Shown piece by piece: positions 1 through 64,000 of a stretch of DNA of 64,000 nt (the first letter of the stretch is position 1; the number at the start of each line of letters is the position of its first letter). The stretch spans positions 1-64,000 of the forward strand of contig JAIVFJ010000238.1 of NCBI GenBank assembly GCA_025765615.1, written 5' to 3'. Below the pieces are notes generated by a model. It did not search any database and had not been told where the DNA came from. It saw only the letters and a program-made list of their open reading frames with translations. A program made the position numbers and the translations under genes. Source of the stretch: Zopfochytrium polystomum. Its lineage: Eukaryota > Chytridiomycota > Chytridiomycetes > Chytridiales > Chytridiaceae.

Positions 1-934
1 CGGGTTGCGGCGGAAGCGGCGGCGGAAGCGGCGGGGTGGTGGGGAGGAAGGCAAGGGCGGCGGCAAGGGTGCGGCGGTGGTGAGAGTCGACCGAGTCGAC
101 CGAGTCGAGGCGGGTGCTGGCCCGGTCGCCGCCGCCGCCGCCGCCGAGTGGGTTTCCGTCGACGTGGCGGAGCCTGGCCGGACGTGTTGGTGGTGATGGT
201 GGTGGGTCGTCGCGTCCGGCGTTGTGTGCGCGGTGGGATGCTGCTGCTGCTGCGTGGCTGGCTGTGGGCTGGGCGGCGGGCTTGGCTGCGGAGCGAGGTC
301 AAGGACGCGCTTGCGTAAGGGCGCGAGCCGGGAGCCGCTACGACGACGGGGAGCGGGGGGCGGCGGGACGGGGTCCTGGTGCGGGCGATGCGGTCGGAGA
401 ACGAGGTGGTGGAGGCCGAGGAGGCGCGGCGGCGGGTGCGGAGGCGGGGGAGGCCGCCGAAGAGGGAGGGAGGGCTAGGCGCCGGTGGGGTCGGCGGGGC
501 TTGGGTTGGGGTGTTCGGGGAGGAGCGGTAGAGTGTGGTGGGGTGGTGAAAATTACTGTGCTTGGGGGCGCCTTTTGAAATCTTGGGCGGGGGTTACGAA
601 AGTTGACGAGGTGGTTGTGGGGGGGGAGGGGGGGGTGGTAGGGCGCAGGGAAGGACGACGCCGTTGTGACGCTGCTGCTTTGGCTGCTATGGACGTACTG
701 CTGCTGCTGCTGCTGCTGCTGGTAGCGGAGGTGAGGGTTATAGTCGGCGGGGGCGGGCCGACCGGTGCCTGATGCGATCATCTGTTGCAGTTGCTTGGCG
801 GTGGACTCCGGGGAAACGCAGTTTATGCAGTAGATAGGGAAAAGTGCGGCTGCTGCTGCTGCTGCTGGGGCGGCTGGCTGTGCGGTGAATGAGCGAGGGC
901 TGGCGAGTGAGTGAGGGAGGGAGGGAATCCGCAC
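1..934 (-). CDS. Partial low-complexity Gln/Pro/His/Ala-rich protein
   Basis: The minus strand reads through long open stretches that look more like protein than the other frames. One segment near 700-830 has a Gln-rich run after a STAKQLQQMIASGTGRP stretch. A second segment near 1-330 reads KRVLDLAPQP followed by poly-Gln, poly-His and poly-Ala tracts. The two segments are in different frames, so an intron or indel must lie near 340-600. The gene continues beyond the left edge and its start is not certain. No domain is recognisable. Long Pro/Gln/His tracts are common in fungal regulatory proteins, but that is only a guess. The GC-rich sequence keeps several frames open, so support is weak. 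Confidence 0.3.
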
Positions 935-987
935 GGAATATTTTCAATGAAGATCAAGTTCCTGCGAGCGGCGAGGAGAGGGAGACA

Positions 988-1033
<46 letters not shown>

Positions 1034-1228
1034 AAAAAAAAAAGAAAGAAAGAAAGAGTGATTGTCTTGTGCAAACATCATCAGGGACAAGCCCAAGTAA
1101 GTGTAAGGAGGAGACAGGCAGAGAGACAGACGGGCGGAGCGCACTCTTTGCACTGCCTCCCCAACCGAACACGCCACCACGTGCGGCGGCTTGCCAAACA
1201 GTGCGTGTGGATGTGTGTGTGTGTGTGC

Positions 1229-1260
<32 letters not shown>

Positions 1261-1884
1261 CTGCTCCAAACCCATCATCGATCGAGCCACGCTAGCAGCA
1301 AAAGAGACAAGACGCTCGATCAAAGTTCCTTCCTCCAAAACAGGCTTCCGTTTTTGGAACGAGGACCAAAACCGCACTTTGTCGGCTCCTGTCTTCAGGT
1401 ATTTACTCCAAAAACAAGGAAATTTCCCCGCTTTGACCGCTTGAATTGCAAGTGTGCAGAGGACACGAATACAACAACAACAACAACATATCAATGCATC
1501 AATGTATCAATGTATTAATATCTAATATTTCCTTTTGTATTTATGCAGAGTCGTCGTCCTCCGAAGAAGGTTTGGGAAGAAGACGCATAAAAGAATTCCA
1601 GCGTAGCAAGTGTGTATTAAACGCGGGCAACCGTGATTGTATTTGCCGTGGAGACAGGGGACACACAATTTCGGCTCGGATGTCTGTCAGTCCAGTCTGC
1701 TTGCGCTCCACACTCCCGTCGACCGACCGACCGACACGGGCATGGGCATGCAAGTCCAGAGCGAAGAATATTTGGGGGCGCGATTTTTTGTGAATTCTGC
1801 TCCAGGCTGCACACGAAACAAACAAACAAACGAGAAGAAAAAGAAAGAAAAAAAAAAAAAAAGCAAAAAGGACACCCGACTCAA
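935..1884. other. Intergenic region with GA and GT microsatellites
   Basis: No convincing gene is seen. The stretch holds a GA repeat at about 979-1028 passing into an A-rich tract, a GT repeat at about 1203-1260, a short CAA repeat near 1471-1488, and an A-rich tract at 1839-1868 beside the 3' end of the next minus-strand gene. The open frames across it are repeat translations. Confidence 0.6.
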
Positions 1885-2957
1885 TCACGCCGACGCCGCT
1901 TGCCGCTCCGCCTCCAACCTCTCAAAAGTCGGCCCCGCCTTCTCCAGCGCCGCCTTGACCAACGCCCTCGCGCCGCCCTTTACCACCCCGCGGTGCGCCG
2001 CCACCAAATTCTCAAACTCCCACTCCGCCACGACCGCCTCGACGAACCGCTGGAACGCGCGCGGAGCCCCGGGCTCCCGCCGCAACCCGACCCCGCCCAG
2101 CGTCGGGTGGAACCCGACCTCGCCGGCCGCGATCCCCAGGATCCCGCGCACCGTCGCGTCCACTGAGGGACCCGCTAGAACGAGGGTGTCGTCCACGTGT
2201 AACGTGCGCGACGCGTGGGTGCAGGCAAAAGAGCCCCGAAAAGTGGTTCGACTCCGGTTGCGGGTCGTCAAAGTCGGCGCCCGAGGGGATCCGGAGGGAC
2301 ACGTCTGGCGACCAGCGGGTGAGCGCCGTCGAAATGTCGCCGGTCCTGCAAAAATGTTGCGGTAGCGTGTTCAGCAACCAAACGTCGTTCCGGGAACTCC
2401 ATCGAAACTCAAGCCTCTACGTTACCACTTGACATCCGGCAGCACCCGCAAGTGCCGCTTCGTCCCCCAGTACTCCGCGTCCGGGTACAGCTCCTGAAAC
2501 TTTTTAAAGTACACCGTGTGGTACGGGTGGCTCCCGACCACCGCCTGGATCAGCTTGCCGCCGTCCGTCAGCTTGTCGATCGCCGCCTTGACCGCGGTGT
2601 CCGGGTCGACCGTGTCGATGACGAGGTACTTGCCCGACGAGAGCTTAAGGAGCGACATTTGCGTGCCTGTTTTTTTTTTGAGAAAGAGAGGGGGAAAAGG
2701 GAAGGAAGGGCGATGTTGGAAAAACGAGGCGGTGGCCTTGGGTTTGTGCGCGGCTTTTGGGTCACGCACCAACATCGATGCCCTTGGCGACTTCAAAGGA
2801 CTAATCGTCGTGGGGAGGACGGGGGAAGAGTGCGGCACAGGAGGGCGACGTGAGAGATCCAGATTAGTAACTGGACACATCGACGGGGACAGTGTACCGT
2901 CTGGATCGTGTAGAAGCCGGGCGCGACTTCGATGAGGGGATCGCTTGCGCCGGACAT
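1885..2957 (-). CDS. Metallo-beta-lactamase-like hydrolase (DUF4336-type)
   Basis: Four exons join cleanly. The start ATG is at 2957; exon 1 encodes MSGASDPLIEVAPGFYTIQT. A tiny second exon (GIDVG) uses a GTGCGT donor and joins in phase to TQMSLLKLSSGKYLVIDT. A further intron follows PDVKW. The product is about 257 residues. A SHPYHT motif near residues 70-75, followed by YPDAEYWGTKRH, and a late AAHRG match the layout of metallo-beta-lactamase-fold proteins of the DUF4336 type. The substrate is unknown. One apparent frame slip occurs after SGLF (plus-strand AAAA at 2227-2230): reading three bases instead of four restores THASRTLHVDD. This may be a consensus error or an inactivating indel. 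No signal peptide is seen, so a cytosolic location is likely. It lies about 480 bp downstream of the GMC gene on the same strand. Confidence 0.7.
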
Positions 2958-3439
2958 TCTTTCTCTTGGGGGTGTGCGTGCGTGCGAGCGTGCGCGTTTG
3001 TGTGTGAGTGGCTGCTTGTGTGGTCGATTGATGACGAGGATTGCCTCGTACGTGGCCCACCTTAAGTACTCCCGCGTGATCCCGCCAAATGTCATGGGAA
3101 CGGCTTTGAAATTCGCGGTTCATGTGTGGGGGTGGGGGGGTCCGAACCTTCCCCCCGAACCACCTGGAGCAGAGCAGCGTGCGTGCGTGCCCGAAGTTGC
3201 CACTTTCGGGCTGACAATCTTCACAACGCTGCAGAAGATCGTTCACCGAGCGCAAGAGGGAATTGTCAGAAATCGAGACAATATCTTTCACGATCCCCTT
3301 TCTACAATGCTCCGAAACGGAAAACATTTCTCCCTAAGGTACCCTCAGTCATACACGCAGTGATTGTATTCTTGTTGCTACACAAATGTCCCTTTGCAAA
3401 ACACATACACTCATTCAATGTGCTGGGCGGAGGGGGCCC

Positions 3440-5905
3440 TCAGCTACTGAAACGCCCTTTGATAATGTCGCTGGCGACTTCGCCAATCATGACGCACGGC
3501 GCGTTCGTGTTGCCCGACACGACCGCCGGCATGATGGACGCGTCCACTACGCGGAGATTCGAGAACCCTTTCACCTTCAAGGTCTCGCTAGAAACCACAG
3601 TCGTCGGGTCCGAGCTCGGTCCCATCTTGCAGGTTCCAACTGGTGGGGGGTGTTTTTTCATATCGGAAAAGGAAAAACCTGTGAGCCAAGTAAATCACAA
3701 CAGATAGAATAACGCATTACCTGGGTGGTACACCGTCAACGCCATCCGTCTGCACATTTCGCGCAGGTACCCGTCCGACGCCAAAATCCTCCTGCGCTCC
3801 TCAGCGTCGGGCTTGCCCGTCTTGCCCGTCTCCGCCCTCCACAGCTCGTTCACGATGCTCTCGTCCACCATCTCCTCGCCGACCCACTCCGGCTCCATCT
3901 CCCGCATCTTGTCGACGATCCGCCGCGTCCCCTTGCAGCAGTCCACCATCGCGTCCAGGTCGCGCTCGTCGCCAAAGTACCGCGGGTCGATCGCTACCTT
4001 GTCGAACGCGTCCGCGCTCCGCAGCCGCACCGTCCCGCGCGAGTGCGGCTGCAGCAGCGTCGCGGACCGCCGCGAAGGTCGATCCGGGCTTGCGCTGCGC
4101 GATCGCGTCGCGCGACGCGTCGGCCTCGGAAGCGTCGAACGCCGTGGTCACCGGCAGGTCCGGGTTCGGCGCGCTGACCGTCTTATCCCACCCGAACGAG
4201 TCGAGGAACGGCGGGTCCAGGCACGCCGGCATAAAGTGGATCTGCGAGTCCGGCCCGCCGCGGCCCGTGCGCTTTCGCTCCGAGTTGAAAAACGCCATCG
4301 ACTCCACCCCGCACGTCGCCATCATTCCGCCTTGGTAGAGCTTGTACTTGTGCATGGCCGTCGCGAGGATCGGCGGCGTGCCGCGGTACATTGTGCTCGT
4401 CTTGTCGTTGTAGCACATTGGAACGATCATATGGTCGTGCAGGTTCTCGCCCACGGGCAGGTCGGCGACCAAGGGGATGTTGTGCTTTGCGAGTTCCGCT
4501 GCGGGACCTGTAGAGTGGGGGGCGTGAGGTTTTCACTTTCATGGCCGTAATGCGGGGTAAAGTGGAATGTTGCGCGTACCGATTCCCGAGACCATCAGGA
4601 GGCCCGGCGAGTTGACGGCGCCGCACGATACAATGACCTCTTTCGCTGCAGAAATCATGCACGGGCTGGATTCCCGCGATTTTTGCACGTGCACGCCGGT
4701 CACTTTCTTGTGGCCGTCGGGCTGCGCCTTGCCGTCGTCCGCAAACACGAGCTTCGTGGCGTAGTGGTCAACGAGAACTGTGAGGTTGTTGCGGTAGTGC
4801 GGCGAGTCTGGGTCGACCAGAGGCTGGATGTATGCACGGTTAGTCGACCATCTCACACCCTTGTATATCGTGGACTGTGATGCGTGTGTGATTGCAAAGG
4901 AGTGTGGTTTGTCGGTTAGTGGGCTCCCTTCGACTATCGAGTGAAAGAGCGAAGAAGAAAAGGTTTCCTCTCCTCACCTGCGAGATTCCCGCGCCAAACT
5001 GCGTCTTCCCATTATAATCCACCCCGTTAAAACGGATGCTCGTACGCGACGGGCACGCCCGAAATCCCGCCGTCGGCGCCCCGTCCGACGCCGAGCTGCT
5101 CGCACGCGCCGATAAAGACATTGTTGAGCGGAAGTACGTCCCCGCCCGACGTGGTAGACACCTTGAGTGGGCCTTCCGTCCCGTGCACGTCCGCGTCCAC
5201 CTGGTCTTCTGGCAGCTGCGAGCCCTCCGACTTTGTAAAGTACCCCTGTACTTTCTTGAACCCCCACCCCGCGCAGCCGTGGTCGCGCTCCCACTCGTCG
5301 TAGTCGGCCGCGTTGCAGCGGACGTACAGCATCGCGTTGATGCTGGAGCTGCCGCCGAGAAGCTTGCCTGTGTGGGGGGTGGCACAGAGACAGGAGGGTG
5401 GGTGGGTTAATTCTTGACGCGGTACATTGTGGGGCGGAAACAGGAACTGGCCCAACGAACCAACCTCGCGGCCAAAAGTGCTGGCGGTTCTTGGTCTTTC
5501 CCTGCGCTTCGGTGGTGTAGTGCCAGTCGCTCTCTGACTTGAGGAGGTTTGTCCAGGCGATGGGGGTATCAACCTAGGTGCAGTGTGACCGCGTTAGAGC
5601 ACGTGCAGGGCAGGGCGTTTTCGCCAACTTACATTAGGGTCCCCGAGTCCTTCGGGTCCTGCCTCGACGAGCAGCACCGTGACATTCGGATCTTCCGAGA
5701 GCCTGTTTGCGACGACAGACCCGCTGCTTCCGCCGCCGATGACGATGTCTGGAAGTGTGGGGAGGAGGGCAAGTTAAGAGCGAGATGCCGGAGTGTTCGG
5801 CGACGCGCTGGGGATATGTCACGTTGGACGTTACTCACAGTCGAAGGAGGAGTCAATTGATTCGTGCGTGCTGAACACGCGGCGCGTGCCAGGACGAGAG
5901 GGCAT
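3440..5905 (-). CDS. GMC-family FAD oxidoreductase (alcohol/choline dehydrogenase-like)
   Basis: A multi-exon gene whose start ATG is at 5905 ([11 protein letters not shown]). After the first intron comes the FAD-binding Rossmann motif [20 protein letters not shown] signature 1 is [17 protein letters not shown] and signature 2 is [18 protein letters not shown]. The C-terminal catalytic region has HPVGTCKMG and DASIMP...GNTNAP, giving the His/Asn pair expected of this family. At least six GT-AG introns are visible. There is no obvious signal peptide, so it may be intracellular. Two frame breaks are apparent: an extra base in plus-strand AAAA at 5029-5032 (between YEHPF and [12 protein letters not shown]), and one near 4060-4067 before [13 protein letters not shown]. 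Family residues are intact on both sides, so the breaks may be sequencing errors or recent mutations. The exact substrate cannot be told from sequence. Confidence 0.85.
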
Positions 5906-7452
5906 CTTGTTTTGGTTCTGTATTGTCGGTGGAGGCTATGTGGATGAGACTGTGTGGGTGCTTGGCATAGTTGTGTGTGGCAATTTAAGGGGTGCGTTGC
6001 CCGTCTGGTGGAGAGAGAAACAGAAACAGAGAGAGAGAGAGTGTGTGTGTGTGTGTTTGTGTGTGCGTGTGTGTGTGTGTGTGCGTGCGTGGGTTGGAGA
6101 GAGAGAGGCGGAGGACAGATTGCGGTCCCGTGCCACCTGACAATGCGGCGGGTCTCTGATTGGCTCTGGACCGAGACCGACTGGATTGCCCCGTCGGCTG
6201 ATCTCTTCGATTCAATTCCGCCCCCGCCCGCCTCCAATTTACAGCACTCCGCGCCGTTTTGCGTTGTCTCAAACCTTGGCCCACTAATGTCGCACGGTTT
6301 GCAAAGTGCACGGGACTTGGAGGCCACAAAGGGTGATTTTTGTTGGTCACATGATGGAGCCTCGTTTGCATTAAGAACGAACCTCCTTGGCGCTTTCATG
6401 GCGGTTCAACCCTTGTGATCCCGCCGACAGACACCATCAAGCTCCCGAGTTGTGCGGTTCCGAGGCAAGCTAGGCACAGAAGCCGCGTTTCACGCGGGGG
6501 TCACCTGAGTGACGTGGAACCAATTGCAATGAGTTTCAGAAGGAGGATCGCGATCGCCCCAGAAGAAGCGGAAAGACCATGTGACAGGCAAGCTCGTCTC
6601 CAAGGCGATTTTTTCAAAAAAAAGAAGCTCTGAATGGAAGGCGTTCAGGGATGGACCGTCTCGGATGTGGCGGAAGCAGTTGCCCGAAAGGTTGAGGAGC
6701 TTCTTGTGGATCGCTTCTTGGATACCCAAACAAGTAGAGAAGCCTTTGTGTATGACCATATCATGTGGTTTATGCCTTAGGCTGTAAAACGGCATTATTG
6801 AGCCTCTTCGCGAAAGACCATCGACCAACAGTTCGTCCGACGATGATGCGAATTGTGCCCTATCGAAAACAAAATGTCGCCAGCGGTAGATAAGAATTCT
6901 AGCAGAAATCTTGGGTTACTCTTCCACAAGGTTGTCAAAGGAAACATATTGAATCCTCTGGGAAGTAAGCTCTGCTGCTTCTCGGCTGTTTGGAACGCGA
7001 AGGACAAACGTTATCCGATTTGACTCGTGCACCTCTCCTTAATTTTTGCAGCGTCAATTCTCGAACACATGTCGCGTTACCCAAGACCTCGTGTTTTCTT
7101 TAGATTGATCCTGACTTATACTTTAGCCAGGGGTCACTTTCTTCGTCATCGGGCAAGCGACACAAGCCACCACCCTCTCCCACTGGAAGGCTGCAACTCA
7201 CCCTGTAGCCGAAATGACAATTTCCTGCAACGCAAGCAAACGCGTTGGCTTTGAACCTTCGATAGCTTCATGAAAACAAGAATCCTCCTTGTTTTAGAAA
7301 TGGGCAATTTTTTTCCACAGTGGTCGCTTCATCTCGAGAGTCCTTGGCACGCGCTCTATGCTGTCAAAATTTACGTCTAAGCGCATAAATGGTAAACGTA
7401 TTTTTCAACTGTCGCTTTTGGGGGATAGATGGCAACGTCATTTTCGGCCGTT
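5906..7452. other. Intergenic region upstream of the GMC gene
   Basis: No supported gene. It contains a GA tract grading into a GT/GC repeat at about 6028-6095 (likely within the GMC upstream region). The rest is non-repetitive sequence in which reading frames are short and codon patterns are not protein-like. Confidence 0.5.
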
Positions 7453-8345
7453 TCAAACAACGTAAAATAATAATGAGAAAAGGGAAGAGAAGCGCCAGTC
7501 AATCTTCCGCCATCCATCGATAAAGTCTCCAAGATCCTCGCCGTCTCCGGCTGTCACGGCGATCGGCAGCGCAGCCTCGACCCTCTCCAGCATCCTCTCG
7601 TCGGCCAAGACGAACGCCGACGGCTCCTCGTCCAGTCGAAACTTAACAGTGCACGTCAACTCGTGCGAGATGACCACGTCGCCCTAGCGGCCGTCAAAGT
7701 TTATGGCCGCGCGCTCCACCGCGCCCATGCGCGCGAGCGGCGGCGTCTGGCCGTTCGCCCTCATTTGCCGCAGCCGGGCCGCGGCCGCGGCGGCGTCGTC
7801 TGCGGCGGCGCTGTGCAGTGCAGAGGCGTTGTTGAGCGGGAGTGAGACGACCTGCACAGTGATCAGAGATGAAGAAGTTCCCATGTATTGTTAGGATATG
7901 AATGGAGTGGTAACGACGTCAAGGGAACGGTACCTGCACAGTGATCAGAGATGAAGAAGAATCGGAGAAAAGGAAAGGAGAGGAAAAGGTGAAGGACACA
8001 AACAGGACAAGGCGAGGACATAGCGTTCTTGTTCACAACAGGCGTGGCGGGGGACGTGGACGATGGCCTTCACGGTGCGGGCGGAGGGTGGCACTGCGGC
8101 GGTCGCAAAGAGGTCGTTGGCGGTGGGGGTGAGGTGAGCTCTGCGGCGGTTTCCTGACGCGGGCGACGACGTGGGAGGTTGCGCGGGGGACGGAGACGAG
8201 CGGGGCGGTCGCGGCGGTCGCAGCGTCTTTGGCCGTGCGTTCGAGGTGGACCACGACCTCGCGGGGGCGATCAGCGATGGCGGCCGGAGGCTGTGTCGTT
8301 GTCTGTGTGTGTGTGTGTGTGTCGGCACATCCGCACGCGGTGACG
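7453..8345 (-). pseudogene. Decayed gene of unknown family
   Basis: Protein-like segments on the minus strand sit in different frames. Segments include AIADRPREVVVHLERTA, a stretch ending ARTVKAIVHVPRH, and a later exon VVSLPLNNASALHSAAADD running to AAINFDGR. That last segment meets an in-frame TAG at about 7681-7683 and then continues in frame with GDVVISHELTCTVKFRLDEE and a C-terminus ending in WRFSSLFSLLFYVV. At least one frame jump (near 8130-8160) and the stop suggest an inactivated gene. The family is not recognised. A 28-bp duplication lies at the intron 3' end inside it. Confidence 0.4.
7850..7959. repeat. 28-bp direct repeat duplicating an intron 3' end
   Basis: The same 28 bases occur at 7850-7877 and 7932-7959, 82 bp apart. 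Read on the minus strand they contain CTGATCAC and end in GTGCAG, a plausible branch-site plus 3' splice site. The intron end of the decayed gene therefore appears to be tandemly duplicated. Confidence 0.75.
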
Positions 8346-8438
8346 GTGTGAATATTTTTGATGTGCCGCACTGTATGTAAAAACTTTCTGGGAGCCAGAA
8401 GATAAAACAAATCCAGTGGTTAAAACCCCTCAACACTT

Positions 8439-10212
8439 TCAACACGCTGCCACCGTCTTTTCGAGAACCTCTGCTATGCGGCACCACACTTTGGACTCTG
8501 CATCCACAGCCCACAAGCAGTCCAAGTGCTCGTACCCTTCAATCCTCTCGGCCGCGACCAGCCGTAACTCATGTCGACCGACCCGGCGAGCCTCTGCTGC
8601 TTCGAGTTCCCGCCTCAGCCTTTCACCGTCGACGATTGTGTCAACCGATCCATAGAATAGTGCAACTGGGCACTGCACGCACCCGAGGTCGAACGAACAG
8701 GGCGGCTCGTTCGCATCAGGGCCGCGATCTTGGAAAGGCCCGATGACTTTTGTAGTTGCTATCTGCGCCCAGTGATGGATGATTTTCGTCGACAAAGGAC
8801 GCGGTGTGAACTGAAAGTATGTCGCCTTGCGGGATTTCTGCCAGTGTGCGTCGGTCCTGTTGGTTTTTTTTAAAGGGGTGGAGGTGAGAACGTTTTCATC
8901 AACCAAACGACCGGAAGCCATTCCCCCCACCTACCATCCAAACAGGTACCGAAACATCCGATACGCCAGCCCCATAAACACCCGCGGCGGCGCCCACCGC
9001 TGCACCGAGTTCATTACCGGCACAAACCCGTGCACCCCAAACACCGCGCGGAACCTCGCCCCCGCGCACCCGACCAGCAGACGCAGCGGGAACGCCTTAG
9101 CCACAAGCCCGCCGACGTATACCGCCGGCGCCAGCGCGACGAGCACCGACAGATGGCCGCTGAGCGCAGGATCGCGGTGTAGCGCGAGGAACACCTGCGC
9201 GTTGCCTTGCGAGTGGCCGACGACCGCGGCGCGGTGGCGGCCGGTGTGGGCGAGGATGTGGGTGAGGAGGGTCGGGACGTCGTGCTGGGCGAGCTCGTCG
9301 AGGGACCAGTTCCAGTATGCGGCGCTGCGCGGGGTGAGGTGGGTGTGGCGCGGGATGACGGCGCGGTTCTTTGGTGGGTTGATAAGGGGGGAGGGGGTAT
9401 TGGGGAAGACCAGAGTGCTGTTAGCCCGCAGCGGGGATGAATGTTAAAGGGGGCAGGCTCATACATTCCCAAGCCACACATCGAATCCTTGGTCCACCAG
9501 GTAGAACGCGAGCGACGATGGGCCGTTGCTAACCCACACTCCTGCACTTTGGAACAGGCCATGCAGCAGGAGCACCGGCTCGCATTCACGTGGAGCCTTT
9601 TGGATGGTGAGAAGGAAAAAAAATAACCCATTAGGTACCGCGAGTGCGCCCTCCAGACCAGACCTTCCCGCCCGGCCGGCCGATTCGATGCAGCTCGAGG
9701 ACGAACCCGTCCCGCGTCACCGCCTCGTGCGTCTCGCACGAAAACCCGGCATCGCCGCAGCAGTCCTCCACGCTCGACTGCGCGCCTTGCTTCCAAACTT
9801 GCCGGAGTCGACTTTGCAGAGACGACCACAACGGGAAAAGACAACAGGCTTGCTCGGAAGACTTGCCGCCGCTGATTTCTTGGTCGCTTTCGTCGAGGGC
9901 AAAGGCGGTGTCGGAATCTGTTCCGGTCGTCGTCGGCGGTGAGCCACCGCGGCGGGGCCTTGCGGCCGCGGGAGCGTCTGTGAAGAGGCTGTCGAGTTTG
10001 GGGGAGTTCGTGTGGGTGGCAGCGGATCCACAGTCCTCGTCAGTCTTTTTGGGATGTGCCGCCGACTCAATCGCAGCATCCATGGGTGACAAAAAGATGA
10101 GGAGCTCCCTGCGATCGACGCACCCAGCTGGGTCCAAAAATCCGTAAAGAGCTAGCGAAAGAAGAGAGAGGAGAGCATCCTCGAGGGTGGACAGTACTAG
10201 AAGCGTTATCAT
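8439..10212 (-). CDS. Acid-lipase-like alpha/beta hydrolase (AB-hydrolase-associated lipase)
   Basis: The start chosen is the ATG at 10212, giving a hydrophobic N-terminus ([18 protein letters not shown]), so the protein is likely membrane-anchored or secretory. An alternative ATG lies near 10083. A region [19 protein letters not shown] matches the lipase-associated N-terminal domain. Then come the oxyanion region [14 protein letters not shown], the nucleophile elbow GHSQGN, the acid GSVDTIVD and the histidine in YEHLDCLW, so a complete Ser-Asp-His triad is visible. The family hydrolyses steryl esters or triacylglycerols; the substrate here is an inference. Introns are clear after [11 protein letters not shown] and after RYLFGW. 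The junction before [11 protein letters not shown] is ambiguous: the best-looking donor at the GTACCT is out of phase, and a weaker GTCTGG donor is in phase. Confidence 0.8.
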
Positions 10213-10499
10213 GATAGAAGTGGATGCAGTTTGCGAAAAGCAAACGTCCAGCAGTGAGCTCCACTGCGGGGACCAACTTGCTGCCGTTTCACAATGTCTC
10301 CCACCGCTCATTTCACTTTGCCTGTTCAAGTTCGAATTTACAATTCTCAGTGTTGCGCCTTTCGTAGTCAAAATCATGTATGCATTGACGTAATGGACGC
10401 GAATGCAAACTCGTTGACTTGGAAATGTTCACGGGAAAAAAGTGAATGGAATATTAATACGAACCCGCCGAAACTCTCCACCGCATCTAATCTGCCCTG

Positions 10500-11005
10500 A
10501 ACAATGAGAGCTTGTCCGGTGATGCACTTCAATGTAAGAGCGCAGGGCGGCTGGGAGTGCCTGGTCCAGCAACACCTGGAACACCGAATCATGAAGAGCG
10601 CTAGGATAGAACTTGCTCGACTCGCTGAACGCCCTGGATCAGTAAGTAATGCCGCTTTACAACCCGGAAAAAAACGCACCAAAGGGGGAGGGGGGGGGGG
10701 GGGGGGGGGGGGGGGGAAGGGGGGGTGGGAAACAAATACACCACTCACTATCCCACTCCGTCTTCTTCCCCGACTTCCACGTAATCGGTGTCTTATCGAG
10801 ATGCAAAACGCACGCCTTGCGCGCGCGTTGTAAATACCCTCGGACATGCCCATCAGCGAAATGCTGTTCGCCTCTCCAGCTCGTCCAGGCTCCGCGCCAT
10901 CATCAGCCCCGCCCCTATCGCCTTGGCCAGCACCTACTTGAGAGGTAGCTGCCGCCTGCTTCCGAGTGCACGCCGCGGAACCAGAGCTGCTGCCGAGTCT
11001 CCATC
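10500..11005 (-). pseudogene. Relic of a DUF2235 gene
   Basis: Two short stretches match the 3' half of the intact DUF2235 gene at 14013-15918. LHDSVFQVLLDQALP corresponds to LHESVFQVLLDVPIP of the intact copy, and QQLWFRGVHSEAGG corresponds to QKWFRGAHADVGGG. Between them the sequence has shifted frames and a 27-base G run has appeared. No 5' half is present. This is a decayed partial paralogue. Confidence 0.7.
10690..10716. repeat. 27-base poly-G run
   Basis: An uninterrupted run of 27 G with further G blocks on both sides (10684-10688, 10719-10725). It lies inside the DUF2235 relic. Such a tract could form G-quadruplexes, and its exact length is prone to sequencing error. Confidence 0.85.
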
Positions 11006-11843
11006 CCGATCGGTGTGCCGTCGGCTAAGGGTGTTGAGTGGAGTATCCGCTGTTGGAATTTGGGGAATTTGGCTGGCAGAATTTTGGGCTGTCTGGCACT
11101 TGCGCTTTGCACTTCAGGAAGTGGCCCAAGCATCCTCAAATTTGGGGCGGTGCCTTTCCTCCTGAGCAGTAAAAAAGGAAGATGAGGACAAAGTCAGACA
11201 AGGATAAGACATCATACCCGCTTCTTAAACACGGAGCGGATGCGGATGAGGCATTTTATTGATAAATTTACCCTGAAAAAGCAGATATCGGATAGATGCG
11301 CTTTTTCAAAGCGAATGCAGATACTGAATTTACGAAATCCGCTTATGCAGATGCGGACTCAAATATCTCCATATCCGCTCCATATCCAGCGGTTGCCAGC
11401 TGGGTCTGGGTAAGCAGCACTGTGTGTGGCGGCAACCAAGCAGGAGGCGATGGTGTTGTGGCAAATGCAATGACAAAGCGGCAGTGATGCGGCACCAGCA
11501 ATCCTCCTTAAGCTGACAAGGGCACCCTCTATGAGCTCAAGTTTTGACACCCATTTCTCCTCTGCCACTTAAAATTCCCAAACTGACAAAAAAGCACAAA
11601 CACATCCAGACAAGCTGGTGCTTCCACATTGGCACAGGTTCTTTGCATGAAAACAAACCAGTAGAATCACATTTTTGAATGTTTCAAATTTTGTGTTGGG
11701 CCATTGGCAAGCCAAAGCCAGGGACTGACGCTGTCTGTGGTTCGGTGCAATATCAGACTGCAGCTGCAGATCCAGGTTTGGAGCAGCCTACAAGTGGCAT
11801 TGTTAAGCACCAATTGAAAGCAGCCCAAAGGGGAAGTGGCACA

Positions 11844-11924
11844 GACAACGTGGCTGAGAACTTAAGGCGACAGACTAGAAATCTGTTATGGTTTCCGTTC
11901 GCAGGTTCGAGTCCTGTTGCGAAT
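11844..11924 (+). pseudogene. tRNA-Ser(AGA)-derived element
   Basis: The D-arm (TGGCTGAG...AAGGCGA), anticodon stem-loop (ACAGA-CTAGAAA-TCTGT, anticodon AGA), a long variable arm and the T-arm with GGTTCGAGTCC are all readable, as in a class II tRNA-Ser. The acceptor stem does not pair: GACAACG at the 5' side faces TGCGAAT. It is therefore a pseudo-tRNA or the head of a SINE rather than a working tRNA. Confidence 0.55.
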
Positions 11925-12262
11925 AAGAGAAAGGGTGCCTGGGTAAATGAGGAATGTTGATGCAAAACAGCTTGCTTGACTCTTTGTAACAGTTATTGCC
12001 TGTGCAGCGCAGAAAGTTGTGTGGATGGCAAGTCGACATTCCTTTTGAAGAGCACTCCAACGCAGAAAAACAACAACATGTGTTTGAATGCGTGCAGTAA
12101 CTCAGTGGTGATGGTACAGCCTGATCTGTGCGTACCTTGGGCAGCTGACCCAAAGCCCAGCGAGGAGCGGCGGTGTGAGCAAACCCCTGTGCGCCAGTGT
12201 GCGGAATTGCCTTCTCCTTTGAAGGAGTAAGTGCTCCAACAAGCCAGCAGATGATATAGCGG

Positions 12263-12369
12263 TGCTCTGGGTGAGAGTCAAACTCACGAGCTTCAGATAG
12301 CTGTGCGGAGCACCTGTTTGACCTGGTGCGTCATGTATGAAACTGACCCTTTAACCAACTAAGCCAGCA
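12263..12369 (-). pseudogene. Intron-containing tRNA-Met(CAT)-like element
   Basis: Read on the minus strand, TCAGT-TTCATA and a later A-TCTGA match the anticodon arm of elongator tRNA-Met (anticodon CAT, plus 12337-12339), separated by about 37 bases at the usual tRNA intron position. The T-arm GTGAG-TTTGACT-CTCAC pairs perfectly. The acceptor stem pairs only in its inner half. AAGCCAGCAG occurs at 12241-12250 and again at 12361-12370, like a target-site duplication. A tRNA-derived SINE or dead tRNA is most likely. Confidence 0.45.
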
Positions 12370-12469
12370 GACATTATTTGAAGTGGCGCCTGCAATTTTC
12401 CCACCTGTTTTTGTGGACGTGGCTGGAAGATTCTTTACATGTGACATAATGAAATTGGTTGTCTTGTAT

Positions 12470-12541
12470 TCCTAGATCGTCTAACGGTTAAGATTCCGCC
12501 CTTTCACGGCGGCGATCGGGGTTCGATTCCCCGTCTGGGAG
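12470..12541 (+). tRNA. tRNA-Glu(TTC)
   Basis: A 72-base cloverleaf. Acceptor arm TCCTAGA pairs with TCTGGGA. The anticodon stem is CCGCC/GGCGG with loop CTTTCAC (anticodon TTC, 12503-12505). The T-arm is CGGGG-TTCGATT-CCCCG. The discriminator base is G at 12541, and CCA is not encoded, as expected for a nuclear gene. No intron is present. The internal A and B boxes look intact, so it should be transcribed by RNA polymerase III. Confidence 0.95.
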
Positions 12542-14012
12542 CCATTGTCATTTGCCAGAGGGAGATTCCTGAGGATTCCTTCACTTTTAGTTAGATTCTA
12601 AATCATTCAAACTGTTCATACGCTCTTTACCAGGTTACATTTTTTGGAATACTCGACCACGCAAGCCAGTTGGAAGGAATGAACAAGAAGGAAACATTAT
12701 TGTTGCCCCAAATTTTCAGCCCCTGTCCATCCCACAATCAACCAACAGCCGCAAGGACCCTATTTCAGCAGGTGTACCCCATCTAATCACATTCAAAATG
12801 CGAGCACCAACAGTGCAAGCATTTAAGGATGCCTGGAACTTGTTGGAGGTGTGTGAGACAATACTCACTCCTTTGACCCTGGGATCCAGGCCCCAGCAAA
12901 TAATAGGCTAAAACTAACTTTATTGGGCTGTGGTCTAAGGGGCCTCTACTACTTGCCTAGTCCACGAAGTATCCCTACGGATCTGTCTAACAGGGGTCTC
13001 AAATACAAAACCCTAACCCAGAATCCTCTGAAGGATCAGTTCGCGCACCGATTACTTGTGTGGCTGCAGGCTGGTGCGAGGGGAAACAGAAGGGCACACC
13101 ACAGAATAAAGAGAGAGAAGAGGAACAGGGGTTTTTGTCTCAGGAATCTAATCTCAACGGGAGTCGTTAATAGCGATGGGATGGACAGGGCGCAACCAAG
13201 CACCCCTCGTCGCAGGGGGTGCTGCGAGAGCCCTTGTCATCGCCAGCAACAAGGGCGAGAGAGAGAAGGGAGTTGACTATGTAGGGGTTGGAAGGTCGCC
13301 AGGCAGGCAGGCAGGAACTTGCATGCTGAAACTCCAACAATCGTACACGCACCCCACTGGGCTGAGTCAGCACACTCACTTGACCAACAGGCTTTATCAC
13401 ATTGCACTCATGCTCACACGACTCTCTCTCACAACAGCAGGATCGAGGTCAGGACACGTAAATGGACCCTCAGCCGCTGCGGGCGGCGCCCTTGGAGCCG
13501 CCTGGAGGGGCCTCGTGGTGCCAGGGAAGGGTCGTCCACTGGCAATAAATACCCGCAACGAGGAACGGAGCCGCCCAATTGTCTCCAGTGCAAAGCGGGC
13601 TGGAGTGAATTCCCAGTTTACTACACTGCAAGAACCCGAAAAGAGTTTTGCCCCTGCGTTTTCTTTCACAGCATTTGAGTGCGCTTGTTCAATGGCCGGG
13701 GCCGGCAGCCGTGCCAGAGTTGCTTTTGGTCAGATGGTCCGTTTGTCTTGAAGGGCTACTTACGAATGAGGGTTAGGTCTCAACTTCAAGTTCGAGGTCA
13801 CCGCAACTATTTTCATTTCACAGACGCCGTCACTGGCAAGGACTCCGAAAGAAAACCCACGCTCAAACAGAAAAAAAAAGATAGGCGAGAAAAAAAGAAG
13901 GAATATAACAAAGTCCCGAAAGGATTCTCAAGGCTCAACAACAAATCAACAAAGGGGAATACCCCCAACCGAAACTTCCGAAAAGTTCAGCGAATGTGCA
14001 AACGTTGCAAGC

Positions 14013-15918
14013 TCAGCCAGCCCGGAATAGACCAAGCTTTTCGGGAAAGTTCTGCGCCAGGAAGGCTTTGAGCGTGGGCGGGATCGGGACGTCCAGCAAC
14101 ACCTGGAAGACAGACTCGTGCAGGGAGCTCGGGCAGTTCTTTGATGGGTCGCAAAGGAGGCTGCGTTGAGGAGGCGATTGAAATTAGCAAAGTAAAGTTC
14201 AGGGATGCAAGACCCACTCTCGGTACCACGAAGAAAACCCATTCGAAAAAAAAGAAGAAAAAAAAACAAACAACAAAACCACTCACTTCAAGTCCCTCGG
14301 CACCCTCTTTCCCGTCGACCCGTTCCCTTCCTTCGCCTTTTCAAATGGGTCGTGGACCTTGAGCGTCTTCCGCTGATGCCACTTGTCCTCCACCATCCCC
14401 ATCAAAAACACCTCGTGCGCCTTGTCGAACGAGTCCAGCCCGTGCCGCGGGATCAAGCCGGCCCCTTGCGCCTTCGACAGCATCCACTGCAGCGAAATGT
14501 CCGACAGTCCTTGCTCAAAGAAGCCGCCGCCCACGTCGGCGTGCGCACCGCGGAACCATTTTTGCTCGCGGACGAGGGAGGTTGCGCCTTTTTTTTATTT
14601 TTATTTTTTTTATTTTTATTTTTTTTATTTTTATTTTTTTTATTTTTTAATTTGTCGTTTTGGGGGTGGTGTGAGACGGTGATGTGGGGAGATTGGGAAA
14701 GAACAATCTACGTACCAGATTCCTGCGGCTCAAAGAGAGTGATGGGAAAGTACTCCCGGGTCTCGTCAATCGCCATGGCGTGGTACGCATAAACGACTTC
14801 CGAGCCAATCTGTTACAAAAGTTTCACTTTAACAAGAGAGCACACGGGAAAGGGAAGAGAGGGACGGCAGCGGTCATAAAGCAGAAGCGCGCGCCCCTCG
14901 CTCACCCGCATGTCATGGAACTTGTTCTTTTCAATGTACCCAGCCGTCTGGCCCAAGTAGTTGATGATCTTGTCGGCTGTGTAACCCTCCGGCACCTCCA
15001 GCGCCTCGACCGTGTCAAATACGCCGAGAAACTTGAGGCGCGGCTGGGTCTGGCTGGCCCGGAACTCGGCGGCCTTTGCGGCAAACTCGGCGTCCGGCAC
15101 CGAGCCGCGGAGCTTGTAGATGTTGAAGGCGGCGTTGACGGACCTGGATTGTGTGTGTGGGTAAGAAAGAGAGGGGGGATGGTGGGGGGAAACTGCTCTA
15201 CTTTCGTACATGTTGATTTCGTTCTGGGTTGCGTTGCGATGAATCGGGACCAGGCCGCAGTAGCGGATGAGAGAAAACAGCGACCGAACGATCGTAGACC
15301 CGCGGCTGAACCCGAACGCATAGATCTCGTCTCCCGGAGCGTATTCCTTTGCCAGCCATGCATAGACCTAACCCCCAAACCCCACTAAGTGGAACGAAAC
15401 GGCAAGGAGCGGTCCCAAACAGAACAACTCACGTCGCGAACATGGTCATCGATATTCCCAAACATGCCCTGCATCTCGACCTTGCTCTTATCCTCCGGAT
15501 CCGTCTCCGTCGCCACCCCGGAATGGTAGTACACCTTCTGCCCCGGGTTCGACGGGTACTCCGCCCCGCCAAACACGTACGCCAGCTTCACCACGTTCGA
15601 CGGCACGATCACCGGCGTCTGCACGATCCCGCCTTTGCTGTCCGCGTCCGCCATCGTCCCGGGCGCTTGCCACGTCCCGTCCACGCAGACGACGAGGTTG
15701 CGGTGGTGCGGGTTGCCGGGGACGATGCGCGAGTGAGGCGGTGGCGGCGCCGCAAAGGTTGGCGGGGCGGGAAACCCTTGGGTCGACGGGATCGCCGTCG
15801 AAGACAATCCAGACGCTGCGGGCGGGTGCGCGGAGGCGGCGTCTGACGGCTGGTTGATGTGGAGGGCGTCCTCGACCTTTTCGCGGACCTCCTTGACGAA
15901 GTTAGTGAAAATGGACAT
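14013..15918 (-). CDS. DUF2235 alpha/beta-hydrolase-like protein
   Basis: The start ATG at 15918 gives MSIFTNFVKEVREKVED and a Pro/Ala-rich leader. The DUF2235 core follows: NLVVCVDGTWQAPG, then after an intron the nucleophile motif YAFGFSRGSTIVRSL, then LKFLGVFDTVEALE, and after further introns QKWFRGAHADVGGG. The last small exon ends LPPTLKAFLAQNF-type sequence and stops in FRAG. The family comprises predicted Ser-dependent hydrolases related to bacterial Tle1 phospholipases; the fungal role is unknown. No signal peptide is seen, so cytosolic. About six exons and 460 residues. One intron contains a long T/A tandem repeat (14588-14650). A decayed partial paralogue lies at 10500-11005. Confidence 0.85.
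14588..14650. repeat. T-rich tandem repeat in a DUF2235 intron
   Basis: Units of about 17 bases built from T7-8 and ATTTTTA repeat three to four times. The tract sits within the intron upstream of the WFRGAH exon. On the coding strand it is A-rich. Confidence 0.85.
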
Positions 15919-16944
15919 TGGCGAGGCGGTGGGTGGGTTGGGTGCGGGACAGTTGTCTCAAAGTGCAAGATTATTGTGTTGGAGAGGGTTGGGTGGCGCG
16001 TGCAGCACCTTCTTATTGTTTGCAAGGCAAATCGAAGACAGCCAGCCAAAAATGACTAGTGCCAGCAACAGACGCCACCCCCCGTGACTGACACAAAAAC
16101 AGTTGACCCTTCGTCGTTGAAGTCTGCTTTATATTGTTTCAGCAACAGCAGAGGGGAAAGTAGAATGGAATGCGGGTTTATAGACCCCGCACTGAACAAG
16201 GCGTTTGAGCAAAAGGGCAGGTTTGGGACAAAACAAGGCCGGAATAGAAAACAGAAACGAGGGTAAAAAAAAAAAATAAAGCAAGCAGCAACAGAAACGC
16301 AATCGGCAACAACAACGGGAAAATGACTGCAACGTGAACAAAAAAAAAAAAAAAAACAACCAACGCGAAAGCGGCCGCAACTTACTGAAAAAAACGCTCA
16401 TTCAACAACAGCAGTGGAAAAACGCAAAACAAAAAAAAAGATTGGTTAATGAAGAGCGGCAAAGGGGGAGGGAGTCAGGAAGAAAATAAAAAACAAAACA
16501 AAGAAAGTAACAAATTCGGATGTCTAGTCAAAATGACAATGCGATGGGCGCGAAACGAGGAGAAACTTTTGGACTCTGGCCCACCACGAACCACCCGCTC
16601 GTTCAGCCTCTTGCCAAAGCCTTGTGAAGCAAAGGTGCGGTTGCAGCTGGCCGACGAGTATGGAGAATGAGTTCAGAGAGGGGAGGGAGGGGACGGATAG
16701 CAAGTCGTGCAAAGAAAAAAGTGCAAACGGCTTGGTGTGAATGTTGGGAACAAGCGGAGAGACCCTGCAACGAATGCAAACATATAAGGTCGGATGAAAG
16801 CAGTGGAGCAGAAACAAAAACTGGGGTCAACGAAAGAATCATTTTCGAGGGCGGGAGTCGAACTCTGGATAAAGCCAAGGGGGAGAGAACACCAAAATCC
16901 ACTCCCAGCCCCACTCTGTCGGGTTGAAAAAGTTGCAATTCCCA
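15919..16944. other. Intergenic region, A-rich
   Basis: No supported gene. It holds several A-rich tracts (16266-16277, 16340-16355, 16430-16440) and lies between two minus-strand genes, so it contains the 3' flank of the membrane protein and the promoter of the DUF2235 gene. A tRNA-like TTCGA box at 16848-16870 does not fold into a cloverleaf. Confidence 0.5.
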
Positions 16945-18847
16945 TCATTCACCGACAATAATCGGAATCGCAACTTGCCGCGACGCCAGCGGCGGGCTCC
17001 GCGGCGCCGACTCGCTGGCGTCCACGGCATCCCCAAACTCGCTGTCCGACCCGTACCCGGTGCTATCGAACGTGCTGTCCGCAGTCGCCTGCTGCGGCGG
17101 CGGCGACGTCAAGTCCGTCCGAAGGTGCGCAGTGACGGTCCACTCGACCGGGTACACCTTGCCCGTCGCGAAAAATAGCCGCGGGTGCGCTGCGCGCCAC
17201 GCCGCGGCGTCCGAGCGGTCCTCGACCGTCTTGGACGCGCGCCACCACCCCGCGTCGATCCTCGCCGCGGCGGCAACGAGGGCAAACACGAAAATGAACG
17301 GCACCAGGCACCAGTCCCACGCGTCCATCGGCGTCGGGATCCGCTCCGACGTGAACTCGAGCGTGTACGGCGCCCGCTTGTGCAGCCGCTTCGCCGAGAG
17401 ACGCAGCACGCCGCGCTCCGCCTTCAGCTCGGTCAGCTGGTCGCGGATCAGCGCCGAGATGACGACGAGGACGCCCAGCGAGCTCGCGATGAGGAACCAC
17501 AGGGACGCCAAGCCCGGGACGCCCCACGAGTTCACGCCGCTGCCCCAGAGGATGAGGAACGAGGCGAGCATGAGGAATCCCAGCAGAGTGATGGCGGCGA
17601 GTGGCAGTTTCGGGGACGCGTTCGAGGCGTAGATGCCTCGTTTCCTGAGCTGCGATTCGAGAACGGCCAGATCCGCGCGGATTGCTGCGTGGATCAGACG
17701 GTGCACGCGGACGGCTAGTGGGTCTGTGGAAGAGAGGGGAGTGATGAAGCGGCGGCAAGCTGGGTCATTTGCCGGGTAAGAAGACTCGGTGGTGGTTGTG
17801 AAGTGAGGGTTTGGGAGACGCAGTACGCGGGTCCACAGGTGAATTTGGCGGGGAATCGTCTTTGCCTCCATGAGGAGGGTTGGCCTGTAGATGAATAAGA
17901 GCCATCGTTAGCTGTATGCCATTGCCCGCATACACGCCTTTCCACGCTCTTCACCTGGACTCGGTTTGGGGGGCAACAAAAATGATGCTGGGGGTGTTAC
18001 CGCGGATGCGCTTGGACTCCACTTTCAACGCACCCACAGCAGTCTTTTTCTCTGGCTCCTCCGCCGGTTGTTCTTGCGCGGCGGCGGCAGTTGTTGATGC
18101 TGCTGGAGCGGACGACGAAGACGAAGACGCTGCTGCAGGACGGCTGTCGTCGCAGCCGTCGTCAAGAGGAACCGGATCCTCGCCGGCAGCCAGCTGTAGT
18201 ATCAAATTTGTTGTGGTTGGGGTGGACGGAATGACCAGCGGCCCGCTGTCGTGTCGCGGTGGCAGCTTGCTGAACCCGCCGACGGGCTCCGTTGCCATCT
18301 GCTGCATCTCCAGATCGTCCGCATTGCCCTTTGGGCGCCCAGCCAGCGAGGTGTTGATCGGTGTCAGCGCAGGCGACGGCGCAAAGCGTGCAGATCGCTT
18401 TCTGCTTGCGAGGCGATCCAAGGTCCCCACCTGCTGTGGCTCGTGCTGCGCGGTTGTGACTCCCGTCTTGCGAGCATGCTCGGCGCGGAGGACAAGGATC
18501 TCCTGCTTGATGGCGACGCCTTCTCGGTTGGTGATGAAGAACACCAACAGAAGCGTTGCTATCCAGACGACGGCATATGCGCCCATCGCAATGTCAACTG
18601 CGTCAGAGGGCTACGTGCAAGCAAATGTGGCCAGGTGGTTATGCACGGGCGTCGTGGCAAAAAGGACGGGCACAGAAGGGAGCCCACAAACCTTCAGGGA
18701 GGCCGTGTCGCTGTCCGGCGTTTGACTGGCAGCAGCGGCCCCGGATGCTCCGTTGGCGGGATCCGCCACAGCCAGGCACAAGGCCAAAGCCAGTGCGCTA
18801 GCCGCAGATCTTGGGCGCCAGAGGGGCAAAGAGGCGTGTGGACTCAT
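16945..18847 (-). CDS. Predicted multi-pass membrane protein, unknown family
   Basis: Three exons join in phase (introns at about 18610-18690 and 17885-17955), giving about 583 residues. The start ATG at 18847 was preferred to one at 19009 because it places a signal-like segment (SAASALALALCLAVADP) near the N-terminus. A TM helix GAYAVVWIATLLLVFFI follows, then a long cytosolic-type Ser/Ala-rich region. Three more helices follow: ITLLGFLMLASFLILW, LWFLIASSLGVLVVISAL and LVPFIFVFALVAAAARI. The C-terminal tail is acidic and Ser-rich and ends IPIIVGE. Residues between helices are charged (RDQLTELKAERGVLRL). I do not recognise the family; a fungal-specific membrane protein is the safest call. Confidence 0.7.
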
Positions 18848-19226
18848 TCTGCTCGCGGGTCGGCAGGCACAGGTAATCGATTGTTTCGAGGGGGCAGCAG
18901 CAGTGTGCAGGCGTGCAGGCGAGCTCGTGGGAGAAGCCAGGCAGCAGCAGCCTCTTTCTTGCCGTACGTTCGTTCCTTCCGCCCCCTTCGGTGTGTGATT
19001 ATCGGGCAATCGGGGGGGTGTGTGGCCGTTCTTCGAACGATTGCTTGATTATTGGACTGGATGGATGCAAAAATAGTGGGGGGTGTGACGCCCGGCGTCG
19101 CACGGCGCAATTTGGACGTCGTCATAAGAGAGCTCTGTCTGTCTGTCTCTTTGTCTGTCTGTCTGCCTGTCTCGCAGAGTCTGCCCGGCCGCCGATCGAC
19201 AAGTCAGTTCGACGATTGTCACAATA
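18848..19226. other. Intergenic region with TCTG repeats
   Basis: Upstream region of the membrane-protein gene and 3' flank of the truncated EXORDIUM-like gene. A TCTG/TCTC repeat at about 19132-19170 follows close after the point where the truncated gene loses homology. No gene is seen. Confidence 0.5.
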
Positions 19227-20043
19227 TTACGCGAGCACGACAGAAACAGAAACGCTCGTCCCGGCGGGAAGGTGGATCGGGTAGTAGCTGTCGGCCGTCG
19301 GTGTCAGTTTACCCGCGCGGACCAGATTGCGGAGGAACGGAACGATGTCGGCGTCGTTGTCGAGGTACTGTTGCGGTGGTGAGGGGGGCGTGAGGGTGAG
19401 GGTGCGGTTGAAGCGGCCGTGGGTGAGACGCGTCGTTGGCGTCGAGTACTGCGAGAGCATGGAAAAGTGCGCGGAGCGCGTGACCTGGGCGTAGTACGTG
19501 GCAAACTCGGATGCGAAGGGGACCGGCGTGGTGCCCCACAGGAGCTTGGATAGAGAGGGGGCGAGAACCGGTGAGTATGCGACGGGGAAAGGCGCCAATT
19601 CTCACCATTGTCACGTCGACGTTGCCAATCACCGGTCCGCCAAAGTACTTCAACCGCCCCGTACCCGTCGTCGTCGTCGGCGACGGACCCGAGCTGGGCT
19701 CGGTGGCCGTCGGTGCGGCGGTGGTGTTCGACACCGGCACCCACCACGTCGTCGGGCCCGTAGAGTTGGACGTCGCTTCGCCGATGGAAGGCCCCGTCGT
19801 TGGCGTTCCGGCGCCCCGACGCGCCAACCCTCGCGCGGGCGGGTTCTTGGGCTCGGCGAAGCGAGCGTGGCGCGTGTACATGACCCCGGGGAGCTTTGAG
19901 TTCAGAAGCTTGCTCGTGCTGGGTTTGTCGGGGGCGGCTGTGACGATGATGCCGAGCGGGTGTGCGCCGGCGAATGGTAAGTGGAGGGCCGACGCGGTGA
20001 GTAGGAAGCTGGCGACGAAAATGTGCATTAATATTGTGGGCAT
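19227..20043 (-). CDS. Truncated EXORDIUM-like (phosphate-induced) secreted protein
   Basis: The start ATG at 20043 gives a signal peptide (MPTILMHIFVASFLLTASAL). After a Ser/Thr-rich linker come LKYFGGPVIGNVDVT, an intron, LLWGTTPVPF, HFSMLSQYS and SYYPIHLPAGTS, matching in order the two full paralogues at 27830-28848 and 40543-41538. The frame ends after VSVSVVLA, and the whole C-terminal half is missing, including the FCAYH, SSHELVEATTDP and GEIGDICN regions. Downstream sequence is simple repeat. It is either a truncated pseudogene or a shortened secreted protein. The linker with many STGPTT-type sites is longer than in the paralogues. Confidence 0.6.
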
Positions 20044-20445
20044 TTCTGACTATATTGGAGTGTAGAGGGGGTTGCAGGTTCTGAGGCGGGAATGCAATGT
20101 GGCTTTGTACGGTTCTCCCGAACGTTTTGAAGGGTGCCTCTTTTGTACTCTGAAGAAAGTCTGTGATTGCTGCTTCTGGCAAGACAGCTGGCGGCGCGGC
20201 GCGGCTCTCGCTGCCGTCAAGAATGCTCCGACAGGAACGACATGAGGCGCGGGTAGGAGTACTAACTAAGCAGCCAATGAGAGTGTTTGAGATTATCATC
20301 GTTTTGGTCTTCAACTCGCCCAGACCAGACCAGGCGCCCCCCACGCCACAAAAACAATAAAATAAAGGGGCCGAGATAGGGAACCACGCCCAACGGTCCC
20401 GCCTCCCCGGCCCAAACACAGGTTTCCGGGTCGTTGTTGTCGTCG

Positions 20446-21089
20446 TTAGAAGTCATCCTCGAACTGGATGGCCCACGGAGCAAGCCCGCCACTCCCCGCC
20501 ACGCGCCGCGCCAAAAGAAAGCTGGCCGTCGCGTCAGTCCCGGTCGGCTCGACGTTGGACGTCTACATTTCGTTCAAGTGCGGGTCAGCAACAACGCAAC
20601 CCAAAAAAAGCAGACCGCCCAAAATCACATTTCCGTTCCTCGCGACTTTCTTCTCACCGTCCGCAATCCAAACACGCCCGCCGGCGCCGTCGCGAATCCG
20701 AACGCCGCGAAAGCCGTCGCCCCCGACGACCCGCATCCCGCCAGCCCAGAGCCCGCCCCCGATGTGATCGCCGCCGCAGCCGCCGCCGGAGCGCTCACCC
20801 ACCGCACCGACGACGCGACCCCGCCGATCGCCGACGCCGGTCGGATGCTGTCAGCGACCGATCGCGGTGCTGCGCACGCGCGGGGCGCGGGTGCGGGGTT
20901 TGGTGGACGCGATTGGGTGGGGTGGTGCGACGCGGTTGGGGGTGAGGCGGAGGAGGAGGAGGACGCAAAGAGGGATGATGCGGCGCAGAATGGACGGGCG
21001 GGGGTGCGCGTGAGACGGACGGGGACGGTGGTGCTGTTGCTGTTGCTGGCGCGGATGCAGGCCGCGACGGTGCGCTGGGGAATGACCAT
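20446..21089 (-). CDS. Weakly supported ORF with mitochondrial-type presequence
   Basis: From an ATG at 21089 the N-terminus (MVIPQRTVAACIRASNSNST followed by VPVRLTRTPARPF and Ser repeats) has the Arg/Ser/Ala composition of a mitochondrial targeting peptide. A later segment in another frame reads GRVWIADGEKKVARNGNVIL and LGGLLFLGCVVADPH, then has a TAG, then continues in frame with NVEPTGTDATASFLLARR to a TAA at 20446. A frame change and a stop codon must be explained, by an intron or decay. The family is not recognised. Confidence 0.25.
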
Positions 21090-21538
21090 CTGTCCTCCTT
21101 CTGTGGGGAGAGGAGGCAGGGAAAATCTGACAAGGAAGTGGGCTCTCAAGCGTTTTGGTCTGAAGCTGTGCTCTAGTAGTAGTAGTGCCTAAAATCACTG
21201 ACACATATTAATATGGCAACTGTACATGACTCTTGCAGCTGCCCGCCCCGCGCGCATTTACATCACGCGTGAGGAAATGCACACGCAATGGTGGCAGCTT
21301 GCAGCTGGAAAACAAAATCAACGACCTCTGGAGCTGGTCATCCTGTGTTCCCAGCTTCCAGCTTCGATCGTTGTGACATGGCACAGGCTTGATTCACGAG
21401 CGGAGACAAACAAGGATGACAACCACCACCATTTGATTCGTCCGCTCCTGGACGTTCTTCAATGTCGCTTTCCATTTTTGGGCATCAGAAATGAAGATAG
21501 AACGAGTGCGACGCGCAACAGCCAAACCTCTCTGTCTG

Positions 21539-21583
<45 letters not shown>

Positions 21584-21920
21584 GTCTCTCGCTCTATCCG
21601 AACTCCTCCAACAATAACAAGTTCTGTCTCGTCTCTGAAGATTTCATATTTACCTTTTCAGTACGCCGCACTTGGCCTTTATCGCATCCGCCGCTGCCAG
21701 CAGGACCACCGCAGCACACATCGTCTCGCAACAGCTACGGTGGTGGAACCGACTCTTCTGGCTGCCAGTCCCTGAGATTCGATCTAACGCGCAGGGGGGC
21801 CCAAGATCGCCCTCTCTCGCTCCCTGCCTCGGCCGGCCAGCGTGGGCAACAACCCCGCATTGGGCCTGCTCCGTTTCATTCTGTGGCAGTCGCCAATCGC
21901 AAACTCGATCAGATCGCGAT
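21090..21920. repeat. Promoter-side region with CT repeat
   Basis: No gene is seen. A CT repeat runs at about 21541-21590, roughly 330 bp upstream of the kelch gene start. The region must hold that gene's promoter and the upstream region of the weak minus-strand ORF. Confidence 0.5.
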
Positions 21921-24900
21921 ATGAGAGTCAAGCTGATCTCAGGGCTGGTGGTGCTCCTTGTGCTTGGCACGCCACGCCAAGCCAACGCTCAGGGACCTGC
22001 GGCCTCGAGTAGTGTTAGCAGCTCTTCCACCTCGTCCTCGTCATCCTCCTCCTCGCAGTCATCCTCCTCAACATCCTCCTCAACATCCTCTTCGTCCTCG
22101 ACATCCTCGTCATCCACGTCATCTTCATCCTCATCGCCTTCGCCGTCGCCCACCTCCACCAGCTCACGATCTGCCGCAGCGCTTCCGACCGCCGTCAGCC
22201 AAATTCCCGCCCCATCAGCTCGATCGGCCCTGTCTGGGGCAGTTCTCGACACGGACATGGCGCGCATCTACTACATTGGTGGGACCCCTTCGCCGACTTT
22301 GTCATCCCTTTCTGTTGCCAGCGCTTGGGCCGTCTCGGATCCGGTCTGGGCATCAACAACAATCTCCGATCAGACGGGAACCACGGCGGCGAACTCGGCC
22401 CTCAATGCGGCCCATGGATGCACAATACCGGTGTCCAACTCGGTCCTCAAGGGAAACCGGCCGTCACAACCAAATGGCGTCAACACTCTTGTTTCTTTCT
22501 TTGGAGTGGCCGCAGACGGCGCCACCGTGTTCAACGCTGATCTTTACACGTAAGTCACCCCGGCCCATGGTCAAATCAACTTTGCATTTGACCGCCGTTT
22601 GCTCTCAACAGCTATCAACCAACTACGGGTGTGTCAGGAACGCTCAACACAGTACAGCAGACAGCCCCGCCAACCCGGCATTCTGCAGTTTGCGTTCAGC
22701 TCGACGCGACCACAGCTTTCGTATTTGGCGGCCTTTCTCTGGCAACTGCAAGCGCGACAGACTCGGTGGAGGGATCTGCGTTCTCCGACACGTGGTACCT
22801 TGACTTGGCGGCGCTGAAGACTTCGGCCGCTTGGCGCCCATTGACTGTAGATTTCCCCGTTCCCGCGCTGTACGGCCACGCTGGTGTGTTAATGGTCGAC
22901 GGTACAGTCGTTATGGTTGGCGGAATCACAGTTCAGAGCAGCACCAAGCGCCCAATAGAAGCTTCCATGGACGTTGCCTGGCAGTACGATCCGCAGGGGG
23001 GGTTTAAAAAGATCACTCTCTCCACCGATTCGACTAACTTTCCGGACCCGCGGAAAGGCCACACGTTGGTGATTCGTAAGTGTAGCAAAGAATCTTATTC
23101 ACAATCCTCACGCTACTGTTCTCTCTGCAGCCGACCCCACTGATCCGTACAAAATCCTCATGTTTGGTGGCACTAATCTCGCGCAGAATGTCGCATACTC
23201 GGACTTGTGGCAGCTGGATGTAGCCAACGCGGCCTGGAAACGTTTGGATGCTGCTCCGAGTTCCCAAGGGCGATACGATCATGCGGCAGTGGGATGGAAC
23301 GGATCGATGGTTATCACTTTTGGCAAATCACCAAGCCCGACGGCGACGCTTGGCACGCTGGTTTGGGACTCTAGCTTGAAAGTTTGGGCCAATTCTCTTC
23401 CATCCCGCTCCGTCATTACCCCTGGTGCGGCAGCCTCCACAACTCTACCCACCCATGTTGATCCGGGCAATCCCTCTTCATCCAACACTACGCGTATCAT
23501 TATAATTGCTTGCTCCGTTGGCGGAGCCGTTCTCCTTGTGGCAAGCATTGCGATTGCGTACTCGAGGATTCGCCACAGCCGCGATAAGCCACCTCATAGC
23601 ACCGATTCACTCGGCCGCAACGGCGAGCTTCGCACGACAACAGACCTTGTGGGACGTCCGTGGCCCGAGACAATGAAGGATAGGCTCTCAAATTCACTCA
23701 ACCGGAACACTTCGCGGGGCAGTGCGAGCAACTTCGTCACCATAGCCGGACGAAAGCCAGGGGGTCGGCTTGGGGAATTACTGAGTAACAAGAGCGGAAG
23801 CGCGTCGGACGCTGCCACGCGACAGGTTGCACCGCACGCTGCAGAGGAGACGATTGTACTTTCAGAGCGGCGCGTTCAGGCGGAACCGGTTGTGGAGGAC
23901 GGTTTCTACACTGCCAGCACCGTCGGCAACACACCCTCACCGAAAACGTCGGATCAAATCGATCCAGCTGGTGCGAGCAACAATGTTTCGTTGCGGGAGT
24001 CCACAAACATCTCGGAAGTGTCGAACGCAGGCATTCAAGCTCCGGCAGCAGTAGTCGTTCACCAAAAGTCAAGGGAGGCGTTGGGTCAAAGTGCTAACAG
24101 CACCGTTGCCTCCAGGCGAGCAAGGAAGCGTTCCTCCGCCTTGTGGTCGTCCCAAGACGCAAACACATCTGCGTCGCTTGCACCACTGGAGGACCCAAAT
24201 GCGTCCTCAAAGCCAGCCCGTATGACTTCTTGGCTTTTTACGGAATCAGCCCCGTCTTCTGCACCTCTGGCACCGTGGGAACTGCCGGGAATGGGCATCC
24301 AAAAGCGCGTTGATACAAACAAGCGTGCAACAATTATTTCAAATCTTAGCGGGTCTGGTACTAATTTGGCGGAAGCGTTCGAAGAATCGGTCGTCGGTTC
24401 GGTTGTGGGCTCGAACGTCAGCAGTGCGCCTCACGCTGCAGCAGGCGTCAATAGCAACACGATTCGTCACAGCACTCTGGGAGCTCAGTCAACCATTTCC
24501 CTCCCTGGCCTTATTGGAGAACTTCCTGAAGAAGTGGTGGGGCTCAGTGCGCGATCTCGATCGCAACTTCCTGGCGACACCGTTACGAAACGACGGTCTT
24601 ACAACGCTGGCCTTTACTCCGCGTATGGATCTTCGCCGCGACTTGCGTTTGACGGGTCAGAGCCCCCCGCATCGGCCACGACAGGACGGCACAGCCCACG
24701 CAGTACGTCTAGATCCGCTAAACGCCGGACTTGGACCGACACGCCCGATTCTGACAGCAACGAGGACTCGCCATCAAAGTCCGTGTCCCAGCGGACAAGC
24801 TTCCTGGGTCCTCCTCCCCAACCACCCCCAGGACCACCCCCGCCCCCGTCGATGCTGTGGGGTGGATCGTTCCCTCCAGGATTCTTTCCGATGGGTCCTC

Positions 24901-26477
24901 CGCCACCAGGATTTGAAGGGTTCCCTCCTCAGATGATGGGATACCCTGTGTATCCGGGCCAGCCCCTGGTTCAGGAGCCACCAACTGGAGCTTCCGGCAC
25001 TTGGAGCTCAATACCATCGCATTCGCTGACAGTCCAGGGTGATTCTCGTGGAACCCCTTCGTCTGGTCAAGGTCCTTCTACCCCACTCAGTGACGAAGAA
25101 AACGATGGATCCTTCAATTTCTCGGCACGGCCGGCAGCCACGACCAAAGCACCAGCGGCGTTTGCTCCGACAGCTTTCTACACTGGGTATTCCCCGGGTT
25201 CCTCACCTTCTGAAACTCCGCGCCAGGCGGAGTCTGACAGTTACCCCTCGCCTGCGGCAATAGTACCTGCGCCGCCACGCGCACCGCTTGCCCCGTTGCA
25301 ATACCATCCATTGCCCTCGGCTGGCCTTGACGGGCACTACCCGGTGCCGGCACCTCTCGTGCCTGCAGACACGTCAGAGCCGCAGCCGTCAATCACCCGA
25401 GTTCCCTCGGTCCCTTCACAGCCTCGTAATCGCTCCATGTCAGAAGTGTCCAGAACGGCCACCCTACCAGGCGCGTCCGTGGCTATCGAAAAGCCACTTC
25501 CACCAACAGCCTCGGGCGCTCTTGCACCACCCACTTTAATCTCGAGTGCCGCGTCTACCGAAGTAGCAGGCTCTGCCGTTCCCAGCGAGCATGGCTCTGC
25601 ACCACCAACAGCTCCCGCTGCAGACAAACCGCTTCCCGCCCCCGTGCCGCCTTTCCGTTTCCTCTCTGCCCCAGTCGGCGCCTCGCCGCAGACGCAGACC
25701 TCGCCGCCACAAACGACCGCGCCGCAATCCGAGCAGGCAGCTCAGCTGCAGCAGCTGCAGAAAGACCAGCCGCAGTCGGACAAGCCGCTCCCTCCCGTCT
25801 CGGTCGCCCGGCCCCCGCCCACGCCCGTTCGCGGCCCACGCAGGATGACCGTGGAGGACCGCAGCCGGTCTTCGCCCTCGTCCCCGCCGACAAGCCCAAC
25901 CCCCGCTACCGCCGCCGCCGCAGTGGCGCGGTCGCAGGCCGCCTTGCCTCCCGCTGGGGCGTCGTCGTCGTCGACACCGTCTCCGACGTCCACGCCGCCG
26001 TTGCAGCGGAAGCAGCTACCGCAGCCAATCAGCGAGAAGCCGCTGCCCCCTGTCGTTCGCCCGCTCCCCGTGACTCCACCCTCGCCGCCGCCGCCGTCAG
26101 CAACAGTAGCAGCAGCAGCGGCGGCGGCGGCATCGTCTCCCTCGCCGTCACCTCCGCCACCTGCAGCTCGACCGGCAGCGGCAAGCCCGCCCGCGGCCAG
26201 CCCGACGGGAGAGGAGCTGCCGCCCGACTGGGCGTGGGGGGCGCGCCGTTCGCCCGCGTCACCCTTGTCGTCGTCGTCGTCGCCCGTGCCGCCAAAGCGC
26301 GGCAGCTCGCTTTTCATCGCCATCCCGCCCGCCATTGCGGCCGTCGCCGCTGCCGCCGCCGTGGCCGACGGCAGTGCCGTGCAGGCTGCCGAGAGCGTTG
26401 TGGTCGCGTCTGGGGAGGGTGAAGATGTTGCGCGTGTGGACGATGACGGCGACGGGGAATGCGAAGTAGTAGAGTAG
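21921..26477 (+). CDS. Kelch-repeat single-pass membrane protein with long Pro-rich tail
   Basis: Three exons (21921-22549, 22612-23075, 23131-26477) join in phase to 1479 residues. A signal peptide (MRVKLISGLVVLLVLG) is followed by a nearly pure Ser stalk of about 60 residues. The extracellular part carries kelch blades with glycine pairs: YYIGGTP, AFVFGGL, VVMVGGI, ILMFGGT and MVITFGK. One TM helix (IIIIACSVGGAVLLVASIAIAY) follows about 120 residues into exon 3. The remaining ~970 residues are cytosolic and disordered, with a poly-Pro block PPPQPPPGPPPPP and repeated KPLPP/EKPLPP motifs that resemble SH3- or profilin-type ligands. The layout is like fungal cell-surface kelch sensors; a role in polarity or wall sensing is inferred. 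It ends at TAG. Confidence 0.85.
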
Positions 26478-27829
26478 CTTGAAAGGAGTTGAGTAGGTGA
26501 GATCGTGGGTCGTGTTGAAAACTGCCCATTTACAAGTGTTCGTACGCTTTTTTGTGTCTCTTGTTTTTTTTTTCGTCCTCGGTTTTCTATTCTGATTTCT
26601 CGCCTATGCGCTATGACTAGATGGTTGGCTTTGTTTTTGTGTTGCGTCCAGTTGATTTTTTGCGTATTCGTTTTGTTGATTTTGCTTTTCTATTGGTTTT
26701 TGTCCGCTCCCGATGCTTGGTGGTTTATTGGCCTATGCTCTCCCTCCTTTCTCCCTGAACAACCGATTTGAAACTGCGATCTTTGGTGTCGGGGCGCGCT
26801 ACCTTGCTATTTTCTTGGGGTTTGGATTCTGGGTGTTCGGACAAGGTCCGCTGATGAGAGGGCAAGCGAGCCGAACGAGGACGGTGCGTGGCCTGGAACG
26901 TACGGCTTGAGAAATGAAAAGTTCAGAGAAAAGAGATTGGTGCATGACGAGCCCAGCCCAGCCCCGCGGAAGCGTCCTTGGGGGTGTTGATGGCGGGGTT
27001 TATCGATGTCGGGGAGTGTGAGTGGTATCGTCCCTCCACGCAACGCACGCACGCACGCGTTCTCCAAGCGCCCAATCAGGGAGCCACGAACGGAGACGAT
27101 GATCGGTCGGCCTCCAATGCGCACGCGGCTCGGGGTTGCCCAAATTTGGTAGCACGCAAGACGAAAATGGGGTTGTGCGATAAATGAATTATCATCCCGC
27201 CGCAGCCTGCCTCAAAGGCTGGCAGATCCTCGCGTGATTTTCCAATGCATCCACTGAATGCTGAATGTGAATAACAAAAACGAGAACAACGCGTGATCAT
27301 CTTTGAAGACGCCATCGAAGGAACAAAAAATCAGTGGATAAGGCTAATCGCGTTGGATGCCTTTTAGGGCATGTTTCTCCTCTGCGGTTTATAATAATTT
27401 TTTGGCTGGAGGCGAACTGTTGCATGGGTCCGCCAAGAAATTTCCTTTTTTGTAGCATGTCGTTTTGTCTTTCCCGCGCGCTTTCCTATGCGGGGGCTCG
27501 TGATTTCATTACCCAGTCCCCAGTCTCCCTTGCTTTGCACACAGCGGCGTTTCCCAGTCTGCCAGTCTGCCGGTCAGTCGTTCAGTCAGTCTCTCGTCCT
27601 CACACACACACACACACACACACACACTCTCTCTCTCTCTCTCTCTCTCTCGCTCTCCCTTCCTCCGCCCCAACAGCCCAGACGCACACAACCGCCCCTC
27701 CCCTATAAAAATGCTTGCTCCCGCCCATCGAGCAGCTCACACACACACACCACCACTCTCTCCCTCACCCTTCCTCTTCCTTTGTACCTCATAGTACCCC
27801 CTCAAACCCAAAAAGACCTCAAACACAGA
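26478..27829. other. Intergenic region with CA/CT repeat
   Basis: No gene is supported. T-rich sequence follows the kelch gene stop. A CA repeat passes into CT at about 27600-27653 just upstream of the EXORDIUM-like gene's TATA box. Confidence 0.5.
27704..27710 (+). promoter_or_regulatory. TATA box of the EXORDIUM-like gene
   Basis: TATAAAA, 126 bp upstream of the ATG at 27830, following a CA/CT microsatellite. The distance fits a short 5' leader of about 90 bases. Confidence 0.65.
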
Positions 27830-28848
27830 ATGCAAATCACGGCCCTCCTCGCCTCGCTCGCGCTCGTCGCCGCCAGCTTCGTCTCGGCCGCCCCGAGCCC
27901 CGTCGTCGTCGACAAGAAGATCCCAGGTGTCCGATACAAGGACGGCGTCCAGTTTGCCCCCGACGCTCACGTCCTCGCCCCCGCCCCCGCTGAGGCTAAC
28001 CACCTCGAGGCCCGCGCCTCCTCAAAGACGTTGACTTACTACGGAGGTCCGGTTCTTAAGAACGTTGAGGTTACCATTGTAAGTTGGACTGCTGCGATGC
28101 CCATGCTCCACTGCCGTGCCACCTTGTCTCACTGTAACAACCCCTTCCCCTACGTCCCCACCTCCCGCAACCCAAACTCCAACATTAGCTCCTCTGGGGT
28201 GCCGCTTCGTACGCCACCGACCTCGCCGGTTTCTACGCCGGCGTTGTCCAGTCGACTTACTACGACATGCTCAGTCAGTACTCTGGCATCGGCCGCGGCT
28301 CGTACAAGGGCACCATCACCCTGACGGGCCTGCCCTCGAAAAAGTCTCTGACCGACGAGACCGACATCCAAAACTACCTCCGCTCGCTCGTCAAGGCCGG
28401 CACGCTGAAGCCTAACGCCAACTCGTACTACCCGATCCACTTCGCCTCGGGTTACTCCATCACCCAGGGCGGCCAGGGCTCCTGCCAGGTCTTCTGCGCC
28501 TACCACGGCACCATTGACATCTCCGACATCTACTCGGGCACAAAGTACCTGTTCTACGGCGTCCTCCCCGACCAGGGCGGCGCGTGCGCGGGAGGCTGCG
28601 GCTCAGCTTCTACCGTGTTTGCCAATCTCTGCTCCGTCTCGTCCCACGAGCTCGTCGAGGCCACGACCGACCCCGCCGTCGGCGTCGCTACGACCTACGC
28701 CGCGCCGCTCGCGTGGTACAACCAGGCCAACGGCGAGATTGGCGACATTTGCAACGCCCAGCAAGGCACCGTTGCCGGCGGTAACGGAAAGACCTACACC
28801 GTCCAGAAGGAGTGGTCCAACAAGGCCTCCGCTTGCGTCCTCAAGTAA
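27830..28848 (+). CDS. EXORDIUM-like / phosphate-induced secreted protein
   Basis: Two exons (27830-28078 and 28189-28848) give 302 residues. A signal peptide (MQITALLASLALVAASFVSA) is cut before APSPVVVDKK. Conserved blocks in order are YYGGPVLKNVEVTI, LLWGA, YYDMLSQYSGIGRG, SYYPIHFASGYS, FCAYHGTIDISD, SSHELVEATTDP and GEIGDICNAQQG. The order matches plant EXORDIUM / phosphate-responsive 1 proteins and their fungal relatives, which are extracellular and poorly understood. HELVE within SSHELVEATTDP resembles a metal-binding HExxE motif; catalysis is not shown. Four Cys in a FCAYH / CAGGCGS / LCSVSS context suggest disulphides. A paralogue lies at 40543-41538 on the other strand. Confidence 0.85.
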
Positions 28849-29792
28849 ACAGACCGACAAACCGAGTAACGCCCTGCAAATACGCTCGGCTCGGCGCAGC
28901 ATGCTTTGTTCCTTTTGTTCCCCCCCCCCTTTTTTCTCTTCTTGCCTCTTGTCCGGACACGGGTCAGGTCGCGTGCGCATTTAATCCGGCTGCTCCCTCA
29001 ACGGTTAATTTGCCGTGAGGGCTTCAGTTCTCTTTTTACCTCGCACAACCCAACCCGCCTCCCCTCTGCTCTTAATCTGACTTTGACGAAACCTCTACAC
29101 AACCTCAACTTATATTTCTCTGATATCGCGTTTGGTTCGGCTTCCCTGGAACTCGTCCTTGCTTTTTCTTACCCTCCCCCCACTCCCTCGTTTTTGCAAT
29201 TTTGGGCGAAGTGTAATTATTTCTCCCCCCGTTCGGATGCGAATGAGCGAGGAAGAGCGAAAACAAGCAAAAGGCGCTGTGCCCCCGCGCGACAGTCCCC
29301 GAAACAGCGGTACTCTTATCGAAATACAAAAATGAAGACATCGAAGTCTCTCCTTTCCCGTGCGGTCAACAACTGCGAAAAGAAGGAGGGTGAGCAAGGG
29401 AGGAGGATGGACGAAATGATAAAGAAATGTATAACGCAGACCCTCACAAAAGCGTCTGAGTTGGCGGTAGAGAGACCAGACGATCTCGACACCGAATGAA
29501 GATGAGTTTGGCCAACTGCTGACACGCAAGTGCCACATGAAGCAGAAGGTGCGCCGAGCCCTCTCACTAAGCCCTTGCTCGGTGCGGGTGGGCGGAACGT
29601 TCGAGATGGTGGGCGGAAATCGCAACTTCGATTCACTTCCTCATAAACACTCCAAAGATTCCCAAAATTGCTTGGGGTGGGGTTAAAAAAGCCAGGGCGA
29701 TGGCGAAGCCCCTATTGTTCTGTCACTCAGTGCGAGGAAGGACTGTGCTCCAAAAAATAAAATAAGGGTGCTCATACGGACAAGACAAACCA
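28849..29792. other. Intergenic region containing a dispersed direct repeat
   Basis: 3' flank of the EXORDIUM-like gene, then repeat copy 1 (29007-29306). No protein-coding gene is seen; the open frames there have no protein-like character. Confidence 0.5.
29007..29306 (+). repeat. ~0.3-kb direct repeat, copy 1
   Basis: It aligns along its length with 31044-31292 in the same orientation. Shared blocks include TCGCACAACCCAACCC, CTCTTAATCTGACTTTGACG and AACAAGCAAAAGGC. The two copies bracket the decayed dehydrogenase. Confidence 0.8.
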
Positions 29793-30648
29793 CTACGCCC
29801 GTCTCGACTTTGCGACGGCTTCCGAAACCAGTGCCTCCGAGACGCTCAACAACTTTTCTGCTTGCTCCACGTCGTACTCCTTGCTATGGTACAGCTTCCC
29901 GATCTGACAGTCATAGTAGTACTTTCCGCCCTCTGATCCGGCGGGAGCGCGGTCAGCAACGTGGTGGCCGAGACGGTCTCGATGGTCGTGCTGTCGGCAG
30001 CTGCACCTCTGAGGAACTTCTTGTTCATGTTCCAGACGGACGACACGTAAAAGCGGACGCTGCTGTGCCGCATGAGCTCGGTGGTGGTGAGTGCACCGAC
30101 GACACTCAAGCCCTGGGTCTCGCAGCGCCTGTTCAGCTTGAACGCAAACAGCTGGATCGCCGGCTTGCTCTCGCCGTACCGGACCCACAGGTTGTACGAT
30201 TTCCTACCGGCCAGTCGTAGAACGGAATGCCCTTTGGGGTCGCGTACAGCAGCGCCGCAATGCTGGAAAGCACCACGACGCGGGCCTTTGTCGCCGCCCG
30301 CCGCGACCGCGTTAACAGCGTTAGCAGCCGCGTGAGGAGCCGGAAGTGTGGAAGGTGGTTGACGCCGAACTGCGCCTCGAAGACGTCAGGGGGTGAGTGA
30401 GTAGTGTGACGCCCGGCGTTGCACACGAGGATGTCGAGCGGCTGGCTTGAGGCGAGGTAGCTGTCGACAATGGCGTCCACCCACTCCACGGTCGAGAGGT
30501 CCAGCTTTTGGAACGTGAACTTCGCTCGGCGCCTCCAGTCCGAGGCCAGTGCTGGCAGCGGTCACGACAATGTGCTTGCCAGCGGCACGGTCGGCAAAGG
30601 CGGCGGCAGCCTGCTTGAGTCGTTGGAGAAGGAATGTGGGTTGCTCAT
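29793..30648 (-). pseudogene. Decayed short-chain dehydrogenase/reductase
   Basis: Order on the minus strand: an MSNP start at 30648, LLQRLKQAAAAFADRAAGKH, the nucleotide-binding turn VVTAASTGLGLEA, FTFQKLDLS, DILVCNAGR (NAG motif), VVVLSSIAAL, and YGESK (catalytic YxxxK). The C-terminal part is ELMRHSS and a tail ending AVAKSRRA. These pieces fall in different frames with at least four indels, and about 30 residues after GLGLEA are missing. A working enzyme is therefore not encoded. The family uses NAD(P)H to oxidise or reduce alcohols and ketones. It sits between two direct repeats. Confidence 0.75.
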
Positions 30649-30748
30649 GGGTTTGGGGACCAGGCGGCGGGTTGATTCCTTTTTTCGGGAGTTGTTTTGT
30701 GTGGATTTCTTGGGCGTGTTGGGAGGTTTGTTACGGCAGACTATCTGT

Positions 30749-30786
<38 letters not shown>

Positions 30787-31667
30787 TCGGTCCTTGAAAG
30801 GGAGGTTCCAATACATGTCCGCGAAGCATAAATAATTTCCCTTTTGACGCCAACTATTCATAAATAGATATTTTTTTTTTTTTTTTTTTTTTTTTGCCTG
30901 ATGTTCCCGGCGCATCCTGGATTGGCCGCTTGGATCGAGATTCTGACCCAACTTTGCGAAATGTACTTACGCATTTGCGCCCCGATGGAAAAACAACTGG
31001 CGGCCGATTGGCACTCCCCCTCCTGACACACCCCTGGCACTGCAATTTGCCGCGAGGGCTGAAGTTCTTTTTTTTTTGCCTCGCACAACCCAACCCCGCC
31101 TCCCGTCTGCTCTTAATCTGACTTTGACGAAACCTCTATACAGCCTCAAGCCATTTTTCTGCTAACATCCCTTACCTCACTTTTTGCAAATTTTGGGCAA
31201 AGGTTTCTCACCCTCTTGAGTGCAAATATGAGCAAAGAAGAGCGAAACAAGCAAAAGGCACTGTGCCCTCGGGTGACAGTCTCCGAAACATGAAGATATC
31301 GGTGTGCAACGCATTTCCTACTGGACATTCTATTTTTTTGCGAGGCGAAGCAAGCGAGGAGCCTTTCGGATCTCTGTTGTGTGTTGGGTAACAAAGTACT
31401 GCATAAATAGAAGGTCGACACAGAGAGGGAGACAACCGAAGAGAAGAGGAAAAGAAATGAGGTCTCCGTCGTCGGGCAAACATGCAATCAAGACGCTGAA
31501 ACGAAAAAAAAGGAAGACAAGGCATTCATGAGCCCCAGCGCCAGCAGCAGCTTTCATCAGCTGTTTCCCGCCCACCCATCCCTCATCGCGCCGATCTCTC
31601 GCGCCGATCTCCCTTCCCGACTCAAGCTCGCCTGAAAGGGGGGGTTATGCATTCCCACTAAAGAGAA
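30649..31667. other. Intergenic region with CT and T tracts and repeat copy 2
   Basis: A CT repeat is at about 30754-30782, a T run at 30871-30896 and the second direct repeat at 31044-31292. No gene is supported. Confidence 0.5.
31044..31292 (+). repeat. ~0.3-kb direct repeat, copy 2
   Basis: Same orientation as copy 1 at 29007-29306, offset about 2.04 kb, with scattered substitutions and small gaps. Confidence 0.8.
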
Positions 31668-32198
31668 TCACGGCCCGGCGGCTGCACCGTTCGTCCCAGA
31701 AGTCGACGACGATGACGCCGCCGTCGCGGCGCCCCCGCCGTCCCGGGCCAGTCGCCGTCGCCGCAGCCACTGCCGCAGCGTCGTCGTCGCCGATGACTCC
31801 GACTTTTCCTGCGCCATCGTCTGCGGCGGAGGCGGCGGCGACGGGGACGGTTCCTGCTGTTGCAGCTCCACCGCGGCGGCGGCGATCGTGGTGCTGGTGG
31901 CGGTGGCGGTGGTAGCTGTCGTGCTGGCGTCGTCGTTGTCCACGGGGGCGACGGCGAGGGCGACGGCGGTGTCGCTGGACGCCGTGGCGGACGCCGTGGC
32001 GATGGATGCGGAATCCGCGGCTCCTGCAACGGCGGCGGGGTCCTTGCGGGTTCCGCGGCGGTCAGGACGACGGCGACGGCTGCTGCTGCTGGTGCTGCGG
32101 TGGCTGCTGCGCGGGGAGGACGGCGATTGGGCGTCCTCGGCGGCGGCGCGTTGGGCGCCGTAGTTTGTTGCGATGACGATGGTGGCGTTGATGTGCAT
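31668..32198 (-). CDS. Small Ser/Ala-rich protein, possible distant YGASDR-family member
   Basis: An intronless 176-residue frame from the ATG at 32198. The start context (A-rich tract then ATGCA) and N-terminus MHINATIVIATNYGAQRAAA echo the MHPNA...YGASDR start of the small-gene family at 36-63 kb. The middle is a Ser/Thr/Ala-rich disordered stretch as in that family. The C-terminus has LRQWLRRRRLARDGG instead of a clear third motif. An AACCCTA string lies at 32234-32240 close upstream. Membership is uncertain because the diagnostic core SLAYGAS is not present. No TM helix or signal peptide is seen. Confidence 0.4.
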   Translation of the reverse strand: MHINATIVIATNYGAQRAAAEDAQSPSSPRSSHRSTSSSSRRRRPDRRGTRKDPAAVAGAADSASIATASATASSDTAVALAVAPVDNDDASTTATTATATSTTIAAAAVELQQQEPSPSPPPPPQTMAQEKSESSATTTLRQWLRRRRLARDGGGAATAASSSSTSGTNGAAAGP

Positions 32199-32872
32199 TT
32201 TTTTTTTTTCTTTTTTTTTTTTTTTTTGGCGGGTAGGGTTTTTGGGTGGGCAGGTGGCGGTGATAAGATTTTGAGGAAAGCTGTTTCGGAGAGTCGGTGG
32301 TTGGTTGGTGTGGTTCCGACGGGTGAATGGTTTTATGCGCAAGGAATGCTTTTTTTTTTTATTTTTTTTTGCTTTTTTTGTCGTTTTTTTTTTTTATTCT
32401 CTCGGCCGATAGTACACGGTTTGCATGGTTGTCTCGCTTTCTCCCGACACCCCCGACGACGACCGCTCTCTCTCTGTCTCTGTCCCTGTCGCTCTCTCCC
32501 TCTCTCTCTCCCCCCTCTCTCTCTCTCTCTCTCACTTCTCTCTCCCCTCGCTCTCTCTCGCCCGCCTCTTCCCCATCCGTTTTGCACACGGCGATGCTCG
32601 AGACAGAAGCCAGGCAAACCAATTGTTGCAAGGAAAGGTTTTTTTTCTTCCTGGCGTGGGCCCTGACGTGTAAAACTCAACGAGGTCACAACAACAGAAC
32701 ACATGAGCAGCAGATAAAAAGTAAAAGCCGTGTGCGATGTGGAAAAAACAATAAAAAACTTGGCAAAATGAAAAGAAGGGGGCTTGCCCTTGCAAGCAAC
32801 GAACTAACTAACTGCACAAAAAAGAAACACAAACAACACAATAATGGAATGAGGCGGTGACGCTTTTTCGCT
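32199..32872. other. Intergenic region with T and CT tracts
   Basis: T-rich runs (32200-32227, 32349-32396) and a CT repeat (about 32465-32540). It is the upstream region of the gene at 31668-32198 and the 3' flank of the four-TM gene. No gene is seen. Confidence 0.5.
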
Positions 32873-33301
32873 TCACAGGCCCAACCCGGCGTCCATGATC
32901 GGGTCGAACCTGCTGCCCCTCGGCACGGCGAAAAACGTGGCGCGGTGGAACACCCCAAACAGCCCGATGAACGCCGCGTCCGCGACAACGGCCGCCGCCG
33001 CCGCCCACACGCCCCAGAACGGACGCACCGACAGCGTTGCTGTAGTCGTCGTCGTCTGGTCGGCGACCATCTGCCCTCGCATCACGAGCGCGGCCGCCAG
33101 CGACGCGACGGTGAGGAGCAGGTGTGCGGCGACGGCGGCGAGGAGGTTGAGCACGAGGAGCCGGCGAAGGCGCAGCGCGCGGGATGGGCTGGACGACGAG
33201 GGCTTGAAGAGGAACGAGCGGTTGGTCCAGATCAGGAACGCGTCGATGTACTGGCGGTGGTGGGGGGGTTGTCGCGTCAGGAAATGTTAAATCGGCAGGC
33301 G

Positions 33302-33337
<36 letters not shown>

Positions 33338-33979
33338 CCGGAAAAAGTGTTTGAACAAAACTCACAATGAACAGCGCGACCCCCGCCGCAACCGTCGCCC
33401 CCAGCGCCATCGCCGCCGCAACCTTGCGCGCCGCGCCGTCGCACAGACCGGCGCGCAGCGCCGACAGAGGCTCGGCGCCGTTGTTGTTGTCGTCGGGGCG
33501 GCACAGCCGTTCAACGTCCGCGCAGCCCTCGGCGACGCACACCTGGAACAGCCCGACGCGCGCGTCGTACGGGCCCGACGACGGGGTGGACACTGTCGCG
33601 GCAAAGGACGTCGGGGACCCGAGGTAGGTCGCCGCAAAGAGGGTTGGGATGAGGAGGAAGCAGAGGTAGAGGAAGTAGCGCGGGTGGTGAATTCTTTAAG
33701 GGAAAGAGCAGGTGTGGATGTGAGTTTTCCGTTCGCAGGCAATGCTAAATTATGGGAAAAAGGAAGAAAAACGTACGGGGTATCGCTCCTTGTCGCGTCG
33801 ACGGTCCCTGGCGCCGACGCAGCCGCGGGCTTGTCTTGGATGAGGCCAGCCGCGCTCTTTTGGGTGTGGAACTCGCCGCTGCTGTCGGTCCCGCTGCTGG
33901 TTTCGTCTGTTGTTGCTGCCGCCGGCGGGACGGCAAGCAGCAGGTCCGGGGACGCGGAGTTTTGCGGTGGCGCCGGCAT
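32873..33979 (-). CDS. Four-TM membrane protein, SUR7/PalI-like topology
   Basis: Three exons join: exon 1 starts at 33979 (MPAPPQNSASPDLLLAVPPA, cytosolic and disordered). Exon 2 begins HHPRYFLYLCFLLIPTLF (TM1), has an extracellular loop with cysteines (FQVCVAEGCADVERLC) and TM2 (KVAAAMALGATVAAGVALFI). Exon 3 has TM3 (LNLLAAVAAHLLLTVASLAA) and TM4 (GVWAAAAAVVADAAFIGLFG), and ends MDAGLGL. One long first loop with Cys plus four helices is the layout of fungal SUR7/PalI (claudin-type) proteins. I see no diagnostic signature, so the family is an inference from topology. The second intron contains a run of about 35 A on the plus strand. Confidence 0.65.
33301..33335. repeat. Poly-A run in an intron
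   Basis: About 34 uninterrupted A on the plus strand, inside the last intron of the four-TM gene. On the coding strand it is a T run upstream of the 3' splice site. Confidence 0.9.
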
Positions 33980-34289
33980 GAGGGTTGGATTTTTTGTTTA
34001 GGTTGCGTTGGTTCTGTAGGGAGTCCGGGCGTTTTTTCAAGAGACGGGGTGGGTGGGGTGGAAGGAAGTCTGGATGGATGCGCGTTGGAGATCGTTAATT
34101 TTTTTGAGTGCTGTGGTTGTGCTGGGGGGAGAAGTGCCGCGTGTTTGACGTATTTAAGTGGAGTGAGTTGTTTGGGGGACCCGTTATCGCAGTCGGGCCG
34201 GGCCGGGAATGGTGTTAAGCCGTGGGCAGTTTGTTGTTGGTGGGCGGCGCCCGCTTTTCACATGCTTTTTCTGCAGCCACCTATTAACA

Positions 34290-34336
<47 letters not shown>

Positions 34337-34405
34337 TCCCCCCCCCTCTTTCACATGGAGCGGTTCAGTTTGTTAGCTTGTTTTTCTGCGTGGGCTTCAC
34401 CCATC

Positions 34406-34417
34406 ACTGACGTCAGT
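34406..34417. promoter_or_regulatory. CRE-like palindrome
   Basis: ACTGACGTCAGT is a perfect 12-bp palindrome with the core TGACGTCA, the classic bZIP (CREB/ATF-type) site. It lies about 430 bp upstream of the four-TM gene start. Function is inferred only. Confidence 0.35.
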
Positions 34418-35479
34418 CACGGCACAACTCTGGCCGAAAACTGTTGGTTTGTTGGTTTGTTGTTTTGCTGTGGAAAAATGTGAAAAAAAAGAGGGAAAAA
34501 ATGCTCAATATAGCCGCTCTCGATGTGTGTTTCGCCGAAACAGAGACCACAACACGCACACAATGCGGTACACTTGGATTGGCTGTGCCCCTCCCTGTCT
34601 GTCTCTCTCCTCTCGCTCAATCACCTTGCTGTCACCATACGCGCACCACAAACCAAATCACACTCATTCAAGCTCACCCCAGCCTCGCCTCGATTCCGCA
34701 CACTGACACACACACTCGTCTCTCACTCTCTCTCACTCTCTCTCACTCATTTCCCCCTCTTCTCCGTCTCTCCAATTCGTCCGGGAAATCAACGGCAAAA
34801 CATAAGCGCCGACCCCCACGACCCGGAACGGACTTCGGCCCGGGGGCGAAATGGATGGTTGCCCCCCGCTTATTTCCCACCAGGTTCTTCCCGGGAAAAA
34901 AAAACCAAGCCAGATTCCCCGCACCCCAAACCGCGGGTCCCTCAACCACAAATGTGACACGTGAAAGGCCTCTTTTGGTCGAGACTGTGGCCAGGGGCGG
35001 CCACGCACCCTTGTTTCTGCTGTGGGGGTGTTTTCCTTTTTTGCGTGAGCATCACGTCAGAAGGCTAACAAGAACTGTCGCCGTCCAAAGAAACTGGGGT
35101 GGGAAAGAAAGCACATTGCAACCCGAAAACTGCGAAACAAACTGAGCGGAATGATGTGCGTCGAATGGCATTAGCTTTGCCGAAAGGGGGTCAGGTTACC
35201 GGAACGACGGTGCCCGCAGCAGAGTGGCATCTGTCAGTTGCGAGAAGCTACGGGCGGATAGAGCGGCGCCTTCCGGCCTCCCACAAAGCGGCGGACTCTG
35301 AAAGATGGTGCTCGGAGCTCGTTGGGGCCAATTGAGAACCACTCGTCGCTCCCGTGCAAGAAACAGTCGTTCGCACGGAGTGAAGTTCTGATAAACTTGC
35401 TGTTTGTTGTCGTTTGGCTGATGCGAGCTTGATCGAGGTTCGGGGCGAGCGGTGGTGAGCGGCCGAGGTGTGGCTGTCC

Positions 35480-36040
35480 GACTGAAAAACCTGAATTTCC
35501 AAACAAAAAGGGTAAACACCGTAGTAACTTGCTCCATGAAAACGAGCAAGTTCAGAGATCCAGAGATTACTGTTTTGAGCAGCGGAAAGTGGGTTGTTCT
35601 TTGCACAGCAGCCGAGAAGCGAAGAAGAGGCTGTTTTTCAGTGCAAACCCGCGACGCCGATGCGATGGGGCCCCCGTTTGTCTTAAAAAGGTGAAGACAT
35701 CACAGCTTTCCGACGAGCGGTGGCAACACTGTAATCCCTTCCGGGGGAGCTCGCCGTTGCTGTCGGATCTCTTCCCGTGCATTGTGGGTTCACAGGCTCT
35801 GGATCCGCTTCCCAATGTTGAGGATCGCCCCCTTCCGCAAACAGAAGTCCCGTGTGGACCAGCCTCCTGCGTCGCAAGGCGCAGCACTGAGACGGGTCTT
35901 GAATAGTTGCCGAACCGCCCGAGGCTGGACAACAGAGCAGGGAAAAGGCACAGCACGGGGCGGTCTGGGGACGCGCCGGTCCGAGTTGGGCGCCAGATGT
36001 TCCTTCACCCGGGTTGAGGGACCAGCAACTTCTTTCTTTT
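35480..36040 (+). repeat. Dispersed repeat, copy 1 (partial)
   Basis: It matches 47090-47630 almost base for base in places, for example across 35800-36030. It lacks the right part present in copies 2 and 3. No open frame is conserved between copies, so a non-autonomous element is likely. Confidence 0.75.
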
Positions 36041-36363
36041 GGACTTTTTCTGTTTGGCTCTCCACAAACCGCAACAAGCGTGATAATCGGCCGCATGTCG
36101 CCGACGACATTTCAGTGGTTCACGCACAAAAGCCTCTTAAACCCACGATATGCGCTCTGCCCCATTTCAGAAGAAATCTGCGCCTGTCGAAAATGGTGGG
36201 GAACGCAGGCAGAACGGCATAGACCGTTTCTATGCCGTTCATTTTTCTGTTGCCTGAAGTAATCGCACGCTTGAAACCCCCACCAGTGATGGAGTTTGCT
36301 CATAAGTGTGGGCCAGTCTGATAAACGTGACTTGTATTGTATATATTTTCAATTTGTTATATA

Positions 36364-36380
36364 TGAGATGGGCTGCGTCG
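36364..36380 (-). terminator. Shared 3' element of three-motif YGASDR gene
   Basis: On the gene's strand: CGACGCAGCCCATCTCATAT, about 195 bases after the stop. The same element follows the genes at 38201, 57824 and 59417 at about the same distance. A role in 3' end formation is inferred. Confidence 0.45.
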
Positions 36381-36575
36381 GTCGAGCAAAGAAGCGATGG
36401 AGGAAAGCCCCGAAAGGGAACAGTCTCCGAGAGAGAGAAAGTGAGAGGAAAGCAGGGGAAGAGGAAAACAGAGCAACACAAAAACAAAAGGCAGAGGCAG
36501 CCGGCGCGGGCTGCAGAGCCAACAACCAAAAACGAACAGCAAACGGCACAAACGCAGCGACACCACAAGCGCGGT

Positions 36576-37061
36576 TTAGCGGATGGGGCGAATGTGGCGG
36601 TCCGACGCGCCGTACGCGAGGCTCGCCATCAGACGGTCGAACCGCTCCTGCTTCGCCGCTGACGCCTCTGACGCATCCGACACCGAGGGCGTCTCGCTCC
36701 CGCCGTTCGCGTCGGCGGCCTCGTCGTCCTCAGCTAGCGCCTCTGCCGGCGACAGCTTGATGTGCCTGTCCGACGCCCCGTACGCCAGGCTCTCGGCGAG
36801 ACGGCGCAGTGCGACTTTGGTCTTTGCGGACTTGATGGACGACGACGGGGTGGAGCGAGCGACCGACGCCGCGGCGGTGACGGTCGGAGTCGTGGGCTCC
36901 GGGGTGGTGGTGCTTGAAGAGGAAGGGGAGGTTTCAGCCTTGGTTGCTGTGGTCATCTTGATGTTGCGGTCGGATGCGCCGTAGGCGAGGGCGGACATGA
37001 AGCGCTTGACGCCGTCGCTGGTTGGGGCGAGGGGAACGGCGGCGGTGGCGTTGGGGTGCAT
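36576..37061 (-). CDS. YGASDR-family small protein, three motifs
   Basis: An intronless gene of 161 residues starting MHPNATAAVPLAPTSDG. Three motif copies are present: VKRFMSALAYGASDRNIK near the N-terminus, RRLAESLAYGASDRHIKLSP in the middle and RLMASLAYGASDRHIRPIR as the C-terminus. They are separated by Ser/Thr/Pro-rich and acidic linkers. There is no signal peptide, TM helix or known domain. Basic pairs (KR, RR) precede the first two copies. It is co-regulated with its relatives to judge by the promoter (37184-37234), and is head-to-head with an orphan promoter at 37594. Promoter and 5' leader are nearly identical to those of the gene at 59417. Function is unknown to me. Confidence 0.8.
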   Translation of the reverse strand: MHPNATAAVPLAPTSDGVKRFMSALAYGASDRNIKMTTATKAETSPSSSSTTTPEPTTPTVTAAASVARSTPSSSIKSAKTKVALRRLAESLAYGASDRHIKLSPAEALAEDDEAADANGGSETPSVSDASEASAAKQERFDRLMASLAYGASDRHIRPIR

Positions 37062-37183
37062 TTTTTCTTTTGTTCTTTGGGGTTGTTCTTTGGAGTGAAG
37101 GGGAGAGCGAATGAGGCCGAGAGGCTGGAGATGTTGCTGGAATGAAGGGTGTGGACTGAGGGTAACGTTTTCTGAGGGCAAGC

Positions 37184-37234
37184 TTTTTATATGCGAGGAA
37201 TGAAGGAGTTTGCCCAATCAGACGCGGTTAGGGG
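37184..37234 (-). promoter_or_regulatory. YGASDR promoter module
   Basis: On the gene strand: CCCCTAA (37228-37234), ATTGG (37214-37218) 9 bp later, then TATAAAAA (37184-37191), about 125 bp upstream of the ATG at 37061. Confidence 0.65.
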
Positions 37235-37593
37235 TTTTTCCTTCTTTTTCTTTTCCTTTGCTGTTGTGGGGGTTCCAGCTTCTCGGCGATTTCGGCCGAT
37301 CACCTTCCTTTGCACTCTCGATCGGAAAGAGGAAGAAAGAAAGTGTTGCAGACAAAACACGATAGTGATCGCGAACAAGATTATGTAAGGTTTTGCTGCG
37401 AGTGCGGATTTCGTTTCTCTTTCTTCTTTCTTTCTTTCTTCCTTTCTCCTTCGCATGCCAAAAAGCACGCGCCATCCGCGGCATTCACTCGCACGCGCTC
37501 GGGGGCTCTACCGGGTGATTCATCGCCCAATCGGCTACGGTGGCTCATCCCTTCGCCTTCACCGCGGATGTAATCCGGGAAAATGAGAAACAA

Positions 37594-37786
37594 GCCCTAA
37601 AAGCTGGCCTTGCTTGCAGAAGGGCCGAGGACCCCCGAACCGCGATATAAACCCAAACCAGTGCTTTCGCTCACCTTAAACCGCCATCAACCAGTTTTCA
37701 CCAGGCCAGTAAGAGCCCAAAACTACTTCTCATCGCCAATAGCCGCTCTACCTACACCTCCCCCTCTCCAACAACCCATGGTCTAA
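37594..37786 (+). pseudogene. Orphan YGASDR-type promoter with dead ORF
   Basis: GCCCTAA (37594-37600) and TATAAA (37646-37651) are followed by a leader and ATG-GTC-TAA at 37778-37786. The intact one-motif gene at 39549 starts ATG-GTC-CAC behind a similar leader. This looks like the remains of a one-motif gene that was head-to-head with the gene at 36576-37061. Confidence 0.5.
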
Positions 37787-37967
37787 GGTTACTTCAGCGA
37801 TTTGCAACTGACTTCTCCCGATTCCATTCCCTTGATCCTCTTTCTCTTGCTCCTTCCGTTGGTTACATCTATCTCCTGCTGTTCGAATACTACTCGCGAC
37901 GTAAACATTTCAAAACGACCGTTTGTAAGGTGGGTGACTTGGATTGCATGTATTTTCATTCCTTTTT

Positions 37968-37996
37968 TAAATATGAGATGGGCTGCGTCGTTCGAG
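37968..37996 (-). terminator. Shared 3' element of three-motif YGASDR gene
   Basis: Same element as at 36364-36380, about 205 bases after the stop of the gene at 38201-38683 (gene strand GACGCAGCCCATCTCATATT). Confidence 0.45.
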
Positions 37997-38200
37997 CGAG
38001 TAAGGGCATGGAGGAAAGACCCCCGAAGGGGAAGCAATCTCCGCAACAGAAACCGAGCAAAGAAAGAGAAGGAGAAAACCAACAAACAACACATAATGTA
38101 AAACAAAGGAGAGGCAGCCAACGCGGGCTGGGAAGCCAACAACCAAAAACAACAAACAACAATCGTCACAGACAAAGGCGGAGACACAACAAGCGCGCGT

Positions 38201-38683
38201 TTAGCGGATGGGGCGAATGTGGCGGTCCGACGCGCCGTACGCGAGGCTGGCCATCAGGCGGTCGAATCGCTCTCGCTTCGCCGCTGACGCTTCCGACGCG
38301 TCAGACACCGACGGCGCCGGCGATGTCTCGCCGTTCGCGTCCGCATTCTCATCAACATTCTCGACCGGCGCCTCGGCGGGCGACAGCTTGATGTGCCTGT
38401 CCGACGCGCCGTACGCAAGGCTCTCGGCGAGACGGCGCAGTGCAAGCTTGGTCTTTGCGGACTTCATGGACGACGACGTGGTGGACCGTGTGACCGATGG
38501 CGTGGCGGTGGTGGTCGGGGTTGTGGGCTCCGGGGTGGAGGCAGAGACCACGGTGGTGGTGTTCTTGGTCCCGGTCATCTTGATGTTGCGGTCAGACGCG
38601 CCGTATGCGAGGGCGGACATGAAGCGCTTGACGCCGTCGCTGGTCGGGGCGAGGGGAGTAGCGATGGCGGCGTTGGGGTGCAT
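38201..38683 (-). CDS. YGASDR-family small protein, three motifs
   Basis: 160 residues, no intron, MHPNAAIATPLAPTSDG start. It has the same three-copy layout as the gene at 36576-37061. Copies end NIK, HIKLSP and HIRPIR. The linker after copy 2 is acidic and ends with AAKRERFDRL before the last copy. It is head-to-head with the one-motif gene at 39549-39800; the two starts are 866 bp apart. The linkers differ much more than the motifs, which argues for selection on the motif. Unknown function. Confidence 0.8.
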   Translation of the reverse strand: MHPNAAIATPLAPTSDGVKRFMSALAYGASDRNIKMTGTKNTTTVVSASTPEPTTPTTTATPSVTRSTTSSSMKSAKTKLALRRLAESLAYGASDRHIKLSPAEAPVENVDENADANGETSPAPSVSDASEASAAKRERFDRLMASLAYGASDRHIRPIR

Positions 38684-38811
38684 TTTTACTTGGGTTTGTT
38701 CTTTTGGAGAGTGAAGGGGAGGGCGAATGAGGCCGAGAGGCTGGAGTTGTTTTGTCGTGAGGAGGCGAGTTGGTTGATTGGATGTGAAGGGGAACGTTTC
38801 CCAAGGAATCC

Positions 38812-38866
38812 CTTTTATAGCGGGCGGGGTGGGGGGGTCGTTCGTCCAATCAGAGGCCCTTAGGGC
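38812..38866 (-). promoter_or_regulatory. YGASDR promoter module
   Basis: On the gene strand: GCCCTAA (38860-38866), 9 bp, ATTGG (38846-38850), then TATAAAAG (38812-38819). Confidence 0.65.
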
Positions 38867-39273
38867 TTTTTTCTTGTTTGCTTATTTTGGTTTGTCAGGC
38901 GAAGGAGAAAAAAAAAAGAAAAAAAAGGAAAAAAAAAGCTCCGGCGTTTTCCACGCTCATCATTTTGCGTAGTTTAGAACTCCAGTCAGCCGGCAGTGGG
39001 GCGGAGATTGAATTGGATTGTGAAAGGCCCGCCCCAAGGGCTGATTATGATCGCGATGCGCAACTCTTTCTTTCTTTCTTCTTTCTTCCTTTCGTTCTTT
39101 CTTCGCTCCTCGTCTTGTCTTTCTTCTTTCCTTTTGCTTCTCCTCCTCTCCTCCCCGCGCGATCAGTTGGTGGCGCAGGGCGTGATTCATTGCCCAATCA
39201 GTTGCCTGCGGTGGCTCATCCATTCGCATAAACATTGCCTGTCAAGGAGAATTGCAGTAAAAAAGAGAAGAAA

Positions 39274-39430
39274 GCCCTAACGCTCCCGTTGGAGAAAGAC
39301 CGAGAACGACCGAGAAAGACCAAGAGCGACTGAGGGAGAAAGAGAGAGAGAGAGAGAGCGTGTGTATGTGTGACTGAGACTGAGCCTTCCCCAAATCTCC
39401 AAACCCCCCGCAAAACCCTTCGATATAAAA
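39274..39430 (+). promoter_or_regulatory. YGASDR promoter module of the one-motif gene
   Basis: GCCCTAA (39274-39280), CCGTTGG (39287-39293) in place of ATTGG, and TATAAAA (39424-39430). A GA-rich insertion (39294-39360) lengthens the box-to-TATA gap compared with its relatives. Confidence 0.55.
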
Positions 39431-39548
39431 CCGCCTCCGCTGTCGCTTACCTAAACCACACACACACCAGGTTCGGCAAGCAACAACAACAAAAAAAAAA
39501 CCCCCTCCCACAGCCACCCGCTCTCTCCAATCACACCACACCGCAACA

Positions 39549-39800
39549 ATGGTCCACTACAACTCCCCCTCCGCAGTCGCCGCCATGGTCCCCAAGACCA
39601 AGATGTTCGCTCCCGCCAAGAACCACCCCGCCGCCGCCGACCTGCCGCTCACCAAGACCGCCACCCAGTCCTCGACCGCGTCGTCGTCGTCGCGAATGTC
39701 GTCCGCGTCGGCCTCCTCGGCAACCAAGAAGGCGGGCGTGCAGCGGTTCTTTGACAGCCTCGCGTACGGCGCAACCAGCCGCCTGGTGCCCGGCCGCTAA
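39549..39800 (+). CDS. YGASDR-family small protein, one C-terminal motif
   Basis: 83 residues, no intron. The N-terminus MVHYNSPSAVAAMVPKTKMF is followed by a Ser/Thr-rich linker and one motif, QRFFDSLAYGATSRLVPGR, which forms the exact C-terminus. The paralogue at 56754-57014 is alike along its whole length. The end in P-G-R differs from HIRPIR of three-motif genes. No signal peptide. It is paired head-to-head with 38201-38683. Confidence 0.75.
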   Translation: MVHYNSPSAVAAMVPKTKMFAPAKNHPAAADLPLTKTATQSSTASSSSRMSSASASSATKKAGVQRFFDSLAYGATSRLVPGR

Positions 39801-40542
39801 GCACGACGCGTCGCAGCCGCCAAGGCCTCTTATTGTGGGCTAGCGCGTGTGTGGGACTGTTTTGGTGCTTCTTGTTCGTTCGACGCATCCGTTTTCGCCT
39901 CTTGTCTTTGGCCGCCGCAGCACGTTTCTTTCTTCGCCATCGTCCAGCCTCACGACAATTTCTTCCTCTTTCGGGCCGATAAAATTGCCCCCTTCTTCTC
40001 TACATTACCCCTTCTTTCGCTGTTGGACAGCCTCTTAACCCTTGTTTCTGGAGACGCCCTCACCGCGATGGCGCATCCTCCACGCGCGTTCTATTTCGCG
40101 CTCTCGAAAAAAAATCAAACGTACCAATATAATAAAAATATCTCTTCATAATTCACTCCCACAAAAAGCTAGCTTCGAAGGGGGCCAGTGTGCCGAACGA
40201 AGATTGAAAACCGAAGCCAACGAGATGAATCAGCAACCGAACCTCGTCGGAGCTTTCGTTTGATTGATGAAGTAGATCCACAGACATGGTGTTCATTTGC
40301 AGTTGGTGGGCTCGATTGTATTTATTTTGTCGAGTTTCCTCAAGCGTGTCCACCCTTGTACCACTCATGAGCAAAGAACAGGGTAGAGACAGGAGAAGGG
40401 CAAAAGGATGGTAAAGTGGGAGATTAGCATAGCCTGCGAGAGGCCATCACATTAGAGGTTGCCAATTAGGTGAAAAGGACAAGAAATTGGAGGGAAGAAT
40501 TGCGGGAAAAAGCGTTGGCACGAGTCGAACGACCCGAGTGTT
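39801..40542. other. Intergenic region
   Basis: 3' flank of the one-motif gene and of the convergent EXORDIUM-like gene. AT-rich around 40120-40160. No gene is seen. Confidence 0.5.
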
Positions 40543-41538
40543 TTACTTGAGCACGCAGGCAGAGGCCTTGTTGGACCACTCCTTCTGGACGGTGTAGGTG
40601 TTACCGTCTCCGCCGGTGATGGTACCCTGCTGCGCGTTGCAAATGTCACCAATCTCGCCGTACTGGCTGTTGTACCACGCGAGCGGGGCCGCGTTGCCGG
40701 TCGCCAAGCCGACGGCGGGGTCCGTGGTCGCCTCGACGAGCTCGTGCGACGAAACGGAGCACAGGTTGTTGAACGTCGACGACGACGTCCCGCAGCCGCC
40801 CGCGCACGAGCCGCCCTGGTCCGGGATGATGCCGTAGAACAGGTACTGCTGGTCCGAGATGTCCGAAATGTCGATTGTGTTGTGGTACGCGCAGAACTCG
40901 ACGCACGAGCTCTGGCCGCCTTGGGAAATCGAGTAGCCGGAGGCGAAGTGGATCGGGAAGTACGAGTTGGCCGTCGGAGTGATCGTGCCGTCTTGAACCA
41001 GCGACCGCAGGTACGGCTGGATGTCGTTCGCGTCGTCGAGGTCTGTGGCGGACGGCAGGTTGCTGAGCGTGATGGCGCCCTTGTACGTGCCGCGGCCGAT
41101 GCCGGAGTACTGGCTCAGCATGTCGTAGTAGGTCGAGCTGGTGACGCCCTTGTAGAAGCCGGGGAGCTTGGAGGCGTAGGTCGCGCCGCCCCAGTTGAGC
41201 TGAAAAAGGTGGCGGGAGGCAAGTGTGTGGAGGAGAGTAATTTAAGAACAATGTGCGAGTAGAATAAAAAACCCGGAAAGCCTCACCAGAGTGACTTCGA
41301 CGTTCTTGAGGACCGGGCCGCCGTAGTAGGTCAAGGCCTTGGCGGAAGCGCGAGCCTGGAGGCGCTGGCCTTCGGCGGGGGCGGGGGCGCCCAGGACGTG
41401 GGCGTCGGGCGTGAACTGGACGCCGTCCTTGTAGCGGACACCAGGGATCTTCTTGTCGACGACAAGGGGGCTCGGAGCGGCCGAGACGAAGGTGGCGGCG
41501 ACGACCGCCAGGGTAGCGAGGATGCCGGTGAGCTGCAT
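40543..41538 (-). CDS. EXORDIUM-like / phosphate-induced secreted protein
   Basis: Two exons with an intron at about 41200-41285, in the same place as in the paralogue at 27830-28848. The signal peptide is MQLTGILATLAVVAATFVSA. Blocks in order: YYGGPVLKNVEVTL, LNWGGATYAS, YYDMLSQYSGIGRG, SYFPIHFASGYS, FCAYHNTIDISDI, SSHELVEATTDP and GEIGDICNAQQG, ending ASACVLK. All conserved cysteines are kept. The start ATG at 41538 follows from the signal peptide. Expected to be extracellular; the biochemical role of the family in fungi is unknown. Confidence 0.85.
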
Positions 41539-42167
41539 TATTCTTGCCTTTTCGAGTGTTGGATCAATGAGGTACTGAAACGGGGATATGAGGTATTCCG
41601 ATCGGGGGTACTGTGGATGGAGGGACGGAGAGCGAAGTGGGCGCGAGTATTTATAGTGTCCACAGGAGGAGGGAGCGGGAGTGACGACCAGGAAGCGGAA
41701 GGGGGGAGCGAGGCGGTCATCCGACGTCAGTCATGCTTGGCAAACGAATTGCCTGAAAAGGAGAAATGCAGACACGTGCAAGCCCAAATATCGCAAGTGC
41801 CAAGCCGAGACAAAGAACTCCAAAAAGGGCAAAGCGCGCGACGCTGTTTGGAATCCATGACTGACCGTGAAATTTTTTGACTGTCACGGCGCGTGGCAAA
41901 CCGACAACGGGACGACGAAAGCCGCCGCGCGTTCCTTCCTTGGCAAGGAAGGCGTGTGGGCAATCAATCGTGTTTCTCTTGCCCGAAAAGGAAAAAAAAG
42001 TCGTTGTCTGCAAGCGATCCTCGCGAAAGCCGCCTTTCTCCCGCGCCTTGGCGGCCTTTTCGTTTTGGGATATCGTTTGCCCCGTTCACCGCAACGGCTC
42101 AATGCACATACATATATGCCCGCATCGATTCGGCTGCCCACCTTACATTTTTTTATGCTGACTGGAA
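41539..42167. other. Intergenic region upstream of EXORDIUM-like gene
   Basis: Contains TATAAATA on the minus strand at 41648-41655 (about 110 bp upstream of the ATG). The rest up to the hAT element has no supported gene. Confidence 0.55.
41648..41655 (-). promoter_or_regulatory. TATA box of EXORDIUM-like gene
   Basis: TATAAATA on the gene strand, 110 bp before the ATG at 41538. Confidence 0.6.
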
Positions 42168-42175
42168 CATATTTG

Positions 42176-44817
42176 CAGGGTTGTTATTTGGACAAAAAAA
42201 GGCACCTGCCTTTTATTGTCCATTTTGGACATTGTCCTTTGCCGGACAAAATGGCGCCGAGTCTGTCGCAAGATCTGTGCCTTTTTGGACTGCCCGAAAT
42301 CCTGCCTTTTTTAGTTTTTGATTGGTTTTGAGATAAAAAAGGAACCCGTCTTTTACCAATTTATTTATTTCTCACTTCTTACAGCCCGTCTCCTCGATCA
42401 CCGAACAAATCTCCAAACAAGTCGGTTGAAAATCCCAAGAATTCGTTCTTCACAAATTCGTAGAGCTCTGTCCCCTCTAGCTGGGCCATATTAGTTACAA
42501 CAAAGATCACCTTATTTATCACATCGTCGTGGAGGCGATTGCGGATGTTGGTGTGGGTGCGGGCAAATAAAGAGAAATTTCGCTCTGAAGCGGCACTGGA
42601 TGTGGTGATGGAGAAAGCCTTCAGCGCTATGGGTCTGAGTCGTGGGAACTCGGAACCCCGAGTAAGCCAAAACTCAGATGGTGAAAGCTTCCGACTTTGG
42701 ACGTTTCCCCAATAAATTGGCTCCGTAAGCTGAATTCCATCACACCATAGAACAAACTTCCAGTACTCGGCACTGATCTCGCTTTTTTCAACATCCGATG
42801 CGCCAAGAGCCGCCAGCTTTTCAACAACCTTGCCCTTCTCAGCTGTGGAAAGGTGGGTGCCACGGTGAACTGGATCCAAGAGATTGGCGAATGCATGCTC
42901 GTCACGTCGCATGAAAGCGAATCGAGCTTCAACCTTTTCCAAAAGTGCGGTTTTCATCTCAGTGGAAAACCCTTCGAGATTGCGAAATTTATCCTCGATT
43001 GTACGGAATCCCATGTAAACTTCTGAAGCAGGCAACCTGTCGCTTGGAAGCGAACAAGTTGCTCGTCAATTGGTGTGAGGATTTCGATAGCCATTCGTAA
43101 ATGTTCGTCAAAATGCTGGTAGTTTAATATACTCAAGATGTACTGACGATGCTCGCGTTCCTTGCGTTGGCAGTCCAGGAAATCAGTCTGAGATGTGGCA
43201 ACTCGCATCAAGGGCAGAGCGTCTAGAACCGACTTTACTGACTTCAGATACGACGTCCAGCGAGTGGGTGCTGGCTGGACAAGCCACCGCAGATTTGCTC
43301 GCTTCATCTCTTGGCGGAGGCGGCCACCCCAGAGTGCGGACATACGAGATGCAGTCAGAGATGTGTATAAGCGGTGATTGCTCGTCACTGATCACGCAAA
43401 TGTCCTTTGTGAGAAGATTCAGTCCGTGTGAAACACATCCACCTGCGAATGTTCCTGGTCTCTTTTTCTGAACAGAAGCCCATGCTTTCTTGTTTGCGCT
43501 TGTGTTGTCTGTCACAACACTGCCAACGTTCGAAAATGTTGCAACCTGATCCATTACATCACAGATATCGTCGGCAAGCTTTTCTGCAGGGCGTGTCTCA
43601 CCGCTTGAATTCTTTGACATCCAGAAAAAGGTATGGGGGCCAGAGACGGGTTTTCAACATATTTGAACGATGTGCCCGACGTGTAAAGTGCCATCGCAAG
43701 GAAAAAGTTGAACGAGCGCTTCTCATCTGTCGACAAGGAAGAGCCCCCGCAAGAACAACGACGGATGTCGTTTGAATGACCAGCAGGCAGGTAGAACGAC
43801 GGATAAAGAGAAGGATCCAGCTCCTTCATCAGGTCGAGGAATTTTGGGCAGCGCCTGACGAGATGATTCTCCACCCGATCAACTTTTTTGTGGTGGTTGA
43901 CCTCCTTTTCGCACAATTTGCAAATGGTTGATTGCTGCTGTCGACACGCATAGTCGTTGGATAAGTAGCTCCAGGCATCAGATGGTGGGCGTCCAGGGCT
44001 CACTGTCGTAGACATACATCTTCTCTTCCGTGAAGAACCAGCATCTGGCAAAATCCCGTCGTTTAAGGACGGAGAATGGCGAGACCAATTTGAATCGCTT
44101 CCTCTCGAGCTAGCGTGACCAGTATCAGAGTTGACGCTGAGCCGAGGCAGACCATCATGCTCATACAACAGTGATTGCGGTGAATCAGAGCTGGACAGTG
44201 GAGGTTGTGCGATCAGCTGGATATGTGATGATGATCGGCCTTCAGGTTGTCGAGTAGTTGTGAAAGCACCAGGTGGCGTGTGACCAGGTATGAGGGCATT
44301 GCTGACAACTCGGCCGATCGGAAACTGCTTACTCTGACCTGAATTAAACACGGACATGATCATCAGCTTTCATCAATGAAACACGCCTGCTCACCACTGC
44401 ACCCAGCAAGAAAGTCAACATTCATCGTTTGGGCGGCTGACGGCAAGGTGTTGGTCACATCCCTCAACTGTTGGTGCATCGCTGGGGTTTTGGCGACAGC
44501 GGGAAGCAAAGGAACCGAAGATGCCCATTTTTCCGTTTGAAAGAATGGCGGTATTCCAGCACCAAGACTGCGTCCTGCACCTGCGCTGTTTGTCGTTGCG
44601 TTCGTCGGTTTGGTCGAGTCGTGGCTATCCATCGATCGAGACGTCGCTTTGGTGGTCGTTGGTGGTTTTTCCTTTGCGCCTTGCGATGCACGAACGAGCT
44701 AACACATCAACTATTTACCTTCCATTTTGGGTCGCATTTTTGGACTGTCCAAAATGCTGTCCAAAATGGCAGGTTTGTGGCAGACAAATGGACAGCCCTT
44801 TTGTTTTCCCAACCCTG
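42176..44817 (-). mobile_element. hAT-superfamily DNA transposon
   Basis: A 2642-bp element. It begins CAGGGTTG (42176) and ends CAACCCTG (44817), which are inverted terminal repeats of hAT type. The flanking 8-bp target duplication CATATTTG is perfect (42168-42175 and 44818-44825), so the insertion appears young. Subterminal repeats of GGAC/GTCC type (for example TTTTGGACA) occur at both ends. The inside encodes a BED-finger transposase on the minus strand, annotated separately. Confidence 0.92.
42379..44632 (-). pseudogene. hAT transposase with BED zinc finger, frames broken
   Basis: The start at 44632 (MDSHDSTKPTNATTN) leads through a short intron near 44350-44395. A BED-like zinc finger follows: C-x2-C in TICKLCEKEV, then H and C in ENHLVRRCPKF. 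Then come VVTDNTSANKKAWASVQ and CVSHGLNLLTKDI of the catalytic core. The C-terminal hAT dimerisation region is RPIALKAFSITTSSAASERN and RNRLHDDVINKVIF. The product ends GDRGDGL. Frame jumps are seen near 43380 and 43045, and a stretch normally present before VVTDN seems missing near 43640. A working full-length transposase is therefore doubtful unless extra introns explain these. Confidence 0.7.
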
Positions 44818-44825
44818 CATATTTG

Positions 44826-45743
44826 TGATACCTTTCCATTGTGCGCCAATATCCCCGCATCCGCTTCCTCCGGAAAACATTCAATTGCTGGCTTTGTTCG
44901 AAGTCACATTTCTTTCATCAACATTGGTGAAAAAGCTTGGCTGTCTTCCATCGACGGTGTTCTATGATGAATTGTCGCTTCCCCAGCCCGCGCGTCATAC
45001 CAAGGCAAGTTGCACTTGTCGTCTATCACGCAACCGATTTTAGGCTTGGACTCTTGTAGAGCTGCGAGTGTGTGAGGTCCGAGCTGGACGTTTGCTGGAA
45101 ATCTCCTCAACCGGGTTTCTTTTGATACGGCACGCCCTTGGTCCTTTTTAATGGTTTCACTGTTCCACACTAATGAGAAGGGGCAAACGCTTTGCTGAAG
45201 TTCTGAAGTGCAACGACGCGTTTTAACTCAGCCAAAACCCCTCGTAAACAGCTCTCTGATTTGTAGTCCACCGGCGCGGGTCTTCTGGTCTATTGCCAAA
45301 CACCTTCAACACACTTTCCACACCCCTCCCTTTTGGACCAGTGTGCTTGAACTCCACTATTTCCCCTCAAACCACCACCTCAACACCATATTTAACCGAC
45401 CAGACAGCCGTCGAACTTTAACTGTCCTTCAAACCGTGACTGATGCCTGTGTTGCACCTAAAATTTGCACCCGCCAAACATGACACAAGCTGTACCAACT
45501 TCACCTTGGGGTTTAAAACAGTTGTATTTCAGGATGCGTGAACGGATATGGGAGTGTAGAGGGCTGAGCATCAATAAAAGAAAGAAAAAACCAAGCTCGA
45601 CCTGGGAGCTTGGCACCAGCCAAAGCGATCCCGGAAACAGGAAAAAAGAAGGACGCTTAAAATAGCCGAACAGCAGCCAAAAAAGTGCAAAGAGACCTGC
45701 AAAAAGCAAGAACAACCCGGTAAAGAAAACCAACACATCCGAC
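44826..45743. other. Intergenic region
   Basis: Between the hAT element and the next small gene. No gene and no strong repeat is seen. Confidence 0.5.
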
Positions 45744-46151
45744 TCAGCGCAGCGGGTGGATATGACGGTCCGACGCGCCGTACGCCAGGCTGTCCATGAG
45801 CCGCTCGAACCGAGCGGCTCGGCCGTCGGTGGCCGGCGACCCGGCGCGCGAACTCTCCGCGACGCCGTCGGCGTCGACATGGCTGGCGGCCGAGGCGCCT
45901 TCCAGCCTCTCTGTCGCGCGCAACGACTTGGATGACCGGGACGTCCCAGACCTCACGGAAGCCGAGGAGCTGGCGGGCGCGGGAACGTGGAGTGAGTCGC
46001 TTGAGAGGCCGGCGGCGGCGGCGGTTTGATGCGTGGGCGTGGCGGGCTTGACGGCGCGGTCTGAGGCTTCGAGCGGGAGGGACGCCAGGAAGCGGTGGGC
46101 GCCGTCCTTGGTTGGAGCGATGGGGACTGCCAGGGTGGGTTGCGCGAGTGG

Positions 46152-46157
<6 letters not shown>
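45744..46157 (-). CDS. YGASDR-family small protein, divergent two-motif member
   Basis: 137 residues, no intron. MHPLAQPTLAVPIAPTKDG matches the family start. The first motif is altered to HRFLASLPLEASDRAVK. There is no clear middle copy. The C-terminus RFERLMDSLAYGASDRHIHPLR-type end is well kept (its last 16 residues are DSLAYGASDRHIHPLR). The linker is Ser/Ala-rich with the acidic stretch HVDADG. Its start codon directly follows a poly-A tract on the gene strand (plus-strand T run 46158-46182). Confidence 0.7.
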
Positions 46158-46182
<25 letters not shown>

Positions 46183-46307
46183 TGGTGGTTTCTTTGTGAT
46201 TTGGTTTCCTTGGAGAAAGACTGTGTGATCGGTGAAAGCGCCGGGTAGAGAGTATGAGACTTTTTCTTCGTTGGGATGGGTCGTGTTGGAGTGCTGCCGC
46301 GGGCGCG

Positions 46308-46339
46308 TTTTTATACTGTCCAGCGATTAAGGTTAGGGC
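46308..46339 (-). promoter_or_regulatory. YGASDR promoter module (no CCAAT)
   Basis: On the gene strand: GCCCTAA (46333-46339) and TATAAAAA (46308-46315), about 150 bp upstream of the ATG. The ATTGG box is replaced by TTAATCG. Confidence 0.6.
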
Positions 46340-46991
46340 TTTGTGGCACTTTCTTTTTCTTTTTTTTTTCTTTTCCTCCTTTTTCTTTCTTTCGATCGAT
46401 TTTGTTCTTTCCTGACTGGGCGAGTGCTGTGGCTTGGCGGTGCCTTATTCGGAGCAATAGAAGAGAGTGAGAGTGTAGCAGTGCCCCACGAACAAACGAG
46501 CGGTTTCCTCCGAGTTTTGTGAGGTACTCGAACATTCCATCTTTCCTTCATTCACGGCCGTCCTCTTTCAACAAGGCCTCCGTCGATGATTCTGGAGAAG
46601 ATCTGTTTGCAGGGGGTCGGTGGAAGTTGCATTCGCATTGTGTTTTCTTTGAAGTAGCACATTAGTTGGCGGCCTTTGCTTACTCCAGGAAGGTGTGCGG
46701 GTATACAGCGGGATTGGAAACGAAGCCCAATTTTACCCTGTGAGACTCGACGCCGAACAGGTAATGTTATCTGGAGCCAGGTGATGTGTCGAGTGACGGC
46801 CGTTTGGGGAGTTGCGTGATTGTGTGAGTCTGAAACAGTAGCGCCAAACGGAGTCCGGGAAGTAAAGAGAAATTCTTCATTGAGTGTGCCATGACGCCAT
46901 GCCAAACAGCCGCCCACTCGATGGGTGCATTGTGAAAAGATAGGCATGAGGGCGATTTTGACGGAATCTACAGCAAACAGATTGATCGAAT
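46340..46991. other. Intergenic region
   Basis: A 131-residue minus-strand frame at 46552-46947 has no recognisable feature and no supporting signals, so it is not called. No other gene is seen. Confidence 0.4.
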
Positions 46992-48122
46992 TTAAACACC
47001 GTACGACGGTCTCTCAGTCCCATCTGGCCAGCCAGAGTCATGTTGATCCCGTCTTACCTGTCGGTTCTCGACAAAAGAAACCGAAAAATTAGGCAAGCAA
47101 AGAGGGTAGTCGCCGTGACAAGTTCCTCTACGAAATAAACAGGTTGAAAATCCCAGAAATTGCATGCTTTGAGGAGCGGAAAGTGGGTTGCTCTTTGTAC
47201 AGCAGCGGGGAAGCGAATTTCAATGCGAACCCGCGACGCCGTTGCGATGGGGCCCCCGTTTGTCTTAAAAACGTGAAGACACCACCACGTTCCAACGAGC
47301 GGTGGCAACACTGTAATCCCTTCCGGGGAGCTCGCCGTTGCTGTCGGATCTCTTCCCGTGTATTGTGGGTTCAGGCTCTAGGTCCGCTTCCCAATGTTGA
47401 GGATCGCCCCCTTCCGCCAACAGAAGTCCCGTGTGGACCAGCCTCCTGCGTCGCAAGGCGCAGCACTGAGACGGGTCTTGAATAGCTGCCGAACCGCCCG
47501 AGGCTGGACAACAGAGCAGGGAAAAGGCACAGCACGGGACGGTCTGGGGACGCGCCGGTCCGAGTTGGGCGCCAGATGCTGTTCCACCCGGGTTGAGGGA
47601 CCAGCAACTTCTTCCTTTTGCATCTTTAGATTTCCTTTTTTTTGCCCCGCGTCCGACGGCATCGTCGTTGACAAAATTTTGGTTGCGCTGGCCGACTGCG
47701 AGGCTCGAAGTAGCCCGAATCAGTCCAACCGCAGCGCAGCGGAGGTGCAGTCATGGAGACGATCGCGTTTGTCAGCGCCGACCGACTCGGCGTGGGTCCT
47801 GGCAATCGGACGACTGTTCGCGGCACAGCGCCGGCGGACGATCTGGCGATAAGCGGGTCCCCATGAACTGCACGCTGCGTACTTCGGATTGTCCACCCTC
47901 AGGAATTGTCAGACCCATTGTCTCGCGGGCTCCGTCTTGGAGATAGAAATCGTCGAAAATCCACCACGGAGGTGGAGCAGGAGGCATGCGCATCGTGGAG
48001 CCAGTGACTACCCAAGCAGCCGTGTCGAAAAGGTCGTGCCAGGCCTTGTGCCCAGCGAAAGGTCTATCCCAGTCGTCATCGTCCCGGAGAGGCCGGAGTC
48101 CGGTGGTTCGTTGGTCCAGTCT
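46992..48122 (+). repeat. Dispersed repeat, copy 2 (longest copy)
   Basis: About 1.13 kb. The left end TTAAACACCGTACGACGGT and right end GGTTCGTTGGTCCAGTC are both shared with inverted copy 3 (61208-61912). The middle is shared with copy 1. No conserved coding frame or obvious terminal inverted repeat is seen, so it is probably a non-autonomous transposable element. Confidence 0.75.
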
Positions 48123-48552
48123 TTATCTCGCCATCACCCGTCCAGCCCGTGAATGGCCATGCCCAGTGCGCGGTTGCAAAGGCAAAGCATCCTCTTTCTT
48201 CCGTTATGGATGCATGGGTAGTGCAATACCTTCTTTTGGCATGGGCTACAGCCAAATGCATCTTCCCTCATTCCAGGAACAAGGAGTGGCCCTTCTGCCG
48301 AAGCAGACGTTTGTCTTCCGTTCCCTTGACAGTTTTGCCGAAAAAGGAGTGCTCCCAGCAGGCTCTCGAGCCCACACAAGAGTAACCCTGCAACGGATCT
48401 TCAACCTTGCCGGTGCGCCGTCGGAGGGTACGAACGCAGAGCTAGAAGTCTCATGTGGGCAGGAGTGAATCAGTGGAAAGGGGCCAGGCTGTGATTCAGA
48501 GTCTTTGTTGCCCCCCGGCCGCCCTCAGCTGGCCCTTCCGCCGCGTCCACTG

Positions 48553-48586
<34 letters not shown>

Positions 48587-48892
48587 GTCTCTGTCTCTGT
48601 CTCTCGGTTCTTTCTCGGCTCCCGACGTCGACAGTCCAGCGATGCATTCCGCACTCCCGCACCAAACAGATCTGACAATTCACCTATTCTTCCAATTGTC
48701 ATCAAGTTTTTTGCGCTGTTTTTCCGATCTCAGCAAAAAAGTAACAAGAAAAAAAAAAGAAAAAAAAAGAGAAAGACCCTTGCAAGTCATTCTCCCCTCT
48801 CCCGCCTCCTCATCTTCATCGGCCTCGTCGACTCCTTCTCCTTTCTCTCCGTTGCTTTAAAAGTGGCCCCGCGCCAAGCTCACACCGTTCAA
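48123..48892. other. Upstream region of the MFS gene
   Basis: No gene. A CT repeat lies at about 48552-48602 and A-rich tracts at 48736-48775 precede the MFS start. Confidence 0.5.
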
Positions 48893-51131
48893 ATGCCTTC
48901 ATCCACCGCCGCGCCGGCGCCTTCGTCAATGCAGCAGCCGCCGCCGTTCACTGGAGCCCCGAATCTAGCAAGTGGCCTCCTGGCGATGGTGCACACAGAA
49001 CACGATAACGACACGACCTTGGACCCCGCTGAGGGCGCCCGCTTGCTCGCTGCCGCCGCCGCCGCCGCAACCGCGACCTCCCCGTCCCTCCAGTCTCTCC
49101 CTGCGCCCTCCACAGCACGGCATACCCCCGTCGCCTCCTCCATGCACTCCTCCGCCACCACCCCCGCTAGCCCCGTCCTCGCCTCAAGTCCAGACGCCAA
49201 GCCCGCCGCCCCTCCACACCGCCCAGACTCGCCCACCTCCCTCCACACGGCAACCCACCCCGACCCCGACCCTGTCCCCTCCGATACCGGCGACGCCACA
49301 CCGGCCGATTTGAAGGTAGCGATCTCCGATGTGACCGACGAGCGCAAGTCCGAGGCGGGCAGCCCGATCGAGGACGCCGAGGAGGACGGGATGCCAGACG
49401 GCGGTGCGCACGCGTGGCTCGTGGTGCTCGCGTCGTTTGTCGTGCAGTTTTGGGTGTTTGGCGTGTTGTACTCGTTTGGCGTTTACAATGTAAGTGGGAT
49501 GGATGATGAGTGAGGGTAGGGGGAAGGGGAAGGAAGGGAAATCATTTCAGGGACGCGGTCTGAGTCGTGGTGACACTTTTTCTCTCCCGAAGCAATTCTA
49601 ACCCTGAGGCTGTCTCGCCCAACCCCCCTCCACGCAGACTTATTTCATGTCCGAAAATGTGAGCGCAACCGTTTTCCTCCGAGCGAACGGAACTAGCGAC
49701 AGACTAATGTTCAAATTGTTTGCAACATTTAGCTCGCCTCGTCATCCGCTGTTTCGTTTATTGGGACGCTCGGCGCCGCTCTCTTACCAATGCTTGGCCT
49801 GTTTTCGGGTCGAATCGCCGAGCGATTCGGTTTTCAAAGAATGGTGCTAATCGGTGCGCTAATTGCGACAGTAAGTTTTTGCAATGCGAGGTTTCTGTTC
49901 GTGCACTTTGAAATATGCACCTTGCTGACATTGCATTCGGCTTCAGTCGGGCTTGTTGTTAGCTTCATTTAGTACCAAATTGTGGCACCTTTACCTCACA
50001 CAAGGTATCCCGATACTTGTTCAGACTCACAAATCACTGACTGCAAGGTTCCTGTGCACTGCTCTTTTACCATAGGCGTTCTCTACGGTGTCGGCGCGTC
50101 CATCGCCTACTTCCCCGCTGTCACAATCCCCAACCAGTTCTTCTCCACCCGCCGCGGCCTCGCCACTGGCCTCGCCTCCTCCGGCAGCGGCTTTGGCGGC
50201 CTCGCCCTCTCCCTCGCCACGGACGCAATGATCTCCCGCATCGGCTTCGCCTGGTGCCTCCGCGTCACCGCCCTCTCCATGCTCGTCTGCATCGCCGCCG
50301 CCCTCCCCGCCCTCCGCAGCCGCTTCGAGTCCCCGGCGCCGCATACCCCCACCGCCCGCTTCCCTCCCACACCCGCGCACGCCACCTCAAAACCACACCC
50401 ACAACCACACGCACAACCACCCGCCGAACCCCTCGCGGCGATGCTGACGCGCCTTGTCCTCCGCGACCGCCGCTTCCAGCTACTCGCCGCCGGCGCCTTC
50501 TTCGCGACCTTTGGCAACCTCGTGCCAATCTACTTCCTCTCCACCTTCGCCGTCCGCCGCCTCGGCGCCCCCGCCGCAACGGGGTCGCGCCTCATCGCCG
50601 CGTTCGACGGCGCCATCGGCGCCGGCCGCGTCCTGCTTGGCCTCGGCGCGGACCGCGCCGTCGGACGTCTGAACGCACTGAGCTCTTGCATGCTGCTCAG
50701 CGCCGTGTCGATGCTCGTCATGTGGACTACCGCCGACTCAGTCCCGGCGCTCGCCGCGTTCGCGGTCGTCAACGGCGTAAGAATCCCCCCTTCCTGATTT
50801 CATTCTCCCACCCGCCCCCCATTTGCCTTACCAGCAAACTTGGCGCCTTTTGAAAAAAAACAACCAGGTCACCTCCGGCGGCTTCATCTCGCTCTACCCC
50901 GTCGCGGTTGCCAGCCTCTACGGCGTCGCGCAGCTGCCCAGCATCTACGGCCTCGTCTTCACCATCGCGTCCGTCGGCAACCTCGCCGGCGCCCCGCTCG
51001 CCGGCGCCATCCAGGAGGCGGCGGGCTACAACGCGGCCATCGTCTACGCCGGCGCCGTCACGCTTGTGTCGTTCGCGTTCGTGTGGGCGGTGAGGCGGAG
51101 GGTCGAGCCGAAGCTGTTGAGGAGGGTGTAA
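48893..51131 (+). CDS. MFS transporter, monocarboxylate (MCT) type
   Basis: Six exons (48893-49489, 49638-49658, 49733-49870, 49947-50004, 50076-50776, 50868-51131) join in phase to 592 residues. A 165-residue Ala/Pro-rich cytosolic leader precedes the MCT signature DGGAHAWLVVLASFVV (TM1). Further TM segments include SAVSFIGTLGAALLPMLGLF, GRIAERFGFQRMVLIGALIA, GVLYGVGASIAYFPAVTI, RGLATGLASSGSGFGGLAL and GNLVPIYFLSTFAV. The second half ends LAGAIQEAAGYNAAIVYAG. Twelve helices are likely, in the plasma membrane. Fungal members of this family carry monocarboxylates, nicotinate-type acids or riboflavin; the substrate here is not predictable. No frame defect is seen. Confidence 0.9.
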
Positions 51132-51705
51132 GGGAGGGAAAGGGGGGAGGAGAGTGGACGGAAGGCGGGGTTTGGTGAACCCCCGTTCACACCCCCAACC
51201 CATGTCCCAGGGTTTGCTTTCTAGGGCTGTGTCGCCGATCCCTCGTTGAGTTTTTGTTGGATGCTTTCGGGTGTACCCGCGTGAACTTCCCCGCGGACCC
51301 ATGTTTGTTTTTGTTTTTTTCCTCTTCCTTTCAGTTGGCTCGTCCGCCACTGCTTCTCAACATGTGTAAAACCGACAATGAAAACAAAACGAAACCTCTC
51401 CAAACCGAAAACTCGCTTTTTTCTTTTTCTTCTCTCTTCCGTGCGAGTTTCACGAGGGCAGACTACGGCCGCTGTTCCTTGGCAGAACACTTCGGCTGGC
51501 TTGTCTACTATCCATTCTTTAGAGATAATAATGTTTCTCAGGAACAGCGCGATTGTTCATTCTCGTTGCGTAAACCAATGCAGTTGCGTGTCTTGCTGCG
51601 GGCGTCGGGGACGAAACCGAGGTTGCTAAGCACGCACTCGCGCGCGCGCGGAGAGTGCGCCGCATTGTCTTGTGAAATAGAAAGGAATGATTAAAGCACC
51701 AAAAA
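51132..51705. other. Intergenic region
   Basis: 3' flank of the MFS gene. No gene is seen. Confidence 0.5.
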
Positions 51706-51742
51706 CCCCTAAGAAGAGAAGAGACGGCTGGCTCCTGATTGG
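51706..51742 (+). promoter_or_regulatory. YGASDR-type promoter boxes
   Basis: CCCCTAA (51706-51712) and ATTGG (51738-51742), here 25 bp apart instead of 9-11. They lie 336-372 bp upstream of the small gene at 52078. Confidence 0.45.
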
Positions 51743-52077
51743 ACGGTGGAAAGCCCCACGAGAAAAATGAAGAAAAAAATCATCAGAAATTCATTACATA
51801 AGAGATAAAAGAAACAAAGAAAACAAACAAGAAAAGGAAAATAAAACAAAAAGAGTGGGAATGAGTTGTTCCTGCGCGGAACAAGAGACGAAGACCAGCC
51901 CGATCAATCAACAAGAAAAGTCCGCACGCGCCGCCCGGTGCAAAAGCCACCCTCCTCCTCCTCCTCCTCCTCCTCCTCCTCCTCGTCCTCGTCCTCATCC
52001 TCCTCGCTTTGCCTCGCCCAGAACACCACTCCCACCAACCACCACCACCGCCACCCGCCTCCCGCAACCACCACCAT

Positions 52078-52440
52078 ATGCACCCCTCCATCATCCTCGC
52101 CCCCACGAACGACGGCGCCAAGCGCTTCATCTCCGCCCTGGTCCATCGCGCATCGTCCCCATCTTCCAATTCCACCACAACAACCACCGACGACAGCAAA
52201 GACTTCAAGTACCAGGATCACGACGCAATCAAGGTGAAGGCAACTTGCACCGGCTCGTTCGACGCAACCCTCGTCGAGCTCACTCCGTTCGAACCTGACA
52301 CCCGCCGCGCCGACGCTCAACCGTCCGACAGGCTCGCGCTGGCGGCAAAGTCGGCCGCCCAGCGGGAGAGGCTTCACAAACTCGTGAGCGGTGGCCGGGC
52401 GTCGGACAACGCCTGCGGCGTTGTCCGGCGCTTTCGTTAA
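52078..52440 (+). CDS. YGASDR-family small protein with degenerate motif
   Basis: 120 residues, no intron. MHPSIILAPTNDGAKRFISAL aligns residue for residue with the family N-terminus, but the core reads LVHRASSPSSN instead of LAYGASDRHIK. Later, RLALAAKSAAQRERLHKL keeps the RxRL lead-in of the last copy, and the C-terminus RASDNACGVVRRFR is a weak echo of GASDRHI. A TCC repeat (51951-51990) lies in the leader. It is either a family member taking another role or one on the way to decay. Confidence 0.55.
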   Translation: MHPSIILAPTNDGAKRFISALVHRASSPSSNSTTTTTDDSKDFKYQDHDAIKVKATCTGSFDATLVELTPFEPDTRRADAQPSDRLALAAKSAAQRERLHKLVSGGRASDNACGVVRRFR

Positions 52441-53020
52441 ACGAAACAAAGTGTGTCTCGGGCAAACGGCGGCACAGCAGAGCCGCTGTGGGCTTTGTCT
52501 GAAGGCTTCTAACTTGTAGCACGAGAAACGCTCTTTTTCTTGCCTCTTTAGCTGACTGGCCAAACACTTGTAGTTTACGCTCTGATACTTTATTTTCCTC
52601 CCCATACTGCTTCTTCCGACACGCTGCTTGTCAAGACAGCTTCAGTGCTTCTAGTTTACTTTTTTTTTTTTTTTTGGTCATGGATTTCAAGCTTCTGCGA
52701 TAGGTTTTGCCTCATCATTTTTTCTTGTGGAGCATCGCGGAGGCTGGCAACGAGTCGCCTCATCTGTGCTAAAACGCACCAAATACATCGATATCAAACA
52801 AACAAGCGGTGTTTCAGGGAGGATCGGGTCCGTTTGAGCAATCGGTCGGATCAAAACATTGAATCTATTGAATGAATGTGAAAACCTCAACCCTGGATAG
52901 GTTTGAAGAAAAGCCAAAAAAAAAAAAAAAAAAGACTACAGAATCTCCTCTTCAAAAAATGGCTCGATCGACTCTCACCATCCACCCTCCAGCCGTCCCC
53001 CACCCATCGGGTCGCCATAA
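52441..53020. other. Intergenic region, 3' flank of membrane-protein gene 1
   Basis: A T run at 52661-52675 and an A run at 52916-52933. Sequence around 52690-52810 resembles 54510-54600 downstream of the tandem paralogue, so the 3' flanks were duplicated with the genes. Confidence 0.55.
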
Positions 53021-53548
53021 TCACTTCTTCCTCCCGCCCGGCGCTTTCGCCGCCGCCTTCGCCTTCCCCGTCGGCGGTCGCGGCACGCTCTTCACCGCCG
53101 CAACCTTCCCCGCGGACCCCACCGCGCCCCGGTTCTTCGCGGGCAACTGGATCCCCCTCGCCCCGCCACCGCCGCCGCCGCCGGGCGGCGACGGCCTGCC
53201 GGTGGGCATAATCGCGCGGGCGACGGCGTCGGGCTGCGGGCGCGGCGGCGGCGGCGGCGGCAGCGGGCCGGTGGGCGGAGGCCCCGGCGGCGGCAGGTGC
53301 GGCGGCGGCGCGTCGATCGGGTGTGACGCGCGCACGAACAGAACGGCGCCGCTTTGCTGTTCCAGCCCGCGGTCGTGGCGGTACAGGAGTCCGAGCTCTG
53401 CGACCGCCGCCGCCGCCAGAATCGTGGCCAGCAGAAGCAGCTTTTGGATGCGCGCCGCCGCCGCCGCCGCCACCGCCCCCGAGCGGTGGTGGTGGGGTCC
53501 TTTGGTCTTGGTCGCTTTGACTTGGGCGTGGGAGGAGCGCGGGGGCAT
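53021..53548 (-). CDS. Single-pass membrane protein with Pro/Gly/Lys-rich tail, copy 1
   Basis: 175 residues, no intron. Short basic N-terminus, then a signal-anchor RIQKLLLLATILAAAAVAEL, then LYRHDRG. The rest is low complexity: PPTGPLPPPPPPRPQP, Gly runs, and a Lys-rich end GKVAAVKSVPRP to GGRKK. The N-terminal anchor with a basic flank suggests type II topology, with the tail in the lumen or outside. Its tandem paralogue is at 54778-55326. No known family. TATA (TATAAAA, 53706-53712) lies about 160 bp upstream. Confidence 0.65.
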   Translation of the reverse strand: MPPRSSHAQVKATKTKGPHHHRSGAVAAAAAARIQKLLLLATILAAAAVAELGLLYRHDRGLEQQSGAVLFVRASHPIDAPPPHLPPPGPPPTGPLPPPPPPRPQPDAVARAIMPTGRPSPPGGGGGGGARGIQLPAKNRGAVGSAGKVAAVKSVPRPPTGKAKAAAKAPGGRKK

Positions 53549-54777
53549 TGTTTCGTGGTGGGAAGCTTGAGCTTGGTGGGTGTTCTGTTCACCGGGTGGT
53601 GCAGAACTGTGAGAGAGGCTGGGAGGCTGTTGTTGTGATCGCGGGATGGAGGTGTGGGAGTTCTGGGGGTTTGTGGATGAGAGATGGGGGGAGAGAGCCG
53701 CCTCCTTTTATACTGCGTATCAAGGTCTGCACTGCAGTGGGTGCGAGAGGGGGAGGGAGAGAAGGCGAGAGACAGGAGGGAGCAAAGGAAGAAATGAATT
53801 TAACGAGACGGAGCGAGCACGAGACCTGGTTTTGATGGCGGGCCTTGCTGGAGAGGAACGACACCTCAAGCCAAACGAGAGGAAGTGTCTTTCACATTCG
53901 CCAAAAACGCGACGGCCCTGTCTCGCCTCACTTATGCCAAAGAAGAACAAACTTGGAAACAGCTATTTCTTCCTGTACGCCACTCAAAACGTGCGGTCCA
54001 ACGTTGTTTCCGTCAAACGGAATTCATCTCGCTTTGTCTCGCTCCTCTTTGTTTCACCGCGATGCGGCGTGAATGAATCAACAGAAACTGACCTCTGACC
54101 CCGGCCAAGGAGAAGGGGCGCTGTCTTCCCGTTTGGTGTTTGGTGGGGGGCGCCAGAGCATCCCCACAGAAGCGTCACGAAAATCGGTGAACCACACAAT
54201 CAATTGAAAGACAAAAGCGGAATTGAATGGTGGGTTTGAGGGTGAGGGTGTCTCGCCCACATACTTTTCCGTCACCAAACAGAGCGCCCAACACCACCAC
54301 CGACCAACCCGCAACTGCTACTTCCCATCTCTTCACGGCTCCGAAAGGCTTACACAAAGAGACCGAGGGGAAGCCAGCGGTCTGCGGAGCATTGGCGTCC
54401 TCGGCTAACGACCCACCCCCATTAACCAAAACTTGCAGTTGCACGTTGACTTGATCTGCTGGTATACTTACCCCTTCCCGACATCAACCTTGTCTGAATT
54501 ACTTCCAGAGGCAGCTCGATGCTTCTGGTAGCTTTGTTGATTTCATCAGTTTTCTTTGTGGATAACGCATCAAATACAATCAATATCAACGTAAAAGAGT
54601 TTGGAAGGGTTGAGTGCGTGTGCGTAAGTAGTTTGAATCAATAGAAATATATTGGTTGGAATTTTGAGAGCAGTACGTAACCGCAAACTGCATAGGGCAG
54701 ACGAAAGAAAGGCTTTCTTCAAGGAGTGCACGACCGACCATCCGCACAACCCATCGTCCACCATCTCCCGCTCAGCA
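53549..54777. other. Intergenic region between tandem paralogues
   Basis: Promoter of copy 1 (TATAAAA on the minus strand at 53706-53712) and 3' flank of copy 2. A string CGGAGCGAGCACGAGACCT at 53811-53829 recurs upstream of copy 2 at 55751-55769. No other gene is seen. Confidence 0.55.
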
Positions 54778-55326
54778 TCACTTTTTCTTCCCGCTCGACC
54801 CTTTCGCCGCCTTCACCTTCACCTGTGGTCGCGGCAGGCTCTTTACCGCCGCGACTTTCCCCGCCTTCGGCGCTCCCCCTTTGTTCGCGGGCGCCACGCC
54901 CCTCGCCACGCCTCCCGTTATGCCCCTCCCCCTGCTGCCGACGGCGGCCGCCCCGCCGCTCGAGGGAGGCGGAGGAGGCAGCGGTCCGGTGGGAGCAGGC
55001 CCGTTCGGCGGGCTGCCGCCAATTGTGTCGATCCAGATTATACGCGCGCCGCGCGTCGACGTCGGGCCCGCGGCCGTGCCGTCGGGCAGCGGAGCCGCAG
55101 GCCGGTTCGGGTTGGAGTTCAAGGCGTCCGGGTCCGGTCCGGCGATGGGCCACGGCCATGCGTGCACGAAGAACGCGCTGCCGGCGCCTTTGCGGTCGAG
55201 GTAGAGGCAGAGGAGTTGCGTCGCCGCAGCCGCGATCACCGTCGCGAGCAGAAGAAGCTTTTGGATGCGCGCCGCGGAGGTGTGGGACCTGGTCGATTTG
55301 AGTTCAGTGGTGGTGCGAGGTTGCAT
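54778..55326 (-). CDS. Single-pass membrane protein with Pro/Gly/Lys-rich tail, copy 2
   Basis: 182 residues, no intron. Signal-anchor RIQKLLLLATVIAAAATQLL, then LYLDRKGAGSAFFVHAW. The tail shares PTGPLPPPPP and GKVAAVKSLPRP with copy 1 and ends SSGKKK. The anchor and these two blocks are conserved between the copies while the rest has diverged. Unknown function. TATA (TATAAAA, minus strand, 55452-55458) is about 130 bp upstream, directly next to a long GA tract. Confidence 0.65.
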   Translation of the reverse strand: MQPRTTTELKSTRSHTSAARIQKLLLLATVIAAAATQLLCLYLDRKGAGSAFFVHAWPWPIAGPDPDALNSNPNRPAAPLPDGTAAGPTSTRGARIIWIDTIGGSPPNGPAPTGPLPPPPPSSGGAAAVGSRGRGITGGVARGVAPANKGGAPKAGKVAAVKSLPRPQVKVKAAKGSSGKKK

Positions 55327-55503
55327 TTTTCTTGACGGCTTAAGGGTTTATGGATGTTTTCGCCCAGTTCCAAGAGGAGGGTAACTATAAGTGAATGGAG
55401 TCCTGGGAGCTGTGGGTGTGTGGATGAGGGATGAGCGATGCTAGCTTCTTCTTTTATACAAGACTTTGGGCAAAGAGGCGATGCAAACAAAAACAAGCCC
55501 GCA

Positions 55504-55647
<144 letters not shown>

Positions 55648-56753
55648 TGGAGTGAGCGCCCCCCATATCTCCATGGCCTCCGGTGAGCGATTGCGCGAAG
55701 GGAATGAAAGGATTGCAAGAGACGGAAAAACGAACGAATGAAATCAGGACACGGAGCGAGCACGAGACCTAACTTCAATGACAGAGAGAAAAAGGCTGTT
55801 CTTGCAACAGAAGAACGTGTGTGTCTCCCAGCGTTCGCCACACGCGGTGCGCGGTCCCGTCTGACGGGACGCTGTCTTTCCACGAAAGCTTGTCCAACAA
55901 ACAACGACATCCCACTATGTAAATATTTCAAATATGTACTTGTACATACAGTAAATAAAAAGTTCCTTTTTCCCCTGTCAACGTGATTGTTGTTTGTACT
56001 ATCAGCATGAAAGGGGGGAAACGAGAAATGCCGCCGGTGATGGAAACAGGAGGGAAAAAATAGAAACAATAAAAGAAACGTTTGGTTCCGGTCAGCTCCG
56101 CTTCCACCGCACCCTCTTGCCACACACGCGCATTGTGGGAGGTGTCTTACCCCCGACGGCCGCCGCGAAATAACACGAAATGTCGAGAGACAAAACGGGA
56201 TGTGTCTCGCTCTTGCATTCTTTGAGGGAGGCGCAAATCGCAAACAACAGGACTTCCAGTCTCCGCACACTTCTCAGAAGACAATCTCAACACAGTACCT
56301 CAGCGGCCGACGGTTTGGGAGAAGGGCATCCGCAGCGTTGGTGTGGCTCGACCAACAACTCCACCTCAAATAGGAACACCTTGGAAGGAACCTAAAAATC
56401 GGACTCGGCGCTCTCTCACAGTCTACGCCATGACCGTTTGACAGGTACAACTCGATCAGGCATTTTATTTTAATACCATTTCTTTTTCATAAAACGCAGA
56501 AGCGCGTGAAGGACATTGGTGTCTTCATAAAACGGTGTGCACGAAGGTTGCAAACAAATTAGAAAGAAGACACAAGATGTATAACTGAAAGATAGAAAGG
56601 GAAGTGGTTGGGAGGTTGAGATGGGCTGTGCAGCCAAATACGAAGACGATACGGATGTGTTTCAGAAGAAAAAAAAAGCTGGGCGAGACTAAAGGTTCTG
56701 CCGCAAAGGGCTTGCCGATTCGGCTTTAGGTGGACCGCGAGGCGCCTTGACGT
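55648..56753. other. Intergenic region
   Basis: Upstream of membrane-protein copy 2 and 3' flank of the one-motif gene at 56754. No gene is seen. Confidence 0.5.
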
Positions 56754-57014
56754 TCAGCGACCGGGTGTTTCGGGCACCAGGCGGTTGGTGGCGCCGTACG
56801 CGAGGCCATCAAAGAACCGCTGCACGCCCGACTTCTTGCTTGCCGAGGAGGTCGACGCGGACGACAGTCGTGACGATGATGACGTGGTTGATGACTGGGT
56901 GGCCGTTTTTGTGAGCTGCAGGTCGGAGGGGGACGGCTGGTTCTTGGCGGGAGCAAACATTTTGTTCTTGGGGACCATGGCGGCGATGGCGGAGGGGGAG
57001 TTGTAGTGAACCAT
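56754..57014 (-). CDS. YGASDR-family small protein, one C-terminal motif
   Basis: 86 residues, no intron. MVHYNSPSAIAAMVPKNKMF and a Ser/Thr linker match the paralogue at 39549-39800. The single motif reads QRFFDGLAYGATNRLVPETPGR-like, with three extra residues (ETP) before the terminal GR. It is head-to-head with the three-motif gene at 57824-58315, the same arrangement as 39549/38201. Confidence 0.75.
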   Translation of the reverse strand: MVHYNSPSAIAAMVPKNKMFAPAKNQPSPSDLQLTKTATQSSTTSSSSRLSSASTSSASKKSGVQRFFDGLAYGATNRLVPETPGR

Positions 57015-57132
57015 TGTGGTCGTTATGACGGGGCTGTGAAGGCTGCTGCAGGCGATGAAAGTTCTCTTGGGGGCGTGGTGGATCTGAGTGGAGGGGATTT
57101 GGTAAGCGATGGTTTTATCTCGGCCTTGATGA

Positions 57133-57184
57133 ATATATATACTGTATACGGGAGGAGAGTTTGAACAGGGCGTTCGGTTAGGGC
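57133..57184 (-). promoter_or_regulatory. YGASDR promoter module of the one-motif gene
   Basis: On the gene strand: GCCCTAA (57178-57184) and TATATATA (about 57133-57141), roughly 120 bp upstream of the ATG at 57014. Confidence 0.6.
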
Positions 57185-57626
57185 TTTCTTCTCGTTTTTT
57201 CTTGCGTGACGATTCAGTAGGTTGGGCCGCCGCCGTTGATTGGGCTATGATTCACCACGCGCATACAGCAGGGGGCGTGCTTTGCGCCACCAGACTGGTG
57301 CGAGAAAAAGAACAAAAAAAAAAGAAAAAAAAAAAAAAAAAGAAAAGCAAAGGACGAACAAACCGCACCTCGGAATCCGCACCAAACACTCCCCCCCTCT
57401 TTGCTTTTTCCTTCGCTTTCCATTTCTTTCCGCCCCAAATCTCCCAAATCTGCCTGTCGAGTGAGTGAGCGTTGAAAAAAAGAAAGAAAAGAAAAAAAGA
57501 AAAAAGAAAGAAAAAAGAAAAAAGGCTGAAAAAACCCTGCGCAAATTTTGTTTGTTTTGTTTTCTCCTTTGCCTGCAGGGCTCGGGACGAGGGCCCAAGA
57601 AAAAACCAAACCAAACAAGAAAAAAA

Positions 57627-57680
57627 GCCCTAACGGGCCTTCTCATTGGGCCAACGAGCCTCGCTGCCCCAATATAAAAA
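57627..57680 (+). promoter_or_regulatory. YGASDR promoter module
   Basis: GCCCTAA (57627-57633), 11 bp, ATTGG (57645-57649), then TATAAAAA (57673-57680), 144 bp upstream of the ATG. Confidence 0.7.
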
Positions 57681-57823
57681 TGGCAGAGGGCGGTGTAACG
57701 CCTTCAACAAACCAGTCAACCAACTAGCCTACCTTCCCACAAACAAATAACTCCAGCCTCTCGGCCTCATTCCCTGCCCTCCCGAAAGCCTCCCTCTTCT
57801 CCAAAGTACAGACCCAAGTTAAC

Positions 57824-58315
57824 ATGCACCCCAACGCAAACGCCACTGCTCCCCTCGCCCCGACCAGCGACGGTGTCAAGCGCTTCATGTCTGCCCTCGC
57901 CTACGGCGCCTCCGACCGCCACATCAAGATGACCACAACAACCAAGGACATCACCGCGGCCACAGCCTCCTCCTCTGCTTCCACCACGTCGACTACCCCA
58001 GAGCCCACGACCCCGACCGCTTCGGTCGCCCGCTCGACCACGTCGTCATCGAAGAAGTCCACCAAGACCAAGGTTGCGCTCCGCCGGCTCGCCGAGAGCC
58101 TCGCGTACGGCGCTTCCGACAGGCACATCAAGCTGTCACCCGCCATGGCGCCGGTCGAGGAGGACGAGAGCGTGGACGCGAACGGCGAGACGGCGACCGC
58201 GCCGTCGGTGTCCGACGGGTCCGAGGCGTCTGCGGCGAAGCGGGAGCGGTTCGACCGCCTGATGGCCAGCCTCGCGTACGGCGCGTCGGACCGCCACATT
58301 CGCCCCATCCGCTGA
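57824..58315 (+). CDS. YGASDR-family small protein, three motifs
   Basis: 163 residues, no intron. MHPNANATAPLAPTSDG start, copies VKRFMSALAYGASDRHIK, RRLAESLAYGASDRHIKLSP and MASLAYGASDRHIRPIR. The linkers are Thr/Ser-rich (TTPEPTTPTASVARSTTSS) and acidic (PVEEDESVDANGE). It is in tandem with 59417-59938 and head-to-head with 56754-57014. The frame is clean and has a strong TATA box. Confidence 0.8.
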   Translation: MHPNANATAPLAPTSDGVKRFMSALAYGASDRHIKMTTTTKDITAATASSSASTTSTTPEPTTPTASVARSTTSSSKKSTKTKVALRRLAESLAYGASDRHIKLSPAMAPVEEDESVDANGETATAPSVSDGSEASAAKRERFDRLMASLAYGASDRHIRPIR

Positions 58316-58490
58316 AACGCAATTTGTTCTCGCGTCGCTTCATTTCGCGTCTTCCCTTTTTGTTTGGTTGTTGGCACTCCAGCCCGCGCTGACTGCCCCC
58401 CATTGTCTTACGTTTGTTGGTTTTTCTCTCTCTCTTTCTTTGCTGGCTTCCTGTTGCGGAGATTTTCCTCCATGGCCTTACTTGCCGAAC

Positions 58491-58512
58491 GACGCAGCCC
58501 ATCTCATATTTA
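58491..58512 (+). terminator. Shared 3' element of three-motif YGASDR gene
   Basis: GACGCAGCCCATCTCATATT, about 176 bases after the stop, matching the elements behind the other three-motif genes. Confidence 0.45.
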
Positions 58513-58683
58513 AAAAAAGAATGAAAATACATACAATCTAAGTCACTCCCCATCAAGAAGTCAAAGTGTTTACTCCCGAGTTGCGTTCGAATCGCAGGAG
58601 GAGAGGATCGAAGGAATGATACCGCAGTTCCGAAGAGCGCTGGAAGTCTTTACGAGTCGGCTGACTTTGGCGCAGCACCCAAG

Positions 58684-58790
58684 GTGCGCCTACAACCGCC
58701 CCCCTGCATAATCCTCCACAACACTGTCAAAAGCTTCATCTCCGCCCTAGTCCATCATACGTTGTTCAGAGGTTCCCCTCATCCTCACCA
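58684..58790 (+). pseudogene. Relic of a YGASDR-family gene
   Basis: IILHNTVKSFISALVHH matches IILAPTNDGAKRFISALVHR of the gene at 52078. The frame then diverges and no further motif follows. Confidence 0.45.
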
Positions 58791-59222
58791 CCAATATGAC
58801 CGCCACCACCCTTTTGGCCTGGTCGAAAACTGGCTGGTTTGCGGGCGCTCGCTCTTTCTGATGACCAGGCGAGCGGTGGGGCTTGCTTCTCATCTTCTCG
58901 GAGTAGTTTTGGCGAATGGATGAGCCACCGCAGCTGATTGGGCCATGAATCACCCGCTGGTGACAGTTTCCGCCCAGCGAGCACGCGCCACGGACTCGTG
59001 CGTGCCGGCCTGTGCGGAACAATGAAGATTGGACGCCCAATAAGAAAGAACAAAGAAGAAAGAACACAAGCAAGCAAGCCTTACATCATCATCATGTTCG
59101 CGATTTCAATATTTTTTTTTTCTTACGGGCGCAAGAAACCTTTCTTTCTTGCTAAAGAAAGTGCGAGCACGAATTGGAAAGAGACAATCCTTTGCCTCCC
59201 ACAAAAGAAAAAAAGGAAAAAA

Positions 59223-59297
59223 GCCCTAACCGCGCCTGATTGGGCATCCTTTTTAAAAGGTGTCTCCTTGCCTTCTTCATTCCTCCCACATAAAAAG
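59223..59297 (+). promoter_or_regulatory. YGASDR promoter module
   Basis: GCCCTAA (59223-59229), 9 bp, ATTGG (59239-59243), then CATAAAAAG (59289-59297). It runs on into a leader nearly identical to that of the gene at 36576-37061. Confidence 0.65.
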
Positions 59298-59416
59298 CTT
59301 GCCCTCAGAAAACGTTACCCTCAGTCAACACCCTTCATTCTCCAGCAACATCTCCAGCCTCTCGGCCTCATTCGCTCTACCCATCTTGAAGCCCCTTTCT
59401 CCAAACCCCAGTAAAA

Positions 59417-59938
59417 ATGTACCCCAACGCCACCGCCGCTACTCCCCTCGCCCCGACCAGCGACGGTATCAAGCGCTTCATGTCCGCCCTCGCCTACGGC
59501 GCCTCAGACCGCCACATCAAGATGACCACAACAACCAAGGACGCCACCGCGGCCCCGGCCTCATCGCCCGCTTCCACCACCGTGACTACTCCGGAGCCCA
59601 CGACCCCGACCACCACCACCACCGCCACGCCCTCGGTCGCCCGCTCGACCACGTCGTCGTCCAAGAAGTCCACAAAGACCAAGGTTGCCCTCCGTCGTCT
59701 CGCCGAGAGCCTCGCCTACGGCGCGTCCGACAGGTACATCAAGCTGTCGCCGGCCGAGGCGCCGGTCGAGGATGACGAGGAGAACGCTGCGGTGGCGGAC
59801 GCGAACGGCGAAACGACGACCGCGCCGTCGGTGTCCGAGGCGTCAGAGGCGTCTGCGGCGAAGCGGGAGCGGTTCGACCGCCTGATGGCCAGCCTCTCAT
59901 ACGGCGCGTCGGACCGCCACATTCGCCCCATCCGCTGA
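59417..59938 (+). CDS. YGASDR-family small protein, three motifs
   Basis: 173 residues, the longest member, no intron. The start MYPNATAATPLAPTSDGIKR differs by Tyr for His. Copies are FMSALAYGASDRHIK, LAESLAYGASDRYIKLSP and MASLSYGASDRHIRPIR. The linker between copies 1 and 2 has grown by Thr runs. It lies in tandem with 57824-58315. Upstream sequence at 58913-58958 resembles the divergent promoter of the one-motif partner, but no such gene is found there now. Confidence 0.8.
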   Translation: MYPNATAATPLAPTSDGIKRFMSALAYGASDRHIKMTTTTKDATAAPASSPASTTVTTPEPTTPTTTTTATPSVARSTTSSSKKSTKTKVALRRLAESLAYGASDRYIKLSPAEAPVEDDEENAAVADANGETTTAPSVSEASEASAAKRERFDRLMASLSYGASDRHIRPIR

Positions 59939-60125
59939 AACCGCTCTGCACTCTGGCGTCGCTGCTTCATTTCGCTTCTTCCTTTGTTTGTTTTAGTTGT
60001 TGGCTCTGTAGCCCGCGCTGGCTGCCCCCTCTTTGCTTTATGTATTTCTCTTCCATTGCTTTCTTCTCTCTCTTTTGCGGAGATTGTTTCCCTTCGTAGG
60101 CAGCTTTCCTCCATTTCCTTGCTCG

Positions 60126-60150
60126 AGCGACGCAGCCCACCTCATATTTA
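60126..60150 (+). terminator. Shared 3' element of three-motif YGASDR gene
   Basis: GCGACGCAGCCCACCTCATA, about 188 bases after the stop of the gene at 59417-59938. Confidence 0.45.
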
Positions 60151-61207
60151 AAACTCCCGAAAATAAATGCAATCCAAGTCAGTGTCTGATTGCCGTAACT
60201 GATATGTGGTCGAGCAGGCTCCAAACTGCCCCATTAGCCGATTTCTTCTTTCTCCTCACCTCGTCGACTGTTCTTTAGGAAGTCACATGGGAATAAGTAA
60301 AAAGCCCGGGAAAGGTTGTTAAGTCGACGCCTGTTAGACGGTTTTCCTAACGCGGTGCGTGGCCTATTGTCGGCGGCGGCGGCTTTGACGTTTCAGCGGC
60401 CGACTCAAAGCAAGCACGCGCCGGGCGGAAGAGATCCACCGCAAGGGAATGCAAGGCAAGAAAAACAGATACGTGCACTTTTGAAAACAGCAACCGACCA
60501 TTCCGTTTTTCACAAGACTTGGCTCTCGAAAATCTAGTAGAAAAGCCCAACTCCCCCACCCCCCCAACGCTTTGCTTCTTGCTTAAACCCTTTATGAAAG
60601 CCATACACCTCACCACCACCTACTCGCCCCGACCGCCGACGGCGCAAAGCGCATCCTTGCGGCACCGGGCGCCGCTTCAAATCGCACCACCAGAACACTC
60701 GCCGCCGCCTCCACACACCATCCACGACGCTCGCGAACATTAACGGCAGCCGTGAGCCGTCAGTGGGAAGCACGGGCCAGAGAAAAAATGACATCAAGAC
60801 GCATTGCACCAGACCACTACCTCCCCTTCAGTCCTGCCGAGGAAACATAATCTCGGCTTTGTGTTGCACTTCGTTTGATGTATTTCCATCCGGTACCCCT
60901 CGCCGCCCTGCACATGTTTAGCAAAAATCATTCTGCTTTGACTAGAGTCGATCTCCAATGATCTGGATGGGATTAATAGTTTGCGTTCGGCTTTGAGGTG
61001 CCGGCCTTGACGAAGCAGCGGACACCGCCAATACTGGCACACAGTACCGAATCCTCACCCAGTGTCGGACGAGACACAAAAACCATTCGCGATCCATCTG
61101 CTGACTGCGAAAGCACCAACGATCGATTGTCAGGTTCGCGATTGTTGTCTCCAAAAGAAAAGGAATTAGAGTAAGCACCAATTATCACGATGCGAAAGAA
61201 AGAAGTT
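60151..61207. other. Intergenic region with a family relic
   Basis: Apart from the relic at 60600-60745, an 81-residue minus-strand frame at 60973-61218 has no recognisable feature and is not called. Confidence 0.45.
60600..60745 (+). pseudogene. Relic of a YGASDR-family gene
   Basis: LLAPTADGAKRILAAPGAASNRTTR aligns with LAPTSDGVKRFMSALAYGASDRHIK (first 18 residues given: LLAPTADGAKRILAAPGA). No in-frame ATG precedes it and no later motif follows. Confidence 0.5.
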
Positions 61208-61912
61208 GACTGGACCAACGAACCACCGGACTCCGGACCCTCTCCGGGACGATGACGACTGGGATGGACCTTTCGCTGGGCACAAGACCTGGCACGACCT
61301 TTTCGACACGGCTGCTTGGGTGGTCACTGGCCCCACGATGCGCACGTGCACTTTCGCCCTCCTGCTCCGCCTCCGTGCTGGACTTTCGACGATTTCTATC
61401 CCCAAGGCGGGACCCGCGGGATAATGCGTCTGACAATTCCTGAGAGTGGACGATGTGCAGTACGCAGTGTGGAGTTCAGGGGAACCCGCTTATCGTCAGA
61501 TCGTCCACCAGTGCTGTGGCCACGTGAAGTCGTCCGATTGCCAGGACCCGCGCTGAGTCGGTCTGCGCTGACAAACGCGATCGCTCCATGACTGCACCTG
61601 CGCTGCGCTGCGGTTGCAGACTGATCCGGGCTGCTGCGAGCCTTACAGTTGGCCAGCGCAACCAAAGGATGTCAACGACGATGCCGTTGGACGCGGGGGA
61701 AATAAAAAGGAAATGTAACAATGCAAAAGAAAGAAGTTGCTGGTCCCTCAACCCGGGTGGAGGAACATCTGGCGCCCAACTCGGACCGGCGCGTCCCCAG
61801 ACCGCCCCGTGCTGTGCCTTTTCCCTGCTCTGTTGTCCAGCCTCGGGCGGGTACGGCAGCTATTCAAGACCCGTGGCCAGATGGGACTGAGAGACCGTCG
61901 TACGGTGTTTAA
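61208..61912 (-). repeat. Dispersed repeat, copy 3, inverted and internally deleted
   Basis: Reverse orientation of copy 2 (46992-48122). Both ends are present, but about 430 bp corresponding to 47040-47470 of copy 2 are missing. Confidence 0.75.
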
Positions 61913-62620
61913 CGCTGTGCACTATCTTCGCCTCAGCGTCGACCGTTTTGTGGCGCCCCGGAAGGCACCTCACGAAGCGCCTGCAGCTCCTCTCAAATGA
62001 CAAATGCTGCGGCAGCGGGCGCAAGCGGCAAGCCGGTTACGATGCAGCCCATCTCATATTTAATCTCATATTTAGAAAATTGAAAATGGACTATAAAACT
62101 GCTTGACCTCCTCGCTTCGTTCTCACCACGGCTGGCTTGTCGTTCATAAAAGACAGTTGAAATGTCACTGGCAACCACTCCGGGTCCCCAATTCCTCCAT
62201 TACACTGCCACGACTAGCACGGCGCTGACGATCGCCGTGATCCGTTATACCTGCGCTTCCTCTGATTCGATCCAAGTGTCGTCCATCGTTCGCAGTGTCT
62301 CCTCCGACGGCCAGACGGGTCGGGGAAGGAGGCGGTGCGCATGCGGCGCGTGGGGGCGCAGCCCAGCGGCACCGAGTTTGTCTCCTCACCATTGTTGTGC
62401 AATAAAAATGACGCCGTCCTGGGACCGTTCTTTTTTCGGTCGTGTTTGCCCTCCAAAACCGTCTTCCAGCTTCCTGTCGTTGAAAGTTTCTTGTTTGCCT
62501 TTCGAAGGAGGCTTTCCGCACAAAAAAAGACGAAGCAAAAGGAAATATCCGAAAAAGCAGCAAGCCGCAAACAAAAACACGTCAAAAATCACGGAGAAAT
62601 GCACCATATGCAGAAAAAAA
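61913..62620. other. Intergenic region
   Basis: Contains the orphan 3' element at 62041. No gene is supported. Confidence 0.45.
62041..62063 (+). other. Orphan copy of the YGASDR 3' element
   Basis: GATGCAGCCCATCTCATATT is present, but no family CDS lies in the ~190 bp before it; the inverted dispersed repeat ends just upstream. It marks a lost three-motif gene. Confidence 0.45.
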
Positions 62621-62680
62621 GCCCTAGTCCCGATTTTCATTGGACAGCCCTGAACCGCATCTCGCTCCCGCATAAATGCG
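62621..62680 (+). promoter_or_regulatory. YGASDR promoter module
   Basis: GCCCTAG (62621-62627), 11 bp, ATTGG (62639-62643), then CATAAATG near 62670, about 135 bp upstream of the ATG. Confidence 0.6.
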
Positions 62681-62808
62681 CTTCCACCCACCCCTTTCCC
62701 CCGACTTCCTCCCTGCCGCCTTCCAACGACTACCACTCTGCTTAGCCTAAAGGATTCAAAATTTATCCCATCATCACATAGCCCCTCTCCAACTCCCAAA
62801 ACCCAAAC

Positions 62809-63279
62809 ATGCGACCGACCCCCGCCTCCACCACCACCACCCCTGCCGACAGCGTGCACCGTCTCCTCTCCTCCCTCGCCTACGGCGCCTCCGACCGCGT
62901 CCTCCCCGCCCCTTCCCCGCGCCACCACCGCGCCGAAGACGCCGTCATCCTCACCTCCGCGGCAGACCCGGCCTTCGACACCGCCTTCCCGCCCCTCGAT
63001 CGCGAGGACACCGACCATCCGCCGTCGGCCCACCACGCCGCCGCTCGAGAGAAAGCCGCCGCACTCCGAAGACTCGCGGTGATACTGGCTGGCCGCGGTC
63101 GCCACGAGGCCGGGTACGCGCGGATCTGTTGTGACGAGGACGAGGACGACCACCGGCACGGGCACCTCGACGCCGACGGGCAGCCGTCATCGGCGCCGCC
63201 GCCGGCGGAGCGGTTCGGACGCGTGATGGACTGTCTCGCGTACGGCGCGTCGGATAGGCATATTGTGCCGGGCCGATGA
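62809..63279 (+). CDS. YGASDR-family small protein, divergent, two motifs
   Basis: 156 residues, no intron. The N-terminal copy is VHRLLSSLAYGASDRVLP and the C-terminal copy VMDCLAYGASDRHIVPGR. The middle copy is reduced to ALRRLAVILAGRGRHEAGYA, which keeps the LRRLA lead-in but not the core. The long linker is His/Asp-rich (DEDEDDHRHGHLDADG). The PGR end is shared with the one-motif gene at 39549. This links the two subclasses. Confidence 0.75.
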   Translation: MRPTPASTTTTPADSVHRLLSSLAYGASDRVLPAPSPRHHRAEDAVILTSAADPAFDTAFPPLDREDTDHPPSAHHAAAREKAAALRRLAVILAGRGRHEAGYARICCDEDEDDHRHGHLDADGQPSSAPPPAERFGRVMDCLAYGASDRHIVPGR

Positions 63280-64000
63280 AGAGGCTATCACTGTCCCCAT
63301 TCCTTCTTTTTTATTCATTTCGATTCCCCATCTCTTTTTCCGTTCGTCCACCTTCCTCATCTCGGTTTTGTTTCCCCCAATGGACCAGTGTTCATCTTCC
63401 CGGTTTTGGTTTGTTTTGTTCATTCCTACTTTTAGACTCGAGCCCAGTTTGCATTCCAAACGATCGGGTCGCCTTCACGCCTCATTCTTGCCTTAACCCA
63501 TTCCTCCCTTATCCCATTTTTCTGCCTCTTAAATGCTTCTCATAAGCAACGAAACGAAAGAATATACAATCCATCACTCGGATCTGTCAGCATGGTCCGT
63601 GGCTACGTTTCGATGGAGAGTGTCCTCACTGCTACCTTTTGCAAAGGGTTGAGGGCGATGAGACAAGCCGAGATTTTTCAGCGTCAAGGAAGGTAATGGA
63701 CACGCGAAAACCAGCACTGAGCGGTAAGTTACCAAAACCAATAGGAGCCAATGTCCTCAAACGGCTTCCACGCTCACACAGTAGGTTATACCCTCCTTCA
63801 GCTACTGGCTCATTGATCACCAAACAGCGCGATTGGCACCTTTTGCTGTCGCACTGATGAGGAGCAAACGTCATTTACAGGAGCGCTAATGGCGCAACCC
63901 CCAAAGAGGAGGCGATCAAAAAGGCGTACTTATTGTTGGTGAAAAAAGGTGATAACCAGGCAAACAAAGGAGGAAGCTTTGACACCAGAAGCCAGAAGTA
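63280..64000. other. 3' flank and right edge
   Basis: T-rich sequence follows the last small gene. No other gene is seen to the right edge. Confidence 0.5.

Follow-up and report, generated by a model that had tools for sequence, protein, structure and literature searches.

Within a window of 64,000 nucleotides from the chytrid Zopfochytrium polystomum (contig C238), we find a cluster of small genes whose products share a short peptide motif, RFxxxLAYGASDRxI, present in one to three copies in each intact protein. As the first-pass annotation of this DNA had proposed, at least eight such genes are intact: eight ORFs run from ATG to stop and encode proteins of 83-173 aa, and they are accompanied by a decaying ninth (Table 1). 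We put at roughly 45% the reading that these LAYGAS proteins form a genuine family, so far seen in chytrids only, of disordered intracellular adaptors whose short helix would dock one conserved partner; the location, the docking and the partner are predicted from sequence. Paralogs conserve the peptide itself rather than its DNA, and they do so in a lineage about whose cell biology little has been learnt.

Table 1. Motif-bearing genes and copies of the shared upstream element in the window.
Feature	Position	Strand	Description
Gene A	36576..37061	-	161 aa; three motif copies
Gene B	38201..38683	-	160 aa; three motif copies
Gene C	39549..39800	+	83 aa; N-terminal NSP/LPLTK module, single C-terminal LAYGATSR motif
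Gene D	45744..46157	-	137 aa; copy 1 degenerate (LPLEASDR), copy 2 full
Gene E	52078..52440	+	120 aa; degenerate member, motif decayed to ALVHRASS
Gene F	56754..57014	-	86 aa; paired with gene C
Gene G	57824..58315	+	163 aa; three motif copies; on C3, its allele is annotated as NCBI model P0001
Gene H	59417..59938	+	173 aa; three motif copies
Gene I	62809..63279	+	156 aa; two motif copies
22-nt element CTCCAGCCTCTCGGCCTCATTC	37109..37130	-	upstream of A
CTCCAGCCTCTCGGCCTCATTC	38725..38746	-	exact match, B
CTCCAGCCTCTCGGCCTCATTC	57751..57772	+	exact match, G
CTCCAGCCTCTCGGCCTCATTC	59352..59373	+	exact match, H

The motif is not a product of chance. A DNA pattern for LAYGASDR has 29 matches in the 80.16-Mb genome (761 contigs) and a broader pattern has 36, with none in either case for the control (reversed, for LAYGASDR); the 29 matches use 12 different DNA spellings, so that it is the peptide, not the DNA, that is kept. 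Internal copies continue as IxLxPA(E/Q), both in the window and in a second cluster on contig C184. In all eight intact window proteins the last copy is followed by 5-8 residues with Arg at the end, and the earlier claim that the last copy always forms an Arg-ended C-terminus thus stands for the window, but not for loci elsewhere, at which the motif is internal.

The same gene cluster occurs, reversed, at 72-99 kb of contig C3, where the best matches of nine stretches are collinear with the window over 2.1-3.5 kb at 91.8-97.8% identity, and we read it, from this collinearity, as the second haplotype. Between the two haplotypes the eight intact coding sequences are 98.4% identical with one indel (6 bp) in 3,381 aligned bases, against 97.2% identity and 88 indels (66 with lengths not divisible by three) in 10,658 bases of flanking DNA; this comparison took each gene with 700 bases on each side, or fewer where the match ended, leaving out gene E, and the flank total counts some indels twice since flanks of neighbouring genes overlap. 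This deficit of coding indels, together with the low dN/dS (omega) of the motif among paralogs and the upstream TATAWAW elements described below, establishes that the eight intact ORFs are protein-coding. Gene E, for its part, carries a 1-bp indel between haplotypes, and no TATAWAW was found upstream of it.

TATAWAW lies between -165 and -115 in six of the nine window members and in 5 of 12 members elsewhere, compared with 4 of the 151 remaining ORFs that are at least 80 aa long and 1.6% of random places (scan range -200 to -60; the outside set is 12 of 19 members, seven haplotype copies having been dropped); the standard form was chosen after seeing these upstream regions, which makes the significance optimistic. 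A post hoc TATA pattern that picked out 8/9 window members and 5/151 controls was discarded, as it recovered just 2/19 out of sample. The 22-nt element CTCCAGCCTCTCGGCCTCATTC is matched exactly at eight genomic sites, four on each haplotype and all preceding the A, B, G and H genes, with no additional genome match at up to two mismatches, and may be a mere trace of recent duplication.

Among the paralogs A, B, G and H, the motif is under purifying selection at the protein level. Pairwise omega in the motif is 0 (AB), 0.027 (AG), 0.095 (AH), 0.030 (BG), 0.122 (BH) and 0.122 (GH), against linker values of 0.356, 0.249, 0.345, 0.364, 0.346 and 0.427 for the same pairs. Using disjoint pairs, nonsynonymous changes fall at 5 of 231 motif sites versus 57 of 467 linker sites for AG and BH (p = 3e-6), and at 3 of 231 versus 60 of 476 for AB and GH (p = 3e-8). 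In line with this, the rounded ratio of synonymous to nonsynonymous changes is 19:5 in the motif and 60:57 in the linker for AG and BH (p = 0.013), and 14:3 and 50:60 for AB and GH (p = 0.008). The contrast is partly built in, the motif having been picked for its conservation, and the four genes are not independent in their history. Across the motif, dS (0.21-0.37) tends to be lower than across the linker (0.21-0.62), which leaves room for some gene conversion or codon constraint, but the synonymous-to-nonsynonymous ratio differs all the same. For the C/F pair, omega over the whole gene is 0.277. Between haplotypes, however, the motif shows no stronger constraint than the linker (omega 0.55, from 3 synonymous and 5 nonsynonymous changes, versus 0.505, from 20 and 27); pooled dN/dS is 0.50 at a dS of 0.026, and single-gene values lie between 0.10 (I) and 2.6 (H, with 1 synonymous and 7 nonsynonymous changes), on changes too few to read. 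The first-pass argument that a fixed motif amid diverging linkers points to selection is accordingly borne out by the paralogs but not by the haplotypes.

The intact genes represent four independent lineages, namely the mutual duplicates A, B, G and H, the C/F pair, D, and I. Their order is mirrored, with A, B and C at the left and H, G and F at the right, and the A-H and B-G alignments extend into upstream DNA (36328-37254 to 60181-59203 and 37873-38883 to 58600-57609), suggesting that the two halves arose by inverted duplication; the C-F alignment covers 39546-39792 and 57017-56771. Coding dS does not rank as a simple inverted duplication would have it: it is lowest for G-H (0.214), followed by B-H (0.315) and B-G (0.368), and A-B (0.418) differs little from A-H (0.407), so that gene conversion or a different order of duplication among these four genes is likely. 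Pieces of a hAT transposase lie inside the cluster in separate ORFs (42379-44363, minus strand), with the hAT dimerisation domain and a BED finger just below cut-off. A dispersed repeat occurs in and around the cluster (35500-36041, 47094-48121 and 61208-61874), of which the stretch 47471-48121 has 19 genome matches, mostly partial.

The genes were also said to be intronless, and this agrees with the uninterrupted ORFs and with the NCBI models P0001, P0003, P0006 and P0007, whose lengths equal those of the ORFs; model P0005 is at odds with it, fusing the C3 copy of F with an adjoining ORF and dropping the LAYGAT motif. The ORF so joined matches 54778-55326 (minus strand), one of two similar small window ORFs (the other at 53021-53548, minus strand) that have AARIQKLLLLAT in common and matched nothing in Pfam at E up to 0.1. 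Only three of the eight intact C3 alleles were found as gene models in protein searches capped at 8,000 candidates, and of these three one is partial and another is fused to its neighbour; with so few alleles among the gene models, the family is easily missed.

Searches of the organism's own genome identified four intact members in the C184 cluster, with the motif RF(F/W)xxLA(H/Y)xxS(D/N)R and the ending PPxY(S/R)E(K/R)xV, and an apparently broken copy at C184:83342-83562, with two matches in different frames. Near-identical copies are found on C43, C205 and C659, that of C659 having a different tail, while a copy on C559 is frameshifted. The PPxY starts nine residues from the end in all four C184 members and 11 in that of C43; it is present in 5/5 given proteins of these two branches as against 0/9 window members, and is absent from model P0004 and the C659 copy. 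Judged by the motif, the family extends beyond the window and most of the outside loci have the PPxY tail, which in the C184 branch is a likely WW-domain ligand. Weak genome matches lacking the motif (e.g. L031-L033, L035-L038, L072, L088-L090 and L092) were dropped as chance.

Genes C and F combine the LAYGAS-type C-terminus with an N-terminal module, MxHxNSPxAVAS..K..F..LPLTK, that is not present in A, B, D, E, G, H or I. Seven further loci carry this NSP module without LAYGAS (on C136, C6 and C153, three on C1, and one on C318), with copies of the C1 loci on C213 and of the C318 locus on C269 and C125; in the C153 and C6 loci (L066 and L059), long Ser/Ala-rich tails follow the module. The module matches P0008 (HDU76_000882), a hypothetical protein of Blyttiomyces sp. 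JEL0837, at E 2.2e-14 (608 candidates scored), and P0008 searched against the Z. polystomum genome best matches C136 at E 1.2e-14, from which we infer firm homology. Like C and F, P0008 joins an NSP/LPLTKTATQSS N-terminus to a C-terminal FFxxIFGAS, but it is only 68 aa long and has no full LAYGASDR motif. Its C-terminus, VKSFFSKIFGASSSK, aligns beside VQRFFDSLAYGATSR, LTKTATQSS also being common to both sides, and its score is reached by 26 of 5,000 shuffles against the G motif, 137 against C and 529 against F, so that a relationship to the LAYGAS motif is only suggestive. The C end and the G motif, by comparison, are clearly related, with 0/5000 shuffles reaching their score. Given the firm NSP homology, the suggestive link at the P0008 end and the clear link between C and G, the LAYGAS motif may have been elaborated from the C-terminal helix of a chytrid family that predates it.

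The claim that the motif belongs to no described family has held up. There was no Pfam match above cut-off for the nine window members, P0003, P0006, P0007, P0008 or three further NSP proteins; the weak matches, the best being New_glue at 16.2 bits (cut-off 31), fell mostly within the Ser/Thr linker. The best match among PDB sequences, mL80 (E 0.017), was rejected as not credible. Protein searches with the window members (E up to 1) and with a masked family alignment (E up to 10) gave five and six matches, respectively, all to gene models of Z. polystomum (Chytridiales); each scored only the 8,000 candidates with the most words in common, and the absence of LAYGAS outside this species holds at that sensitivity. 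Viral contigs gave 43 pattern matches, none a relative. In an open-licence library, no paper was found with LAYGASDR or four other motif strings, although the letters LAYGAS or YGASDR occur there inside other text, and nothing on the family came up among the chytrid small-protein papers listed. Zopfochytrium itself appears in the relevant portions of PMC9926174 and PMC8480134 as a reference and in taxonomy.

The window proteins are 38-54% Ser/Thr/Ala/Pro, with GRAVY values of -0.22 to -0.60. No hydrophobic N-terminus was found in the nine members by a crude count, the highest nine-residue hydropathy within the first 33 residues being 1.16-1.42. Mean helix propensity is 0.34 for 17 motif segments versus 0.674 for 610 linker 11-mers, 7% of the latter being equally helical; the motif segments end before the Gly, and linker Pro drives much of the contrast. 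By this weak measure the motif segments, and not the linkers, are predicted to be helix-prone.

When a disordered protein diverges freely except for a short fixed peptide, that peptide usually signals a binding partner. As neither a leader nor a known domain was found, the simplest interpretation is a disordered adaptor that carries a docking peptide. The products would then be small intracellular proteins with a mostly disordered Ser/Thr/Ala/Pro-rich linker, presenting one to three docking peptides in which a putative RFxxxLAY helix would be capped by Gly and followed by ASDRxI. Repeated copies would provide several hooks per protein for one common partner, and the tails of the different branches, short and Arg-ended in the window and PPxY in C184, could deliver that partner to distinct machinery. 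The C184 and C43 members resemble, in their PPxY end, the PPxY adaptors of Nedd4/Rsp5-type ubiquitin ligases, from which the family differs in that the window members have no PPxY and that no arrestin or other domain was found. It is even conceivable, although we think it quite unlikely, that these are chytrid signalling scaffolds, in which an older NSP protein would have given rise to a growing set of disordered Zopfochytrium adaptors with up to three copies of a new, almost invariant helical docking peptide, a ubiquitin-ligase-recruiting PPxY branch and one shared receptor.

Stress or sporulation protectants, in which the repeats of a disordered chain would shield membranes or proteins without needing a fixed partner, would account for the composition, the repeats and the TATA boxes, a promoter feature associated in yeast with regulated genes. 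Fungal Con-6 (conidiation-specific protein 6, PF10346) is likewise small and disordered, with a short conserved repeat and diverging linkers, but its segment differs, and no Con-6, LEA or dehydrin model came up in the Pfam search at E up to 1. Since the core is fixed residue by residue, seemingly beyond what a bulk protectant would need, we regard this alternative as unlikely. We hold the same low opinion of a membrane-binding helix, in which the RFFxxL segment would insert into membranes and the repeats would add avidity: P0008 and the C136 protein do have at their C-termini a basic stretch containing FFxxIF or FFxxLF, yet the hydrophobic moment does not rise above shuffles in any of nine segments, giving no sign of an amphipathic helix, a point that weighs against the docking helix as well, and Gly and Asp sit within the fixed core.

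The first-pass suggestion of a precursor of small peptides, here secreted and with its copies cut out at basic pairs, fares poorly. As in fungal alpha-factor-type pheromone precursors, a short peptide is repeated in a small protein and basic pairs precede some copies (KR or RR just before the first two copies in A, B, G and H; in B, G and H the final copy also has a KR, somewhat further upstream). Unlike those precursors, the LAYGAS proteins have no hydrophobic leader by hydropathy, nor a CAAX end, and the pairs are not conserved, lying at most nine residues before the core in 12 of 29 copies but in none of eight C-terminal ones (14 proteins, one haplotype); we therefore judge it very improbable. 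Functionless decaying duplicates or repeat-derived ORFs would suit the setting among a hAT element and dispersed repeats, the decay of E, the broken C559 and C184 copies and the haplotype omega of 0.50, but are scarcely believable in view of eight frames intact on both haplotypes, the coding indel deficit, the low paralog motif omega and the TATA boxes.

Finally, the window contains two paralogous ORFs with HELVEATTDP (28267-28848, plus strand, and 40543-41121, minus strand; 75.98% DNA identity over 1 kb), which may resemble EXORDIUM-like proteins and matched nothing in Pfam at E up to 0.01, and an ORF at 15385-15918 (minus strand) that matches the first part of the Tle1-like hydrolase domain PF09994 (E 3e-9).
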